The notes beneath the pieces were generated by a model. That model was given only the letters and a program-made list of their open reading frames with translations. It had not been told where the DNA came from and did no database searches. A program made the position numbers and the translations under genes. Positions 1 through 64,000 of a stretch of 64,000 nucleotides of DNA are shown piece after piece. This DNA is from Artemia franciscana (Eukaryota > Arthropoda > Branchiopoda > Anostraca > Artemiidae), in assembly GCF_032884065.1 (NCBI RefSeq), contig NC_088865.1, forward strand, positions 45,363,732 through 45,427,731. The letters run 5' to 3'. Each line of letters opens with the position of its first letter. Position 1 is the stretch's first letter.

Positions 1-514
1 CTCTTAGCCTCCCCCTTCCATTGAAGGGTATTTATATGGTAGTTTAAAATGGTCTTCGCACATTAAAAAATACATTACCATTTTATCTAAGTCTTGTCAC
101 ATATGAAGCGCAAAGGCCCACTGATGCACAAGGAATTAGACATATTCTGGACCATCAAGGGGGAGGGGGATTTACATCCTCTAAAGAAAGAACATGTTGC
201 ATTTTCTCGCCATTGCTGGTGTTAGTAATAATTGTTCTTTTAGTTCGTGGAAACAAGATTATTAATTTAATAATTACTACTAATAGTTTGCGGATACATG
301 ATCTTTAGGGAGGACCAATTGTCCAAATTAATTTCCAAAATTAGGATACATACTAAACACATTTTTTATTTGTCTATATATCAGCATTCACCTAAACAGC
401 ATTTGCAACTTCTAGAAAAATTTTGCTAACGCTTGTTGACTACAAAATACAGGGCAAATTAACTATAAAATTTTTGCAGCAAGTGATTATAATGATGAAT
501 AGCGGAATTAGCAG
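1..514. other. AT-rich stretch without recognised gene
   Basis: No open frame, RNA gene or repeat of the families found elsewhere in the window could be recognised here. It precedes the 3' end of the minus-strand LINE remnant. Confidence 0.5.
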
Positions 515-1114
515 AATCAATCTATATATTTACTCCATTTTATTATCAAAAATATGTCTGACATTACCTGAGACCAATATGACCTGAGGTCAACACAGCT
601 ACACACGGCCCTCCTACACTCCAATCTATTCAAAGCCTCCCTCTTTACACCATACGTAAAAGTTTCCGTTACTATATAATTTTTTCTTATGTCACACTTC
701 AATCATATTCAGGCACGACCTTTTTTTGGTTTGATCCTAGATGGTTGCCAAACAAGGATGTTCTTGGGCAGCCCATTATCCTTCATACGCAGATTGCGTT
801 AAAACCATCTCAACATTTCTACAACTGTAGCTCTAGGCATAGGGACTGACCAGTATTTTACTGTTTGAGATACAATTAGTCAGTCGGTTAACCTAAACGT
901 TCCTAATTTCCCTGGAAAACATACAGCAAATCATACTTTGTTTTTTGGAGTGCACGCGCTTCAGAACCATACTTGACCATTGTCATCACTGTGGCTTCAA
1001 ATTTTCTTATCTTGGTGCGTAGACTTGTCTTCAATTCTTCCAAACTTTTTAAACTTTGGGCATTGGCTATTCTATCTTCAATATCTTCACTGTACAAACC
1101 GTCTTTACTATTAA
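515..1114 (-). mobile_element. LINE reverse transcriptase C-terminal remnant (left part, split by copy A)
   Basis: Read on the minus strand, this is the decayed C-terminal third of a non-LTR retrotransposon polyprotein. Recognisable blocks in order are SEDIEDRIANAQ, TKIRKFEATVMTMVKYGSEA (1097 to about 970), then LRMKDNGLPK and QPSRIKP (about 800-710), and GVKREALNRLE (about 650-620). Frames change between blocks, so it is a pseudogene. The same blocks recur at 13.4-14.4 kb and 18.57-18.94 kb, making this a multi-copy LINE family (RTE- or CR1-like; clade not settled by eye). The upstream half of the same copy lies at 2835-3570, on the other side of repeat copy A, which inserted between the codons for DSFTYLVSI and NSKDG. 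Confidence 0.75.
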
Positions 1115-2834
1115 TTAAATAAAAAAAACGAGTTTTTTTAACTGAAAGTAAGGAGCGACATTAAAACTTAAAACGCACAGAAATTACTTCGTATATGAAA
1201 GAGGCTGCTTCCTCATCAACGCCCCGCTCTTTACGCTAAAGTTTTTTACTGTTTTAGAAAGAAGAATTGAGAGAAAGAGTCAAACTTTAGCGTAAAGAGC
1301 GGGGCGTTGATGAGGAAGCAGCCTCTTTCATATACGAAGTAATTTCTGTGGGTTTTAAGTTTTAATGTCGCTCCTTACTTTCAGTTAAAAAAACTCGTTT
1401 TTTTTATTTAATTTCTGAACGTTTTTGAATCAATGCATGTTTTGATTTTGGCTCTCCGCAGAGGAATAATCAAAACGAAATTTGTATATTTTTTGGGGGG
1501 GGGGGGCTAAATGGCTTTCTCATAATTTTGATCGAATGATTTTGAGAAAAAAAGAGGGGGGGGCGAAGCCTAGTTGCCCTCCGATTTTTTGGTTAATTAA
1601 AAAGGCAACTAGAACTTTTAATTTTTTACGAATCTTTTTATTGGTAAAAGATTTACGTAACTTATAAATTAGCTTACGTAAAGAACTTTTGTATTCTCAT
1701 GTTTTTATTACATATATGAGGGGATTCGCCCCATCGTCAGTACCTCGCTCTTTACACTAAAGCTTAAATTTTATCCCAATTCATTAAGAATGACCCCCTG
1801 AATCACAAAAGCCGTAGAATAAGTAGTTGAAATTACCGAAAATACTTTAGCGTAAAGAGCGAGGTATTAGAAGGAGGTGAGCCCCTCATATGGGTAATAA
1901 TTTCTGTTTGTTTTAAGTTTTATTGCTGTTCCTTACTTCCAGCTGAAAAAGCTTTTTCACTTTTATTTTTTAATTGTTTTTTTTAAATAATGCTAGTAAA
2001 TCCTGCTCTCCCTTCATGGAAATTTTCTTCTCCCATTACAAATTCTCGAAGGAAAGTTCCCCCAGCATATCCCCCTCTTCTCAACCCCTCCCCCAAACCA
2101 AAAAAATCCTCCTGAAAACGCCTGTATACTTCCCAATAACCATTACTATATGTAAGCACAGGTCAAAGTTTGTAACTTGTTGCCCCTCCCACGGGGACTG
2201 TGGGGGAGTAAGTCGTTCCCAAAGACATAGTTATAAGGTTTTTCGACTATGCTGAATAAAATGGCTATCTCAGAATTTTGATCCGTTGACTTTGGGAAAA
2301 TAATTAGCGTGGGAGGGGGCCTAGATGCCCTCCAATTTTTTTGGTCACTTAAAAAGGGCACTAGAACTTTTCATTTCCGTTAGAATGAGCCCTCTAGCAA
2401 CATTCTAGGACAACTGGGTCGATACGATCACCCCTGGGAAAAAAAAAACAAACAAAAAAACAAAAAAACAAATAAACACGCATCCGTGATCTGCCTTCTG
2501 GCAAAAAATGCAAAATTCCACATTTTTGTAGATAGGATCTCGAAACTTCTACAATAGGGTTCTCTGATACGCTGAATCTGATGGTGTGATTTTCGTTAAG
2601 ATTCTATGACTTTTAGGGGGCGTTTCCCCCTATTTTCTAAAATAACGCAAATTTTCTCAGGCTCGTAACTTTTGATGGGTAAGACTAAACTTGATGAAAC
2701 TTATATATTTAAAACCAGCATTGAAATGCGATTCCTTTGATATAGCTATTGGTATCAAAATTCCATTTTTTAGAGTTTTGGTTACTATTGAGCCGGGTCG
2801 CTCCTTACTACAGTTCGTTACCACGAACTGTTTG
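1115..2834 (-). repeat. 1.7-kb hairpin-ended repeat, copy A
   Basis: This is a full-length minus-strand copy (1,720 bp) of the dominant repeat of the window. On the minus strand it opens with CAAACAGTTCGTGGTAACGAACTG, a palindrome with 8-bp arms, and ends in TTATTTAA. The last 300 bp form a giant hairpin: left arm 1115-1244, loop 1245-1281, right arm 1282-1411, nearly perfect over 130 bp. A second inverted pair built on CTCTTTACRCTAAAG lies at about 1742-1867. Short open frames inside recur in every copy but match no transposase. It is inserted in a LINE frame, so its ends are well defined. Confidence 0.9.
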
Positions 2835-3570
2835 ATACTAACTAGGTAAGTGAAGCTGTCCACTTGATCAATCTTCTCGTTACCTAAAATTACCTCTTTA
2901 CTTTTACTTATTCCTAACCTTTGTGACTTGGTTGTCTTAACATCAATTTTCAAATTTATTCTCACCCCTAAACTCGCAAACCTCTGAAAATTCATTTATT
3001 TTGCCAACATCCTCATCTAGGATGCTCAAATCATCAGAAAAATCTAAGTCTAAGAGATTCCCCAGATATTCCTTGTTCTCAAATTGTCTTTGCTCTGCTC
3101 CTTAGGGCAAAGTTCATCAAAATGATCAATATAAACAGGGGTAGGGCGAAACCCTGTTTAATTCCTGATTTAATACAAAACCAGCTACTAACCTTATTTC
3201 CTTATTTAACCTAATTCTTTGCTTTAGTGACTTGGTGATCTTAACATCAATTTTCAAATTTATTCTCGCCCTTGAACTCAAAAAATCATTGAAAATTTAT
3301 TTATATTGCTAACAACTTCATCCAGGATCCTCAAATTATCGGAAAAATCTAAGTCTAAGAGATTCCCAAGATATTCCTTGTTCTCCATTTGTCTTTGCTC
3401 TGCTCCTTAGGGCAAAGTTCATCAAAATGATCAATATAAACAAGGGTAGGACAAAACCCTGTTTAATTCCTGATTTAATACAAAACCAGCTACTAACCTT
3501 ATTTCCTCTTTTAACCACCGCAATTTTATTCTCTTACATGGCACTTGTCACTCTAGTACATTCATTTTGA
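2835..3570 (-). mobile_element. LINE reverse transcriptase remnant (right part), with an internal 304-bp duplication
   Basis: This continues the LINE interrupted by copy A. On the minus strand it encodes VSSWFCIKSGIKQGF (the RT motif-B neighbourhood, GVKQG-like) and then NLKIDVKTTKSQRLGIS and EVILGNEKIDQVDSFTYL (thumb region). The block from about 2925 to 3207 recurs at 3229-3511 with an offset of 304 bp and visible divergence. The right-hand version resembles the LINE at 13.4 kb more closely than it resembles its neighbour, so this may be two related copies joined together and not a recent tandem duplication. Several stops and frame changes make it non-functional. Confidence 0.75.
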
Positions 3571-3639
3571 ATGTATTTTGTATAGAATTGACTATAGTAA
3601 AGGCCATAAGGTATCAGTGTTTTAATATTTTTATTATCA

Positions 3640-4330
3640 TATTTATCCCATAGGCCCTTTATTAAGGAAGGTGATGGTATAGACTTTGTAGGAATCTAAT
3701 TCGATTGGAAATCAGAACATCAAGTGCCATTCTTAATATTCAAAATTCACTACCTCTTTTTCTCAAATGCATCCGATCGAGATTTTGCGGTGGTTATTTT
3801 GTTCAAAATAGTCCAAAGATCATATAATAGTGCCTCCTGGGTTGAAACAATACCCTAAATCTCGGGATAAACATTGTAATTATGCCCTGGAGAAAAATAA
3901 GGTTTTTTTTTAAAGGGGTGATAATATAAACATGAGAGGAGGGTAATTTGATCGGACATAAAATATTCTACTTCCCTTTTAAAACCAACAATTAATCGAA
4001 TCGCAATGGCACTCTTTTCCTCAACTGTATCTGATTGAGATTCTCGATAGTAGTTTTATTTAATATAGTTCAAATATCATATAGATTTTCCTCCGGCGTC
4101 GACACAGCCCTTCAGAGCCCATGGCCAAGGCTTGTAAGTTGTGCCCCAAGGACATTTAAGATTCTTATGGAAGAGGTGGTCGTATAAAATTTAAGGAGGC
4201 CCAACTGATTGAAAATTGTACATTTTAGTTGGGTTTCTTAAGAATCATAGTCATCGGAGGGCAACTATTTCCTTATTCCCTCTTTTCTCCAAATGCATCC
4301 GACCACAATTTAGAGATATTAAACAAAAAA
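3640..4330. repeat. Degenerate tandem repeat, about 256-bp period
   Basis: Three diverged units follow one another. Landmark: AAATGCATCCGATCGAGATT near 3768 is matched by AACTGTATCTGATTGAGATT near 4024 and AAATGCATCCGACCACAATT near 4288. A second landmark, AATTYGATTGGAAAT or ATTTGATCGGACAT or AACTGATTGAAAAT, recurs with the same spacing. No coding potential is visible. Confidence 0.55.
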
Positions 4331-5482
4331 ATCTCAGCAAACAAGCTTACAACAGGTACTAATATAAATGAAAAAAAAATTAAAATAATTCTTAAAACGA
4401 GAAAACTTTAAGTCAAAAATGCATATTAAGCTTAAAACCAACAAAATCCTTACAAAAACGAGTTTGGTTGCTGCCCCCGTCTCTAACTTGAAAAGTCTAA
4501 GGCGTCCTACGTCATTAGCGCTTTGTGAAAACTAAATGTTTCTTGAACCTTCATGGGAAGAACTAGGAGAATTAATTTGAATATTTGATATACAATGACA
4601 TTAAATACAGAAATTTCAACAGTCCGAAATTGTTTTTCACCGTAATTTTAATTTTTATTTTCAATGTAATAGGTACACAAGAAAATATCTCCGTTTTCAT
4701 TAAAGTGACAATGACGTAGTAGAACTTGAAAAAAACAATGACGTTAAGCTCTATATTAGTATTTGCTGGTCGTTTTGAGTTTGAATTGTAATGGGAAATG
4801 ATTCCTGCTGGTCTTGAGTTCAACTTGGCTGTTTACTTTTCTTTGAAAAACTTATCTCAATGTACATTTTTCTAATTAACTTTGTTGGAATTTATTTCTT
4901 ATTGTTTTTTTTCTTATTTTTTTTTTCTTATTGATTTATAAAATGAATTTTTCTCCAGTTTTTCACGTCTTAATTTTAATATTTAACATAAATGATTATA
5001 GTTTATTAGTTACCTGTTGAAATGTTGATTTTTGTTTGTCATAGAACTTTTTTTCTGGTCATAATTTATTATTTATCTTTACTTTTCCTCGAATAACTTA
5101 TTCTTTGGATTTTTAAAAAAAAGTTAATTCCTGTCCATTTTGGATTGCCCTTGTTTTTTCTAATGGATAGTAAAATCAATATTTATCTAGTTTTTTATAT
5201 GTCTGGTATGTGATTTAAACCCTCTGAACATTTTTCAACAGTATTACCTCAATGCCCTTAGCATTTTCGAGACTCAGGATCAAACATGTAGACTTTTCTC
5301 AATAATCGACCTTGTATATAACAATTGGACAATTCACATAAGGTATAACAGTTAACCCTGGGGCTCTGGGGTTTTTGTCATATCAAGAGGATTAAATATT
5401 TGATTTTCTGACTATTTTTCTCAAGATGGATATTCCAAAATGTCGATAAACAAATAAATGGTTATCTTATAAACAAGGTTTT
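4331..5482. other. AT-rich stretch without recognised gene
   Basis: This is intergenic or intronic DNA with T-rich runs near 4900-4930. No exon, RNA gene or family repeat could be supported on either strand. Confidence 0.5.
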
Positions 5483-7197
5483 CAAACAGTTCGTGGTAAC
5501 GAACTGTAGTAAGGAGCGACCCGGCTCAATAGAAACCAAAACTCTAAAAAATGGAATTTTGATACCAATAGCTACATCAAAAGAATCGCATTTTAATGGT
5601 GATTTTAAATATATAAGTTTCATCAAGTTTAGTCTTACGCAACAAAAGTTACGAGCCTGAGAATATTTGTGTGATTTTAGAAAATAGGGGGAAACACCGC
5701 CTAAAAGTCATAGAATCTTAACGAAAATTACACCATCAGATTCAGCGTATCAGAGAACCCTACTGTAAAAGTTTCAAGCTCCTATCTACAAAAATGTGGA
5801 ATGTTGTATTTTTTGCTAGAAGGCAGATCACGGATGCGTGTTTATTTGTTTGTTTTTTTTTGTTTTTTTTCCCAGGGGTGATCGTATCGACCCATTTGTT
5901 CTAGAATGTTGCGAGAGGGCTCATTCTAACGGAAATGAAAAGTTCTGGTGCCCTTTTTAAGTGACCAAAAAAATTGGAGGGCACCTAGGCCCCCTCCCAC
6001 GCTAATTATTTTCCCAAAGTCAACGGATCAAAATTCTGAGATAGCCATTTTATTCAGCATAGTCGAAAACCTTATAACTATGTCCTTGGGGACGACTTAC
6101 TCCTCCACAGTCCCCGTGGGAGGGGCTACAAGTTACAAACTTTGACCAGTGCATACATATAGTAATGGTTATTGGGAAGTGTACAGGTGTTTTCAGGAGG
6201 ATTTTTTGGTTGGGGGGAGGGGTTGAAAAGAGGGGGATATACTGGGGAAACTTTCCATCGAGGAATTTGTCATGGGGGAAGAAAATTTCCATGAAGGGAG
6301 CGCAGGATTCACTAGCATTATTTTAAAAAAAAAACAATGAAAATATAAATATGAAAAAGGTTTTTTCAGCTGGAAGTAAGGAGCAGCATTAAAACTTAAA
6401 ACGAACGGAAATTATTACCCATATGAGGGGCTCACCTCCTCCTAATACCTCGCTCTTTACGCTAAAGTATTTTTAGTAATGTCAACTATTAATTCTACGG
6501 CTTTTGTGATTCAGGGGTCATTCTTAAGGAATTGGGCCAAAATTTAAGATTTAGTGTAAAGAGAGAGGTACTGACGAGGGGGCGAACCCTTTCATATGTG
6601 TAATAAAAACATGAGAATAAAAAATTCTTTACGTAAGCTAGTTTATAAGTTACGTATATCTTTTACTAATAAAAAGATTTGTAAAAAATTAAAAGTTCTA
6701 GTTGCCTTTTTTATTAACCAAAAAATTGGAGGGCAACTAGGCTTCCTTCCCTGCTCTTTTTTTCTCAAAATCATTCGATCAAAATTATGAGAAAGCCATT
6801 TAGCCCCCCTCCCCCCCAAAAAAATGCAAATTTCGTTATAATTATTTCTCTGCAGAGAGCCAAAATCAAAACATGCATTGATTCAAAAATGTTCAGAAAT
6901 TAAATAAAAAAAAAAAGTTTTTTTTAACTGAAAGTAAGGAGCGACATTAAAACTTAAAACGAACAGAAATTACTTCGTATATGAAAGGGGCTGCTTCCTC
7001 ATCAACGCCGCGCTCTTTACGCTAAAGTTTTTTACTGTTTTAAAAAGAAGAGTTGAGAGAAAGAGTCAAACTTTAGCGTAAAGAGCGGGGCGTTGATGAG
7101 GAAGCAGCCCCTTTCATATACGAAGTAATTTCTGTTCGTTTTAAGTTTTAATTTCGCTCCTTACTTTCAGTTGAAAAAACTTGTTTTTTTTATTTAA
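5483..7197 (+). repeat. 1.7-kb hairpin-ended repeat, copy B
   Basis: Full-length plus-strand copy (1,715 bp) running from CAAACAGTTCGTGG to TTATTTAA, flanked by T on both sides. The terminal hairpin is at about 6899-7198, with arms of the A/B/E/F sequence type (GGCTGCTTCCTCATCAACG). The internal inverted pair is near 6450-6570. Confidence 0.9.
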
Positions 7198-7812
7198 TTA
7201 CAATCAATGAGTCAACATAGGATGTAGAGCATTGATGTGAACATTAAAATCATTTATGTTTAGAAAGCATTAAAAGAATAACTAGTGACTAGGATCAATT
7301 TTAGACTTGAGAATAAATATAGTATTTACAAAATTAATTCATTTTGGGTTTTCATGGCTATTACTTTATTATAGTTTTAAACAATAAAAATTAAGGGAAT
7401 ACGTAAGTTAATTTTTCACTCCATCCTGGGCTCCCAATTTTATTCCTGAAATATTGTGTCAATTGGTTTGTAAAACCACACCAAGGACTATTTCTTCCTG
7501 AAAACATAATTATCGAAAAAAATATATTATAAAAAACATATTAGGATAAATACTTAAGACAGTTCGTTGAAAGGATTTAATTATAAGCCGCTAAGGGTAA
7601 GTATTCGACAAACCCCTACCTTGTTTTAGCCCCCCCCCATCAAAGAAAATGCATTTTATGCAGTTTTATCCTGCTATGAATTATAATTTATGAAAACTTC
7701 TGCAAAAACCAAAATTTATACATTACTGTGTCTGTGATTATGAACTACATATAGCAAAAGCAACATGGTAAATATCATGAAAAGAGAAATCACCAATGCT
7801 ACAGCACAAACA

Positions 7813-7813
<1 letters not shown>
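7198..7813. other. AT-rich stretch without recognised gene
   Basis: No gene recognised between copy B and the poly(A) run. Confidence 0.45.

Positions 7814-7876
<63 letters not shown>
7814..7876. repeat. Poly(A) run, 63 bp
   Basis: An uninterrupted A-run on the plus strand abuts the 3' side of the minus-strand Penelope-like element. Naiad-type elements are reported to favour microsatellites, so this may be the landing site. That link is inference. Confidence 0.9.
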
Positions 7877-7878
<2 letters not shown>

Positions 7879-8524
7879 AGACAGAAGGAGAAAAGGAAGA
7901 CTGTTTTCCTAAATTAGTGATTAATATAGACCAGCACTTGAATGAGGCCTTAACCCTACTCATCCATACAATCACATAGGTCAAACAGCATAGCCACACA
8001 CAATCAACCATAAAGAATAATCCATGGACAGGCAGTCATGTCGTCAATAAGTATAAGTCGTCATTTACCAAACAATAGAAAAAATAATATAGACAAATAA
8101 TTCAGAGGCAACACCCAACATAAGGGCTCATCAGGAGAATACACTGGCCTATATAAGGTTTCGCCACTCTAAATTCTCTACCCAGCACAGTGTTGTGGCT
8201 ACCACAGAATATCCATGGCATCCCCGCGTCAGGTATCACCCCCAAAATACATGTCTATGAAAAAAACAGCAAATGTAAAACAACCAAGTAAAACCAAAAC
8301 AAGCTTATCCTGTTAATATATCCCTCCCTTTAGCAACAATAGGTAAACTAAATATTATAAATTTTACCAAATCACAAATATTAACACATTGCAAAAAACC
8401 TGAATGAACTAAACAATTATATAATTCATCTTTACCATGTGGCTAATTTTTTAAAAATTCCGCTCAAATAGAAACACAATTCAAAATAAATGGCGCTGTG
8501 ACAACATTTCTCGAACCTCCAAAA
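7877..8524 (-). mobile_element. Probable 3' untranslated region of the Penelope-like element
   Basis: Non-coding sequence between the reverse transcriptase stop codon and the poly(A)/poly(T) run. On the minus strand it holds GGCGAAACC followed 27 bp later by CCTGATGAGCCC. Its assignment to the element rests on position only; the true 3' boundary was not seen. Confidence 0.45.
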
Positions 8525-9832
8525 TTAGTCAAAAATTTCTTTAAGTATTTCTAGATAATTCTTTTGATATTTATTTAAAAGTTCGTTATAATGAAAACTA
8601 AATTTTTTAAATTGCCAAGTTAATTTATTTGCAGAAAAACCTCTTGATATCAATTTTTGGCTTAAGATTTTACATCTATTTTTAAAATCAATATAATTAC
8701 TACAAATCCTTGCATAACCAAGTAACTGTGAGAAAAACGCTGAATATGTGATATTTGAGTGTATATTACTTTCAGGGAATGGGAAACTAATCACTTCAAA
8801 ATCAAAATCATCCGTTTTATTATACATTTTAAAACTTAATTTATTATTATCACAAATATTAATATTTAAATCTAAGAAATGATCTTCATGACCAGCGCCA
8901 TGACTAGGCTCAAGAATAAGCTCTGATGGATATATATTTTTAGAAATATCAATGAAATCCTTACAATTTAAGACCAAAATATCATCTAAATATCTTTTAT
9001 TATTTGACAAAGCATGTTTTAAATTAATTGGATTATTCTTATCCATCATATATTTATATTCTAGTTGACTTAAAAACAAGTCAGCTATAAATGGGCTGGC
9101 ATTCCCCCCCATGGGAATTCCCATAATTTGCTTGTACAAATCACCCCCAAATCTTATATAAGTATTGTATAAAACAAATTCCAATAACTCAAAAATCATA
9201 TCCAAGCTGTAACATCTCAAGTTAACTGTAGTATTAAAGCAGTTTGTCCATATGGCTTTTTTATTATAACTGTCTATTTTTAAGAACCTTTTACTAGATA
9301 AGAGGAAAGATTTCTTTATAACAGTTTTTAAATTATCTAACACTAAATTGAGTGATAAATTAGTATACATTGTCGCAAAATCGAAAGACTCAATTCTTTT
9401 AGCTGAAACCATTGTTAAAGAATCTATCACCTGCAGTGAATTATTAACACTCCAATATGGATTAAAATTCGAAAAATTTTTAATACCAGAACAATAGGTT
9501 TTAAGTTTATTTACAATTTCCTTTAAAATTAAAGAGAGGTCAGTAGCAGCAATGCGGGTTGGACATTTAGCTGCTCCAGCAATAAACCGTGGTTTAGGGG
9601 GATTCTTATGAAATTTTACAGTCCAATATAGGAAAGGGAACTTTTTATCATTGTCATTTATTTTAATATTAAAATTTTTAAAAAGTATTTCTTCAGTCTT
9701 TTCAATTAAATTCTCATCCTCTATATTTACCTTTTCATAAACATTAGTTGTGCCTAACTCCCTTTTTAAGATATCACAATACAGCTTCTGACAAATTATG
9801 GCAAAATTATTATTAGCTTTATCCACTGGCAC
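8525..9832 (-). pseudogene. Penelope-like (Naiad-type) reverse transcriptase
   Basis: This is the C-terminal reverse transcriptase half of a Penelope-like retroelement, 435 codons long. Motifs in order: VDKANNNFAIICQKLY (residues 3-18, the DK-type N-terminal motif of this class), KFHKNPPKPRFIAG (73-86), motif A FDFATMYTNL with catalytic D151, motif B GIPMGGNASP (238-247), and motif C YLDDI with D283 and D284, followed by a GHEDHFLDLNI block (314-323). All catalytic aspartates are present. The methionine at 9832 is not the real start: coding sequence continues upstream in this frame and joins the endonuclease frame after a one-base slip near 9909-9913. Apart from that slip this half is open, so the copy looks fairly young. 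Confidence 0.9.
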
Positions 9833-9849
9833 AATTACAAATTCATTCT

Positions 9850-11160
9850 TTAGATTAGCAATTGCTTGTTTAATCTTCGCATTATAAAATAATGATTTAG
9901 TGTTACTATTTTTAAGTTAGAATATATTTTATTTCTTACTCTACTAATAATTAAATTCTTCCAACTTTGAAAACTCTCTTTATTTTTATTCTCTTTCTTA
10001 CACCACTTATCAATAAATAAATCAAAATCATTTTCCAAGCCATCAAGAACACTCGATGGTTTCAGATGATGAGAAAGACGGAAATTTGCCCCTTTATTCA
10101 TTATAATTTGAAGATCATCTTGCTTTATTATTGACAAGTCCCCTGTTATAACATGTTTGTAAGTAGGATTTACAAATGGGCCAAGTTGCTTACAATTACA
10201 AACCGGTTTCCAATTTATATCGCTATCTAGTTTTTTTAGTATTAAATTATAATTAAAAATAATTTGCCCAATAGTTTTTGAAAATTTATAAGTTAAAACT
10301 GGACTATCATTATAATTTAAATTACTAGGAAGGGCCTGTTTCACATGCCGCTGATTTAAAATTTCTGGTAAATTAATATCTTCAATCTGCTTACAAGTAA
10401 AATTAATAGGTAAATATAATCTGTTATCCTTATTACTAATCTTATCGAACTTTTTCTTTTTTGAAATAAATTTCGTTTTAGATAGAATGCAAATTGTATC
10501 ACATATTACTTTAAAATTATAATCAAGAGCTGTATTATTCTTCACAATCCAGAAAAGTTTGATTAAATTCCTCTTGGATAAATTATTTAGACACTTTATT
10601 ACAGAAATCATACCCCTAGATTCAAGTAGCTGGCATAGATCTATAGAAAGCATATGTACCTCTAATTCATTTTTTCTATTATTTTTCCTATGTCCTCTCG
10701 ATCGTTTTTTACGTTTGGTAGGACAAGTAAAAGAAGGATGGTCCATAAAACCATCAATACATTTAACAACAACATGAGACATGTCACCATATTTTGCTAC
10801 ACGATCATTTAACCCAAAAGGATAAGCTGTACCAAGAGTATGGATCCAGAAATCCTCCTGTTTACGTAGTCTATTATTCTTCTCTTCTTTATTTGAATTT
10901 TCTAATTCTAAATTTTCTAAAATTGTGACAGTTATATCTGATATGGAACATTTACCATTACTACAATGTTGAACTAGATAGTTATTAGTTTTTTCATTAT
11001 TAACTGTTGTCTTGTGTCCAGAAAATCTTTTATATATATTATTAGTTGTTTCCCCCACATATTGTAGGCAGCATTTATTACATTCTAATAGGTAAATTAC
11101 ATTGGTTGTTCTACAATTAACATTACCACGTAACTTGCATGCAAAATTTTTATTATACAA
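9850..11160 (-). pseudogene. Penelope-like (Naiad-type) N-terminal GIY-YIG endonuclease and CxC linker
   Basis: This frame lies 5' of the reverse transcriptase and carries a GIY-YIG endonuclease: VIYLLEC (residues 21-27), YVGET (34-38), R45 in YKRFSGH, and a late EDFWIHTLGT with the conserved glutamate near 102. C27, C30, H49 and H65 fit the CCHH motif of Penelope endonucleases. A basic stretch (149-163) could be a nuclear signal. CNC at 321-323 is the CxC linker that defines the permuted clade in which endonuclease precedes RT (Naiad/Chlamys); the CCHH motif favours Naiad. The frame opens with TTG after an in-frame TAA 18 bp upstream, with no ATG, so the 5' end is truncated. It ends prematurely because of a frameshift in an A-run (9909-9913); the RT follows in the next frame. 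Confidence 0.88.
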
Positions 11161-11179
11161 TGTACTTTTAACCCTTTAA

Positions 11180-11594
11180 GTACATGTAACTCTTTAAAAG
11201 GAACTAGAACTTTCAATTTCAAAACAAATGAGCTTCCTCCAAAGTTTAGGCGACCGCCCCTTTATTAAAACCCTTATATTCCCCCAAGCCATAACTTGCA
11301 TTCTCTACCACCATGTGCTGGGCTTATTTGAACCCGAAGGCAATTTTACATGAACTTTTGACTATTTTCAAAAAAATTGCTATCTAAAAATTATGGTCAG
11401 ATATATTTTGGAAAAATAAGTGGTTCTTTTCTTTGGGTGGGGGGCTAGTTACCCTTCAATAGCTTTTGAATCTTAAAAATGGCACTAGAAACGATTATTT
11501 CAAATAGAATGAATCTAATCTAAAGTTTATGCAACCACCCCTTGTATATGAACTGCCTCTGGAATAAGAATTATAATAATGAATAAATAGTAAA
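11180..11594. other. Old dispersed-repeat debris, no gene
   Basis: The stretch contains phrases shared loosely with the 1.7-kb family body (GAACTAGAACTTTCAATTT, a G-run, and AAATTATGGTCAGAT-like text), consistent with an older relative of that family. No coding sequence is visible. Confidence 0.4.
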
Positions 11595-11698
11595 ATATTG
11601 AAGCCTCATTTTCTTTAATAGAGTCAGCGTTATACAAAACCGTTTAAAGATGAATACATTAAAGTCATTCGTGCTATGTACAGGAACAAAATTACTAT
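11595..11698 (+). mobile_element. LINE reverse transcriptase remnant (5' part, split by copy D)
   Basis: A short plus-strand fragment reads EASFSLIES, which resembles an RT motif A of the EAAFDSVDR type with the aspartate lost, and then DEYIKVIRAMYRNKITI. The frame resumes as IKEGNEVSSWF directly after copy D, so both parts belong to one LINE copy interrupted by that repeat. Confidence 0.6.
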
Positions 11699-13439
11699 CA
11701 AACAGTTCGTAGTAACGAACTGTAGTAAGGAGCGATCCGGCTCAATAGTAACCAAAACTCTAAAAAATTAAATTTTGATATAAATAGCTACATCAAAAGA
11801 ATCGTATTTTGATGTTGATTTTAAATATATAAGTTTCATCAAGTTTAGTCTTAGCCATCAAAAGTTACGAGCCTGAGAAAATTTGCCTTATTTAGTAAAA
11901 TAGGGGAAACACCCCCTAAAAGTCGTAGGATCTTAACAAAAATGACACCATCAGATTCAGCGTATCAGAGAATCCTACTGTAGAAGTTTCAAGCTCCTAT
12001 CTACAAAAATGTGGAATTTTGCATTTTTTGCCAGAAGACAAATCACGGGAGCGTGTTTATTTTTTTTTTTTTTTTTTTGTTTTTTTTCCAGGGGTCATCG
12101 TATCGACCAAGTGGTCCTAGAATGTCGCAAGAGGGCTCATTCTAACGGAAATGAAAAGTTCTAGTGCCCTTTTTAAGTGACCAAAAAATTGGAGGGCATC
12201 TAGGCCCCCTCCCACGCTCATTTTTTCCCAAAGTCAACGGATCAAAATTTTGAGGTAGCCATTTTGTTGAGCATAGTCGAAAATCTTAATAACTATGTTT
12301 TTGGGGATGACTTACTCCCCCACAGTCCCTGGGAGAGGGTTTGAAAGTTACAAACTTCAACCAGTGTTTACATATAATAATGGTTATTGGGAAGTGTACA
12401 GACGTTTTCAGGGGGATTTTTTTGGTTTTGGGGGTAGGGTTGAGGGAGGGGGCTATGTGGGAGGATCTTTCCTTGGAGAAATATGCCATGGGGGAAAAAA
12501 TTCAATGAAAAGGGCGCAGGATTTTCTAGCTTTACTATAAAAAACAACAATGAAAAAATAAACATGAAAACGTTTTTTCAAATGAAAGTAAGGAATAGCA
12601 TTGAAATTTAAAACAAACAGAGATTATTACGCATATGAAGGGTTCTAAAAATACTTTAGCATAAAGAGCGAGGTATTTAGGAGGAGATAAATACATCGCT
12701 CTTTATGCTACAATATTTTTAGTGATTTCAACTATTTATTCTACGGCCTATTTGATTCAGGGGTCATTCTTAAAGAATTGGAACAAAACTTACGATTTAG
12801 TGTAAAGAGTGTGGTATTAACGAGGGTAAAAACCCCCTCGTACACATAGTAAAAATATAAGAATATAAAAGTTTGTTACGTAAGTTAATTCTTAAGTTAC
12901 GTATATTTTTTACTAATAAAAACATTTGTTGAATATTAAAAGTTCTAGTAGCCTTTTTAAGTAACCGAAAAGTTGGAGGGCAGCTAGGCCTCCTTCCCCG
13001 CCCCTTATTTCTCAAAATCGTCTGATCAAAACTAAGAGAAAGCCATTTAGCCAAAAAAAAAATTAATATACTAATTTCATTTCAATAATTTATGTGCGGA
13101 GAGCCAAAATCAAACATGCATTAATTCAAAAACGTTCAGAAATTAAATAAAAAAAACTAGTTTTTTTAACTGAAAGTAAGGAGCGACATTAAAACTTAAA
13201 ACGAACAGAAATTACTCCGTATATGAAATGGGTTGTCCCCTCCGCAGTCCCACGCTCTTTACGCTAAAGTTTTTAGTTGTTTTAAAAAGTAGACTTGTGG
13301 CAAAGAGTCAAACTTTAGCGTAAAGAGCGAGGGACTGCGGAGGGAACAACCCATTTCATATACGGAGTAATTTCTGTTCGTTTTAAGTTTTAATGCTGCT
13401 CCTTACTTTCAGTTAAAAAAACTAGTTTTTTTTATTTAA
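11699..13439 (+). repeat. 1.7-kb hairpin-ended repeat, copy D
   Basis: Full-length plus-strand copy (1,741 bp). The terminal hairpin has left arm 13142-13272, loop 13273-13309 and right arm 13310-13440. About 30 bp of each arm differ from copies A, B, E and F (GGGTTGTCCCCTCCGCAGTC), yet the arms still pair. An additional internal hairpin based on CTTTAGCATAAAGAGCGAGG is at about 12650-12730. It is inserted inside a LINE frame. Confidence 0.9.
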
Positions 13440-14392
13440 TAATTAAAGAAGGGAATGAGGTTAGTAGCTGGTTTTGTATTAAATCAGGAATTAAACAGGG
13501 TTTCGTCCTACCCCCATTTACATAGAACATTTTGATGGACTTCATCCTAAGGAACACAACAAAGACAAATGGAGAACAAGGAATATCTTGGGAATCTCTT
13601 AGACTTAGATTTTTCCGATAATTTGAGGATCCTGGATGAAGTTGTTAGCAATATAAATAAATGTTTAATGATTTTTTGAGTTCAAGGGCGAGAATAAATT
13701 TGAAAATTGATGTTAAGATCACCAAGTCACTAAAGCAAAGAATTAGTAAAAGTAAAGAAGTAATTTTAGGCAACGAAAAGATTGACCAAGTAGACAGCTT
13801 TGCTTACATAGTTAGTATTAATAGTAAAGACGGTGGGTGCAGTGAAGATAATAAAGATAGAATAGCCAAGGCCCAAAGTTGAAAAAGTTTGGAAGAATAG
13901 GAAGATAGTTCTGCACACCAAAATATGAAGTTATTGGAAGCTACACTGATGACCAGTGGGCAGGTATTGTTTTGAAGTGTGTGCGATCCAAAAAACGAAG
14001 GATGATATGCTAGATGTTTTCCAGAAAGATAACTTATGGGATGTTTTGGTTTCACGACTGACTGAAAGCATCTCAAACAAGAAAAATGCGGACCATTCCT
14101 TCTTTTTGAGGTTACAATGATAGAAAAATTGAGAAGACTAGGACAATTTCTTCGGATGAAGGATGATGGATTGCCCAAGATCGTTGTTGTCGGGCAACCA
14201 TCTAGAACTTAAAAGAAAAGCAAGATGTCCTCGAATAGAATTTGAGCAAGTCTTAAGAAAAGACTTAATGGTAATTAGAACCTTTTTTGAGGGTGTAAAG
14301 ATAGAGGCTCTGAATCGCATGGGGTGGAGGGTGACTGATTGTGGCTCTGTTGGCCTCATGTGCCATGGTGCTGCAGTGAGTTGTTAATTGTT
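13440..14392 (+). mobile_element. LINE reverse transcriptase remnant (3' part)
   Basis: Plus-strand blocks in order: IKEGNEVSSWFCIKSGIKQGF, ARINLKIDVKITKS, EVILGNEKIDQVDSFAY, NSKDGGCSEDNKDRIAKAQS, then IEKLRRLGQFLRMKDDGLPKIVVVGQPSR and EALNRMGWR. Several stops and frame changes break it. It is the best preserved copy of the LINE family also seen at 0.5-3.6 kb and 18.6 kb, and the stretch around 13815-13830 supplies the uninterrupted version of the site into which copy A inserted. Confidence 0.8.
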
Positions 14393-16229
14393 GTAATAAT
14401 ATTGATTATCCGGTGACGTGGAAAGAAATTAAAACGAATTTTCATATAATTCTAAATTGAAAAGGGTGTTATGAAACTACCCAAGGAAATTCTAAAATAA
14501 TGTTTTAGAGAAGAACTATCCTCAGAAGAGGAATTTCAGAGGGTGATTTTACCAAAGGGAAGGGGAAATTTTCCGTAGGGAATTTTTCGGGGGGGGGGGG
14601 GGTTCAAATACTCTAATTTTGAAAGTCCGGTCAGGTCAACGCTAGTGTGCGGGTGGACTTCCCATGGGGATTGAGGGAACATTCCAAAACGATAGTTTGA
14701 TACTACGATCCGTTTGAACCAAGGATCTCTTAAATTTAGAAGACGGTGACTACTGCCTCTTTCGACTCGTATTTTTCTTTCAAGTTTAGCATTCTTAAAA
14801 GGATGCTTCAAATATTATATTTATCCATTGAAAAAAAATGCACTCCTTGAATATTTGATAAACATATAGGGGTTTGAATATAATTTTGTTTTGGGTCCCT
14901 ATTTCCATCGTTCTAATGGTGAATTCCTAAGGCAAAATAAATCAGTTTTATAACGAGTTGGTTGGAAGATCAATGCACTCGGGATACAAGAAGTTTTTAA
15001 CTCGTATATGAATAGGAAATGAGGAATATTATTATTTAAACTCACTGAAAACAAGAGCCCTAGTAGTACTTGCCAAACTTGCTAATAGCTTGTAGCCCTA
15101 AAGCTTCCCCCTAAAAATGTTATGACGAGGCCCGTAACGTTTCTCCCTCCCCATTATCACTATTGACCGGTAGGCTTGTGAATATAGTTTTTATATCCTA
15201 CATAGGAATGTCGCAATGAGCAGGTTTCTTATTACCCGCCCCCAGCCTCAAATCGATAATAAAGGTGTATTTCAAAAATCATTACAATGAATCAAAGGGC
15301 TTAAACATCAATTTAAACTTCTCGCTCCCTCCATTATCGCAATCCTAATTATATATCAATCTGATTCAGTGACTGAAATTTACTCTTTTCGACATCTGGA
15401 ATCTCCCCCCCCCCTCACCTGACTATTTGATGATCCAGTGGCCCTCCTTCATGATAGCTGATGGGCACCTATACACCTACTGGCATAGTGGTGCCGGTAG
15501 GTGTTTATAGTTTAATACAACAGATTTATAATTATAATAATTGTGAGTTATAAATATTTTGCTTGGCAGGCGTGTAATATGTAATTTTTATCAAACATAG
15601 AAAACTATTGTCGTATTTGGCTGTTTAATTTTACGGAATATGGAGCAAAATAATATACCTAAACAGAGCCCAAGAATAAATGTCAAAAATATTTATATTA
15701 ATAAAAAATAGAGTTTTCACTCCGTAGCTTCCTTATTCAGACATCATCCACCTGAAGGGGGGTGAGAGAATAATTCTTCCAATTCCCCAAATGCACACAC
15801 GCTTCGATCTGTATTTGTCTTAAGGCACTTGGGGAGTTGAAAAAACTGAGCAAAGATATGTAGTCTTCTATCGCATCTGTCCCTAACCTCTAAGTAAGAA
15901 CCAATTCCCCTTCATTCATTATATTTGACGTCAAACTATAAATCAAGTGAGTAAACTTAGTTAAATCAAGCATTATTATAATTGTCTATAGTAACCATTT
16001 AACCTGTATGGACTATTTAACTTTTTAAAAATGAATTCACCACTGTGTTGCATTTTTCCCCCTCTGAAACCTCAATATGTACTTGTTAATACGATTAAAT
16101 CATTCAGTTTTGTTTGAATTTTCAATCAACAGGGGCAAATTAGACTCCTTTGTCGCGAAATCATAGTTTAGTGCCGGAACATGGCCGAAAAGGTCACTTT
16201 CCTGTGGGGAAGTCTCTTCGGTCGCTAGA
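14393..16229. other. Stretch without recognised gene
   Basis: AT-rich DNA with a G-run near 14589-14602 and a C-run near 15407-15415. No exon, RNA gene or family repeat could be supported. Confidence 0.45.
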
Positions 16230-16690
16230 AAGGAGCTTTGAAAATTTCAATTTTCGATTGAAAGGGCCCTCTCCAAACTGTCCAAGACAATTGGTTTGAT
16301 ACAATCATCCCAAGGAAAAATAAGTAAAATAAAATTAAAAAAATATATATATATATATATACTCATGAAATTTCAAAATATAAAAGCCCATATTTTTGCA
16401 GATAGTAGCTTCGAACCACTAGATTAGGATCTTCTCAAATACCAAATCTAAAGATGTTATTTTCATCAAGATGAAAATCATTTTTCATTTTTTTTTGTTA
16501 TTTTTCCGTCTTTTTAAAAATCGTCCACTTTATCTGAAGCTCATAGCTTTTGATAGGTAACTTCAATCATATTGAATTTTGTACGTTTGGATGGGGCATA
16601 AAAATCCGTTTCTTCTATGTAGCCTAATAGCAGTTGTTGAAAATGGCTTTTTTTTCCAGAGTTTCGGCTTCTATTCACCTGAACTGTTCC
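16230..16690 (-). repeat. Diverged relative of the 1.7-kb repeat body
   Basis: On the minus strand the order of phrases matches the 5' third of the 1.7-kb family: a TTTCAAC/AGTT region, ATCAAAAGCTATGAGC, a hexanucleotide-rich A run, TCTTGATGAAAATAACATC, GATCCTAATCTAGTGGTTCGAAGC and ATATGGGC. Identity is low and both termini are missing, so this is an old copy or a sister family. A short (AT)n run sits inside at about 16346-16361. Confidence 0.45.
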
Positions 16691-17211
16691 ACAGACTTTT
16701 TCATATGCTTACAGTAATTGTCTTCTTAGCCTTAAGAATGTTTTTCTGACGATATTTTTGACGATACTAGATAAAAAAAAACAACTTTTTTTTCACTTCA
16801 ACCAACAGTGCGTTGAAGATTCATTTATGTTAAAACATCAAGACTAAAAAAGAAACTGAACATGATTTGTTTTATTTTTTGCAAATAAATAATAGATACT
16901 TCCATGTTCAAATATACATGCAAACTTGAGTGGTCAAGATAAATTCAATATCACTAGCAAAGATGAACTGCTATCATTCACCCTAGATGCAACCAAATGA
17001 TTGAAAAAAGTAAGATTTGATAACAGTTTGATAGACTGTTTCATAAGGCATGGGGACTTTCCGCCTAAAGCTTATGTAATTATTTTTGAAGTCCACTAGG
17101 GCCTTAAATAGGTCCAAATTTAGTGAGAAACTGAATAACAAAATCAATTCAAATGACTGGCGAATATTTTGTTTGTTTCAAAATTATCAAGTATTTTCAA
17201 GACCGTCTTTT

Positions 17212-17690
17212 GGGAGTTTCTCATTATGTCAGTGTTGTTATTATGAACGTGAAAATGAAATAGCAAAACTAATTTGACTGCACTTCAACTACGCAATTAA
17301 ATCGACTACACTGTTCGTCTGCAAGAAATCGAACCTGAAAATTTTTTTCATTTTCAAAAATACCTGCGCCTCCTTAAAAAAAGCTCCACTTTCTCAAATT
17401 ATTTGATATATATTTTTTTATTGTTTATTTATGTCATTGTTTTTTTATTGGCTATTTCTGCGAGGGAGTTTCCCATTATGTCGGTATTGTTATTATGAAC
17501 GCGAAAAAGAAATAAAAAACTAATTTGACTGCACTTCAACTACGCGTTAAAATCGACTACTCTGTTCGTCTGCAAAAATCAAACCTGACAAATCTTTTGA
17601 TTTTCAAAAATACCTGCAGCTCCTAAGAAAAGCTTCAATTTCTCTAATTATTTGATATCCAATTTTTATTGTTTATTTGTGCTGACCTTT
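17212..17690. repeat. Tandem duplication, 252-bp offset
   Basis: GGGAGTTTCTCATTATGTC at 17212 recurs as GGGAGTTTCCCATTATGTC at 17464. The following roughly 225 bp match closely, through CTAATTTGACTGCACTTCA, CTGTTCGTCTGCAA and AAATACCTGC. Two units, no coding capacity. Confidence 0.8.
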
Positions 17691-18537
17691 TGCACAATTT
17701 TCTTTTTTTTTATCTTTTGGTAGCTACTACCAATAACTGAAGACAGATATACTTGTCGCTAAGCATTTAATTATTGATTTTTTCTTCTTCTCATTTTTAA
17801 AGAAATGATATATTGAGTACCATTGCACTTGACCACTTTCAAAATTAAGACTCATTTTCACTATCCTTGGCACTCAAACTTAACAGTTTTGATATTAGAA
17901 AGGTTTAAAGTTTCCTACTTCGTCGAATGCCCAACTATATATCTAAGAACTTCAAAGCGATTTCTGAGTAGAGATGGTCATATTCCAAACTTGAAGGGGG
18001 GAAGAGGTGTTTGCTAATGTATAAAAAACGTGAATTATTCCAAAAGTGGCATTGTAGAATTGGGGCCACACATTGGAACATATCGGTCACTGGGTATATA
18101 ACAATAATATGAAAATTGAAAATTCACACGTAGATGAAAAAATGGATTATCTGGAGAAGGGTTAGGAAGAGAGACGGATATAAGCTTATCGATCAGTGAT
18201 GGGAGCCAATTTGTTGAAATAATAAAGAAAATTTAAAGTATGTGACAAAAGCGAGAACTGTAAAATCTGGAGACTTCTAGAAGGGAAAGCACAAATCTTA
18301 TGTGTGGATATCCTTTTGCATAACCCCATGCATAAATTCTTCCGTGCGTTCTCATAATCTACTAAAAAAAATTTTAGACAGACTCAGTGAAAACAAATAC
18401 AATCTGGACTCTATGTAAAAACAATCAAAGTCGTGAATTAGTGCAAAAAAAGAGCTAAGTCAAAGCGGAGAACTAACTCGGTGAGAAAATGAGTCAAATG
18501 CTGAACGAACTCCCGAGGGGGTGGCGTGCAGCTTTTA
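17691..18537. other. Stretch without recognised gene
   Basis: AT-rich DNA upstream of the DM4/DM12 exons. An earlier exon of that gene could lie here, but none could be supported. Confidence 0.4.
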
Positions 18538-18562
18538 GTTCATTACCACGAACTGTTTGATC
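18538..18562 (-). repeat. Solo 5' terminus of the 1.7-kb repeat
   Basis: AGTTCATTACCACGAACTG followed by TTTGAT is the reverse complement of the 5' palindrome of the 1.7-kb family, with no body attached. It directly abuts a LINE fragment. Confidence 0.6.
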
Positions 18563-18935
18563 AGCAGACTGGCCGACTAACTAGTTGTACCTGAAACAGT
18601 GAGCTGTACGAAACATTTGATTCAATCCCGCTTTCTAGGGCTATAATGAGAGAAAGGATAAGATACTTATGACATGTTTTACGAATAAAGGATATAGATT
18701 GCCAAAGATTGTTCTTGTCGGTCAGCCTTCTCGAGTCAAACAAAAAGCAGGTCATACCCAAACGGGGTGGGAGGATGTAATAAGGATATTTTTCTTTAAA
18801 TTAGAAGCTTTTTGAGAAGTTTTAATAGATACGGATGAAGGAGGAGCAGGGGTAAATATGTTAGCCCTGGGTGACTCGGTTTTGCAGTTATTGGTAGTAG
18901 GAAGGGGAGTGGTAAGATAATTATTGAAAACCAAT
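18563..18935 (+). mobile_element. LINE C-terminal remnant
   Basis: The plus strand reads ETFDSIPLSRAIMRERIRYL and then VLRIKD and degraded QPSR-like text. This is the same LINE family as at 0.5-3.6 kb and 11.6-14.4 kb, here only the last part of the polyprotein, with stops and frame changes. Confidence 0.65.
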
Positions 18936-19003
18936 TATTAATTTATGTATCAATTTATAATCAGTTTGAATTTATTAAAGAATAATTATATTCCTCTTTT
19001 TAG

Positions 19004-19214
19004 CTGTTTCACCTCGTAGTAGCGACATGTCTGTAATATTCCACAACAAAGTTGTAGGTGCAAAAATTGCTTGGGTCCTCGAAACGGAAATACGGTTCCC
19101 TATTGACAGCAAAGTTGATCCTCTTTTCATCTATATTGCTTCAGCCAGTTTTGTCTTTCGTATCTCAATGTTGCTGGAAACACTGTTCGCTATAAAACAG
19201 CCAAAACGAAGAAG
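19004..19214 (+). CDS. DM4/DM12-family gene, internal or first coding exon
   Basis: The exon is bounded by a pyrimidine-rich acceptor (CTCTTTTTAG at 18994-19003) and a GTAAGG donor. It reads in phase 1 in and phase 2 out, and contains SDMSVIFHNKVVGAKIAWVLE and RFPIDSKVDPLFIYI, ending in a basic KQPKRRR. The next exon (22589) starts in the matching phase and carries the diagnostic part of the DM4_12 domain, an arthropod-specific family of mostly secreted or membrane proteins of unknown function. This first exon fits the hydrophobic N-terminal half of that domain. There is an ATG at 19027, but the frame is open back to the acceptor, so whether translation starts here or in an unseen upstream exon is undecided. 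Confidence 0.7.
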
Positions 19215-19764
19215 GTAAGGTTTGAACAACTTGACTATTTTAAACATAAAAAAAAATAACCTACTACTTTTTCATTTTAAATGTATTGTGAAGTTTTTAC
19301 GACACATATATGACTAAGTAAAAAATAAAGATTTAAATCTTCCTAACTTCACTCTCATTAGTTACTTGAGCCAATTTAAAAAAAAAACCCTGAGTCTTTT
19401 ATTAAATAGCGAAAAGCCAATTCTTAACCAGGGCCGTCAACTGTCTAGCAAAGGCCATTTAGCTTTCTATCTAACTATACGAAAAGCAGCCAAGTGCTAT
19501 TGGCAAGAAGAAAAGAATTATCTAGTCTTATACAGTGCATATGTTTGTTTCTAGAAGTTTTAGAATATATATATTGCAGATTGTTATTTTCAAAGCTGTA
19601 ATACCCTGTTTCAGTCATTTCTTTTCCCCCTTGGATGGTAAAGGTCACCTCCAAGTGTTTCAATGGAGTAAATACCCTTGCAAAAGATAAAATACCCGTC
19701 AATCCAAATTCAGGCGCTTTTACATGAGAAAATGACCATTTCGTATCCCGTTTTTCTCTAAATT

Positions 19765-20480
19765 TACACTGATGGCTCAGTTTATGGCAGCAAATATGGC
19801 TCTGTATCTGTTATCTCAAGTTGTTCACTGAATATAAAAACCAGACTTCCTGAAGTCAAGTTCCAGCATATCCCTAGATACCAAGGTATCAAATATAATG
19901 AAATAGCAGACCAGCTGGCTACTAGCTCCTTGTATAATCCACTTAACCCCAATTTAAAGGCCAAGACCTTTAGAGACATACTCAGATGAAAAAACGCACA
20001 TTCCATCCTTATTTCCATCAAGGGCAGATAACATTCTTTATTATAGAATCAAAAGCAACTTTGTGACCCTGAGAAAAGAGTAGCTTACTTCGCATAAACG
20101 AGCCAATCCATATTGCACGCTTCAAAACTCTATTTCAGAATCCTTGAACCACTTGATTTTGGAGTTTCAATGCATCCAGCAGGAAGTAATCAATATTGGG
20201 AGAATCTTCAGTGAGGCAAACTTCCAGCCTGACATCAACGTGTTGCTGCTCTCAAACCTAGCAGCTAACACTGAAAGACATCGATACAAAGTATTTTTGA
20301 TTTCCTAAGGCATAAAAATATCTGCGAGTAGATCACCGATATGGTAGCAAGACTTACTCCCGATCCATCATCACCTGCAGATTGAAAATTGTTGTGAAGC
20401 CAAAAGGAGACCAAAGTAGACTCCAGAAGGCTTAGCATTCCAAGAAGAAGAATAATAGCAGATACGATCTAGGATTTTTT
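19765..20480 (+). mobile_element. LINE RNase H domain remnant
   Basis: The plus strand reads TDGSVYGSKYGSVSVIS, resembling the first aspartate strand of RNase H, followed by LPEVKFQHIPRYQGIKYNEI and ADQLATS, the equivalent of the W-PGH-GI-GNE-AD-LA motif. Further along, ESLNHLILE resembles the zinc-knuckle tail of LINE polyproteins. Frames change and stops accumulate. RNase H in a LINE suggests a Jockey-, I- or R1-type element, different from the other families here. Confidence 0.6.
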
Positions 20481-21570
20481 TTTTACTAACTTTAGAACTA
20501 CTAACTTCAATGCTCTAGCGAGGGAAGCCTGAATATGAGTGGTTGGAGTTGTTGTGGTATTTTAGGGTGGTCTGAGTTCTCCCTCTGCCATAAAAATCCA
20601 TCTGCGTCTTTGATTCCGGAACCAAATCCTTGCCTGCGTGTCCTCATAGGGGTGTCTGATACGAATTTTGTCTAGAGAATTGTTGGAATATTTGTTTATA
20701 ATTTCTAATTACTGTGATCTATGGTCTGACGAGGGCAGCCTGAGTGTAAAATGTTGGAGCAGTTTTTGTGTTGTAAGATGGTTAGGGGTTTACTCTCTGT
20801 CAAAATCTCATTCCTCTGTCTTTATTTCTTGAAGGGAAACCCTGCTTACATGGCTCATAATATGATCTCTCACAAGTTTGCCTAACCAAAACCGTACTGA
20901 AAACAAAACTGCAGGTTTACTTTGTCCAGTGACTAACTTTATTAAATAGCAGAGCATCAATAACTTTGTTAGTTCTTAGTTTAAATTTGCTAAGTTTTGC
21001 AATTGATGTCCTTTTGGGATTGCATTCAGTTAATTATAGTTATACAACATTCAAATAAATGGGTTAAAAATCTCCATAATATCTGTGGTTCTATGGGCTA
21101 ACAGAGTTCTAAGCCCCACCATGTCATAACATTGATTTTTTATAAATATTAATCAAGTATACCATTCCACATACTCTAAAAGTAGCCTTTCCTAAGCTAT
21201 TACAGATATGTCCTTATGACAACCATGGATCCACACAGTACATATTGAATTAGATAAATCTCCAACTAAAACGACATAGATAACTTTTACTTAATACCCT
21301 TAACTGTTGCTAACACATTGTAGATATATTATTTGAAAAAAATTTGAAGTGCATAGTGTTTTTTTTCTACGTTAGACCTCGAGTATTTTATGGGATATTG
21401 CATGGACAACATTAAAGCAAGCTGTATACAAGTAGTCTATTTAAATTTTAATTTTATATTTTTCTTAACTTTCTTTAAAATTTTGACTAAACACCCTTTT
21501 CCGTTTCTAAGGTATCGCTTCTTTACAATTTTTACAGACTAGATACACTAAAATTGTTTTTTTAGGTTCA

Positions 21571-21935
21571 ATAGTAGCAGTAGAAGTATTAGTAGTAACA
21601 GTAATAGCAGTAGCAGTAGCAGTAAAAGTAGCAGTAGTAGTAGTGGTAGTAGTAAGTAGTAGTATTAGTAGTAGTAGGAGTAGTAGTAGTAAGTAGTAGT
21701 ACTAGTAGTAGTAGTTGTTGTAGTAGCAGTAGTAGTAGTAGTAGTAGTAATAGTAGTAGTAGTAGTAGTAGTAGTAGTAATAGCAGTAGTAGTAGCAGTA
21801 GTAGTCGTCGTAGTAGTGAGTCTTTGTGACTGCTCCTGTGATTAACTGCAACTGCGACAATGGCTGCTTGCGACTAATATTACTGCAACTACTGCTATCA
21901 CGGCTACTTATTCTACTGCTACTACTACTACTGAG
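21571..21935. repeat. AGT/TAG trinucleotide microsatellite with inverted tail
   Basis: An imperfect (AGT)n array occupies 21571-21815. After about 60 bp the complementary motif appears (CTACTGC and GCTACTACTACTACTG to about 21935), so the two ends could pair. Confidence 0.85.
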
Positions 21936-22588
21936 ACTAAGGGTATTAAGATGAACCTTTCAGGGACTATTTAGTGGAATTTGGCATGAAATATTATGAA
22001 ATATCTTTTAAGTTTGTGTAGCGCAATTTTTGACAATCAGCGGTTGCACATTGCTCAAAATTTTGTGGTAAAAAAAAATGAATGCTACAGCGATAATAAG
22101 TTAAGGTACGGCAGACAGTGAAATTCAATTTCGGTATCTAAATATCAGGTATAAAGTGTGTCAGCAGCATGTAATTGTACCAGTGATGAGTCAGTGGGTG
22201 CTATTTTAACTGTGACACAAGAGCGACGTCTCGTCTTCAGATCGACCTAGTAAGACAATTTTTGGTCCGGCTTCTTTCAATATAAAATTCAAATCGTAAA
22301 AGAAAAAGTTCAGCAGGAATTGTTAGTGAAGGTATGGAACAAAAAGCAAATGAACATTGGCCGAAAATCTTTTCTAAATACAATGATAGGCTATTACAAT
22401 TATACTCAAAATTGGGGTGTGAGTTGGAGCCCCTTCCAGCATAATTACCCGGCTAGCACTGCTACAAGTAAATTTAATACCTTAAATTTATTCTTTATTC
22501 TTTTATCTAGATCATTTATATATTCACATATCTTTTTATATTTATTCTTTTATGTGAATCTATGAATATGATCACAATTGTTTTCTAG

Positions 22589-22753
22589 GAGTATCGAAGG
22601 CGACCAATATCAGATATTTAAGTCAATAGAATCTGCTCTAGCAGTAATGGGCGTAGATGGTCGGTCATGCTTACTCAGGACTATTTGTGAAATGCAAAAG
22701 AATCCTATCGGCGAGATGACTATGATCGGAGAAATTATTACAGCTCTTTTAAC
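22589..22753 (+). CDS. DM4/DM12-family gene, exon with core domain
   Basis: A 165-bp exon between TTTTCTAG and GTAAGT, phase 2 to phase 2, continuous with the exon at 19004-19214. It encodes SIEGDQYQIFKSIESALAVM, then GVDGRSCLLRTICEMQ and GEMTMIGEIITALLT. GRSCLLRxICE is the hallmark of the DM4_12 domain, and the spacing to the following GEI-ALLT helix also fits. The expected C-terminal part (a Y-C-C motif) must lie in a later exon that was not found; the region to the right is filled with repeats. Role unknown; the family is probably extracellular or membrane-bound. Confidence 0.8.
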
Positions 22754-23377
22754 GTAAGTAAGCCAAGAGCACTCCTTGCTCCTAAACTGAACCAGTCATA
22801 CTATAATCATAAATAACCTTTTATATTTTTAAAATGATAAATTCACACACAAGAAATCATTCCAGGCTTTAAATTAAACGAAGAAAAACGTTAATGGGTG
22901 TTTATAAAACTTAAATTGCTACTGCGAATAATCCAATGTGGCACCAAGGCCCGTTAGGCCAACATAGCAGCGAACGGTAATACTTCTGTATGTTCAAAGC
23001 TCTACTCTTTACTGTGTCTTGAGATGTTGCAATTTTCGTAAGACCCTTTTGTATAACCTCTTTTCTCTATTTGGGGACGAACACTTTTTCCTTCACCGTA
23101 AGGTAGTTGGCGAGATACATCTTCCGTTTTTATAGCTTTTGTGACCATCTTTCCATCTTTCCACAAAAAATTTGTAAACATCTTTCCATTTGTGAAAGCT
23201 GTATTTGGCCCTGTCAACTTAACATTTCGTCCATTATAGCCGTAGAAAGCAGGGCCAAGCCTCATTTAACGTAGAGCTAATTGTTCATCTTTTATACAAA
23301 CTCCTTCCTATATTGCTCCAGTAATCACGACGTTTGCGGAAAACCTTTGAAAAATATATGATTTTTCTTTTTCATAT
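22754..23377. other. Probable intron with one unexplained minus-strand frame
   Basis: Follows the DM4/DM12 donor. Apart from the 87-codon minus-strand frame at 23002-23265 nothing was recognised. Confidence 0.4.
23002..23265 (-). CDS. Unrecognised 87-codon open frame
   Basis: An ATG-started frame rich in K, G and T (MRLGPAFYGYNGRNVKLTG at the start, ISRHSKE at the end). An in-frame TAA lies immediately before the ATG, no splice sites were identified, and no family is recognised. Composition is less AT-biased than the surroundings, which is the only reason to list it. It could be a retroelement scrap or chance. Confidence 0.15.
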   Translation of the reverse strand: MRLGPAFYGYNGRNVKLTGPNTAFTNGKMFTNFLWKDGKMVTKAIKTEDVSRQLPYGEGKSVRPQIEKRGYTKGSYENCNISRHSKE

Positions 23378-25089
23378 CAAACAGTTCGTGGTAACGAACT
23401 GTAGTAAGGAGCGGCCCGGCTCAATAGAAACCAAAACTCTAAAAGATGGAATTTTGATGCCAATAGCTACATCAAAAGAATCGCATTTTAATGCTGATTT
23501 TAAATATATAACTTTCATCAAGTTTAGTCTTACGCACCAAAAGTTACGAGCCTGAGAAAATTTGTGTTATTTTAGAAAATAGGGGGAAACACCCCCTAAA
23601 AGTCATAGATTCTTACCGAAAATTACACCATTAGATTCAGAATATCAGAGAACCCTACTGTAGAAGTTTCAAGCTCCTATCTACAAAAATGGGGAATTTT
23701 GTATTTTTTGCCAGAAGGCAGATCACGGATGCGTGTTTATTTGTTTGTTTGTTTTTTTTCTTTTTTTCTTTTTCCCAGGGGTGATCGTATCGACCCAGTT
23801 GTCCTAGAATGTTGCGAGAGGGCTCATTCTAACGGAAATGAAAAGTTCTAGTGCCCTTTTTAAGTGACCAAAAAAATTGGAGGGCACCTAGGCCCCCTCC
23901 CACGCTAATTATTTTCCCAAAGTCAACGGATCAAAATTTTGAGATAGCCATTTTATTCAGCGTAGTCGAAAAACCTTATAACTATGTCTTTGTGGACGAC
24001 TTACTCCTCCACAGTCCCCGTGGGAGGGGCTACAAGTTACAAACTTTGACCAGTACTTACATATAGTAATGGTTATTGGGAAGTGTACAGGTATTTTTAG
24101 GAGGATTTTTTGGTTGGAGGAGGGGTTGAAAAGAGGGGGATATACTGGGGGAACTTTCCATCGAGGAATTTGTCATGGAAGAAGAAAATTTCCATAAAGG
24201 GAGCGCAGGATTTCCTAGCATTATTCTTAAAAAAAAATGAAAAAATAAATATGAAAAAGTTTATTTTCCGCTGGAAGTAAGGAGCAGCATTAAAACTTAA
24301 AACGAACAGAAATTATTACCCATATGAGGGGCTAACCTCCTCCTAATACCTCGCTCTTTACGCTAAAGTATTTTTAGTAATGTCAACTATTTATTCTACG
24401 GCTTTTGTGATTCAGGGGTCATTCTTAATGAATTGGGCCAAAATTTTAGATTTAGTGGAAAGCGAGAGGTACTGACGAGGGGGCGAACCCTCTCACATGT
24501 GTAATAAAAACATGAGAATAAAAAATTCTTTACGTAAGCTAGTTTATAAGTTACGTATATCTTTTACTAATAAAAAGATTCGTAAAAAATTAAAAGTTCT
24601 AGTTGCCTTTTTTATTAACCCAAACATTGGAGGGCAACTAGGCTTCCTCCCCCGCTCTTTTTTCTCAAAATCATTCGATCAAAATTATGAGAAATCCATT
24701 TAGCCAAAAAAAGAACAAATATGCAAATTTCGTTTTAATTATTTCTCTGCGGAGAGCCAAAATGAAAACATGCATTGATTCGAAAACGTTCAGAAATAAA
24801 AAAAAACAAGTTTTTTCAACTGAAAGTAAGGAGCGACATTAAAACTTAAAACGAACAGAAATTACTTCGTATATGAAAGGGGCTGCTTCTTCATCAACGC
24901 CCCGCTCTTTACGCTAAAGTTTGTTACTGTTTTAAAAAGAAGAGCTGAGAGAAAGAGTCAAACTATAGCGTAAAGAGCGGGGCGTTGATGAGGAAGCAGC
25001 CCCTTTCATATACGAAGTAATTTCTGTTCGTTTTAAGTTTTAATGTCGCTCCTTACTTTCAGTTGAAAAAACTTGTTTTTTTTATTTAA
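23378..25089 (+). repeat. 1.7-kb hairpin-ended repeat, copy E
   Basis: Full-length plus-strand copy (1,712 bp), T on both flanks. Terminal hairpin at about 24795-25090 with A/B/E/F-type arms. Confidence 0.9.
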
Positions 25090-25499
25090 TTACTATACTG
25101 GCTGATATTCATGACTTTTGCTTTTATTCTTCTTAAACTGGTTTTTCCACCTACTAAGAAAAGTGTAAATTATATACAATTAAGTTTTCCTAGATACTAG
25201 CTGACTACCTGTTACTTACCAATCCTGCCGTTACGCTAGAGTCACATAAACACATGGGAAATAAAAATCAAGTAGATACAGCATCCCATCCTAATCACCA
25301 TTGTTTATGTCAGTCCTATTCAAAATAGCAAATGTAAAACATAACAAAGTGTTTAGCTAAAATAACTGAACTACGAAACGCAATTGGTAGAAAGCGAGAA
25401 TAGTACTGACTAATATCAAACGTTTCATCGAAGGAAGACCAACTCATGCTAACCAAAGTGTTAAATCATAGTATCCAAAATTCTAAAAAGGGTTTCGGA

Positions 25500-25503
<4 letters not shown>
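25090..25503. other. Stretch without recognised gene
   Basis: Contains a 43-codon open frame after an AG at about 25190 that does not fit the phase of the DM4/DM12 gene. Nothing else seen. Confidence 0.4.

Positions 25504-25551
<48 letters not shown>
25504..25551. repeat. (AT)n microsatellite
   Basis: Pure AT dinucleotide run that replaces the expected 3' terminus of the minus-strand Helitron composite. Confidence 0.95.
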
Positions 25552-25553
<2 letters not shown>

Positions 25554-25637
25554 GTGCCCCCCCCCCCCCAAGCCCGTAAGTCGTTACGCGCCATATTAGT
25601 TACGCGCCATTGTAGTTGTGTCCCTATGTCCCACCTG

Positions 25638-25884
<247 letters not shown>

Positions 25885-26079
25885 TTTTAACAACGTAAAA
25901 CTTGCGAATATACGACATTCTTTGCTGTCCCATTGTCTGTGCATATAAATAGATTGTCAGGTTTACCGACTCTTGAACATGCAACATATAATTCTCAATG
26001 GGCAAAACAATCCGTATTCAGATTTATACCTCAAGATTCTAATGATTGCCCTTAAGCTTTGTTGATGGTGATTGCTAAT

Positions 26080-26560
26080 CGAACATTCCCTATGTCCCCT
26101 TCGTCATTTATATATCCCCCTGTGCCCCCAGCGTCCCCGTTGTAGTTGTGTCCCTGTGTCCCGGTCGTCATTTATATTCTTTTTAGTTTTTTTTTGTTTT
26201 TACTTTTTTTAGTTTTTTTTTTCTTTTTTCTTCCCTGTGTCCCGGTCGTCATTTGTGTCCCGGTGTCCCAGTCTGTAATCTCTCTTTGAGTGTCCCGGTC
26301 GTCATTTATATTCCCTATGTCCCGGTCTGTATATACATTAGTTTTTAATTGGTCTTTTTTTTAGTTTTTAGTTTTTTACCTTTTTTTTAGTTTTTTTAGT
26401 TATACCTCATGATTCTAATGATTGCCCTTGAGCTTTGATGGTCAGTTGATGGTGATTGCTAATCGAATATTCCCTGTGCCCCTGTCGTCATTTATATATC
26501 CCCCTGTGCCCCCCAGCGTCCCGGTCGTCATTTGTGTCCCTGTGTCCCGGTCTGTATATA
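26080..26560 (-). repeat. Helitron minisatellite (GACCGGGACAC-type)
   Basis: Repeats of a unit containing ATGACGACCGGGACACAG (minus strand), alternating with AGAGAAATTACAGACCGGG. The same unit occurs at 37602-37765, 38619-38779 and 40290-40680. The array is interrupted by a T-rich stretch. Confidence 0.8.
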
Positions 26561-26579
26561 CATTCGTTTTTGAATTGGT

Positions 26580-27490
26580 ATATGATGAAATAAATTTTGT
26601 GTTTTTTTCCTTTTTTCTTTTTAGTTTTTTTGGTTTTTACCTATTTTTAGTTTTTTTCTGTTTTCTTTTTAGTTTTTTTTGTAGTTCTTACGTTTTTAGT
26701 TTTTTTTTAGTTTTGTTTTTCTCCTTTATTTTTCAGTTTTTTTCCTTTTCTTCTTTTTTTTTCTTTTTTAGTTTTTTTTTTTTTAATTTCTTTATTAGTT
26801 TTTAGTTGTTTCTTTTTAGTTTTTTTGTAGTTTTTACCTTGTTTTAGTTTTTTTTAGTTTTTTCAGTTTTTTCTTGTTATTTTTTTGTAGTTTCTCAGAC
26901 CTAGAACCTGGAACATAACGCGTTACCAACTCAGCTTCTCGGGTTTGAATCCATTCGTTTTTGAATGGGTTGATTAAATAAATTTTTTGTTTTTAGTTTT
27001 TCTTTCTTTTTTTAGTTTTTTTTGTAGTTTTTACCTTTTTTAGTTTTTTTTTCTTTTGTATTCAGGGTTGAACCTCTCAGATCTACAACCTGAAACATAA
27101 CGCTCTACCAATATTAGTTACGCGCCATTGTAGTTGTGTCCCTGTGTCTTTTAGTTTTATTATTGGTTTTTACCCTTTTTTAGCTTTTTTTTAGCTTTTT
27201 TCTTTTTTCTTTTTAGTCTTTTTTCTTTTTCAGTTTTTAGTTTTTTTAGTTTTTTTTATTAGTTTTTAGTTTTTCTTTCGTTTTAGTTTTTTTTCGTTTT
27301 TACCTTTTTTTTAGTTTTTTTTATGTATTAGTTTTGTAGTTTTTACGTTTTTTTAGTTTTTTTTTCTTTTTTAGTTTTTAGTTTTTTACCTTTTATTAGT
27401 TTTTTTAGTATTCTAGCTTTTTAGTTTTTTTAGTTTTTTCCTTTTTAGTTTTTTTGTAGTTTTTACCTTTTTTAGTTTTTTTCTTCTTTT
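26580..27490 (-). repeat. A-rich (AAAACTAAA)n low-complexity zone with two tRNA-like modules
   Basis: The plus strand is almost entirely TTTTAGTTTTT text. Two tRNA-like segments in minus orientation are embedded (about 26895-26950 and 27060-27115), each with an ACCAACTCAGC or CTACCAA box-A complement. A piece of the Helitron 3' zone (ATTAGTTACGCGCCATTG) lies at about 27112-27130. The layout resembles a tRNA-headed SINE with an expanded A-rich tail. Confidence 0.6.
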
Positions 27491-29188
27491 CAAACAGTTC
27501 GTGGTAATGAACTGTAGTAAGGAGCGACCCGGCTCAATAGTAACCAAAACTCTAAAAATGGAATTTTGATGCCAATACCTACATCAAAAGAATTGCATTT
27601 TAATGCTGATGTTAAATATATAAGTTTCATCAAGTTTAGTCTTACCCATCAAAAGTTACGAGCCTGAGAAAATTTGCGTTATTTTAGAAAATAGGGGGAA
27701 ACGCCCCCTAGAAGTCATAGAAACTTAACGAAAATCCCACCATCAGATTCAGCGTATCAGAGAACCCTACTGTAGAAGTTTCAAGCTCCTATCTACAAAA
27801 ATGTGGAATTTTGTATTTTTTGCCAGAAGGCAGATCACGGATGCGTGTTTATTTGTTTATTTGTTTTTTTTTCCCCAGGGGTGATCGTATCGACCCAGTT
27901 GTCCTAGAATGTTGCAAGAGGGCTCATTCTAACGGAAATGAAAAGTTCTAGTGCCCTTTTTAAGTGACCAAAATAATTGGAGGGCACCTAGGCCCCCTCC
28001 CACGCTAATTATTTTCCCAAAGTCAACGGATCAGAATTCTGAGATAGCCATTTTATTCAGCTTAGTCAAAAAACCTTATAACTTTTTCTTTGGGGACGAC
28101 TTACTCCCCCACAGTCCCCATGGGAGGGGCAACAAGTTACAAACTTTGACCAATGTTTACATATAGTAATGGTTATTGGGAAGTGTAAAGGCGTTTTCAG
28201 GAGGATTTTTTTGGTTGGGGGAGGGGTTGAGAAGAGGAGGATATGCTGGGGGAACTTCCCATCGATAATTTGTCATGGGGGAAGAAAATCTCCATGAAGG
28301 GAGCGCAGGATTTACTAGCATTATTTAAAAACACTATGAAAAAATAAATATGAAAAAGTTCTTTCAGCTGGAAGTAAGGAACAGAATTAAAACTTAAAAC
28401 AAACAGAAATTATTACCCATTTGAGGGGCTCACCTCCTCCTAATACCTCACTCTTTACGTTAAAGTATTTTTAGTAATTTCAACTATTTATTCTACGGCT
28501 TTTGTGATTCTGGGGTCATTCTTAATTAATTGGGACAAAATTTAAGCTTTAGTGTAAAGAGCGAGGATCTGACAAGGGGGCGAACCCCCTCATATATGTA
28601 ATAAAAATATGAGAATACAAAAGTTCTTTAGGTAAGCTAATTTATAAGTTACGTAAATCTTTTACTAATAAAAATATTCGTAAAAAATTAAAAGTTCTAG
28701 TTACCTTTTTAATTAACCAAAAAATCGGAGGGCAACTAGGCTTCCTCCCCCGTTCTTTTTTTCTCAAAGTCATTCGATCAAAATTATGAGAAAGCCGTTT
28801 AGCCAAAAAAAAAAAAAATGCAAATTTCGTTTTAATTATTCCTCTGCGGAGAGCCAAATTCAAAACATGCATTGATTCAAAAACGTTCAGAAATTAAATA
28901 AAAAAACAAGTTTTTTTAACTGAAAGTAAGGAGCGACATTAAAACTTAAAACGAACAGAAATTACTTCGTATATGAAAGAGGCTGCTTCCTCATCAATAC
29001 CCCGCTCTTTACGCTAAAGTTTTTTACTGTTTTAAAAAGAAGAATTGAGAGACAGAGTCAAACTTTAGCGTAAAGAGAGGGGCGTTGATGAGGAAGCAGC
29101 CTCTTTCATATACGAAGTAATTTCTGTTCGTTTTAAGTTTTAATGTCGCTCCTTACTTTCAGTTAAAAAAAACTTGTTTTTTATTTAA
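27491..29188 (+). repeat. 1.7-kb hairpin-ended repeat, copy F
   Basis: Full-length plus-strand copy (1,698 bp), T on both flanks, inserted into the T-rich zone of the minus-strand Helitron composite. Terminal hairpin 28892-29189. Confidence 0.9.
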
Positions 29189-29270
29189 TGTATTCAAGGT
29201 TCGTACCTAGAATCTCTCGAATCTAGAACCTGGAACATACCGCGTTACCAAATCAGCTACATCAGCTTGT
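29189..29270 (-). repeat. tRNA-like (SINE head) module
   Basis: On the minus strand TAGCTGATTTGGTAACGCGG resembles a Pol III box A, and TAGGTACGAACCTT resembles box B about 40 bp downstream. The same module lies at 39535-39610 and twice at 26.9-27.1 kb. Confidence 0.5.
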
Positions 29271-29366
29271 ATACTTTCGCTTTTGAATTGGTATATGATG
29301 AAATAATTCAGACGTCATATGCGGACAGAAATACAGACAGACAGACAGACATAACCCACAAACAAC

Positions 29367-29371
<5 letters not shown>

Positions 29372-29447
<76 letters not shown>
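29372..29447. repeat. (AT)n microsatellite
   Basis: AT dinucleotide run at the 5' edge of the minus-strand Helitron composite. Confidence 0.95.
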
Positions 29448-29451
<4 letters not shown>

Positions 29452-29499
29452 CTTTGTAATTGAGCGATAATTCTATATGTATGTATTTATTTATTATTT

Positions 29500-30480
29500 T
29501 TGAAAAATGGCTCTATATTTTTCCATGAAAATTGGTATCTTGGGATATTCCCGCGTAAAAAACTATCTAGATAAGGACTTTAAAAGAAAGATTAATTGTT
29601 GGAGTAGGAGGCTCCTACCAAGAAAATACCATTAGACATTTATAAGACTTTAGTATTTCTGATTTCTTTATCCCCTCAATCCATTTTTAGATGATTTGAT
29701 TTTCTAATATGACTTGAATCTCATCCTTCTAATTTACATTTATATCCATTTGTTCTCTACCTTAATTCCAAACGAACACAAACTCTGCTTTATATAAATG
29801 TCTATTATTTTTAATGGCCATAATCTTTATTCTCCTGCGAAAGTAAATCTTAACAAGCTGCCTTAAGCAGCTGATTACTCGGTAACTGAAAAACTCTCAA
29901 CCAATATTTAATCATTGAGACTAGTCTGTAATTTTTTTGTGGCCATAAACCTAGACCACCATTTCAAAATTGGGAATGCGTGTTTCTATTTATCCCGTAA
30001 AGTCTGTTAAAATATCCTAATTGAATACATCTTAGCTGAGCCACTTCTTATGGCCTTAAGGCCCTGCTTCGTAATGTAGAACGGGCATTATTCAAAATAA
30101 AAAGACCATTTTATATAACGACCAATTTAATATTCCAATAACATTATTCCAGAAATATGATAACGTTGCTACTCTTCCCCTGTTTATTGTTTCCTTCATA
30201 TAAGGATTTAATCTTCCATTACTTTGAAAAATATATCCCAGCTACTTTATTTTATCAACAGCTTGTTCTTCTTTCCCTTTAAACCAAATCTACTTTAAGA
30301 TTTATCATTTTTCTTGCTAAATATAGCCACATTTGTTTTTTAAACCTTTTCCTGAAGGCCCTTCATCTTTAGGTAATCTTCTGTTAGATCTAGTAACATT
30401 TGTAAGTATTATGCTGAATTTACCACTAGATTTTGCAGAATTCACTGTGTCATCATTGTCTGAAAGTGTCATCCGCAAAC
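29500..30480 (-). mobile_element. Decayed LINE reverse transcriptase
   Basis: On the minus strand VFLFADDT (about 30490-30460) matches RT motif C. Downstream, after frame changes, come KVAGIYFSKVMED, GIMLLEY and LKAIRSGSAK, in the order expected for the thumb and C-terminal region of a non-LTR RT. Heavily mutated, clade undetermined. Confidence 0.4.
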
Positions 30481-31997
<1,517 letters not shown>

Positions 31998-32026
31998 CCT
32001 TGTGATGGAACGAAAATTCACCATGC

Positions 32027-33055
32027 ATGGCCAAAGGAAGGTGCACAAAGCAATATCCTCGACTTTTAGTACCCAACACAATTATTGGCAATGATGGTTG
32101 CCCACAATATAGAAGAAGATCTACTGAAGATGGCGGTAAAACAGCAATAATAAAGAAGCGTAACGATACTACCATCGAAGTAGATAACCAGTGGGTTGTT
32201 CCATATTCCCCATTATTATCAAAAACATTTAATGCACACATAAACGTTGAATACTATAACTCCGTAAAGACAATCAAATACATATGTAAATACGTCAACA
32301 AAGGCAGTGACATGGCAGTTTTTGGCTTGCAGTCCGAAATCAAATATTTCGATGAAATCGTACAATATCAGGCTGGAAAATACATAAGCAGTAATGAAGC
32401 TGTTTGGCGAATTCTTTCATTTCCGATACATGAACGTAGTCAAGCTGTTGTTCACTTAGCGGTACATTTACAGAATGGTCAACGTGTTTATTTCACGGAA
32501 TCCAATGTACAAAAAAGAGCCCTGAATCCATCGGATACAAAGTTAACTGCTTTCTTTTTGCTAAACAAAAATGATTCTTTTGCAAAAAAACTGTTGTATA
32601 ATGAAGTGCCTTCGTACTACACATGGAATACTAAAAATAAAGTATTTGAATGTCGAAAACAGGGTAAGTCAGTTGACGGCCAACCTACCATCTTCAAAGA
32701 TACCACGATAGGAAGGCTCTACACCGTTCAACCCAATCAACATGAATGCTTCTTTCTACGCCTGCTTTTGGTGTATGTACCCGGTCCGACGTCCTTTGAG
32801 TATTTGAGAACTGTAAACGGTACTATACATGACACTTACCGTGGTGCATGCCAGGCTGTGAATTTATTGGAGAATGACCAACACTGGGATAACTGCATCA
32901 ATGATGCGTGCGAAACGTCAACTCCAAGTCAAATTCGTACATTGTTTGGAATCATACTAACAACTTGCTCTCCTTCAGCTCCTACAAAGTTATGGGAAAA
33001 TTATAAATCGAAAATGGCCGAGGATATACTCCATCGAAAACGGCTAGAGACGTAA
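32027..33055 (+). pseudogene. Helitron Rep, two-tyrosine part
   Basis: A 342-codon open stretch of the same Rep. KYICKYVNKG (residues 84-93) carries the paired catalytic tyrosines Y85 and Y89 of Helitron Rep proteins, which act with the HUH motif encoded about 150 bp upstream in another frame. Downstream come VVHLAVHLQNGQRVYF, FFLRLLLVYVPGPTSFEYL and LFGIILTTCSPSAP, the Rep-helicase connector. The ATG at 32027 is an internal methionine, not a true start. It remains open longer than its neighbours. Confidence 0.85.
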
Positions 33056-33113
33056 GATAAGACTTGATTTTACATCAGAAATTTCTAACTACACTTTAGT
33101 TATTATAGAAGAT

Positions 33114-34634
33114 TTGTGCGTATGTATGGCAAACAAACCTCTTCAGGATTTGGGAATGCCTTCACCTAATCGTACCGCTGCTGTTTCGACATGTGAAGAA
33201 TTGGATTGTGAACAAAGTTACAGTACGAGTGATCTATTGTCCTATGAACAAAATAACATTTCCAAGTTAACGTCGGAACAAAAAGACATTTATGATACGA
33301 TAATGCATTGTGTCGATAACAACGTTGGAGATGTTTTCTTTTTGGATGCGCCAGGAGGTACTGGTAAAAGGTTTGTGATAAAACTGGTTCTGGCATTAAT
33401 TCGATGAAAAAATTATATAGCGTTGGCATATGCGTCGTTCGGAATAGCCGCAACGTTGCGGCCTGGTGGAAGAACTGCTCATTCAGCTTTGAAATTGCCT
33501 CTGAATTTGCATTCTACAAAAACTCCCACGTGCAGTATTTCAAAATCATCTGGCATGGGTAAAGTATTGCAGCAATACAAACTTATTATTTGGGACGAGT
33601 GCACAATGGCACACAAAAATCGCTCGAGGCTCTGGATCAATGTTTGAAAGATTTGCGAGGGAATTCGAAACCCTTTGGCAGCATATTAATATTGCTTGCG
33701 GGAGATTTCAGGCAAACATTACCTATAATACCTAGATCAACACCTGCAGACGAAATGAATGCTTGCCTGAAAAATTATAATTTATGGGCACACATAAAAA
33801 CATTAAAATTAAGTACAAATATGCGTGTCCGATTGCAAAACGATGAATCTGGTCAAACATTTTCAGATCAATTGCTGGTAATTGTAAATGGAAAGCTCCC
33901 AGTAGACTAAATTTCAGAACGTATACAACTACCTGCTGAATTCTGTAATTTAGTGACGTCCAAAAATGAATTGATCGAAAAAGTATTTCCGAATCTTCTA
34001 AACAATTATAAAAATAATAAATGGCTAAGTGAAAGAGCGATTCTTGCACCCAAAAGTATAGACTTCCACGAAATCAACAATATTGGTTTGACCAAGATTC
34101 GAGACCAGGCAGTCCTTTATAAGTCAGTCGACACAGTTTTGGAACCAAATGATGCGGTTAATTATCCATCTGAATTTTAAATTCCTTGGATCTTTTAGGG
34201 TTTCCACCACACGTGCTACAACTAAAACTAGGCGTACCAATAATACTGTTAAGAAATATCAACCCAACAAAGCTTTCCAATGGCACGCGACTTGCCAAGA
34301 AAAAAAAATGGAAAACGTAATAGACGCCACAATCTTGACAGGGCCTTTTGAGGGTGAGGCTGTTCTTATTCCTCGCATTCCCATGATTCCAACGGATCTG
34401 CCTTTTCAATTTAAAAGATTGCAATTCCTAATTCGATTAGCATTTGCAATCACCATCAACAAAGTTCAAGGCCGATCATTAGAAAAATGTGGTATAGATC
34501 TTAATACTGATTGTTTTTCCCATGAAAAATTGTACGTTGCATATTCGAGGGTCGGTAAACCTGACAATCTACTTATATGCAGCGACAATTGGACAGCGAA
34601 GAATGTTGTATATTCACAAGTTTTACGCAGTTAA
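33114..34634 (+). pseudogene. Helitron Pif1-like helicase
   Basis: A helicase domain in at least four frames. LTSEQKDIYDTIMHCV precedes the Walker A motif PGGTGKR (GKT changed to GKR). Then GGRTAHSALKLPLNL, the Walker B block LIIWDECTMAHK, LILLAGDFRQTLPIIP (motif III), LSTNMRVRLQ, ERAILAPKS, and finally AFAITINKVQGRSLEKCG and [16 protein letters not shown] (motifs V-VI), ending in VVYSQVLRS and a stop at 34634. The loss of the Walker threonine and the repeated frameshifts make it non-functional. It continues the Rep of 31283-33055. Confidence 0.88.
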
Positions 34635-34990
34635 TTTGTATTGTATCTATCTATCTATCTATATCTATATAAAAACAAGTGGTGTGTATGCATGTTTGTT
34701 TGTTTGTAAAAAGAGCGTTTGCATATGACGTCAATATAAGTACATACGGCTTTTTATATGCAAAGACAATGGGATAGCCAAGAATGTTGTATATTCTCAA
34801 GTTTTACGTAGTTCAAAACACATATATGAATCTATCTGTATTCAAAGGTGGTACACAGGGACACAACTACAATGGCGCGTAACTAATATGGCACGTAACG
34901 ACTTACACGCGCGGGGGGGCTTGGGGGGTGGGGCGCGATGCCCCCACCCAGAAGCCCCAAGGACCCCACTTGTGAATGGGTATAGCCTCT
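34635..34990 (+). mobile_element. Helitron end region, short non-autonomous copy
   Basis: A (TCTA)n run leads into TCTATATAAAAACAAGTGG (34664), a Helitron 5'-type start. This is followed by TGACGTCA, a second small helicase C-terminus remnant (about 34760-34815) and the conserved 3' zone GGCGCGTAACTAATATGGC (34874-34892) with the G-run. No CTAG terminal hairpin was found, so the 3' boundary is approximate. Confidence 0.55.
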
Positions 34991-35253
34991 ATATCTAAGG
35001 AATAGTTAAGGGTAAGAATTCGTTATATTCGTTAAAATTTATTTTGAGCCTTATCTTAACTTTGGAAACACATTTTTTCTTAAATGAGACTACTTTTTTT
35101 CTCTAAATGGTATAATATAATATAATATGCATTTAAAGAACAACAGTAATTATATAAATGACGGTATTGTAATGATGACAAGCTCTAATATAAAGGCTGT
35201 ATACATTTTACAGCCATAAATGACGTCATATCAAAAATCACTTCATATTATCT

Positions 35254-35575
35254 ACTAGCTGAGTCACGGCGGCTTCGTCACCGGGACCCAGAAATATACG
35301 CGGCAGACTTCTATATATGGATTCTCATTGTCCCTTGTGTTCTAACCGCAGACAGTGCTGGGTCCCGACGACTTGGCCACCGGACCCAAGCATGGCACGC
35401 GGCAGGCTTCTACATATGGATTCTCATTGTCCCTTGTGTTGTAACCGCAGGCAGTGCTGGGTCCCGACAGCTTTGCCACCGGTCCCCGCGTGCCCCAGCA
35501 TGGCACGCGGTAAGCCTCTATATATGGATTCTCATTGTCCCTTGTGTTCTGGGTCCCGGCAACGCTATGTCATTT
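35254..35575 (-). repeat. Helitron-like 3' end with three roughly 100-bp repeats
   Basis: ACTAG at 35254-35258 begins what looks like another minus-strand Helitron terminus. Three units share TATGGATTCTCATTGTCCC and CCCTTGTGTT, starting near 35309, 35408 and 35516 (spacing 99 and 108). No clear terminal hairpin is present. Short frames across it are repeat artefacts. Confidence 0.5.
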
Positions 35576-35890
35576 CTGAATCGATTTGATGACGTAAATT
35601 GGTTTGGTTTTCTGTTTTAAGGTTTTCAAATTGCTTTAATCCATTGTCAAAATTTACAGAAATATTTTTGCAATCACCAGTTTTTTACATTTTAAGCAAT
35701 TTACACATATAAAAATAAGTTGTTTGTTGACTGACGTCATTATAAGGATTGAGCATTATCACGTCATGTATGTATTTTGTATGTCTGTAGATGACGTCAA
35801 AGGCTTTGTCCGTCAAAGGCTTTGTCCTTGACGTCATAGTAAGTATATAAGAAGGCGTTTTCAAGAGAAATTTTTAGTCTAGATCTTAAA
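35576..35890 (+). promoter_or_regulatory. Helitron 5' region with CRE-like sites and TATA box
   Basis: Begins in AT-rich DNA and includes a 5'-type start (ATATAAAAATAAGTTGTTTG near 35708). TGACGTCA-type palindromes lie near 35732, 35791 and 35829. TATATAA at 35844-35850 stands about 40 bp before the ATG at 35891, so this could be the native promoter of the Rep frame. Function is inferred from motif spacing only. Confidence 0.45.
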
Positions 35891-36163
35891 ATGACAGAAG
35901 AAACAGCCGAGGAAGCTGCTCAAATAGTTAATTCAAAGAGAAATTTTAGTATAAATACTACAATGGCAGAAGAAAAAGCCGATGAGGCTGCTCAAGGAGC
36001 TAATGCCAAAAGGATTGCGGCTAAAGAACGCAAAACCGCGCAGTTAGATGAAAATCAACGTGGACAGCGAAAGTCAAAACGTATCAAAACTGAAAATGAT
36101 AGCGATGATAACTGGGTTTGGGATTTTGACTTGGATAAGGTGAGCAGTGCCTACCAGATTTAG
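35891..36163 (+). pseudogene. Helitron Rep N-terminal leader
   Basis: A 90-codon frame with acidic/alanine repeats (MTEETAEEAAQ, then MAEEKADEAAQGANAKR) and a basic KSKRIKTENDSDDNW tail. A matching ATG-start (MTEQPTMAAPEEAAQN) occurs on the minus strand at about 39675-39640 in another Helitron, so this is the conserved amino-terminus of the family. The frame stops before the Rep domain proper; Rep fragments follow to 37053. Confidence 0.55.
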
Positions 36164-37053
36164 TTAAAAAAACAAAGGTTCGACGATATGTTTTCCATAG
36201 TGACGAAAGACAAGCCAAGGTAAAACAAACCAAACAATTTGAAAGTGATTCCGATGATAAAAAAACGACGTTGAAAGGACTATCGTTTACCAGTTGCAGC
36301 ATCTTTTCCACAAAAATAGTAATTTAGTGCTTCTGTTCAAAACAGCAATCGAATTTATGCCTACTGATATGCAACTATCAACGAAGTGGCAATCGTTATG
36401 GTCGGTGATCAGGTCTTACCTTGAGATAATATTCTTTATAGGCGATACAATCAGTTGACAAGAATTGCTTAAACTCATCGATGCTACGATGCCCTATAAT
36501 ATCCTATCATATTTTGGGATGGAGCCGACGGCTATCACTTTAATATTAAATTTATAAATCAGGTCACTAGCAAAAAAATGGATAAGAAATGCAGCGCAAT
36601 GAAATATTATGCCTATAGATTAATGATTCGTCATTTATTACATTTACATATAATCCATCTTGGGATTAGATACAGCAGCTTTTACATCCTGGACACTCGC
36701 CGGTTCATAGACATGACGTTACGGCCCGTGTTTTCCGGCTGAAGTTGCTCTCCTTCATCTCCTACAGAATTAGGTGAGAAATACAAATCGCAAATGGCTG
36801 AGAATATACTCCACCGAATACGGCTAGAAAGGTCAATTATGACCTTGGACGTTACAACAGAAATTTATAACTGCACTATAGTTATGATTGAAGATTTGTT
36901 CTTATCGATTGCAAACAAACTTCTCAAGCATTTGGGAATGCCTTCACGTAATCGTACTGCTTCTGTTCCTACATGTGTTGAATGGGAACGTGAACAAAGT
37001 TACAACACAATTGATCTATTGTCGTATGTTACAGACCGGGACAACGGAAAGCA
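36164..37053 (+). pseudogene. Internally deleted Helitron Rep remnant, unit 1
   Basis: Blocks EVAIVMVGDQVLP, IFWDGADGYHFNIKFINQV and MKYYAYRLMIRH are followed directly by text matching the 31640-31760 region, then by ELGEKYKSQMAENILHRIRL and NTIDLLSY, which correspond to 33.0-33.25 kb of the larger copy. At least two internal deletions removed the HUH and tyrosine sections. It ends at the first minisatellite motif (ACAGACCGGGACAA). Confidence 0.75.
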
Positions 37054-37077
37054 AGGAATATAAATGACGACCGGGAC

Positions 37078-37592
37078 AAATATTAAATTGATAAATCCAG
37101 CCACTAACAAAGAAATGGATAAGAAATGCAGAGCAATGAAATATTATGCCTATAGATTAATGATTCTTCATTTATTACATTTACATATAATCCATCTTGG
37201 GATTAGATACAACAGCTTTTACATCCTGGACAATCGCCGGTTCATGAACATGACATTGCGGCCCTTGTCTTCCGGCAAAAGTTGCTCTTTTCATCTCCGA
37301 CAGAGTTATGGGAGAAATACAAATCGAAAATGACCGAGAATATATACCACCAAATACGGCTAGAAAGGTCAAATATGACCTTCGACTTTACAACAGGAAT
37401 TTATAACTGCACTTTAGTTATGATTGAAGATTTGTCCTTATCTATTGCAAACAAACTTCTCGAGCATTTGGGAATGCCTTCACCTAATCGTACTGCTTCT
37501 ATTTCTACATGTGTAGAATGGGATCGTGAACAAAGTTACAACACAATTGATCTATTGTCGTATGTTACAGACCGGGACACCGTTGCACAAGA
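37078..37592 (+). pseudogene. Internally deleted Helitron Rep remnant, unit 2 (tandem duplicate)
   Basis: Repeats 36541-37053 with an offset of about 537 bp: [37 protein letters not shown], then ELWEKYKSKMTENIYHQIRL and NTIDLLSYVTDRD. The same deletion breakpoints are shared, so duplication followed deletion. Both units end in GACCGGGACA minisatellite text. Confidence 0.8.
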
Positions 37593-37765
37593 AATATAAA
37601 TGACGACCGGAACACTCAAAGAGAAATTACAGACCGGGACACAAAAGACAAGCGGGACACAGGGAATATAAATGACGACCGGGAAACAGGGACACAACTA
37701 CAACGGGGACGCTGGAAAGGCACAGGGGGGATATATAAATGACGACGGGGACAACAATGGGACAG
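37593..37765 (+). repeat. Helitron minisatellite
   Basis: Units of the form ATGACGACCGGGACAC with variants ACAGACCGGGACACAAAAG and GACACAGGGAATATAA. Confidence 0.8.
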
Positions 37766-38103
37766 CGAAGAATCTATATATATATATAAATAAGTTGTAT
37801 GTCTGTTATGTCTGTTACACTATGTCTGTTGCGCGAGATTATATCTTCTATATATATAAAAATAAGTTGTATGTATTTTTGTGTTGAGGGTTTGCAAGAC
37901 GTCTGAAAAATAAAGTAGAAAAAGAAAACTAAAACTAAAAACGCAAAAACTGGGAATTGCATTAATATTTCAAAATATTTTGACAATAGATTAAAGTAAT
38001 TCGAAAACATTATAACAGATACTTAAAATTTTGAGGTTTATTATAAATTGTTGAGCTTTAACATGCTTGGCACGCGAAGATTTTTCCTACTGTCAATGTT
38101 AGA
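37766..38103 (+). mobile_element. Two stacked Helitron 5' ends and AT-rich leader
   Basis: TATATATAAATAAGTTGTATG near 37780 and TCTATATATATAAAAATAAG near 37848 are two copies of the family 5' start about 70 bp apart, suggesting one Helitron inserted at or near the end of another. The remainder to 38103 is AT-rich leader. Confidence 0.5.
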
Positions 38104-38523
38104 ATGAACATTGACAAATTGAAAAACATTGAAAAAGATAGGATGTTACCAAAAGGCAAAACCAGGCTTGCAGTTAAAAGAGAAAGGGTCAGATTAGGAA
38201 TGTGCAATTTACGTCAACGAAGGCGTGTCGAGGAACTACCAGATCAATGCGAAACCAGACTTGCTGCTGAAAGAGAAAGTAAAAAAAGAAGGTGTGTAGA
38301 GGAATCACAAGAGCCACGTGAAAACAGGCTTGCGGCTTCAAGAGATAATGCCAGATTAGGAATGTGCAATTTACATCAACGAAGGCGAGTCGAGGAACTA
38401 CCAGAGCAACGCGAAACCAGACTTGCTGCTGAAAGAGAAAGTAAAAACAGAAGGTGTGTTGAGGAATCACAAGAGCATCGTGAAAACAGGCTTGCGGCTT
38501 CAAGAGATAATATACATATATAA
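38104..38523 (+). pseudogene. Helitron N-terminal coiled, repeat-rich fragment
   Basis: A 139-codon frame made of RLAAERES and RRCVEESQE modules, with the 64-codon block RLGMCNLxQRRRVEELPxQ to ENRLAASRDN occurring twice (a 192-bp repeat, first near 38188, second near 38353). Arg/Glu-rich repeats of this kind form the leader of many arthropod Helitron proteins. It is strongly charged and probably helical. The frame runs into another Helitron 5' start (TATATAAAAATAAGTTG at 38516), so it is truncated. Confidence 0.6.
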
Positions 38524-38618
38524 AAATAAGTTGTATATATGCATGTTTGTTTGTTTGTGAGTTTGCATTTCACATCATTATAAGTATATAAGGCTTTGTA
38601 TATGACGGCATTATAAGA

Positions 38619-38779
38619 TGACACACAGACTGGGACACCAGGACTAAAATGACGACCAGGACACAGGGAATATAAATGACGACCTGGAAACTCAAAGAGA
38701 AATTACAGACAGGGACACCAGGACACAAATAACGACCGGAACACAGGGAATATAAATGACGACCAGGACACAGGGACAC
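38619..38779 (+). repeat. Helitron minisatellite
   Basis: GACGACCAGGACACAGGGAA-type units with AGAGAAATTACAGAC inserts, the same family as 37593-37765. Confidence 0.8.
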
Positions 38780-38799
38780 AGTTATCATATATAATCATA

Positions 38800-39735
38800 C
38801 TAGCTGTTGGGGCGGAACTTCGCGCCACCCCAAAACCTAGTTGGTGGGGGCCCTTCGTGCCCCCCAATCCCCCCCGCACGCGTAAGTCGTTACGCGCCAT
38901 ATTAGTTACGCGCCATTGTAGTTGTGTCCCTGTGTCCCACCTGTGAATATAAATAAAAGAGAAAAGATTTCTCTTTTCGCTATAGATATATATAGTTTTA
39001 ACTACGTAAAACTTGCAAATATACAACATTCTTCGATGTCCCATTGTCTGTGCATATAAATAGATTGTCAGGTTTACCGACTCTTGAACATGAAACATAT
39101 AATGGTCCATGGGTAAACAATCCGTATTCAGATCTATACGTCATATTTCTAATGATTGCCCTTGAGCGTAAAACTTGCGAATATACAACATTCTTTGCTG
39201 TCCCATTGTCTGTGCATATAAATAGATTGTCAGGTTTACCGAGTTAGTTTTCTTTTTCTCCTTTATTTTTCAGTTTTTTTCCTTTTTTAGTTCTTTTTTC
39301 TTTTTCAGTTTTTAGTTTTTTTTAGTTTTTTTATTAGTTTTAGTTTTTTTTTCTTTTTATTTTTTTTTGTAGTTTTTACCTTTTTTTAGTTTTTTTTTAG
39401 TTTTTTTTCTTTTTTAGTTTTTTACCTTTTTTTTGTTTTTTTAGTTTTATAGCTTTTTTAGTTTTTTAGTATTTTCTTTTTAGTTTTTTTTGTAGTTTTT
39501 ACCTTTTTTAGTTTTTTTCTTCTTTTGTATTAATGCTAAAGCCAAGGTTCAAACCTGGAGCCTCTCGGACCTAGAACCTGAAACATAACGCTTTACCAAC
39601 TCAGCTACTTAGGCTTGAATACATTCGTTTTGAGCAGCTTCCTCGGGTGCTGCCATTGTAGGTTGTTCAGTCATTTTACAATTAGAAATTTCTCTTTCAA
39701 CGATCTTCTTACAATTAAAAATTTGTCTTTGAACG
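38800..39735 (-). mobile_element. Minus-strand non-autonomous Helitron, 5' side lost in the gap
   Basis: CTAG at 38800-38803, followed by A at 38799 (T on the minus strand), and an imperfect hairpin TTGGGGTGGCGCG...CGCCCCAA mark the 3' end. Going 5' on the minus strand: GGCGCGTAACTAATATGGCG zone, helicase C-terminal text (about 39190-39000, partly duplicated), an A-rich zone (39530-39245), a tRNA-like module and an MTEQPTMAAPEEAAQ start (about 39675). The sequence then enters the N gap, so the 5' TC end is unseen. Confidence 0.75.
39535..39610 (-). repeat. tRNA-like (SINE head) module
   Basis: On the minus strand AGCTGAGTTGGTAAAGCG (box A) and, about 40 bp later, AGGTTTGAACCTTGG (box B) have the spacing of a tRNA gene. 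The acceptor and anticodon stems do not fold convincingly, so it is a tRNA-derived module, not a tRNA gene. Confidence 0.55.
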
Positions 39736-39835
39736 NNNNNNNNNNNNNNNNNNNNNNNNNNNNNNNNNNNNNNNNNNNNNNNNNNNNNNNNNNNNNNNNN
39801 NNNNNNNNNNNNNNNNNNNNNNNNNNNNNNNNNNN
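39736..39835. other. Assembly gap
   Basis: Exactly 100 consecutive N, a placeholder of unknown true length. Confidence 1.
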
Positions 39836-40162
39836 AAGGCTACTTTCCCCTCCCCTATGCTTTCTAAAATCTAAATGTCTTATTTGCACTTCTCTAAAAG
39901 TAAACTTTTGAATAAAGAAAACTTTTTATTTTAAAATTGTAAAATTGACAAAATAAAGTTTTATGTTAAAAAAAAATCTTAATTTCCAGTTTTTCTGATA
40001 TTTCTAGAAAATAAAATATATATCGTATTGTAAAAATGAAGTTCATTTTGTATTAGTTAGTTCCATTTTTTCTTTTTTCTATTATTATTATTATTTCTAA
40101 TTTTTTTGTATTAGTCTTTGATATTTTGAAAAATAAACTCATAATGTTCAAAATACATTTAA
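39836..40162. other. AT-rich stretch, no gene
   Basis: Nothing recognised between the gap and the Helitron start at 40163. Confidence 0.45.
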
Positions 40163-40289
40163 TCTATATATATAAAAATAAGTTGTCGGTGTGTGTGTGT
40201 GTGTGTGTCGAGTGACGTCATGTTTATCGACTGACGTCATTTTAAGGGTTGAGCTGTATGCGTCATGAAGTTGTTTGTCAACTGATGAA

Positions 40290-40680
40290 ATTACATACCG
40301 GGACACCAGGACACAAATGACGACCGGGACACAGGGAATATAAATGACGACCGGGAACCTCAAAGAGAAATTACAGACTGGGACACCCGGACACAATTCA
40401 CGACCGGGACACAGGGAATACAAATGACGACCGAGACACAGGGACACAACTACAACGGGGACGCCGGGGGCACAGGCGAGATACATAAATGACGACCGGG
40501 ACACAGGGATTGTTCGAATAGAAATTACAGATCAGGACACCGGGACACAAATGACGACCGGGACATAGGGAATATAAATGACGACCGGGACACTCAAAGA
40601 GAAATTACAAACTGGGACACCGGGACACAAATGACGACCGGGACACAGGGAATATAAATGACGACCGGGACACAGGGACA
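40290..40680 (+). repeat. Helitron minisatellite
   Basis: The longest array of the ATGACGACCGGGACACAGGG unit in the window, interspersed with AGAGAAATTACAGAC and CAGGGACACAACTACAACGG variants. Confidence 0.85.
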
Positions 40681-40841
40681 TATCATTAGAATAATGAGGT
40701 ATAGATCTGAATACGGATTGTTTTTCCCATGGCCAATTATATGTTGCATGTTCAAGAATCAGTAAACCTGACAATCTATTTATATGCATAGACAATGGGA
40801 CAGCGAAGAATGTTGTATATTCGCATGTTTTAAGTAGTTAA

Positions 40842-41038
<197 letters not shown>

Positions 41039-41186
41039 ATTCACAGGTGGGACACAGGGACAAAACTACAATGGCGCGTAACTAATGTGGCGCGTAACGA
41101 CTTACGCGTGCGGGGGGGCTTGGGGGGTGCGAAGCGCCCCACCAACTAGGTGTTGGGGTGGCGTGAAGCGCCACCCCAACAGCTAG

Positions 41187-41745
41187 TTTCTAATAAAATC
41201 AAAAGGTGCAATGACCATAAGAAGGTATTGGAGCGGGAAAAGGCAGTGACAATATTCCTTCCGGTTTATTGCAAGTTAATTTGATTTTTTGTTGTATATT
41301 CTCCACGTTTTGTGGTTTATTTATTCTTTTGTATTAACATATATTATTTTTATGTTTAGTGGGGCTATCTATTTTAAGTTTCTTTTTTTGGTGTTTGTTT
41401 ATTCATTGGTTTAATTTCTGGTTGTTTTAAGAATGTGTTATTTTAGGATTTTGTTTCTGTTTGTCCTAGGTCTTAGGCACTTTATTTCCTTCCGGAAACT
41501 TGCCTTTCTGAAAAAGGCCTCTCACAGTGGTTGGAAAAGCAAACACTTGAAACAAATATATTATTTTTAATACTCCTTTGTTATAGTATTAGAGTTATTT
41601 AGAGTATTAGAGTATATAGCATTAGAGTTATTTAGAGTATTAGAGTATAGAGTATTAGAGTTAGTATTGGCATGCTTCACTTGTTAATTAAAGTTTATTA
41701 AAACAACTATTCAATTTTTTACTTTATTTACACTCTTAATTTTAG
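41187..41745. other. Upstream region of the TDP-43-like gene
   Basis: No exon recognised. A small minisatellite of AGTATTAGAGTTATTTAG units occupies about 41585-41665. The last bases (CACTCTTAATTTTAG, ending at 41745) form a plausible splice acceptor for the first coding exon. Confidence 0.5.
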
Positions 41746-42007
41746 CCTGATTCAGAACAAAGAATGTCTTTCCTACGAGTGGAATTCCCAGATTCGGAAC
41801 AAACTATGGAATTACCACTTGAAGATGATGACACCCTACTCTTAACCACTCTCAAAAGTAACTTCCCAAATGCAAATGGATTGTCATATTATTGCAAATC
41901 AGCACGTTCAACGAGGGGACTTAGGTTAAGTGAAGGAAAATTTTTGCCGCCACAAGAAGGATGGTTAAAGCCAAACATTCGTACCTACAAAATCCTTTGT
42001 ACCAAAG
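41746..42007 (+). CDS. TDP-43-like gene, first coding exon (N-terminal domain)
   Basis: Acceptor TTTTAG precedes 41746; the likely start ATG is at 41764 and the donor GTAAGG follows 42007, leaving phase 1. The 81 residues include MELPLEDDDTLLLTTLKSNF, PNANGLSYYCKS and TRGLRLSEGKFLPPQEGW, which align throughout with the N-terminal ubiquitin-like oligomerisation domain of TDP-43 (the E-I-P-EDDGT-LLSTL-FPG-GL-Y-RGVRL-EG pattern). That domain drives self-association of an RNA-binding splicing regulator. The frame stays open back to the acceptor, so the start is supported by similarity only. No RNA recognition motif was found in the window; the gene probably runs off the right edge. It could be TARDBP/TBPH itself or a domain-sharing paralogue. 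Confidence 0.8.
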
Positions 42008-42128
42008 GTAAGGACCAGTTCAATCAGATTTCAAGTTCCATCTGTTCAAGATTTTATAACTATGAAATGTTAACATTTCGGTTGTGATAATTAAACGTGT
42101 GAAAAACGTAATTTTTGTAAATTTTCAG

Positions 42129-42169
42129 GAGATTACCAAAAACAGGGAAAGTTTGATCATGGCGTTTAA
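42129..42169 (+). CDS. Candidate alternative exon ending in a stop at the LINE edge
   Basis: TTTTTGTAAATTTTCAG ends at 42128, 121 bp after the donor of exon 1, giving a minimal-size intron. In the required phase the sequence reads GDYQKQGKFDHGV and then TAA at 42167-42169, just before the LINE open frame. It may be a true second exon truncated by the LINE, a poison exon, or a chance acceptor in the LINE 5' leader. Confidence 0.3.
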
Positions 42170-45100
42170 CTCTTTTTTATGTTCAAATTTTGTCCATGTC
42201 CTGGCTCTAATCAGAATCCAGGCCTAGGGTCGGTTGGGCCTGCAACCCTCCACCTGAAATCGATTGCAATGAATAGCTTAGCAACTGCCTCGGATGACCG
42301 ATCTTCTTTTATCCCATCACGACCCTTGCTCGCCCCTGGACTGAGAAGTGACCAGCGTTTGAATCTCCTTGACCATGGTGGCCTCCGGATTGCCACCTGG
42401 AATGTATTGACATTGAACTTTCCCGGAGCAAAGACGCTTCTGGCGATGGAACTGAAGCGATTCCGCATCTCTATTGCTGGAATAACAGAAACCCACCTAG
42501 TCGGGAATGGGACTGATCCCATAGGTGAGGGATACCACCTTCTATGGTCTGGACAGACAACGACTAGGAGAAATGGGGTCGGACTAGTACTTGATAACAA
42601 GTCCATAAAGTGTCTACTGTCATTTACTCCCGTCTCGGATAGAATAGCTAATGCTCGACTGAGTCATAAGCAAGGAAAAATGACAGTCCTTGTCTGCTAT
42701 GCTCCGACAAATGAAGCCGACGACGAAGCAAAAGAAACTTTCTACTCTGCCCTGGCTAATGAACTGTCCAAGATATCCCCCCACGATATTGTCATCCTTT
42801 TGGGTGATATGAATGCAACAGTGAGCGACAACCACGACCTATGGCGGCAAGTCATCGGACCAGTTATTCCGGACCCTCTAAATGACAATGGGCTAAGGCT
42901 CCTTCAACTGTGCAGCATGCATAACCTTGTCATTACGAACACGCTGTTCGCAAGGAAGGATATCCACAAATACACATGGTACAGCAACGACGGCCGTACC
43001 AAAAAAATGATCGACTATATCATTGTCTCACAGAGATGGAGATCCTCGATTAGTAACTGCAGGACGTACAGGTCAGCCGAGATTGGTAACACTGACCATC
43101 GCCTCGTTGTAGCTAATATGCGACTGAGGCTCCAAGCCCAGCGCTCGCAACCTAGACCGACCAAGATTGATGTCTCTCGTCCCTCCGATCAAGAGATACG
43201 GTCCAAGTATGCCATTGATGTCTCGAACCGCTTCGACGCACTCCTGCCATTTGAAAGTTCTGAGGACGCATGGATCTCGTTTAAGAAGAATGTCCTGGAG
43301 TCAGCGACCGCAAATATTGGAAGGGCGAAACGTGCTAAGAAAGCGTGGGTTCAGTTCGATACGCTTGACGTCATTGAGCAGAGACGCAAGGCAAGGCTTC
43401 TGGGCGACATGCCGACCTACAGGTGCCTCAATGGTGTCCGCAACAAGCTGATACAGCGAGACAAGAAACTGTTTGTGGAAAGGAAGGCAAACGAGCTGGA
43501 GGGCGCAGCCATGAAAGGGGACGTCGGGAGCCTCTACAAGCACCTCCGTGACCTCACAAGCGACAAAGCCCCCTCAGTTGCATCTGTTGTCTCTGCGGTC
43601 GGCCAGCCACTTAGTGACGAGGCCGCTCAGGTCAGTCGATGGAAAGACCACTTCTCAAGTCTCCTCAATGCCGATGCTGTAGCACAGACTGACCAGGAAC
43701 TCGCACGCCTAGCTGCCAGCACTCAGGAAGTGCCGTCAAACGAAACAGAGACTTCCTTCACGACAGCAGAAATCCACTCTGCTTTGAAACGTCTAAAGAA
43801 TAACAAAGCGGCAGGCGTATGCGGAGTATCCGCTGAGCTCCTGAAGTATGCTGGACCGGCGATGTTACTTTGGCTGCAAATGCTGTTTTCCGTGGTGTGG
43901 CGCACAGAATGGGTCCCGAAGGACTGGCGACTTGGCATAATCCTGCCCCTTTGGAAGAGAAAGGGGAGCAAGAGCATCTGCTCTAATTACAGAGGTATAA
44001 CCCTTCTCTCAGTCCCTGGAAAGCTCTTTGCCATGACCCTGCTAGACAGATGCACGAGTATCCTCCGAAGAAAAAGGAGAGTTCAGCAGGCCGGATTTAT
44101 GCCAGGGAGGTCCACTGTCGAACAAATCTTCACTATGCGCCAGTTAATTGAGAAAACTAGAGAATTCAGGAGGAACGCATACGTGGCCTTCGTAGACTTC
44201 AAAGCTGCTTTTGACTCCGTCGATCGCAACTCTGTTTGGCTAATACTTAGATCGACGGGTCTACCTGATAAATACTGCAAGCTTTTTGAAAAGCTGTACG
44301 AAGAGACCGAGAGTTGCGTCCAAGTCAACGGAAAACGGAGCACGACATTCAATATCAAAACTGGCGTTCGCCAAGGGTGTGCCGCCGCCCCGGAATTGTT
44401 CAATAGTGTGATAGACTATGTGATGACAAGAACTACAAATCGCCTGCCCTTTGGTCTGCAGTTTGCAGATCGCATTCTGACGGATGCGGACTTCGCAGAC
44501 GATCTTGCTCTCGTTGCCGACTCAATCGACCAGCTGACCGACGCTCTGGAAGTCCTGAAGGAAGAGGCAGCAAAAGTGGGGCTGAAAATCAACTGGCTCA
44601 AAACTAAGATTATGGCAATTGAACCCCCAGGTCCAGTCTCGCACCCTGATACCATAACTGTCTGCGGAACACTTGTTGAAGTCGTTAAAAACTTCACTTA
44701 CCTCGGCTCTGTGCTGTCCAATGATGGCTCCTTAGACGAAGAGGTATGCAGCCGAATATCGAAAGCCTCTTCCATCGTCGGTAGACTCAACAGTCTATGG
44801 AGAATGCCGCACATCTCAAGGCGTACGAAAATGCGAATCTATAACGCATCCGTAAGCTCCGTCCTGCTCTACGCGGCGGAAACCTGGCCCCTCAAATCAA
44901 CCATCCTTAAAATGATAGACGTCTGTCAGACGAAACAGCTTCGCCGGATCGAGGGATTCCGGTGGGATGATTTTGTAAGCAACGCAAGGTTGCTTACTCT
45001 CACCTCCCAGGTGCCATTCTCCGTCCAGATAGCGCAGAGGTCTCTCAGATGGTTCGGACACCTCCTACGAATGCCGACATCAACGCCAGCCCGAATAGTG

Positions 45101-45322
45101 TACGACTTCGACCCAAATGCCCATGGCTGGTCTCGCCCGAGGGGCAGACCTCGGACAAGGTGGAAAGACAGCCTCGACAAATTCTTGGCGATGGCCAACA
45201 TTGCTGTCGACGAGGCGCCTCATTTAGCAGCAGACCGGTCCGCCTGGAGAAGTCAAGTTGCGAAGCTCTCTACGCCGCACCCCATGCGGCAGGAGCCTTA
45301 AGTCAGTCAAGTAAGTCAAAAT
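42170..45322 (+). mobile_element. Full-length APE-type LINE in intron 1
   Basis: A single-ORF non-LTR retrotransposon. It ends shortly after its stop in AAGTCAGTCAAGTAAGTCAA, a short tandem tail without poly(A), which together with the single endonuclease-RT frame favours an RTE-like clade. The 5' boundary is not exact, and no target duplication was identified. Confidence 0.7.
42179..45301 (+). CDS. LINE endonuclease-reverse transcriptase, 1,040 residues, intact
   Basis: An uninterrupted frame. An apurinic-type endonuclease spans about residues 68-315: ATWNVLTL (N75), ITETHL (E104), VCYAPT, LLGDMNA (D210, N212), IDYIIV and NTDHR (D306, H307). The reverse transcriptase covers about 530-860: SNYRGITLL, QAGFMPGRST, motif A FVDFKAAFDS (D673), motif B GVRQGCAAAPELF, motif C FADD (D774, D775) and YLGSVLSNDG. 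The tail carries WFGHLLRM (958-965) and GRPRTRWKD (989-997), usual in RTE-like and related LINEs. Every catalytic residue is present. GC content is visibly higher than the surroundings, consistent with recent arrival and preserved codons. The ATG at 42179 is the first after an in-frame TAA at 42167. It would copy its own RNA at nicked target DNA. Confidence 0.92.
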   Translation: MFKFCPCPGSNQNPGLGSVGPATLHLKSIAMNSLATASDDRSSFIPSRPLLAPGLRSDQRLNLLDHGGLRIATWNVLTLNFPGAKTLLAMELKRFRISIAGITETHLVGNGTDPIGEGYHLLWSGQTTTRRNGVGLVLDNKSIKCLLSFTPVSDRIANARLSHKQGKMTVLVCYAPTNEADDEAKETFYSALANELSKISPHDIVILLGDMNATVSDNHDLWRQVIGPVIPDPLNDNGLRLLQLCSMHNLVITNTLFARKDIHKYTWYSNDGRTKKMIDYIIVSQRWRSSISNCRTYRSAEIGNTDHRLVVANMRLRLQAQRSQPRPTKIDVSRPSDQEIRSKYAIDVSNRFDALLPFESSEDAWISFKKNVLESATANIGRAKRAKKAWVQFDTLDVIEQRRKARLLGDMPTYRCLNGVRNKLIQRDKKLFVERKANELEGAAMKGDVGSLYKHLRDLTSDKAPSVASVVSAVGQPLSDEAAQVSRWKDHFSSLLNADAVAQTDQELARLAASTQEVPSNETETSFTTAEIHSALKRLKNNKAAGVCGVSAELLKYAGPAMLLWLQMLFSVVWRTEWVPKDWRLGIILPLWKRKGSKSICSNYRGITLLSVPGKLFAMTLLDRCTSILRRKRRVQQAGFMPGRSTVEQIFTMRQLIEKTREFRRNAYVAFVDFKAAFDSVDRNSVWLILRSTGLPDKYCKLFEKLYEETESCVQVNGKRSTTFNIKTGVRQGCAAAPELFNSVIDYVMTRTTNRLPFGLQFADRILTDADFADDLALVADSIDQLTDALEVLKEEAAKVGLKINWLKTKIMAIEPPGPVSHPDTITVCGTLVEVVKNFTYLGSVLSNDGSLDEEVCSRISKASSIVGRLNSLWRMPHISRRTKMRIYNASVSSVLLYAAETWPLKSTILKMIDVCQTKQLRRIEGFRWDDFVSNARLLTLTSQVPFSVQIAQRSLRWFGHLLRMPTSTPARIVYDFDPNAHGWSRPRGRPRTRWKDSLDKFLAMANIAVDEAPHLAADRSAWRSQVAKLSTPHPMRQEP

Positions 45323-45734
45323 TGATGTGTATGCCTTTTGCAGCTTTGTAACGGTATGAGATAGGACAATTAAGAATGTGCTGTTTGATTCCTCATTTTC
45401 AGTTTATCCACGACACATGTGTGACTCATTTTCGACCAAAATGGCATATGTCGCCTTTCTAATCATCACAGTCGAATTTGTATTGCATAGTAAATTTACT
45501 TGTATATATTCTAAAATACGTTGTAGCATGGCATTATAATAAATTAAATCGTATAGCATATAATGTATAGGCCACACATAATTAGAAGTTATTTATCTAT
45601 TTTTGCCGCAACACAGCAAATTTTATTGAACATTAATATTGTGAATTGAAATATATTATAGCGCGGTGTTTTGCTTAAAATGTGCTTTTGTGATGGGAAG
45701 TAGAAGAATTTAAGATTACAAGAGCCTTGTTAAT
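45323..45734. other. Intron 1 sequence, nothing recognised
   Basis: AT-rich spacer between the LINE tail and copy G. Confidence 0.45.
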
Positions 45735-47676
45735 CAAACAGTTCGTGGTTACCACAGCTTAGATATATAGTAGAGTTATAAAACTCGATTTATTTTTGGG
45801 ACACAGCGCCCGGTAGTGATTCTAGCGGCTGGAGACTGAAAACTGGCAGTCTGAATCAAAAGATCAGAGATTGGACAAACAAACAAAATTGCATTCCCGT
45901 ATATGAAGTTGTTGCACGATCTAGGAGGCACCAGGTTCAGAGCCCTGTACCAAAAGCTTCTCATTGGCAAGATAGCAGTTTTCATAACTGTGTTGTATAT
46001 CTTAGCTGTGGTGGTAACGAACTGTAGTAAGGAGCGAACCTGCTCAATAGTAACCAAATTCTAAAAAACTGAATTTTGATACCAATAGTGACATCAAAAT
46101 TTCAATATACAAGTTTCGTCAAGTTTAGTCATACCCATCAAAAGTTAGGAGCCTGGGAAAATTTGCCTTATTTTCGAAAATAGGGGGAAACATCCCATAA
46201 AATTAATTGAACCTTAATGAAACTCACATCATCAGATTCAGCCTATCAGAGAACCCTAATGCAGAGGTTTGAAGCTCCTAACGACAGAAATGTGGAAGTT
46301 TTGATTTTTTGCCAGAAGATAGATCTATTTGTTTAGATAGTTTATTTGTTTTTTGTGTTTTTTTTTCAGTCAGGGTGATTGTATTGACCCGGTGGCCCTA
46401 GAATGTTACGAGAGGGATCATTCTAGATAAAATCAATAGTTCTAGTGCTCTTTTTAAGTGACCACGAAAATTTAAGGGTACCTAGGCCCCCTCCCACGCT
46501 CAGTTTTTTCCTAAAGTCACCGGATCAAAATTTTGAGATAGCTATTTTATCCAAAATAGTCGAAAAACCTTATACTTAAGTCTTTAGGGACGGCTTACTC
46601 CCCCACAGTCCCTATGGGAGTGGCTGCAAGTTACAAACTTTGACTAGTGTTTACATATAGTAATGGCTATTGGGAAGTATCCAGATGTTTTCAGAGGATT
46701 TTTTGGTTGGGTGGGAGGGGTTGAGGAGAGTGGGCTACTTGGGAGGGGGGTCTTTTCATGGAAGAATTTATTGTAGTGGAAGAAAATTTCCCTGAAGGGG
46801 GTGTGGCCCCAGATTTTCTAGTATTATTTAAAAAAAACAATGAAAAAATAAATATGAAAAAGTTTTTACAACTGAAAGTAAAGATCAGCATTAAAACGTA
46901 AAACGAACAGAAATTATTACGCATATGAGGGGTGCAACTTCTCCTAATACCCCGCTCTTTATGCTAAAATATTTTAGGTAATTTCAACTATCTATTCTAC
47001 GGCCTTTGTGATTCAGGGGTCATTCTTAAGGAACTGGGACAAAATTTAAGCTTTAGTGTACAGAATGAGGTATTGACGAGGGGGCGTAAAATCATACGAA
47101 TATTGAAGTTCGCTACGTCAGTTAATTCGTAAGTTATATACATTTTTTACTAATAGAAACGTTCGTAAGAAATTAAAAGTTCTAGTTGCCTTGTTAAGTA
47201 ACCGAAAAATTAGAGGGCAACTAGGCCTCCTCCCCCGCTCTTTTTTCTCAAAATTGACCAATCAAAACTATGAGAAAACCATTTAGCCTAAAACAAAAAT
47301 TAATATGCAAATTTCTTTTTAATTATTCATGTGCGGAGAGCCAAAATCAAAAGATTATTAATTCAGAAACTTTCAGAAACTGAATAAAAAAACAAATTTT
47401 TTTAAAATAAAAGTAAGGAGCGACATTAAACCTTAAAACGAACAGAAATTACCCCTTTTATGAAAGGGGTTGTTCCCTCCTCAACACCCTGCTTTTTACG
47501 TAGAACTTTTTTTACTGCTTTTCAAAGTAGAGTTGAGAGAAAGAGTCAAACTTTAGCGTAAAAATCCAGGCGTTGAGCAGGGAACTGTCTCTTTCATATG
47601 CGGAGTAATTTCTTCGAATATAAGTTTGAATGCTGCTCCTTACTTTCAGTTAAAAAAAACTTTTTTTTTTATCTAA
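45735..47676 (+). repeat. 1.7-kb hairpin-ended repeat, copy G, with nested insertion
   Basis: A plus-strand copy from CAAACAGTTCGTGG to TTATCTAA, T on both flanks. It is 1,942 bp because a 262-bp element (45751-46012) sits in the middle of the 5' palindrome. Terminal hairpin about 47381-47677, more diverged than in the other copies. Confidence 0.85.
45751..46012. mobile_element. 262-bp MITE-like element nested in copy G
   Basis: Inverted ends ACCACAGCTTAGATATATA and TATATCTTAGCTGTGGT. It interrupts the palindrome GTTCGTGGTAACGAACTG: GTTCGTGGT lies to the left and GGTAACGAACTG to the right, implying a 3-bp GGT duplication (plus one extra T). The body has no coding capacity. A 3-bp duplication would fit a PIF/Harbinger-type element, which is an inference. 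Confidence 0.65.
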
Positions 47677-47749
47677 TCCAAGATAAAGGTTGTGAAATTT
47701 CCGTGTAGATATATAGAGTACATATTTATAATTTTGTTAGTACATATTA

Positions 47750-49035
47750 TGTTTTTTTTTTGTTTTTTTTCCCAGGGGACATCGTATCGACCAAATGGTC
47801 TTAGAATGTCACAAGAGGGCTCATTCTAACGGAAATGAAAAGTTCTAGTGCCCTTTTTAAGTGACAAAAAAATTGGAGGGCATCTAGGCCCCCTCCCACG
47901 CTCATTTTTTCCCAAAGTCAACGGATCAAAATTTTGAGATAGCCATTTTATTCAACATAGTCGAAAACCATAATAACTAAGTCTTTGGGGATGACTTACT
48001 CCCCCACAATCCCTGGGGGAGGGGCTGCAAGTTACAAACTTTGACCAGTGTTTACATATAGTAATGGTTATTGGGAAGTGTACAGACGTTTTCATGGGGA
48101 TTTTATTTTTTTGGGGGGTGGGGCTGTGGAGAGGGGGCTGTGTTGGAGGATCTTTCCTTGGAGGAATCTGTCATGGGGAAGAAAAATTCAATGAAAAAGG
48201 CGCAGGATTTTCTAGCATTACTATAAGAAAACAATGAAAAATAAACATGAAAACGTTTTATCAAATGAAAGGAAGGAGTAGCATTGAAACTTAAAACGAG
48301 CAGAGATTATTACGCATATGAGGGGTTCTAATAATACTTTAGCATAAAGAGTGAGGTATTTAGGAGGAGATAAATACCTCGCTCTTTATGCTAAAGTATT
48401 TTTAGTAATTTCAACTATTTATTCTATGGCCTTTCTTATTCAGGGGTCATTCTTAAAGAATTGGGACAAAACTTACGATTTTGTGTAAAGAGCGAGGTAT
48501 TACCGAGGGTACAAACCCCCTCGTATACATAATAAAAATATAAGGTTATGAAAGTTTGTTACGTAAGTTAATTCTTGAGTTACGTATATTTTTTACTAAT
48601 AAAAACGTTCGTTAAAAATTAAAAGTTCTAGTTGCCTTTTTAAGTAGCCAAAAAATTGGAGGGCAACTAGGCCTCCTTCTCCCCCCCTTTATTTCTCAAA
48701 ATCGTCTGATCAAAACTAAGAGAAAGCCATTTAGCCAAAAAAGAATTAATATACAAATTTCATTTTAATAATTTATCTGCGGAGAGCCAAAACCTAACAT
48801 GCATTAATTCAAAAACGTTCAGAAATTAAATAAAAAAAAACTAATTTTTTTAGCTGAAAGTAAGGAGCGACATTAAAACTTAAAACGAACAGAAATTACT
48901 CGGTATATGAAATGGGTTTTCCCCACCGCAATCCCTCGCTCTTTACGCTAAAGTTTGACTCTTTGCCACAATTCTACTTTTTAAAACAATTGAAAGCTTT
49001 AGCGTAAAGAGCGAGTGATTGCGGAGGGGAAAATT
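47750..49035 (+). repeat. 1.7-kb repeat, copy H (truncated at both ends)
   Basis: Begins at the internal T-run before CCCAGGGGACATCGTATCG and runs into the terminal hairpin. The hairpin left arm starts about 48825, and the right arm breaks off near 49035 after GATTGCGGAGGGGAAAA. The loop (48966-49006) is inverted relative to copies A to G. Confidence 0.8.
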
Positions 49036-49179
49036 TTTCAGCGCCAACAATAAAGTGTGAGACAAGGGTAAATTTTTGAAAATAGTAATTGGCGATCTTT
49101 GGTGATTTGTTGGTTGACGCACCTATTTGTGGTGATCGTCAATACCTCGCCAATTACGATGAAGTTCAAAATTTGTTAC

Positions 49180-49475
49180 AATTCTTTAAGAATAGCCCCT
49201 GAATTACAAAGACCTTTTAATTAGAATAAATAACTCTTTTAAAAGTACTAAAAAAACATTAGCATAAAGAGCGAGGTATTGACGATAAGGCGAATTTCCG
49301 GATATACGTAGTAATTTGATTGCCTAGTTGCCCTCCAATATTTTTGGTCACTTAAAAAAAGCACAAGAACTTATAGGTCTTTACAATCACCCCTGGAAAA
49401 AAAATAAATAAATTACATGCATCCGTAATCTTTCTTCTGGCAAAAAATACAAAATTCTACAATTTTGCCGATACA
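49180..49475 (-). repeat. Diverged fragment of the 1.7-kb repeat
   Basis: Minus-orientation phrases of the family: CATTAGCATAAAGAGCGAGG (on plus), GTTGCCCTCCAATATTTTTGG, CACCCCTGGAAAAAAA, and CATCCGTAATCTTTCTTCTGG. The middle of the element is missing. Confidence 0.6.
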
Positions 49476-50403
49476 TTTTTGGTGTACGTTAATAAGGTAA
49501 ATGTTATTGTCATCTCTACCATGGAAAGCAACTCGTAATAAAAAGTAAGATAGGAATTTTCTTTCTTTGCACAGCCGTGTCAATTATCATCGGGGTTTTG
49601 GGTAATTGTCCCCTTATTAGATTTTAAAAATATAGTTTTGGGCAACGTTACTTGAAAAAAAAAAAACCTTTGGCCCGTCTTCATTGAAAGAAATTTCAGA
49701 AGCAACAGAATTAAAGCCTGTGGCTTGTAAAATACATTTGCCCCCTCTGTCAAGATTTTCATTAATTAGCGCCTGTATTCTTTTACTAAGAATGTGTCAC
49801 TGGTTTGTTAATGCATATTTAATGTAATGAAAATATCACTTTCAGTGCCAAAATGATGTAAACAATGAATATGTAATAATAATAATAATAAAAAACGCCA
49901 AAAAACACAAAAAAACATATGAGACAATAGGTATTATGTTCGTTGGAAAAGTAATGAGGCATTTGCTTCTATGGAGGGACCATTTTAAAAGGGAATATTA
50001 ATTATATTTCAAGAATGAATCTATATTCAAGCAGAAACGCTAAATTTTGATATTGAACTCAAATACCATGTCAATGAAATGAATGGAGGACAAATTTATA
50101 TGGTGATATGCCAGTTTAAATGTTTATAGGGATTATTAATCCAAGTATTTGATTAATTACGAGAAAACAATCTAAAGTGTTCTCCCTTTTATAGAAGTTT
50201 TGACAAAGCCAGCCAAATTTCATTACAACGCATCACTTAATTTACAACTGAATTGATTACAAATTCAAGTGAATTGAGTGAAATTATCACAAAGCATCAC
50301 TTAATTGAAGGACTGGATATTCAGTTAAATATATAAGCTTGTCTCGCATCATCTAATATAACTCCACATTATATTTGTAAAATGTAAGATCAACTTTTTT
50401 TAG
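49476..50403 (+). other. End of intron 1
   Basis: AT-rich intron sequence, ending in the acceptor AACTTTTTTTAG at 50403. Nothing else recognised. Confidence 0.5.
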
Positions 50404-50475
50404 ATAAGAAAAATCTTCGGCAAGCTACGATGAAACAGGTGTGGCCAGTTACTCAAACTGTTGGATCTGGACCAG
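50404..50475 (+). CDS. TDP-43-like gene, 72-bp exon
   Basis: Acceptor CTTTTTTTAG, donor GTATTA, phase 1 in and phase 1 out, 24 codons. Joined to exon 1 it reads D-KKNLRQATMKQVWP and then VTQTVGSGP. The charged start suits the linker that follows the TDP-43 N-terminal domain. The symmetric phase means it can be skipped without disturbing the frame. Assignment rests on phase, splice sites and position; similarity to known linkers is weak. Confidence 0.55.
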
Positions 50476-52099
50476 GTATTAATCTTTATTTAAAGTATTT
50501 TGAAGTTTAACATTATAGGAAAACATTGCCAAAGCCTTTAAATTTTTATGCGCAAGTTTTTTTTTCAGAAAAGGTAAATGACATTTGTGGAGTTACCCAG
50601 ATATCACATAAAAACGATTCTCATAAACTTGTTTAGAAAAATTTAGCCTATTTTTTTGCCTTATTTTAGTGACTGTTTCTTTCTTTTTATTACAAATATC
50701 GTTGTTTCCAGTGTCTTTGACAGCAATGCAGTCAGTAGCTTTCAAATAATTTTCTAAAACTGAAAAAACTTTCTAAAAGTTTGGTAGATAATATATAGAC
50801 ACGAGCCTTAGTCTTATTAAAAAAAAATGGCTACCAAAAATTTTCCTTTGACCAACAGAACTATCTTATTTTCTGTCATAACTGAAAATTCACAATCGTT
50901 AAACTATTGCTTAAAATTCGCTTTATAAGCTGGTCTCAAAGGAGAGATCAATATGGCATTAAAGATCTGGAAGCTCAAAGTCATTGAAATGATTTTTATG
51001 CAGAATCCGGTACTTAAGAACTTGGGATTGAATTATAATTTTCAAAAAATAAATTCTTTAATAACTAATTCATTTTTTTTTATTTATACCGCATTTGAAC
51101 TATTATAATTTTTCCACGTTTTTACAAGTTGATTGTGGAATGTTTATTGTTATAGTGTAAATAGTGAACTTTAATATTATTAAAATATATTAATAATAGA
51201 ATATCTCTTAAATTAAAATTTTTGAATTTAGTTTTGATTATTTCTTTTGACAAAACCCTTCAAAGTGACACTTTGCCGGCAGTTAAGTAAAAAAAAAAGG
51301 ATTGGACTTATTTTTTTTGTACCACTTTTTGCATTCACAGTGGTCGTACTAAAAAAGGAACTTCTAGGAACGTACTATAAATTGAAACTTCTAGTTCATT
51401 TTTGAGAATCAAAAATGATGGGATTAAAGTAATATGTTACTTTTCGCATAAATAGTATTTTTTGATGCTAAATCAATTTAAAAACGGCCAATTCCTGGAG
51501 AAATACAGATTTTAACAAATGAAATCGATTTTTTTTATCTAAGATCCTAACTAGTGGGGTTAGATCCCCTTCTCCATCTTGAATTTATTAAGAAGTCCCT
51601 TCAAAAATTTCAAATAATTGTTATGTCTCTCTATCCTCTTATTATTAGTAATGAGAGCCCGACAACTTCACTGCTCAGCCCTAGCACAGCTGTGTGGCAG
51701 AATCTGTTTATATTGATTCTAATTATCACTTGTTATCTAACCCCAGACAATGTCAGACTCATCTTGATGCCATGACGTCATCGTAGGTTTGATACAACCA
51801 CCAAAGGTATAGATTTTTTGTGATGAAAGATGCATGAAATAGCTATTGTTGTTTAAGGTCAATTACTAAGAATTGCTATGTATGTCTTATTGAGAAACCC
51901 ATGGGTAGACAAAGGAAAGTGGTGTGTTTAGTTGTTTCAATCCAGCAGTTCCCGAGGCGAAATTCCTATGGTGGCATTTGTTTCTTATTGAAAAATGATA
52001 GTTTAAGAATTAAGTATTGAATTGTTGTGTACTCACATAGTGGTGATGTGAAAACGTCACTAGTGAGTTGGATACTATGGCTCAAATTCAAAATATCAT
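50476..52099 (+). other. Intron 2, first part
   Basis: AT-rich intron sequence; no exon or repeat of the known families seen. Confidence 0.45.
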
Positions 52100-54110
52100 C
52101 TGCCCAGCTGACAAGAGACAAATTTAGACTGGTTAGGATCCCATTAGACTGCGCATCAATAATACTATTGTTGAAGAGTGAAGGGCGAAAAACGGCAACG
52201 TAATTGGCGCCATTTTGTTGTCAACAAGAATATCAATAATAACAGAAGTGGGTGTATGGATCGAAGAAGAATATTTCACAGCTATAGATAACAAATGATG
52301 ATTACGTGATCTTAAAACAAGGAAACATTTCAAGGATGCTTCTAATGTGTGAAGGTTATACCCAACATTTTTCAACATGGTAAAAACACCATCATGAAAT
52401 AGAGAGTCAAACACCTTATATATATCATGTTCAGCTCGCATAAGACTCTCCTAATGGATCAGCATCAATCAGAGGGCTTATGTCAAGGGAAAGAGCAAGG
52501 GCACAGCCAAGACGTAAAAAAAACATAAATTCATATCCTGGAACACAACACTTGGTGTTCAAATATTCAATTACAAAATCTTGGGCAAGCAGGTAGAACG
52601 ACGATCATAGTGTTTGGACCGTACTTTTTTTGGTTATAGAAACAAGAAGGTAAAGCTCCTTGGACTGCGATCATTTAAATAAAAATAAAGATATGGTTTA
52701 CCTTCAGCTCACTACCATGCAGAGAATTTAGTTTTTCAGGGACAGAGTTTCTCACACTAGAAAATCTATATAAACAAAATTGTTGGGAAGGCAACTCGAG
52801 AGAAATGCATTTACCTCAACTTCATATTCAGACTGAAGTGCAGCGTTTTGTAGAGAGAATTCAACAAAAAACACGGATTCCATTCGGAATCACTAATATT
52901 TTGAGTAGGCTGGTGGGCACTGGGAAGATCTGTTAAGGCATTTTTATATAAATACTTTTGGGACAGAGAAGCTTGCTGGAACATATATTCATCTATCGAG
53001 ATAATTTGGATAGATAGTTCTTTTGCAAATTTTCTAGGTAATAACTAAAACATAAGAAACCTAACCAGAACAATAGTGCTGAAAATGAGGCCATAGATGT
53101 TACGAGCATTCAATTTTTTTCAAATATCTACAAGACTCGGATTACTAGTTATACCCCAGTGGAAAAGTTGGGAAGGTGCCGCAGCTTCTTCTGCGCATCG
53201 TACAATATGTTAATCCTTCATTCTGTTTGATAAATATCAAACAGCCTATGTATCTATTGCTTATTGGTCTAAGGGATTCTCATTAGTAGCTGAAAAAGAA
53301 GAAAAACCTTTTATAGAACAGAATTTGAAACAACTGAGAGTATATCACATTTGATATTAAATCCCTGGAGGATTGGGTCTGGGGCCGTTAAGGCTGTAAA
53401 GGGTGAGGTGACTGACAAGAAGGGTGAGAAAAAGATAAAGATATTGGGAGGTGGTCTCACAGCTGGACGTCAGCAACTTTGTTGAAGAGTGAAGCTTGAA
53501 TATTCATAGAGGAGACTGCATGATTGAGGTTTGTAATAAGATTGGTTGGATGAATGTAAGTGTGACAGATGTCCTTAGGCAGGGTCCCTAAGAAGCCATG
53601 AAAATACCAGGCTAAGTAGAACTAGGTAACGACCATTCGTCAAATAGGTTACAGTTGGAATCTCCGATAATAATGCAACACTTATATGGTTGATGAATCT
53701 TACAGAGGCAACACCCTAGCTTCTCAACCGCAGAAACAAACGAAAATTCTGATGAGTCGTTGTGGTAATTTGTCAGGAGATAAATGTTTACGGTAAAACA
53801 CTCTTCTACATGAACATCAAGAAAAAACAACAAGAACCAAATACTAGAACAAAACAAACCCATAACACGGATGGCGATACCCACTCTTGAGTGATCTTTG
53901 GAAGCAGATCATTTCGCAAACATCGAATAAACTTCAAACTTGACATCAACTTTTAAAAGGCCTATGCTTTACTTTGTCAGAAAATGTTTTCGCAAGCAAA
54001 GTATATCATTTTTTGATAGCAAGTCTTTCATAGCAAGAATTGTAACCAAAATTATAATATCAATATTCTATGAAAAAAGAGACACATCTTTCAGAAGAAT
54101 ATTTGGGTCC
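52100..54110 (-). mobile_element. Degraded minus-strand LINE (endonuclease and RT)
   Basis: On the minus strand an endonuclease segment (about 54060-53612) reads FEVYSMFAK, VGIAIRVMGLF, CFTVNIYLLTNYHNDSSEF and CIIIGDSNCNLFD, matching the APE-domain V-VYLP and GDFN strands with F changed to S. Further downstream, 52445-52130 reads AEHDIYKVFDSLFHDGVFTM and LKNVGYNLHTLEASLKCFL, corresponding to RT motif A and the helix after it. The stretch between is mutated beyond recognition. It lies in intron 2, antisense to the host gene. Confidence 0.55.
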
Positions 54111-55965
54111 ATAAAATTCGGTTGGGTTTGTTAGCTGACCCTTGTTTTTTGGGGGTTTTATAATATAACATGCATGGCTGGCAACTGGAAATTCAATGCA
54201 GAACATGGCTTTGGAATTCAGAGACACACTATTTAAGATGTGATCATATGACTAGCATTGAGAGCAGAGTGCTGGGTATCTGCATTTGGAAGCGAAAAGT
54301 CCCACTACATCAAAGGAGAAACAACAATCTGTACGAAAATCAAAAATATACAGAAAGGTGTTCTGTATATCACATACCCAAAATACCAATACCAAAATTT
54401 TCACGGACACTTTCGAGAACTTATTTAAATAAATCTAGATACCCAAAATACCAAAACTTTCACGGACACTGTCAAGAACTGATTTGAATCTTGTTTTGAT
54501 TCTGAATAAACTAAGAATAATCTAAGATCATCTAATTAAGATATTTTCACACTGTTTGAAGCCAGGGATTTTACTCAGTCCTCACTGTAGTCAGTTGGAA
54601 CACTTTTCAGGGCACCGATAATGGTGATTTTACAATTGCCGAAATAATAGTAGCATTATTTTTATCACATTTGGCAGTTTATTCACTGCACGTTTTGATT
54701 TAAAAACAAGTTTACATTAAGAGGTTGATTTTTTAAGTTCAGATGTTTTATCTAAGGCTTTTGGGCATAGTTTGTAGAGGTCCTTAAAGTAACTAGATGA
54801 GGCAAAATTCAAATATCAACTTCTTAGAGGGTTTCATATTTTGTTCTGCTACCAATATATTACGGTATTGAATTGATAGAAAATTTAAAAGACTGTTTAT
54901 TGCTACGAAAAAATTGACAAAACTATAAGTTTGCTTTTACAAAACATTCACAATATGTTAATAAAAACTTGAATGGTTTATTTTTTGAAAAGGCTAGCAG
55001 AAAAATCACACATTAGATATCGACAGCTCTTATTGTTTTTTTAATGTTGAATGTATCCTTTATTTACTGTTTCTATTAATACCACATTTTTAGTTTAATA
55101 AAACGAAACAAAAAAGAATGAACAATCTAATTTAAACAATGAAAGATAATTGTGTATTGTTTGTTCCTAAGAAGAAATCCACCTTACTCTTTGTATTTAC
55201 AATGTCATGCAAAAACTAAAACTAAGTAGAGTGTCTCCTAGAAAAAGAGTAAATCTTTGAGGTTTTCTGTGGTGCTGCATTAAGGATGCCAATTGGCTGG
55301 GGCAGAGAAGGAGATGAATCCGTTCAAAACAACAATATTTTCTTACAAGACCTTATGGGTGACTGATTTTTCTCAAAAATGGATCATTACTTCCTCCCTT
55401 GCAATTCCATTATTTGTGCCATAGATAAAAAGAGGATTATTCTTTTTTTTAACAGGTTTTATTTCAAAGTGTTTATCCAAGAATATTGGAGTACTGTGAA
55501 AAAACTAAAGCAGTGAAATAAAAAAAAAAAGGTCTGTTTTCGTTACTTCCCTGTTAAAAAGTGTATTTCACTAAGTGTTATATATTATGTTTAGTATAGT
55601 ATGGATGCAATAATGTTCACGTCAATGTTTGTTATAAGTCACATTGTTCACTGTATCAAAAGGAAAAATCAAGTATGCTCAACTTTTAATTGTTCTGTTA
55701 TTTTACTATTTTTTTCTACATTAAATTTTAGTCAGTAAAAAGCTCTGTCTGCTCTTACATGTACTTAACCAAATTTGTTTAGGATGATTGACGCGTTTTC
55801 TTAGTTTGCACATCATTGTTTGAGATTACCCACAATTCAAATTTAGCAAGACAGAGCAAGACTGTGCTTATAAAATGTATTCTAGTTTAATAGGCAGTTT
55901 AAATTCATCTATCTTTCCTAATACCGAATGGTGCATTTGAACTTTGTAATCAACTTTTTTTTTAG
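54111..55965 (+). other. Intron 2, last part
   Basis: AT-rich; a short direct repeat (CCCAAAATACCAA with TTTCACGGACACT) occurs near 54380 and 54440. Ends in the acceptor CTTTTTTTTTAG at 55965. Confidence 0.5.
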
Positions 55966-56040
55966 CTAAGAATAATACTTATCCTGATTTAATGCACTTT
56001 GGAGGCTCAAGTTTCCACAAATCCTTGGGACCTGGAAAAG
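55966..56040 (+). CDS. TDP-43-like gene, 75-bp exon
   Basis: Acceptor TTTTTTTTTAG, donor GTATGG, phase 1 in and phase 1 out, 25 codons reading A-KNNTYPDLMHFGGSS and then FHKSLGPGK. Like the exon at 50404 it begins with a K-(K/N)-N triplet and ends near GP(G), with similar flanking DNA (TAGATAAGAAAAAT versus TAGCTAAGAATAAT), so the two may be duplicated cassette exons. Downstream exons must lie beyond 64000 or are unrecognised. Confidence 0.55.
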
Positions 56041-56329
56041 GTATGGTCATTTCAAAGATTTGTTTATCGAGTTCCTAAGCATAAATTTGTTGCAAGATAT
56101 TGCCAACTATCAGATCTTGTCAAAAAATTGTTTTATTTGAAAATGTAAATAATAATACTGTAGAAATCTATTTGCCAGTCACTCGGCTCCAAATATCCTT
56201 GAGTACTTTCTTAATTTTCCAGGTTTTCTTATATCTAATATGTAACACATCCCTTACATTAAATACCACAAAGGTTATATTGAACCTCTTGTTAGTATCT
56301 TTAGCATAAAAGAAAACATAAGCCTTTTT
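56041..56329 (+). other. Start of intron 3
   Basis: AT-rich sequence after the donor; nothing recognised. Confidence 0.4.
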
Positions 56330-57797
56330 CTAAAAATAATGACCATTTTAGATTTGAAATCAGAAGTATATGTCATTTGATTAATTTCTATCAATATACT
56401 CCACAAGCAGCGTGGCTCTTTTGAACTATTTTATGAACCTGTAATAACAAACAAATCTGTTTAATTTTCTTATAATTTCTGTCAATTATAGTATGATTGT
56501 ACTTAATTGATTATCAAGTAATTAAGATCATTCCAAGAAGCAGTGGATACAAATATGGAAAAACATATCTTTTCCTTAAATTCAATGCAAGTTTCTTAGA
56601 AACCATTTTGCCAATAATGACCTATAAACCATATAATGACCATTTTAGATTTGAAATCAGAAGTATATGTCATTTGATTAATTTCTATCAATATACTCTA
56701 CAAACAGCATTGCTCTTTTGAACTATTTTATGAACCTCTAATAACAAACTAACATGTTTAATTTTCTTATAATTTCTGTAAATTATAGTATGATTGTACT
56801 TAATTGATTATCAAATAATTAAGATCATTCAAAGAAGCAGTGGATAAAAATATGGAAAAACATATCTTTTCCTTAAATTCAATGCAAGTTTCTTAGAAAC
56901 CATTTTGCCAATAATGACCAATAAACCAAATAATGACCATTTTAGATTTGAAATCAGAAGTATATGTCATTTGATTAATTTCTGTCAATATACTCTACAA
57001 GCAGCGTGGCTCTTTTGAACTATTTTATAAACCTGTAATGACAAACTAATCTGTTTAATTTTCTTATAATTTCTGTAAATTATAGTATGATTGTACTTAA
57101 TTGATTATCAAATAATTAAGATCATTCAAAGAAGCAGTGGATAAAAATATGGAAAAACATATCTTTTCCTTAAATTCAATGCGAGTTTCTTAGAAACCAT
57201 TTTGCCAATAATGACCAATAAACCAAATAATGACCATTTTAGATTTGAAATCAGAAGTATATGTCATTTGATTAATTTCTATCAATATACTCTACAAGCA
57301 GCGTGGCTCTTTTGAACTATTTTATGAACCTGTAATAACAAACTAATCTGTTTAATTTTCTTATAATTTCTGTCAATTATAGTATGATTGTACTTAATTG
57401 ATTATCAAATAATTAAGATCATTCAAAGAAGCAGTGGATAAAAATATGGAAAAACATATCTTTTCCTTAAATTCAATGCAAGTTTCTTAGAAACCATTTT
57501 GCCAATAATGACCTATAAACCAAATAATGACCATTTTAGATTTGAAATCAGAAGTATATGTCATTTGATTAATTTCTATCAATATACTCTACAAGCAGCG
57601 TGGCTCTTTTGAACTATTTTATGAACCTCTAATAACAAACTAATATGTTTAATTTTCTTATAATTTCTGTAAATTATAGTATGATTGTACTTAATTGATT
57701 ATCAAATAATTAAGATCATTCAAAGAAGCAGTTGATAAAAATATGGAAAAACATATTTTTTCTTTAAATTCAATGCAAGTTTCTTAGAAACCATTTT
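56330..57797. repeat. 297-bp tandem repeat, about 4.9 units
   Basis: GACCATTTTAGATTTGAAAT recurs at 56341, 56638, 56935, 57232 and 57529, a constant period of 297 bp. Units differ by only a few substitutions and contain CAAGCAGCGTGGCTCTTTTG as the only GC-richer stretch. No coding capacity. Confidence 0.95.
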
Positions 57798-58395
57798 GCT
57801 GCAGTGTAAAAATTACTCATTCTGCAAGGGAAACTCATTTGACTTAATATACCAAAGCTAAATGCTCGAGACCACTGATAAAAGGTATATAGTACGAATA
57901 TCCAACGGACATATCTTGAAACTTTTTAGAATCTGTAAGTATTTTGCGTTACTTAAAGCAATTCGTGATAATAATAATGTAATATTTGAAGAAAGTAGCT
58001 TGTATGCTTATTAAACGATACTAACTAAAGGATCATAGGAGTTCCACTAATTATTTTTAATTTTCTCTGATGATTTACCAAAACAAAATGCTCTGTAGTT
58101 CAACAGTAGCACATTATTGTCTGTGCTTGAAACTAAACACAAACCTCTAAGTACAAAGAACAACAAAAAGTCACAAAGATTGCTCTAAATGAGCAGAAAA
58201 ATGCATCAATACTGAAGAGATTCAAAATATTCAAATAGGCACAGAAAAACTCGACACAATAGCTCCAGCCTCACAAAATTGATTTAATTAATTTCTGTTC
58301 AGATAGTTAAAGAGCAACGTAAAACATCACAAATCTGCCAAAAGTAGTAACACAGAACATATCGATCATCTGAAAGACAGCAAAGAGTATTTGCT
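57798..58395. other. Stretch without recognised gene
   Basis: AT-rich sequence between the tandem repeat and the LINE remnant. Confidence 0.45.
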
Positions 58396-59257
58396 TTGTA
58401 CGAAGAGGACTGTGACTCAGAGTGGAGTAAAATTACCCGTGGTGCCCCGCAAGGGACGAAATTGTTAGGAGTAACTTTTGTTGCCATCATCAACTACTTG
58501 CTGGTAGAGCATACTGACAAATACAAATTCGTCGACGATTTGTCGATTTTACTCCCCTATCTTCTTCATGGCAATGTCCCCACCAAACAATTCCCCAAAA
58601 TTACTTTCGATCTACTAAGTTCACATTGCTCTGATATGAAATTTATTATTAACTTTATTAAGTCAAAAATACTTAGACTGACCCAGCTAAAGAGACACTT
58701 CGTCCCCCTTGAAGTTTCTTTCCCTTTTGTGAGTCAGGTGAAAATAGTAGGTGTCATTTTCTCACGTGATTGCACCTTTACTACTCATATTGATAGCGTG
58801 ACCCGAAAAGCAAACACATCGCCGCAAACCCTTACAAAAACGTGTCGCTTCGGGTGCAACACCCATAGTCTTCTAAGGGCATACCTGTGCTACATACGCC
58901 CCATACTTGAATACGCCTGTTCCGTCTAGAGCTCGTCAGTATTAAGAACCACAATTTTAATTTAGGAACTGGAGTCAGTCCAAAATAAAGGCAGCCAGGA
59001 TCATCCTGAGTAAATAGACATTTTATACTACGATGCCCTAGCAAACCTTCAACTCGAAAGTTTGGAACTCCGTTTGGGTTACCTTATCCTGATGTTTGGC
59101 AAAATGCTGCTGTCTAACCCTGCTCGCCGTGACGTTGTACCCCCAGAAACCACGACGGTCAGCCGTACGAGACAGAAGCTAAAACTTTTGGCTGTGCGTG
59201 CTTGGACAAACCATTACCAGAAATCTTTCGTCCCTTTTTTATACGTCAATATATAAT
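58396..59257 (+). mobile_element. LINE reverse transcriptase remnant
   Basis: Plus strand: ITRGAPQGTKLLGVTFVAII (motif B), KYKFVDDLSILL (motif C, FVDD), KFIINFIKSKILRL, then GVIFSRDCTFTTHIDSVTRK, HSLLRAYLCYIRPILEYACS, LESLELRLGYLILMFGKMLL and TTVSRTRQKLKLL. The first 177 codons are open to a stop at 58929, and the rest lies in other frames. This is a different LINE family (CR1/Jockey-like) from the ones in the left half. The 5' part is missing. Confidence 0.75.
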
Positions 59258-59305
59258 AGTGCAAAACAACATGTTTTTTATTTCAACATCAAATTAGATT
59301 TAAAT

Positions 59306-59309
<4 letters not shown>

Positions 59310-59363
<54 letters not shown>

Positions 59364-59420
59364 TTCTATCTCTCTTTATCTCTCTCTTTCTCTCTATCTC
59401 TCTTCCTCTCTCTCTCTTCG
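59310..59420. repeat. (CT)n microsatellite
   Basis: CT dinucleotide run, pure to about 59350 and then interrupted by TTT and TAT triplets. Confidence 0.95.
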
Positions 59421-60334
59421 TAAACTGAAAGAATCTGACTCGGGTGCTAATCTTTAAGCTTTACATGTGTTACAGTGCTACCAATTCTCCATAATATAGG
59501 AGGATAATGGCATGTTTCTTCTTCCTAGAACATAAAAGGGGAAGATATTTTTGAAACTCTAGGGGTCCCCCCTCTCTCCCTTGTCGGTATCTCTGGCAAG
59601 TGTTAAGGGTACAGTATTTTATTATAGTTCTGGCTGCCTTAAAGAAACATCGTGGGATCTTATAAACGAAAAAAATAGAACCAGTAGAAGAATGTCTATC
59701 ACTAGTTAAGAGTGAACCACAATCTCACAGTAACCAAAAAGTGAAAAATGCACTTTAAAAAAACTGGCAACTATTCAGGAATGGTAGCTATTATTTTGAT
59801 TAATCTTAAAAATAAAAGTTCATTACGAGAAAAATTTATATTGATTTCAAAACAGAGCCCAAATCCCTCAAAATGTCGACAGATCAAAATAAAAATTGGT
59901 ATATTGGAATCGGCATTGTCAAAAAATCTTTTTTAGGGGTTATTTTAGGGTTTTACTAAAAGCGCCTAGTTTTGCCACGTTTTACCCGTGCATTTTCGCA
60001 ATGTCATGGTTCTAGAAAATGTACAAAATGCCCCAAATTTAAACCAATGGTTCCAATTAATTCGGATTTGTTTGTAAATACACATGCTTTTCCTTGTTTT
60101 CTTCTCAATTTCTTTGTAGTTTTCAAATGGGGTATCAGGTTTCTGGTAGAAAGAAAAAAAAGCATTAAAGCTTTAGACGAAGAGGAATTATCACGTATAT
60201 GACGTGAATTGCACCCTTTTTATTATCGTAATCTTCGAGATAAAGTTTTTCCGTTGTTTAGAAAAAATTCTCAATGTTCTAATTCAATTACTATTGGTTT
60301 TCATAAGTCGCCCGTAAAGAATTGGAAAAAAAAT
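59421..60334. other. Stretch without recognised gene
   Basis: Includes two short plus-strand frames (59972-60202 with CHGSRKCTKCPKF; 60209-60397) that match nothing known to me and may be scraps of an unidentified element. Confidence 0.35.
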
Positions 60335-61195
60335 TCAAACTTTAGCGTAAAGCGCAACGTATTAATCAGGAGGCAAACCCCTTCACATACATATTAATGT
60401 TTTATTGGTTTCAAGTTTTATTGTTGCTCCTTACTTTCAGTTGAAAAGACGTGTTTTGTTTTTATTCAATGTCTGATTATCTTTTAAATAATGCCAGGAA
60501 ATCTGCCACCTAACCCCTGGGTACTTCCTCCCCATGAAGATTCCTTTCCCTAGAAAATATAGCGAGAGAAAAATCCCCCACTTTAAAAAAGTATGCTTAC
60601 TTGCTAATAAGAAAAACTATACGAAAATGATGTGCAAATTTTTTAAATTTAAGACCTCCCCTTTAGGGTTTGTGGGTGATTATATTCTCTCCAAAGGCAT
60701 AGTTTTTGGGCATTTTAACTAAGCTGAACAAAGTAACCGTCTCAAAATTTGTATTGGGCAGTTTTAGAAAAAAAGGGCTTTTGAGGGAGTTTCGATCTTT
60801 TAGGTCTCTTAAAAAAGACTCTTAAATTTTTATACAATCACCCCTTGGGGGCAAAAACGCTACAAACAAACAAACACGCATCCATAATATTTCTTCTGGC
60901 AAGAGATACAAATATCCACATTTTTAATATAGGTGCCTATATAATAGAGTTCTCTCATATGCTGAATCTGATAGAGTGAATTTCATTGAGGTTTTTTTAC
61001 TTCTAGTTGGGTTTTTTCTCCTTTTTCAAAAATTGGACAAAGTTTTTCAGGGTCGTAGCTCCTATGGGTAGCATTAAACTCAACGTATTTTATCGTTATC
61101 AATATCACCATTCTATTTTCTTGGAGTTTTGCTTACTGTTGAGCCGTACTGCTCCTTACATACAGTTTGTTACCAAAAACTGCTTGACAATTGTT
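60335..61195 (-). repeat. Degenerate copy of the 1.7-kb repeat (copy I)
   Basis: Minus-orientation landmarks in the family order: AAACTTTAGCGTAAAGCGC, TTGCTCCTTACTTTCAGTTG, CATCCATAATATTTCTTCTGG, GAGTTCTCTCATATGCTGAATC, and near the end ACTGCTCCTTACATACAGTT and TGTTACCAAAAACTGCTTGA. Shortened and strongly diverged. Confidence 0.7.
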
Positions 61196-62167
61196 TTGCC
61201 TTTAAGTTCAACCTTTTCTACGTTTTTAATTAAACAAAGGCTTTACAAAAAAGTAATTTATCAGGGAAAAGTTAATGCCCTTATTAACTTAAGACTTGGA
61301 CTTAACTTAAGATTGGGGAGTAATAGAAACCTATAAAATTCTAATCTTAAGCGAAACGAATTGACTATTAAAGAATAAATACAGCCCTATTTATGCAATG
61401 TTATAAAAACAAAGTAAATTTTAATATATTTAGTTTTCAGTATGGTCCAAAATTAGACCTCAGAAGATTAGGGTTTGGAGGGAGGAGGATACTATTACCA
61501 AAATTATGTTTGTAGAAATATTTGTTTGTTTTAAGTTCAATTAAATTTTTACTCAATTTGGTATTTATTTATTTATCCGTGAGGTTGTAATATTTATGCT
61601 CGTAACATTATTTATTTTAATTTCTGGTTGTTTCAAGTCTGAGTCATTATGGGCCTTTATTTGTCCTCATCTTAAATCTAATATGGCTCTTTTTCAATTT
61701 TTGCTCGTTGTTTGTTGTAAAAGCCTTATTATTGGCTACTATGATGAATGTTTCAAGCTCTTCAGTTTTTTGGCTTTATATATAAAATATCCAAGTTCAG
61801 CAGGGTTGTATACTTACAAATACAAGGCTAATGCCTTAATAATTACCACACTCACTTTTTTCATCAGTCTTATAGAGGGGTTTAATTAGAGATTTCCCAA
61901 TTTTCCTAAGTTCTTCTTCTTTAATAAAAATAATACTTCTACCGTCACATAACCATCACTTGGAAACTCATTCATCACACTATCAGCACCTGGGGCCTAA
62001 TTATTTCTGAATCCTCCCAGTATTGTCAAAAAATTCTTCCTCGAAAATAAATCTTCCTGCACATCCGATGTGTCAAAAACTTTTTCGTTCCTCTGTATAT
62101 ATTCTTCCGTAACTCTCTCGCACATTCTCAAAATATTCTGTCCATTTCTTTTCAACTGTTTTCTTAT
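61196..62167. other. Stretch without recognised gene
   Basis: Contains TTTAATTTCTGGTTGTTTCAAG near 61617, also found near 41414 with one change, so part of it is probably another dispersed repeat. No gene seen. Confidence 0.4.
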
Positions 62168-63907
62168 CAAACAGTTCGTGATAAGAAACTGTAGTAAGGA
62201 GCGACCCAGCTCAATAGTAAACGAAACTCTAAAAAACGGAATTTTGATAATAAAAGATACATCAAAAGAATCAAATTATCGTGCTGATTTTAAATATATA
62301 AGTTTCACCAAATTTAGTCTTTGTCATCAAAAGTTACAAGCCTGAGAAAATTTGCCTTATTTTGGAAAATAGGAGGATACACCCCCTAAAAGTAATAGAA
62401 TCTTAACGAAAATCACACCATCGCATTTAGTATAACAGAGAACCTTATAGAAAAAATTTCAAGCTCCTATCTAAAAAAATGTGGAATTTCATATAATTTG
62501 CCAAAAGACAGATCACTGGTGCGTGTTTATTTGTTTTTTTGTTTTTTTTCCTAGGGGTCATCGTATAGACCAAGTGGTCCTAGAATGTTGCAAGAGGGCT
62601 AATTCTAACGGAAATGAAAAGTTCTAGTGCCCTTTTTAACTGACTAAAAAAATTGGAGGGCACCTAGGCCCCCTCCCATGCTCATTTTTTCCCAAAGTCA
62701 ACTGATAAAAATTTTGAGATTGCCATTTTGTTCCACATAGTCGAAAACCATATTAACTATGTCTTTGGGGATGACTTACTCCCCCAAAGTTCCTGGGGAA
62801 GGGGCTGCAAGTTACGAACTTTGACAAGTGTTTACATACAGTAATGGTTATTGGGAAGTGTAAAGACGTTTTCAGGGGGATTTTTTTGGTTTGGGGGTGG
62901 GGTTGAGGGTAGGGGGCTGTGTGGAAGGATCTTTCCTTGGAGGAATATGTCATGGGGGAAGATAAATTCAATGAAAAGGCCGCGGGATTTTCTAGCATTA
63001 CTATAAAAAAACAATGAAAAAATAAACATGAAAAAGTTTTTTCAGTTGAAAGTGAGGAGTAGCATTAAAACTTAAGACGAACAGAGATTTTTACGCATAT
63101 GAGGGGTTCTAAAAATACTTTAGCATAAAGAGCGAGGTATTTAGGACGAGATAAATACCTCGCTCTTTATGCTAAAGTATTTTTAGTAATTTCAACTATT
63201 TATTCTACGGCCTTTCTGATTCAGGGGTCATTCTTAAAGAATTGGGACAAAATTTAAGATTTAGTGTGAAGAGCGAGGTAATAACGAGGGGACAAACCCC
63301 CTCATATACATAATAAAGTTATAAGAATATAAAAGTTTGTTACGTAAGTTACGTCTTAAGTTACGTATATTTTTTACTAATAAAAAAATTCGTTAAAAAT
63401 TAAAAGTTCTAGTTGCCTTGTTAAGTAACCGAAAAATTGGAGGGCAACTAGGCCTCCTTCTCCGCCCCTTATTTCTGAAAATCGTCTCATCAAAACTAAG
63501 AGAAAGCCATTTAGCCAAAAAAAAAAAAACAATATACAAAGTTCATTTCAATAATTTATTTGCGGAGAGCCAAAATCAAATATGCATGAATTCAAAAACG
63601 TTCAGAAATTAAATTTAAAAAAAAATAGTTTTTTTAACTGAAAGTAAGGAGCGACATTAAAACTTAAAACGAACAGATATTACTCCATACGAAATGGGTT
63701 GTCCCCTCCACAATCCCTCGCTCTTTACGCTAAAGTTTGACTCTTTGCCACAGTTCTACTTTTAAAAACAATTAAAAACTTTAGTGTAAAGAGCGAGGCG
63801 TTGTAGAGGTGACAACCCATTTCATATACGGAGTAATTTCTGTTCGTTTTAAGTTTTAATGTCGCTCCTTACTTTCAGCTAAAAAAACTAGTTTTTTTTT
63901 TATTTAA
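62168..63907 (+). repeat. 1.7-kb hairpin-ended repeat, copy J
   Basis: Full-length plus-strand copy (1,740 bp), T on both flanks, D-type arms. Terminal hairpin about 63608-63908; the loop (63737-63778) is inverted relative to copies A to G. The internal CTTTAGCATAAAGAGCGAGG hairpin is at about 63117-63180. Confidence 0.9.
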
Positions 63908-64000
63908 TCGAAAACTGTGGTCCCTTTCCATATCTTTAACAGAGACTAGTACAGATCTTAGTCACAAATAGTCGTAATCGAAGTCTTAAGCAGTCAAAGT

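Follow-up and report, generated by a model that had tools for sequence, protein, structure and literature searches.

A high-copy, non-coding element of Artemia franciscana closed by a giant terminal hairpin with concerted arms and an occasionally inverted loop

The window, which is the whole 64-kb stretch of Artemia franciscana DNA analysed here, holds a repeat family of six full copies of 1,699–1,742 bp, one older copy, one truncated copy and remnants. The family was mapped by BLAST, and exact termini were taken from flank analysis. This confirmed the inventory given in the initial annotation (full copies A, B, D, E, F and J, with G, H and remnants) and its outer limits at 1115 and 63907.

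1115..2835, minus strand: copy A, full, 1721 bp; loop flip; 3' hairpin at 1113-1413
5482..7197, plus strand: copy B, full, 1716 bp; loop flop; hairpin arms at 6907-7030 and 7068-7191
11698..13439, plus strand: copy D, full, 1742 bp; loop flop; hairpin arms at 13142-13272 and 13310-13440
23377..25089, plus strand: copy E, full, 1713 bp; loop flop; hairpin arms at 24799-24923 and 24959-25083
27490..29188, plus strand: copy F, full, 1699 bp; loop flop; hairpin arms at 28893-29022 and 29060-29189
46011..47677, plus strand: copy G, old, 5' terminus decayed; arms differ at 27/100 core sites
47753..49033, plus strand: copy H, truncated 5' and 3', with the right arm cut; loop flip
49136..49473, minus strand: family remnant, from BLAST mapping
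60317..61060, minus strand: remnant(s) of an older truncated relative, in pieces at 60317-60494 and 60832-61060
62167..63907, plus strand: copy J, full, 1741 bp; loop flip; hairpin at 63608-63908

The element is non-coding, as none of the ten stop-to-stop open reading frames of at least 150 aa in the window falls inside any full copy. A 21-base motif from its 5' end occurs 25,016 times without mismatch in the 1.27-Gb genome, and the family numbers tens of thousands of copies; an exact scan of viral contigs and genome contigs, from which records of the source genome were possibly excluded, gave 0 matches to the 5' motif. A suspected short-form element at C1:1175847-1176674, with no inverted repeat after its 5' part, was dropped. 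Rfam returned a single match in the whole window, a tRNA at 39534-39614 that lies inside a repeat, and the flanks of copy F belong to this same repeat. The surroundings of copy D looked LINE-like by eye.

Insertion takes place at [A/T]^T, and the element runs from TC to TTTAA. In each of the six intact copies an A or T precedes the TC start, the 3' end reads TTTAA and a T follows it directly. Paralogous empty sites were present in the window for three of these six copies (A, D and F) and revealed no duplicated junction base, and hence no target site duplication (TSD). A second empty-site candidate for copy F was ambiguous.

13678-13971: paralogous empty site for copy A
3655-3368, minus strand: paralogous empty site for copy D; junction differs by substitutions
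39373-39633: paralogous empty site for copy F; 11 extra bases starting 6 nt to the right
5482..5520, plus strand: 5' terminus of copy B, with TC start, 9-bp hairpin and subterminal repeat

The 5' hairpin of copy B, the sole copy folded, has a 9-bp stem (ACAGTTCGT-GGTA-ACGAACTGT, nt 5-26) with a DNA fold z of -5.1, equalled by 0 of 200 shuffles. A subterminal inverted repeat of 19-20 nt (AACTG..AGTAAGGAGCGAC) lies near both element ends, its 5' copy starting at nt 21 (AACTGTAGTAAGGAGCGAC in copy B) and its 3' copy lying some 25 nt inside the other end. The start motif of the element reads TCAAACAG...AGTAAGGAGCGAC, and AGTAAGGAGCGAC alone is matched 21 times in the window with at most one mismatch, where 0.02 would be expected. 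A short AAAAAAACTAGTTTTTTT-like palindrome seen by eye at the 3' end was not significant in copy B (fold z -0.7).

Every full copy ends in a hairpin of about 300 bp that reaches the last base, and the long palindrome stands at one end only. Inverted-repeat detection bore out this description, proposed initially with arms of about 130 bp: arms of 124-132 bp with 95-99% complementarity were recovered at A, B, D, E and F, and 82-bp arms (93%, with a 137-nt gap) at J. The paired subfamily differences noted earlier are real as well (GGCTGCTTCCTCATCAACG versus GGGTTGTCCCCTCCGCAGTC, ACGAGT versus ACTAGT, and TTCGTATATGA versus TCCGTATATGA), and the outer arm motifs are conserved, with every subfamily seen retaining the hairpin. 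Among the six intact copies of the window, 8 of 101 arm columns show the same variation in the two arms, a count reached by 0 of 20,000 permutations (permuted mean 0.24). Some states are confined to one arm, such as GGAGCAGC, which occurs in the right arm only in D and G and in the left arm only in one other copy.

Covariation was then measured in a wider set. Fifty element ends were examined (34 + 16) and ten (7 + 3) were dropped as truncated, chimeric or odd-looped, leaving 40 complete hairpins. The region C1:1100001-1300000 had been picked for its density of 19-mer matches, and six of the loci L001-L008 (L002 and L008 being partner arms of L001 and L007), together with L031-L046, had been taken for an exact 19-mer in one arm, a selection that biases the set to one subfamily and shifts the 19-mer columns, at those loci, to its state. 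Among the matches listed, 67 sites carry the exact 19-mer, 33 of them in both arms and 34 in one. Across the 40 hairpins, the same non-majority state was found in both arms of one copy in 125 cells; shuffling of partners gave a mean of 26.0 and a maximum of 60, with 0 of 5,000 shuffles as high, and sliding the arms by 1-3 columns reduced the paired cells to 4-7. Changes shared with at most one other copy were paired in 18 cases, against 0.68 expected, and one-armed in 127. The paired changes comprised 23 transitions, 15 transversions and 2 indels, and several rare ones fell in one copy, as in R_2970, which carries three of them and a single arm mismatch.

Pairing depended on how many copies share a state. 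Single-copy states occupied both arms in 9 cells and one arm in 82, two-copy states 9 and 45, states of three to five copies 35 and 41, and states of more than five copies 72 and 33 (64 and 13 without CpG columns). Of 27 two-copy states, 21 link copies with unlike bodies and are likely to reflect recurrent mutation; the other six fall in closely related pairs, two being paired in both copies and four unpaired in both. States present in at least three copies and never paired were found at columns 14, 20 and 58, which are non-CpG, and at 18, 86, 87 and 96, which are CpG. Independent divergence of the arms, set against concerted change in the initial annotation, was therefore not what many-copy states displayed, whereas most one- and two-copy states did behave in this way, as expected if the arms decay after insertion.

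The loop of the hairpin was inverted in 5 of 41 copies (the 40 hairpins plus H), and well-supported branches of the tree of these copies force at least three changes of orientation. Loops A and B differ by 2 edits of 45 when one is inverted, compared with 22 in direct orientation. Moreover, at locus L006 two elements are joined tail-to-tail through one hairpin, and whole hairpins may be exchanged, cassette-like, among bodies of different subfamilies. An internal module of the element is duplicated and carries a hairpin of greater age, now decayed:

6338..6620, plus strand: copy B, older hairpin within the duplicated module; 80.7% across 57 nt of its inner arms

The loop of this internal hairpin was inverted in none of the 37 readable copies among 42 (the 40 hairpins plus G and H), an imperfect control given that it is shorter and its arms are less alike. 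An assembly artefact seems less likely, since flips and private paired changes occur in copies with different bodies and flanks.

Arm mismatch increased with the terminal branch of the body in 27 copies (Spearman 0.63, p 0.0005). The last 420 bp of the body were used for this test, as 1,420 bp took in the flanks of truncated copies. The nine copies with the shortest branches (twice the branch below 4%) had 0-3 mismatches in 100-101 sites, and copy G had 27 in 100, near twice its terminal branch of 0.13, which indicates that fixed copies decay. The arms thus seem to be matched at birth and to decay later, like an LTR clock. In total, 100 arm mismatches were observed where terminal branches predicted 218, a deficit that needs continuing conversion, constraint on the arms or unsampled source lineages.

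We consider it probable that the family is a non-autonomous DNA transposon moved in trans by a rolling-circle (Helitron-type) Rep/helicase, with arms matched at transposition and drifting later. At transposition the element would pass through a single-stranded form, its 3' end folded into a stem of about 130 bp, and stem mismatches would be corrected there, either by repair of the hairpin heteroduplex or by new synthesis of one arm from the other; each daughter copy would thus start out with matched arms. From time to time, exchange of strands or transfer of the hairpin could invert the loop, and independent mutation of the arms would follow insertion; the terminal hairpin is probably the 3' terminator, as in Helraiser. 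Arm-templated copying and selection on pairing had been proposed side by side at the outset, and the paired transversions and indels, the inverted loops and the arm mismatch that tracks copy age favour the former. Taken together, the data speak more for homogenisation on a template, coupled to transposition, than for selection on pairing by itself. Under such selection, a mutation in one arm would be followed by a compensating one because the hairpin is needed as a terminator, which agrees with the retention of the hairpin and its outer motifs in each subfamily seen and with compensatory changes described at Helitron2 ends in the part of that work compared (PMC3627910); however, the 15 transversions and 2 indels among paired changes, the clustering of rare paired changes in single copies such as R_2970 and the loop inversions, which it does not explain, render this account very unlikely.

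Ordinary gene conversion of a chromosomal palindrome, by cruciform or break repair and independent of transposition, would also homogenise the arms. Recombination between arms would yield both concerted arms and loop inversions, the excess of predicted over observed mismatches fits it, and the part of the published precedent compared proposes gene conversion of inverted repeats for Caenorhabditis and the human Y (PMC1803023). Nevertheless, older copies have more arm mismatches (rho 0.63), the arms of the old copy G have decayed and 82 of 91 cells with single-copy states are unpaired, and we regard this mechanism as possible but rather unlikely. In a parvovirus-like rolling-hairpin replication, the 3' hairpin would prime the second strand and a nick would resolve it, the palindrome inverting at each round. 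Its extension to the last base, the inverted loops with their repeated changes and the tail-to-tail pair of L006 are in line with such a route, but flips are rare rather than near half and hairpin transfer alone would swap the arms without removing mismatches, so we give it little credence. A related scheme, in which a Helitron-type HUH nuclease would act on a hairpin-ended linear intermediate whose palindrome primes the second strand and is resolved by nicking, with matched arms and occasional flips as its footprint, is unlikely too, if slightly less so; we know of no description of such a transposition route for eukaryotic rolling-circle elements. Should transposition-tied matching of the arms through a Helitron-type intermediate be correct, the terminal stem would preserve in every copy a record of how a rolling-circle element passes through a single strand able to fold, a stage that is otherwise difficult to observe; its two arms would date each insertion as LTRs do, which is normally impossible for rolling-circle elements, and loop flips would be marks of strand exchange at the terminus.

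Several known systems share traits with the family. Parvovirus inverted terminal repeats carry a terminal palindrome in flip and flop, but the Artemia palindrome stands at one end only, there are no genes and flip is rare. Foldback elements have long inverted repeats, and LTR retrotransposons have terminal repeats that are matched at birth and decay with age, whereas the Artemia element lacks a TSD, has both arms at one end and bears no retrotransposon genes. Cut-and-paste movement of a foldback or MITE type was rejected, given the absence of a TSD at three empty sites and a long palindrome at only one end. A canonical Helitron1 was likewise ruled out by the TTTAA ends of the six intact copies, which are not CTRR.

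Rep/Hel Helitrons are abundant in the same genome. An autonomous partner of the Artemia element would be expected to encode RepHel, plus an endonuclease in the case of Helentrons, and to share its ends. A PF14214 search for one gave scores for 150 of 7,436 candidates, almost all of them only a few bits apart and with rarer types outside this set; no partner was found, the two Helitron loci retrieved (L029 and L030) being without any of four end motifs of the family. L029 has an intact frame of 1,654 aa and, judged by eye, TC and CTAG termini set in (TA)n; L030 matches it at 99.3% identity over 5.4 kb.

The ends and insertion mode resemble those of non-autonomous rolling-circle elements of the Helitron2/HINE type. 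In the part of its description compared, Helitron1 (Helraiser, PMC4778049) shares the TC start, the absence of TSD and a 3' hairpin terminator, and new 3' ends can arise by read-through; however, it ends in CTRR, with a palindrome of 16-20 nt about 11 nt from the end. Helitron2, as far as the sections compared describe it (Bao and Jurka 2013, PMC3627910), shares the T(C) 5' start, the 5' hairpin, a subterminal inverted repeat whose 3' copy lies about 25 nt from the 3' end, and insertion by T, mostly without TSD. The Helitron2/HINE repeats lie 0-4 nt from the 5' end and 20-60 nt from the 3' end, and a short hairpin is expected at their very 3' terminus, beyond the 3' repeat, whereas the Artemia 5' repeat starts at nt 21 and shares bases with the 3' side of the 5' hairpin, and the 3' end of the element is a palindrome of about 300 bp. 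HINE/DINE-1 elements, the non-autonomous Helentrons (Thomas et al. 2014, PMC4067079; oyster Cg_HINE, PMC7492417), are likewise non-coding and of high copy number in the sections compared, with subterminal inverted repeats, a 5' inverted repeat, a 3' palindrome and T-rich targets without TSD; they often have a tandem array where the Artemia element has its duplicated module. Mite HINE 3' palindromes measure 5-10 bp, and arms of about 130 bp, concerted arms and loop inversion do not figure in the HINE descriptions compared. The initial view that no described family has this architecture therefore needs qualifying for the ends and insertion mode, and holds for the giant palindrome with an inverting loop, which was not found in published work within a partial literature search. 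Loop inversion, TSD-less insertion, the 5' hairpin, the subterminal repeats and the duplicated module with its older hairpin go beyond the earlier description; the element body has known parallels, and what is new here is the giant palindrome at its terminus, together with the concerted change of the arms and the flipping of the loop.

The initial annotation had described full copies and remnants of one family, and we mapped eight sizeable copies plus remnants in the window. The six intact copies (A, B, D, E, F and J) start with TCAAACAG, finish with TTTTTATTTAA and measure 1,699–1,742 bp. The terminal hairpin attributed to each full copy was recovered as a palindrome with arms of 124–132 bp and 95–99% complementarity in A, B, D, E and F; in J, arms were detected at 82 bp with 93% complementarity. 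Body divergence was 5.4–7.8% among A, B, E and F, 9.1–11.6% among D, J and the truncated copy H, and 15–17% between these groups. Across the genome (1,270,528,402 bases, 6,468 contigs), a 19-mer of one arm type occurred 13,876 times (reversed control, 0) and the 21-base 5'-end motif AACTGTAGTAAGGAGCGACCC had 25,016 matches (control, 0).

The proposal that both arms change together was borne out. Among the six intact copies, left and right arm show identical variation at 8 of 101 columns, against a permuted mean of 0.24, and none of 20,000 permutations reached this number. A larger comparison used 40 complete hairpins, from the window and from other loci, and scored as cells the non-majority states at one arm column of one copy. 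Shared cells numbered 125, compared to a mean of 26.0 and a maximum of 60 over 5,000 partner shuffles, and 18 rare changes were paired (present in both arms; 0.68 expected), with 127 in one arm. Cells in both arms/one arm were 9/82 for single-copy states, 9/45 for two-copy states, 35/41 for states in three to five copies and 72/33 for those in more than five; without CpG columns these became 9/74, 9/37, 31/26 and 64/13, respectively. CpG columns (12/101) hold 51 of the 196 arm differences, and the changes paired at least once comprised 23 transitions, 15 transversions and 2 indels. Most two-copy states (21/27) link copies of unlike body and look recurrent; the six in close pairs were paired in both copies in two cases and in neither in four. 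However, some observations run counter to concerted change. The exact 19-mer was found in both arms at 33 of 67 sites and in one arm at 34 (100 places listed), GGAGCAGC is restricted to the right arm in D and in the old copy G and to the left arm in another copy, R_103850, and seven columns, three of them not CpG, carry never-paired states in at least three copies.

Copies with longer terminal branches, measured on the 420 bp of body next to the hairpin, tended to have more arm mismatch (Spearman 0.63, p 0.0005, 27 copies). The nine shortest terminal branches have 0–3 arm mismatches each, and 5 of 40 copies have none. Mean arm difference was 3.7% within copies, 9.4% (left) and 8.8% (right) between copies, and 12.6% for the body. 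Copy G, with 27/100 arm mismatches and a terminal branch of 0.13, fits full arm decay since birth. Young arms are alike and later decay, and changes that have spread to many copies lie in both arms regardless of their chemical type. The account that fits this best is arm-on-arm correction or copying while the element is single-stranded: during transposition, one arm would be corrected against, or copied from, the other. Gene conversion within the chromosome may also homogenise arms. Total mismatches were 100, versus 218 predicted if all terminal-branch change followed insertion, so either the terminal branch overstates insertion age, or the arms are constrained, or some conversion continues.

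Loop orientation bears on a further alternative, pure parvovirus-type hairpin transfer. The 45-nt loop of A differs from that of B by 2 edits if inverted and by 22 directly, and the loops of H and J are inverted relative to D (4 edits versus 21). The flip orientation appears in 5 of 41 copies, with at least three changes forced by well-supported branches; as the arms are palindromic, loop inversion is indistinguishable from inversion of the whole hairpin. A flip would need an exchange of strands or a transfer of the hairpin, and flips are less frequent than homogenisation. Parvovirus-type transfer by itself would swap the arms and leave mismatches in place, so repair or resynthesis would be required in any case.

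Hairpins also recur in other arrangements. At locus L006 (1–3019), two elements of different subfamilies lie tail-to-tail via one hairpin, each without its outer arm, suggesting that ends had broken at the tip of the palindrome and were then joined. A third hairpin type occurs in four copies, two with bodies of one main clade, one of the other and one unplaced; there is a modest case that hairpins may be exchangeable as units between bodies. At C1:1157696–1160113 (L014–L015), part of one element is duplicated in inverse orientation (94.6% alike across 760 bp), and the two halves share their rare paired arm changes. By eye, the 70-nt hairpin loop of R_95427 (L018, C1 near 1195427) has loop sequence duplicated both directly and in inverted orientation, resembling the outcome of a template switch.

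For A, D and F, the two flanks put together match a paralogous stretch of the window that carries no interruption; the same comparison yielded no empty site for B, E or J. The junction is exact for A and F; the empty relative of F has 11 additional bases beginning 6 nt rightward of it, and a second candidate site for F is ambiguous. At the junction of D, the empty relative differs by substitutions. All six intact copies are flanked by A or T on the left and T on the right. The absence of a TSD at the three junctions, the TC start and the absence from the family of a cut-and-paste terminal inverted repeat point to a probable rolling-circle mode of insertion. Copy B folds a 9-bp hairpin at nt 5–26 of its 5' end (z −5.1). 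A subterminal repeat, AACTG(T/AA)AGTAAGGAGCGAC, begins at nt 21, counted from the 5' terminus, and recurs in inverted form some 25 nt short of the 3' terminus; its 13-mer has 21 window matches with at most one mismatch (0.02 expected).

The element holds a 118-bp block twice (453–570 and 1206–1321, element coordinates) and an older upstream hairpin at about 850–1100, so that a duplicated module seems to make up its 3' half. In A, B, E and F, the inner arms of this upstream hairpin are 74–81% alike across 57–58 nt; the likeness is 57–62% in G and J, and just 23–25 nt are still alignable in D and H. The loop of this hairpin has a single orientation in all 37 readable copies of 42 examined. New 3' ends of Helraiser are reported to arise by read-through (PMC4778049), a possible source of this duplication.

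Other features of the window are:
8525–11175, minus strand: ORF encoding a GIY-YIG domain close to its beginning (Pfam PF01541, residues 26–101)
31000–41100: degenerate pieces resembling an abundant Helitron of the same genome
42170–45301, plus strand: LINE-type stop-free frame of 1,043 aa with endonuclease and reverse transcriptase domains
56334–57821: tandem array of five copies of a 297-bp unit, 91–98% alike to the reference copy

A second ORF after the GIY-YIG ORF appears reverse transcriptase-like by eye, and Pfam gave no named domain in it; we take 8525–11175 to be possibly a Penelope-like element with an N-terminal GIY-YIG. The LINE-type frame sits in a stretch of higher G+C (46–49%), and the abundant Helitron has an intact 1,654-aa frame at locus L029.

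Helitrons are put at 8.81% of the published female A. franciscana assembly (1,270,721,445 bp, 6,486 scaffolds; PMC11492255), and the family itself is likely already among annotated Artemia Helitrons or other repeats. Its terminal architecture was undescribed among the matches listed for papers on Helitron ends, palindromes, hairpins, foldback elements and Artemia. By definition, Helitron2 carries a hairpin at each end together with asymmetric inverted repeats (PMC3627910), and HINE elements carry repeats in subterminal position plus a palindrome at the 3' end (PMC4067079). Given the position of its 5' repeat (nt 21) and its weak short 3' hairpin, the family is a candidate member of Helitron2 or HINE.
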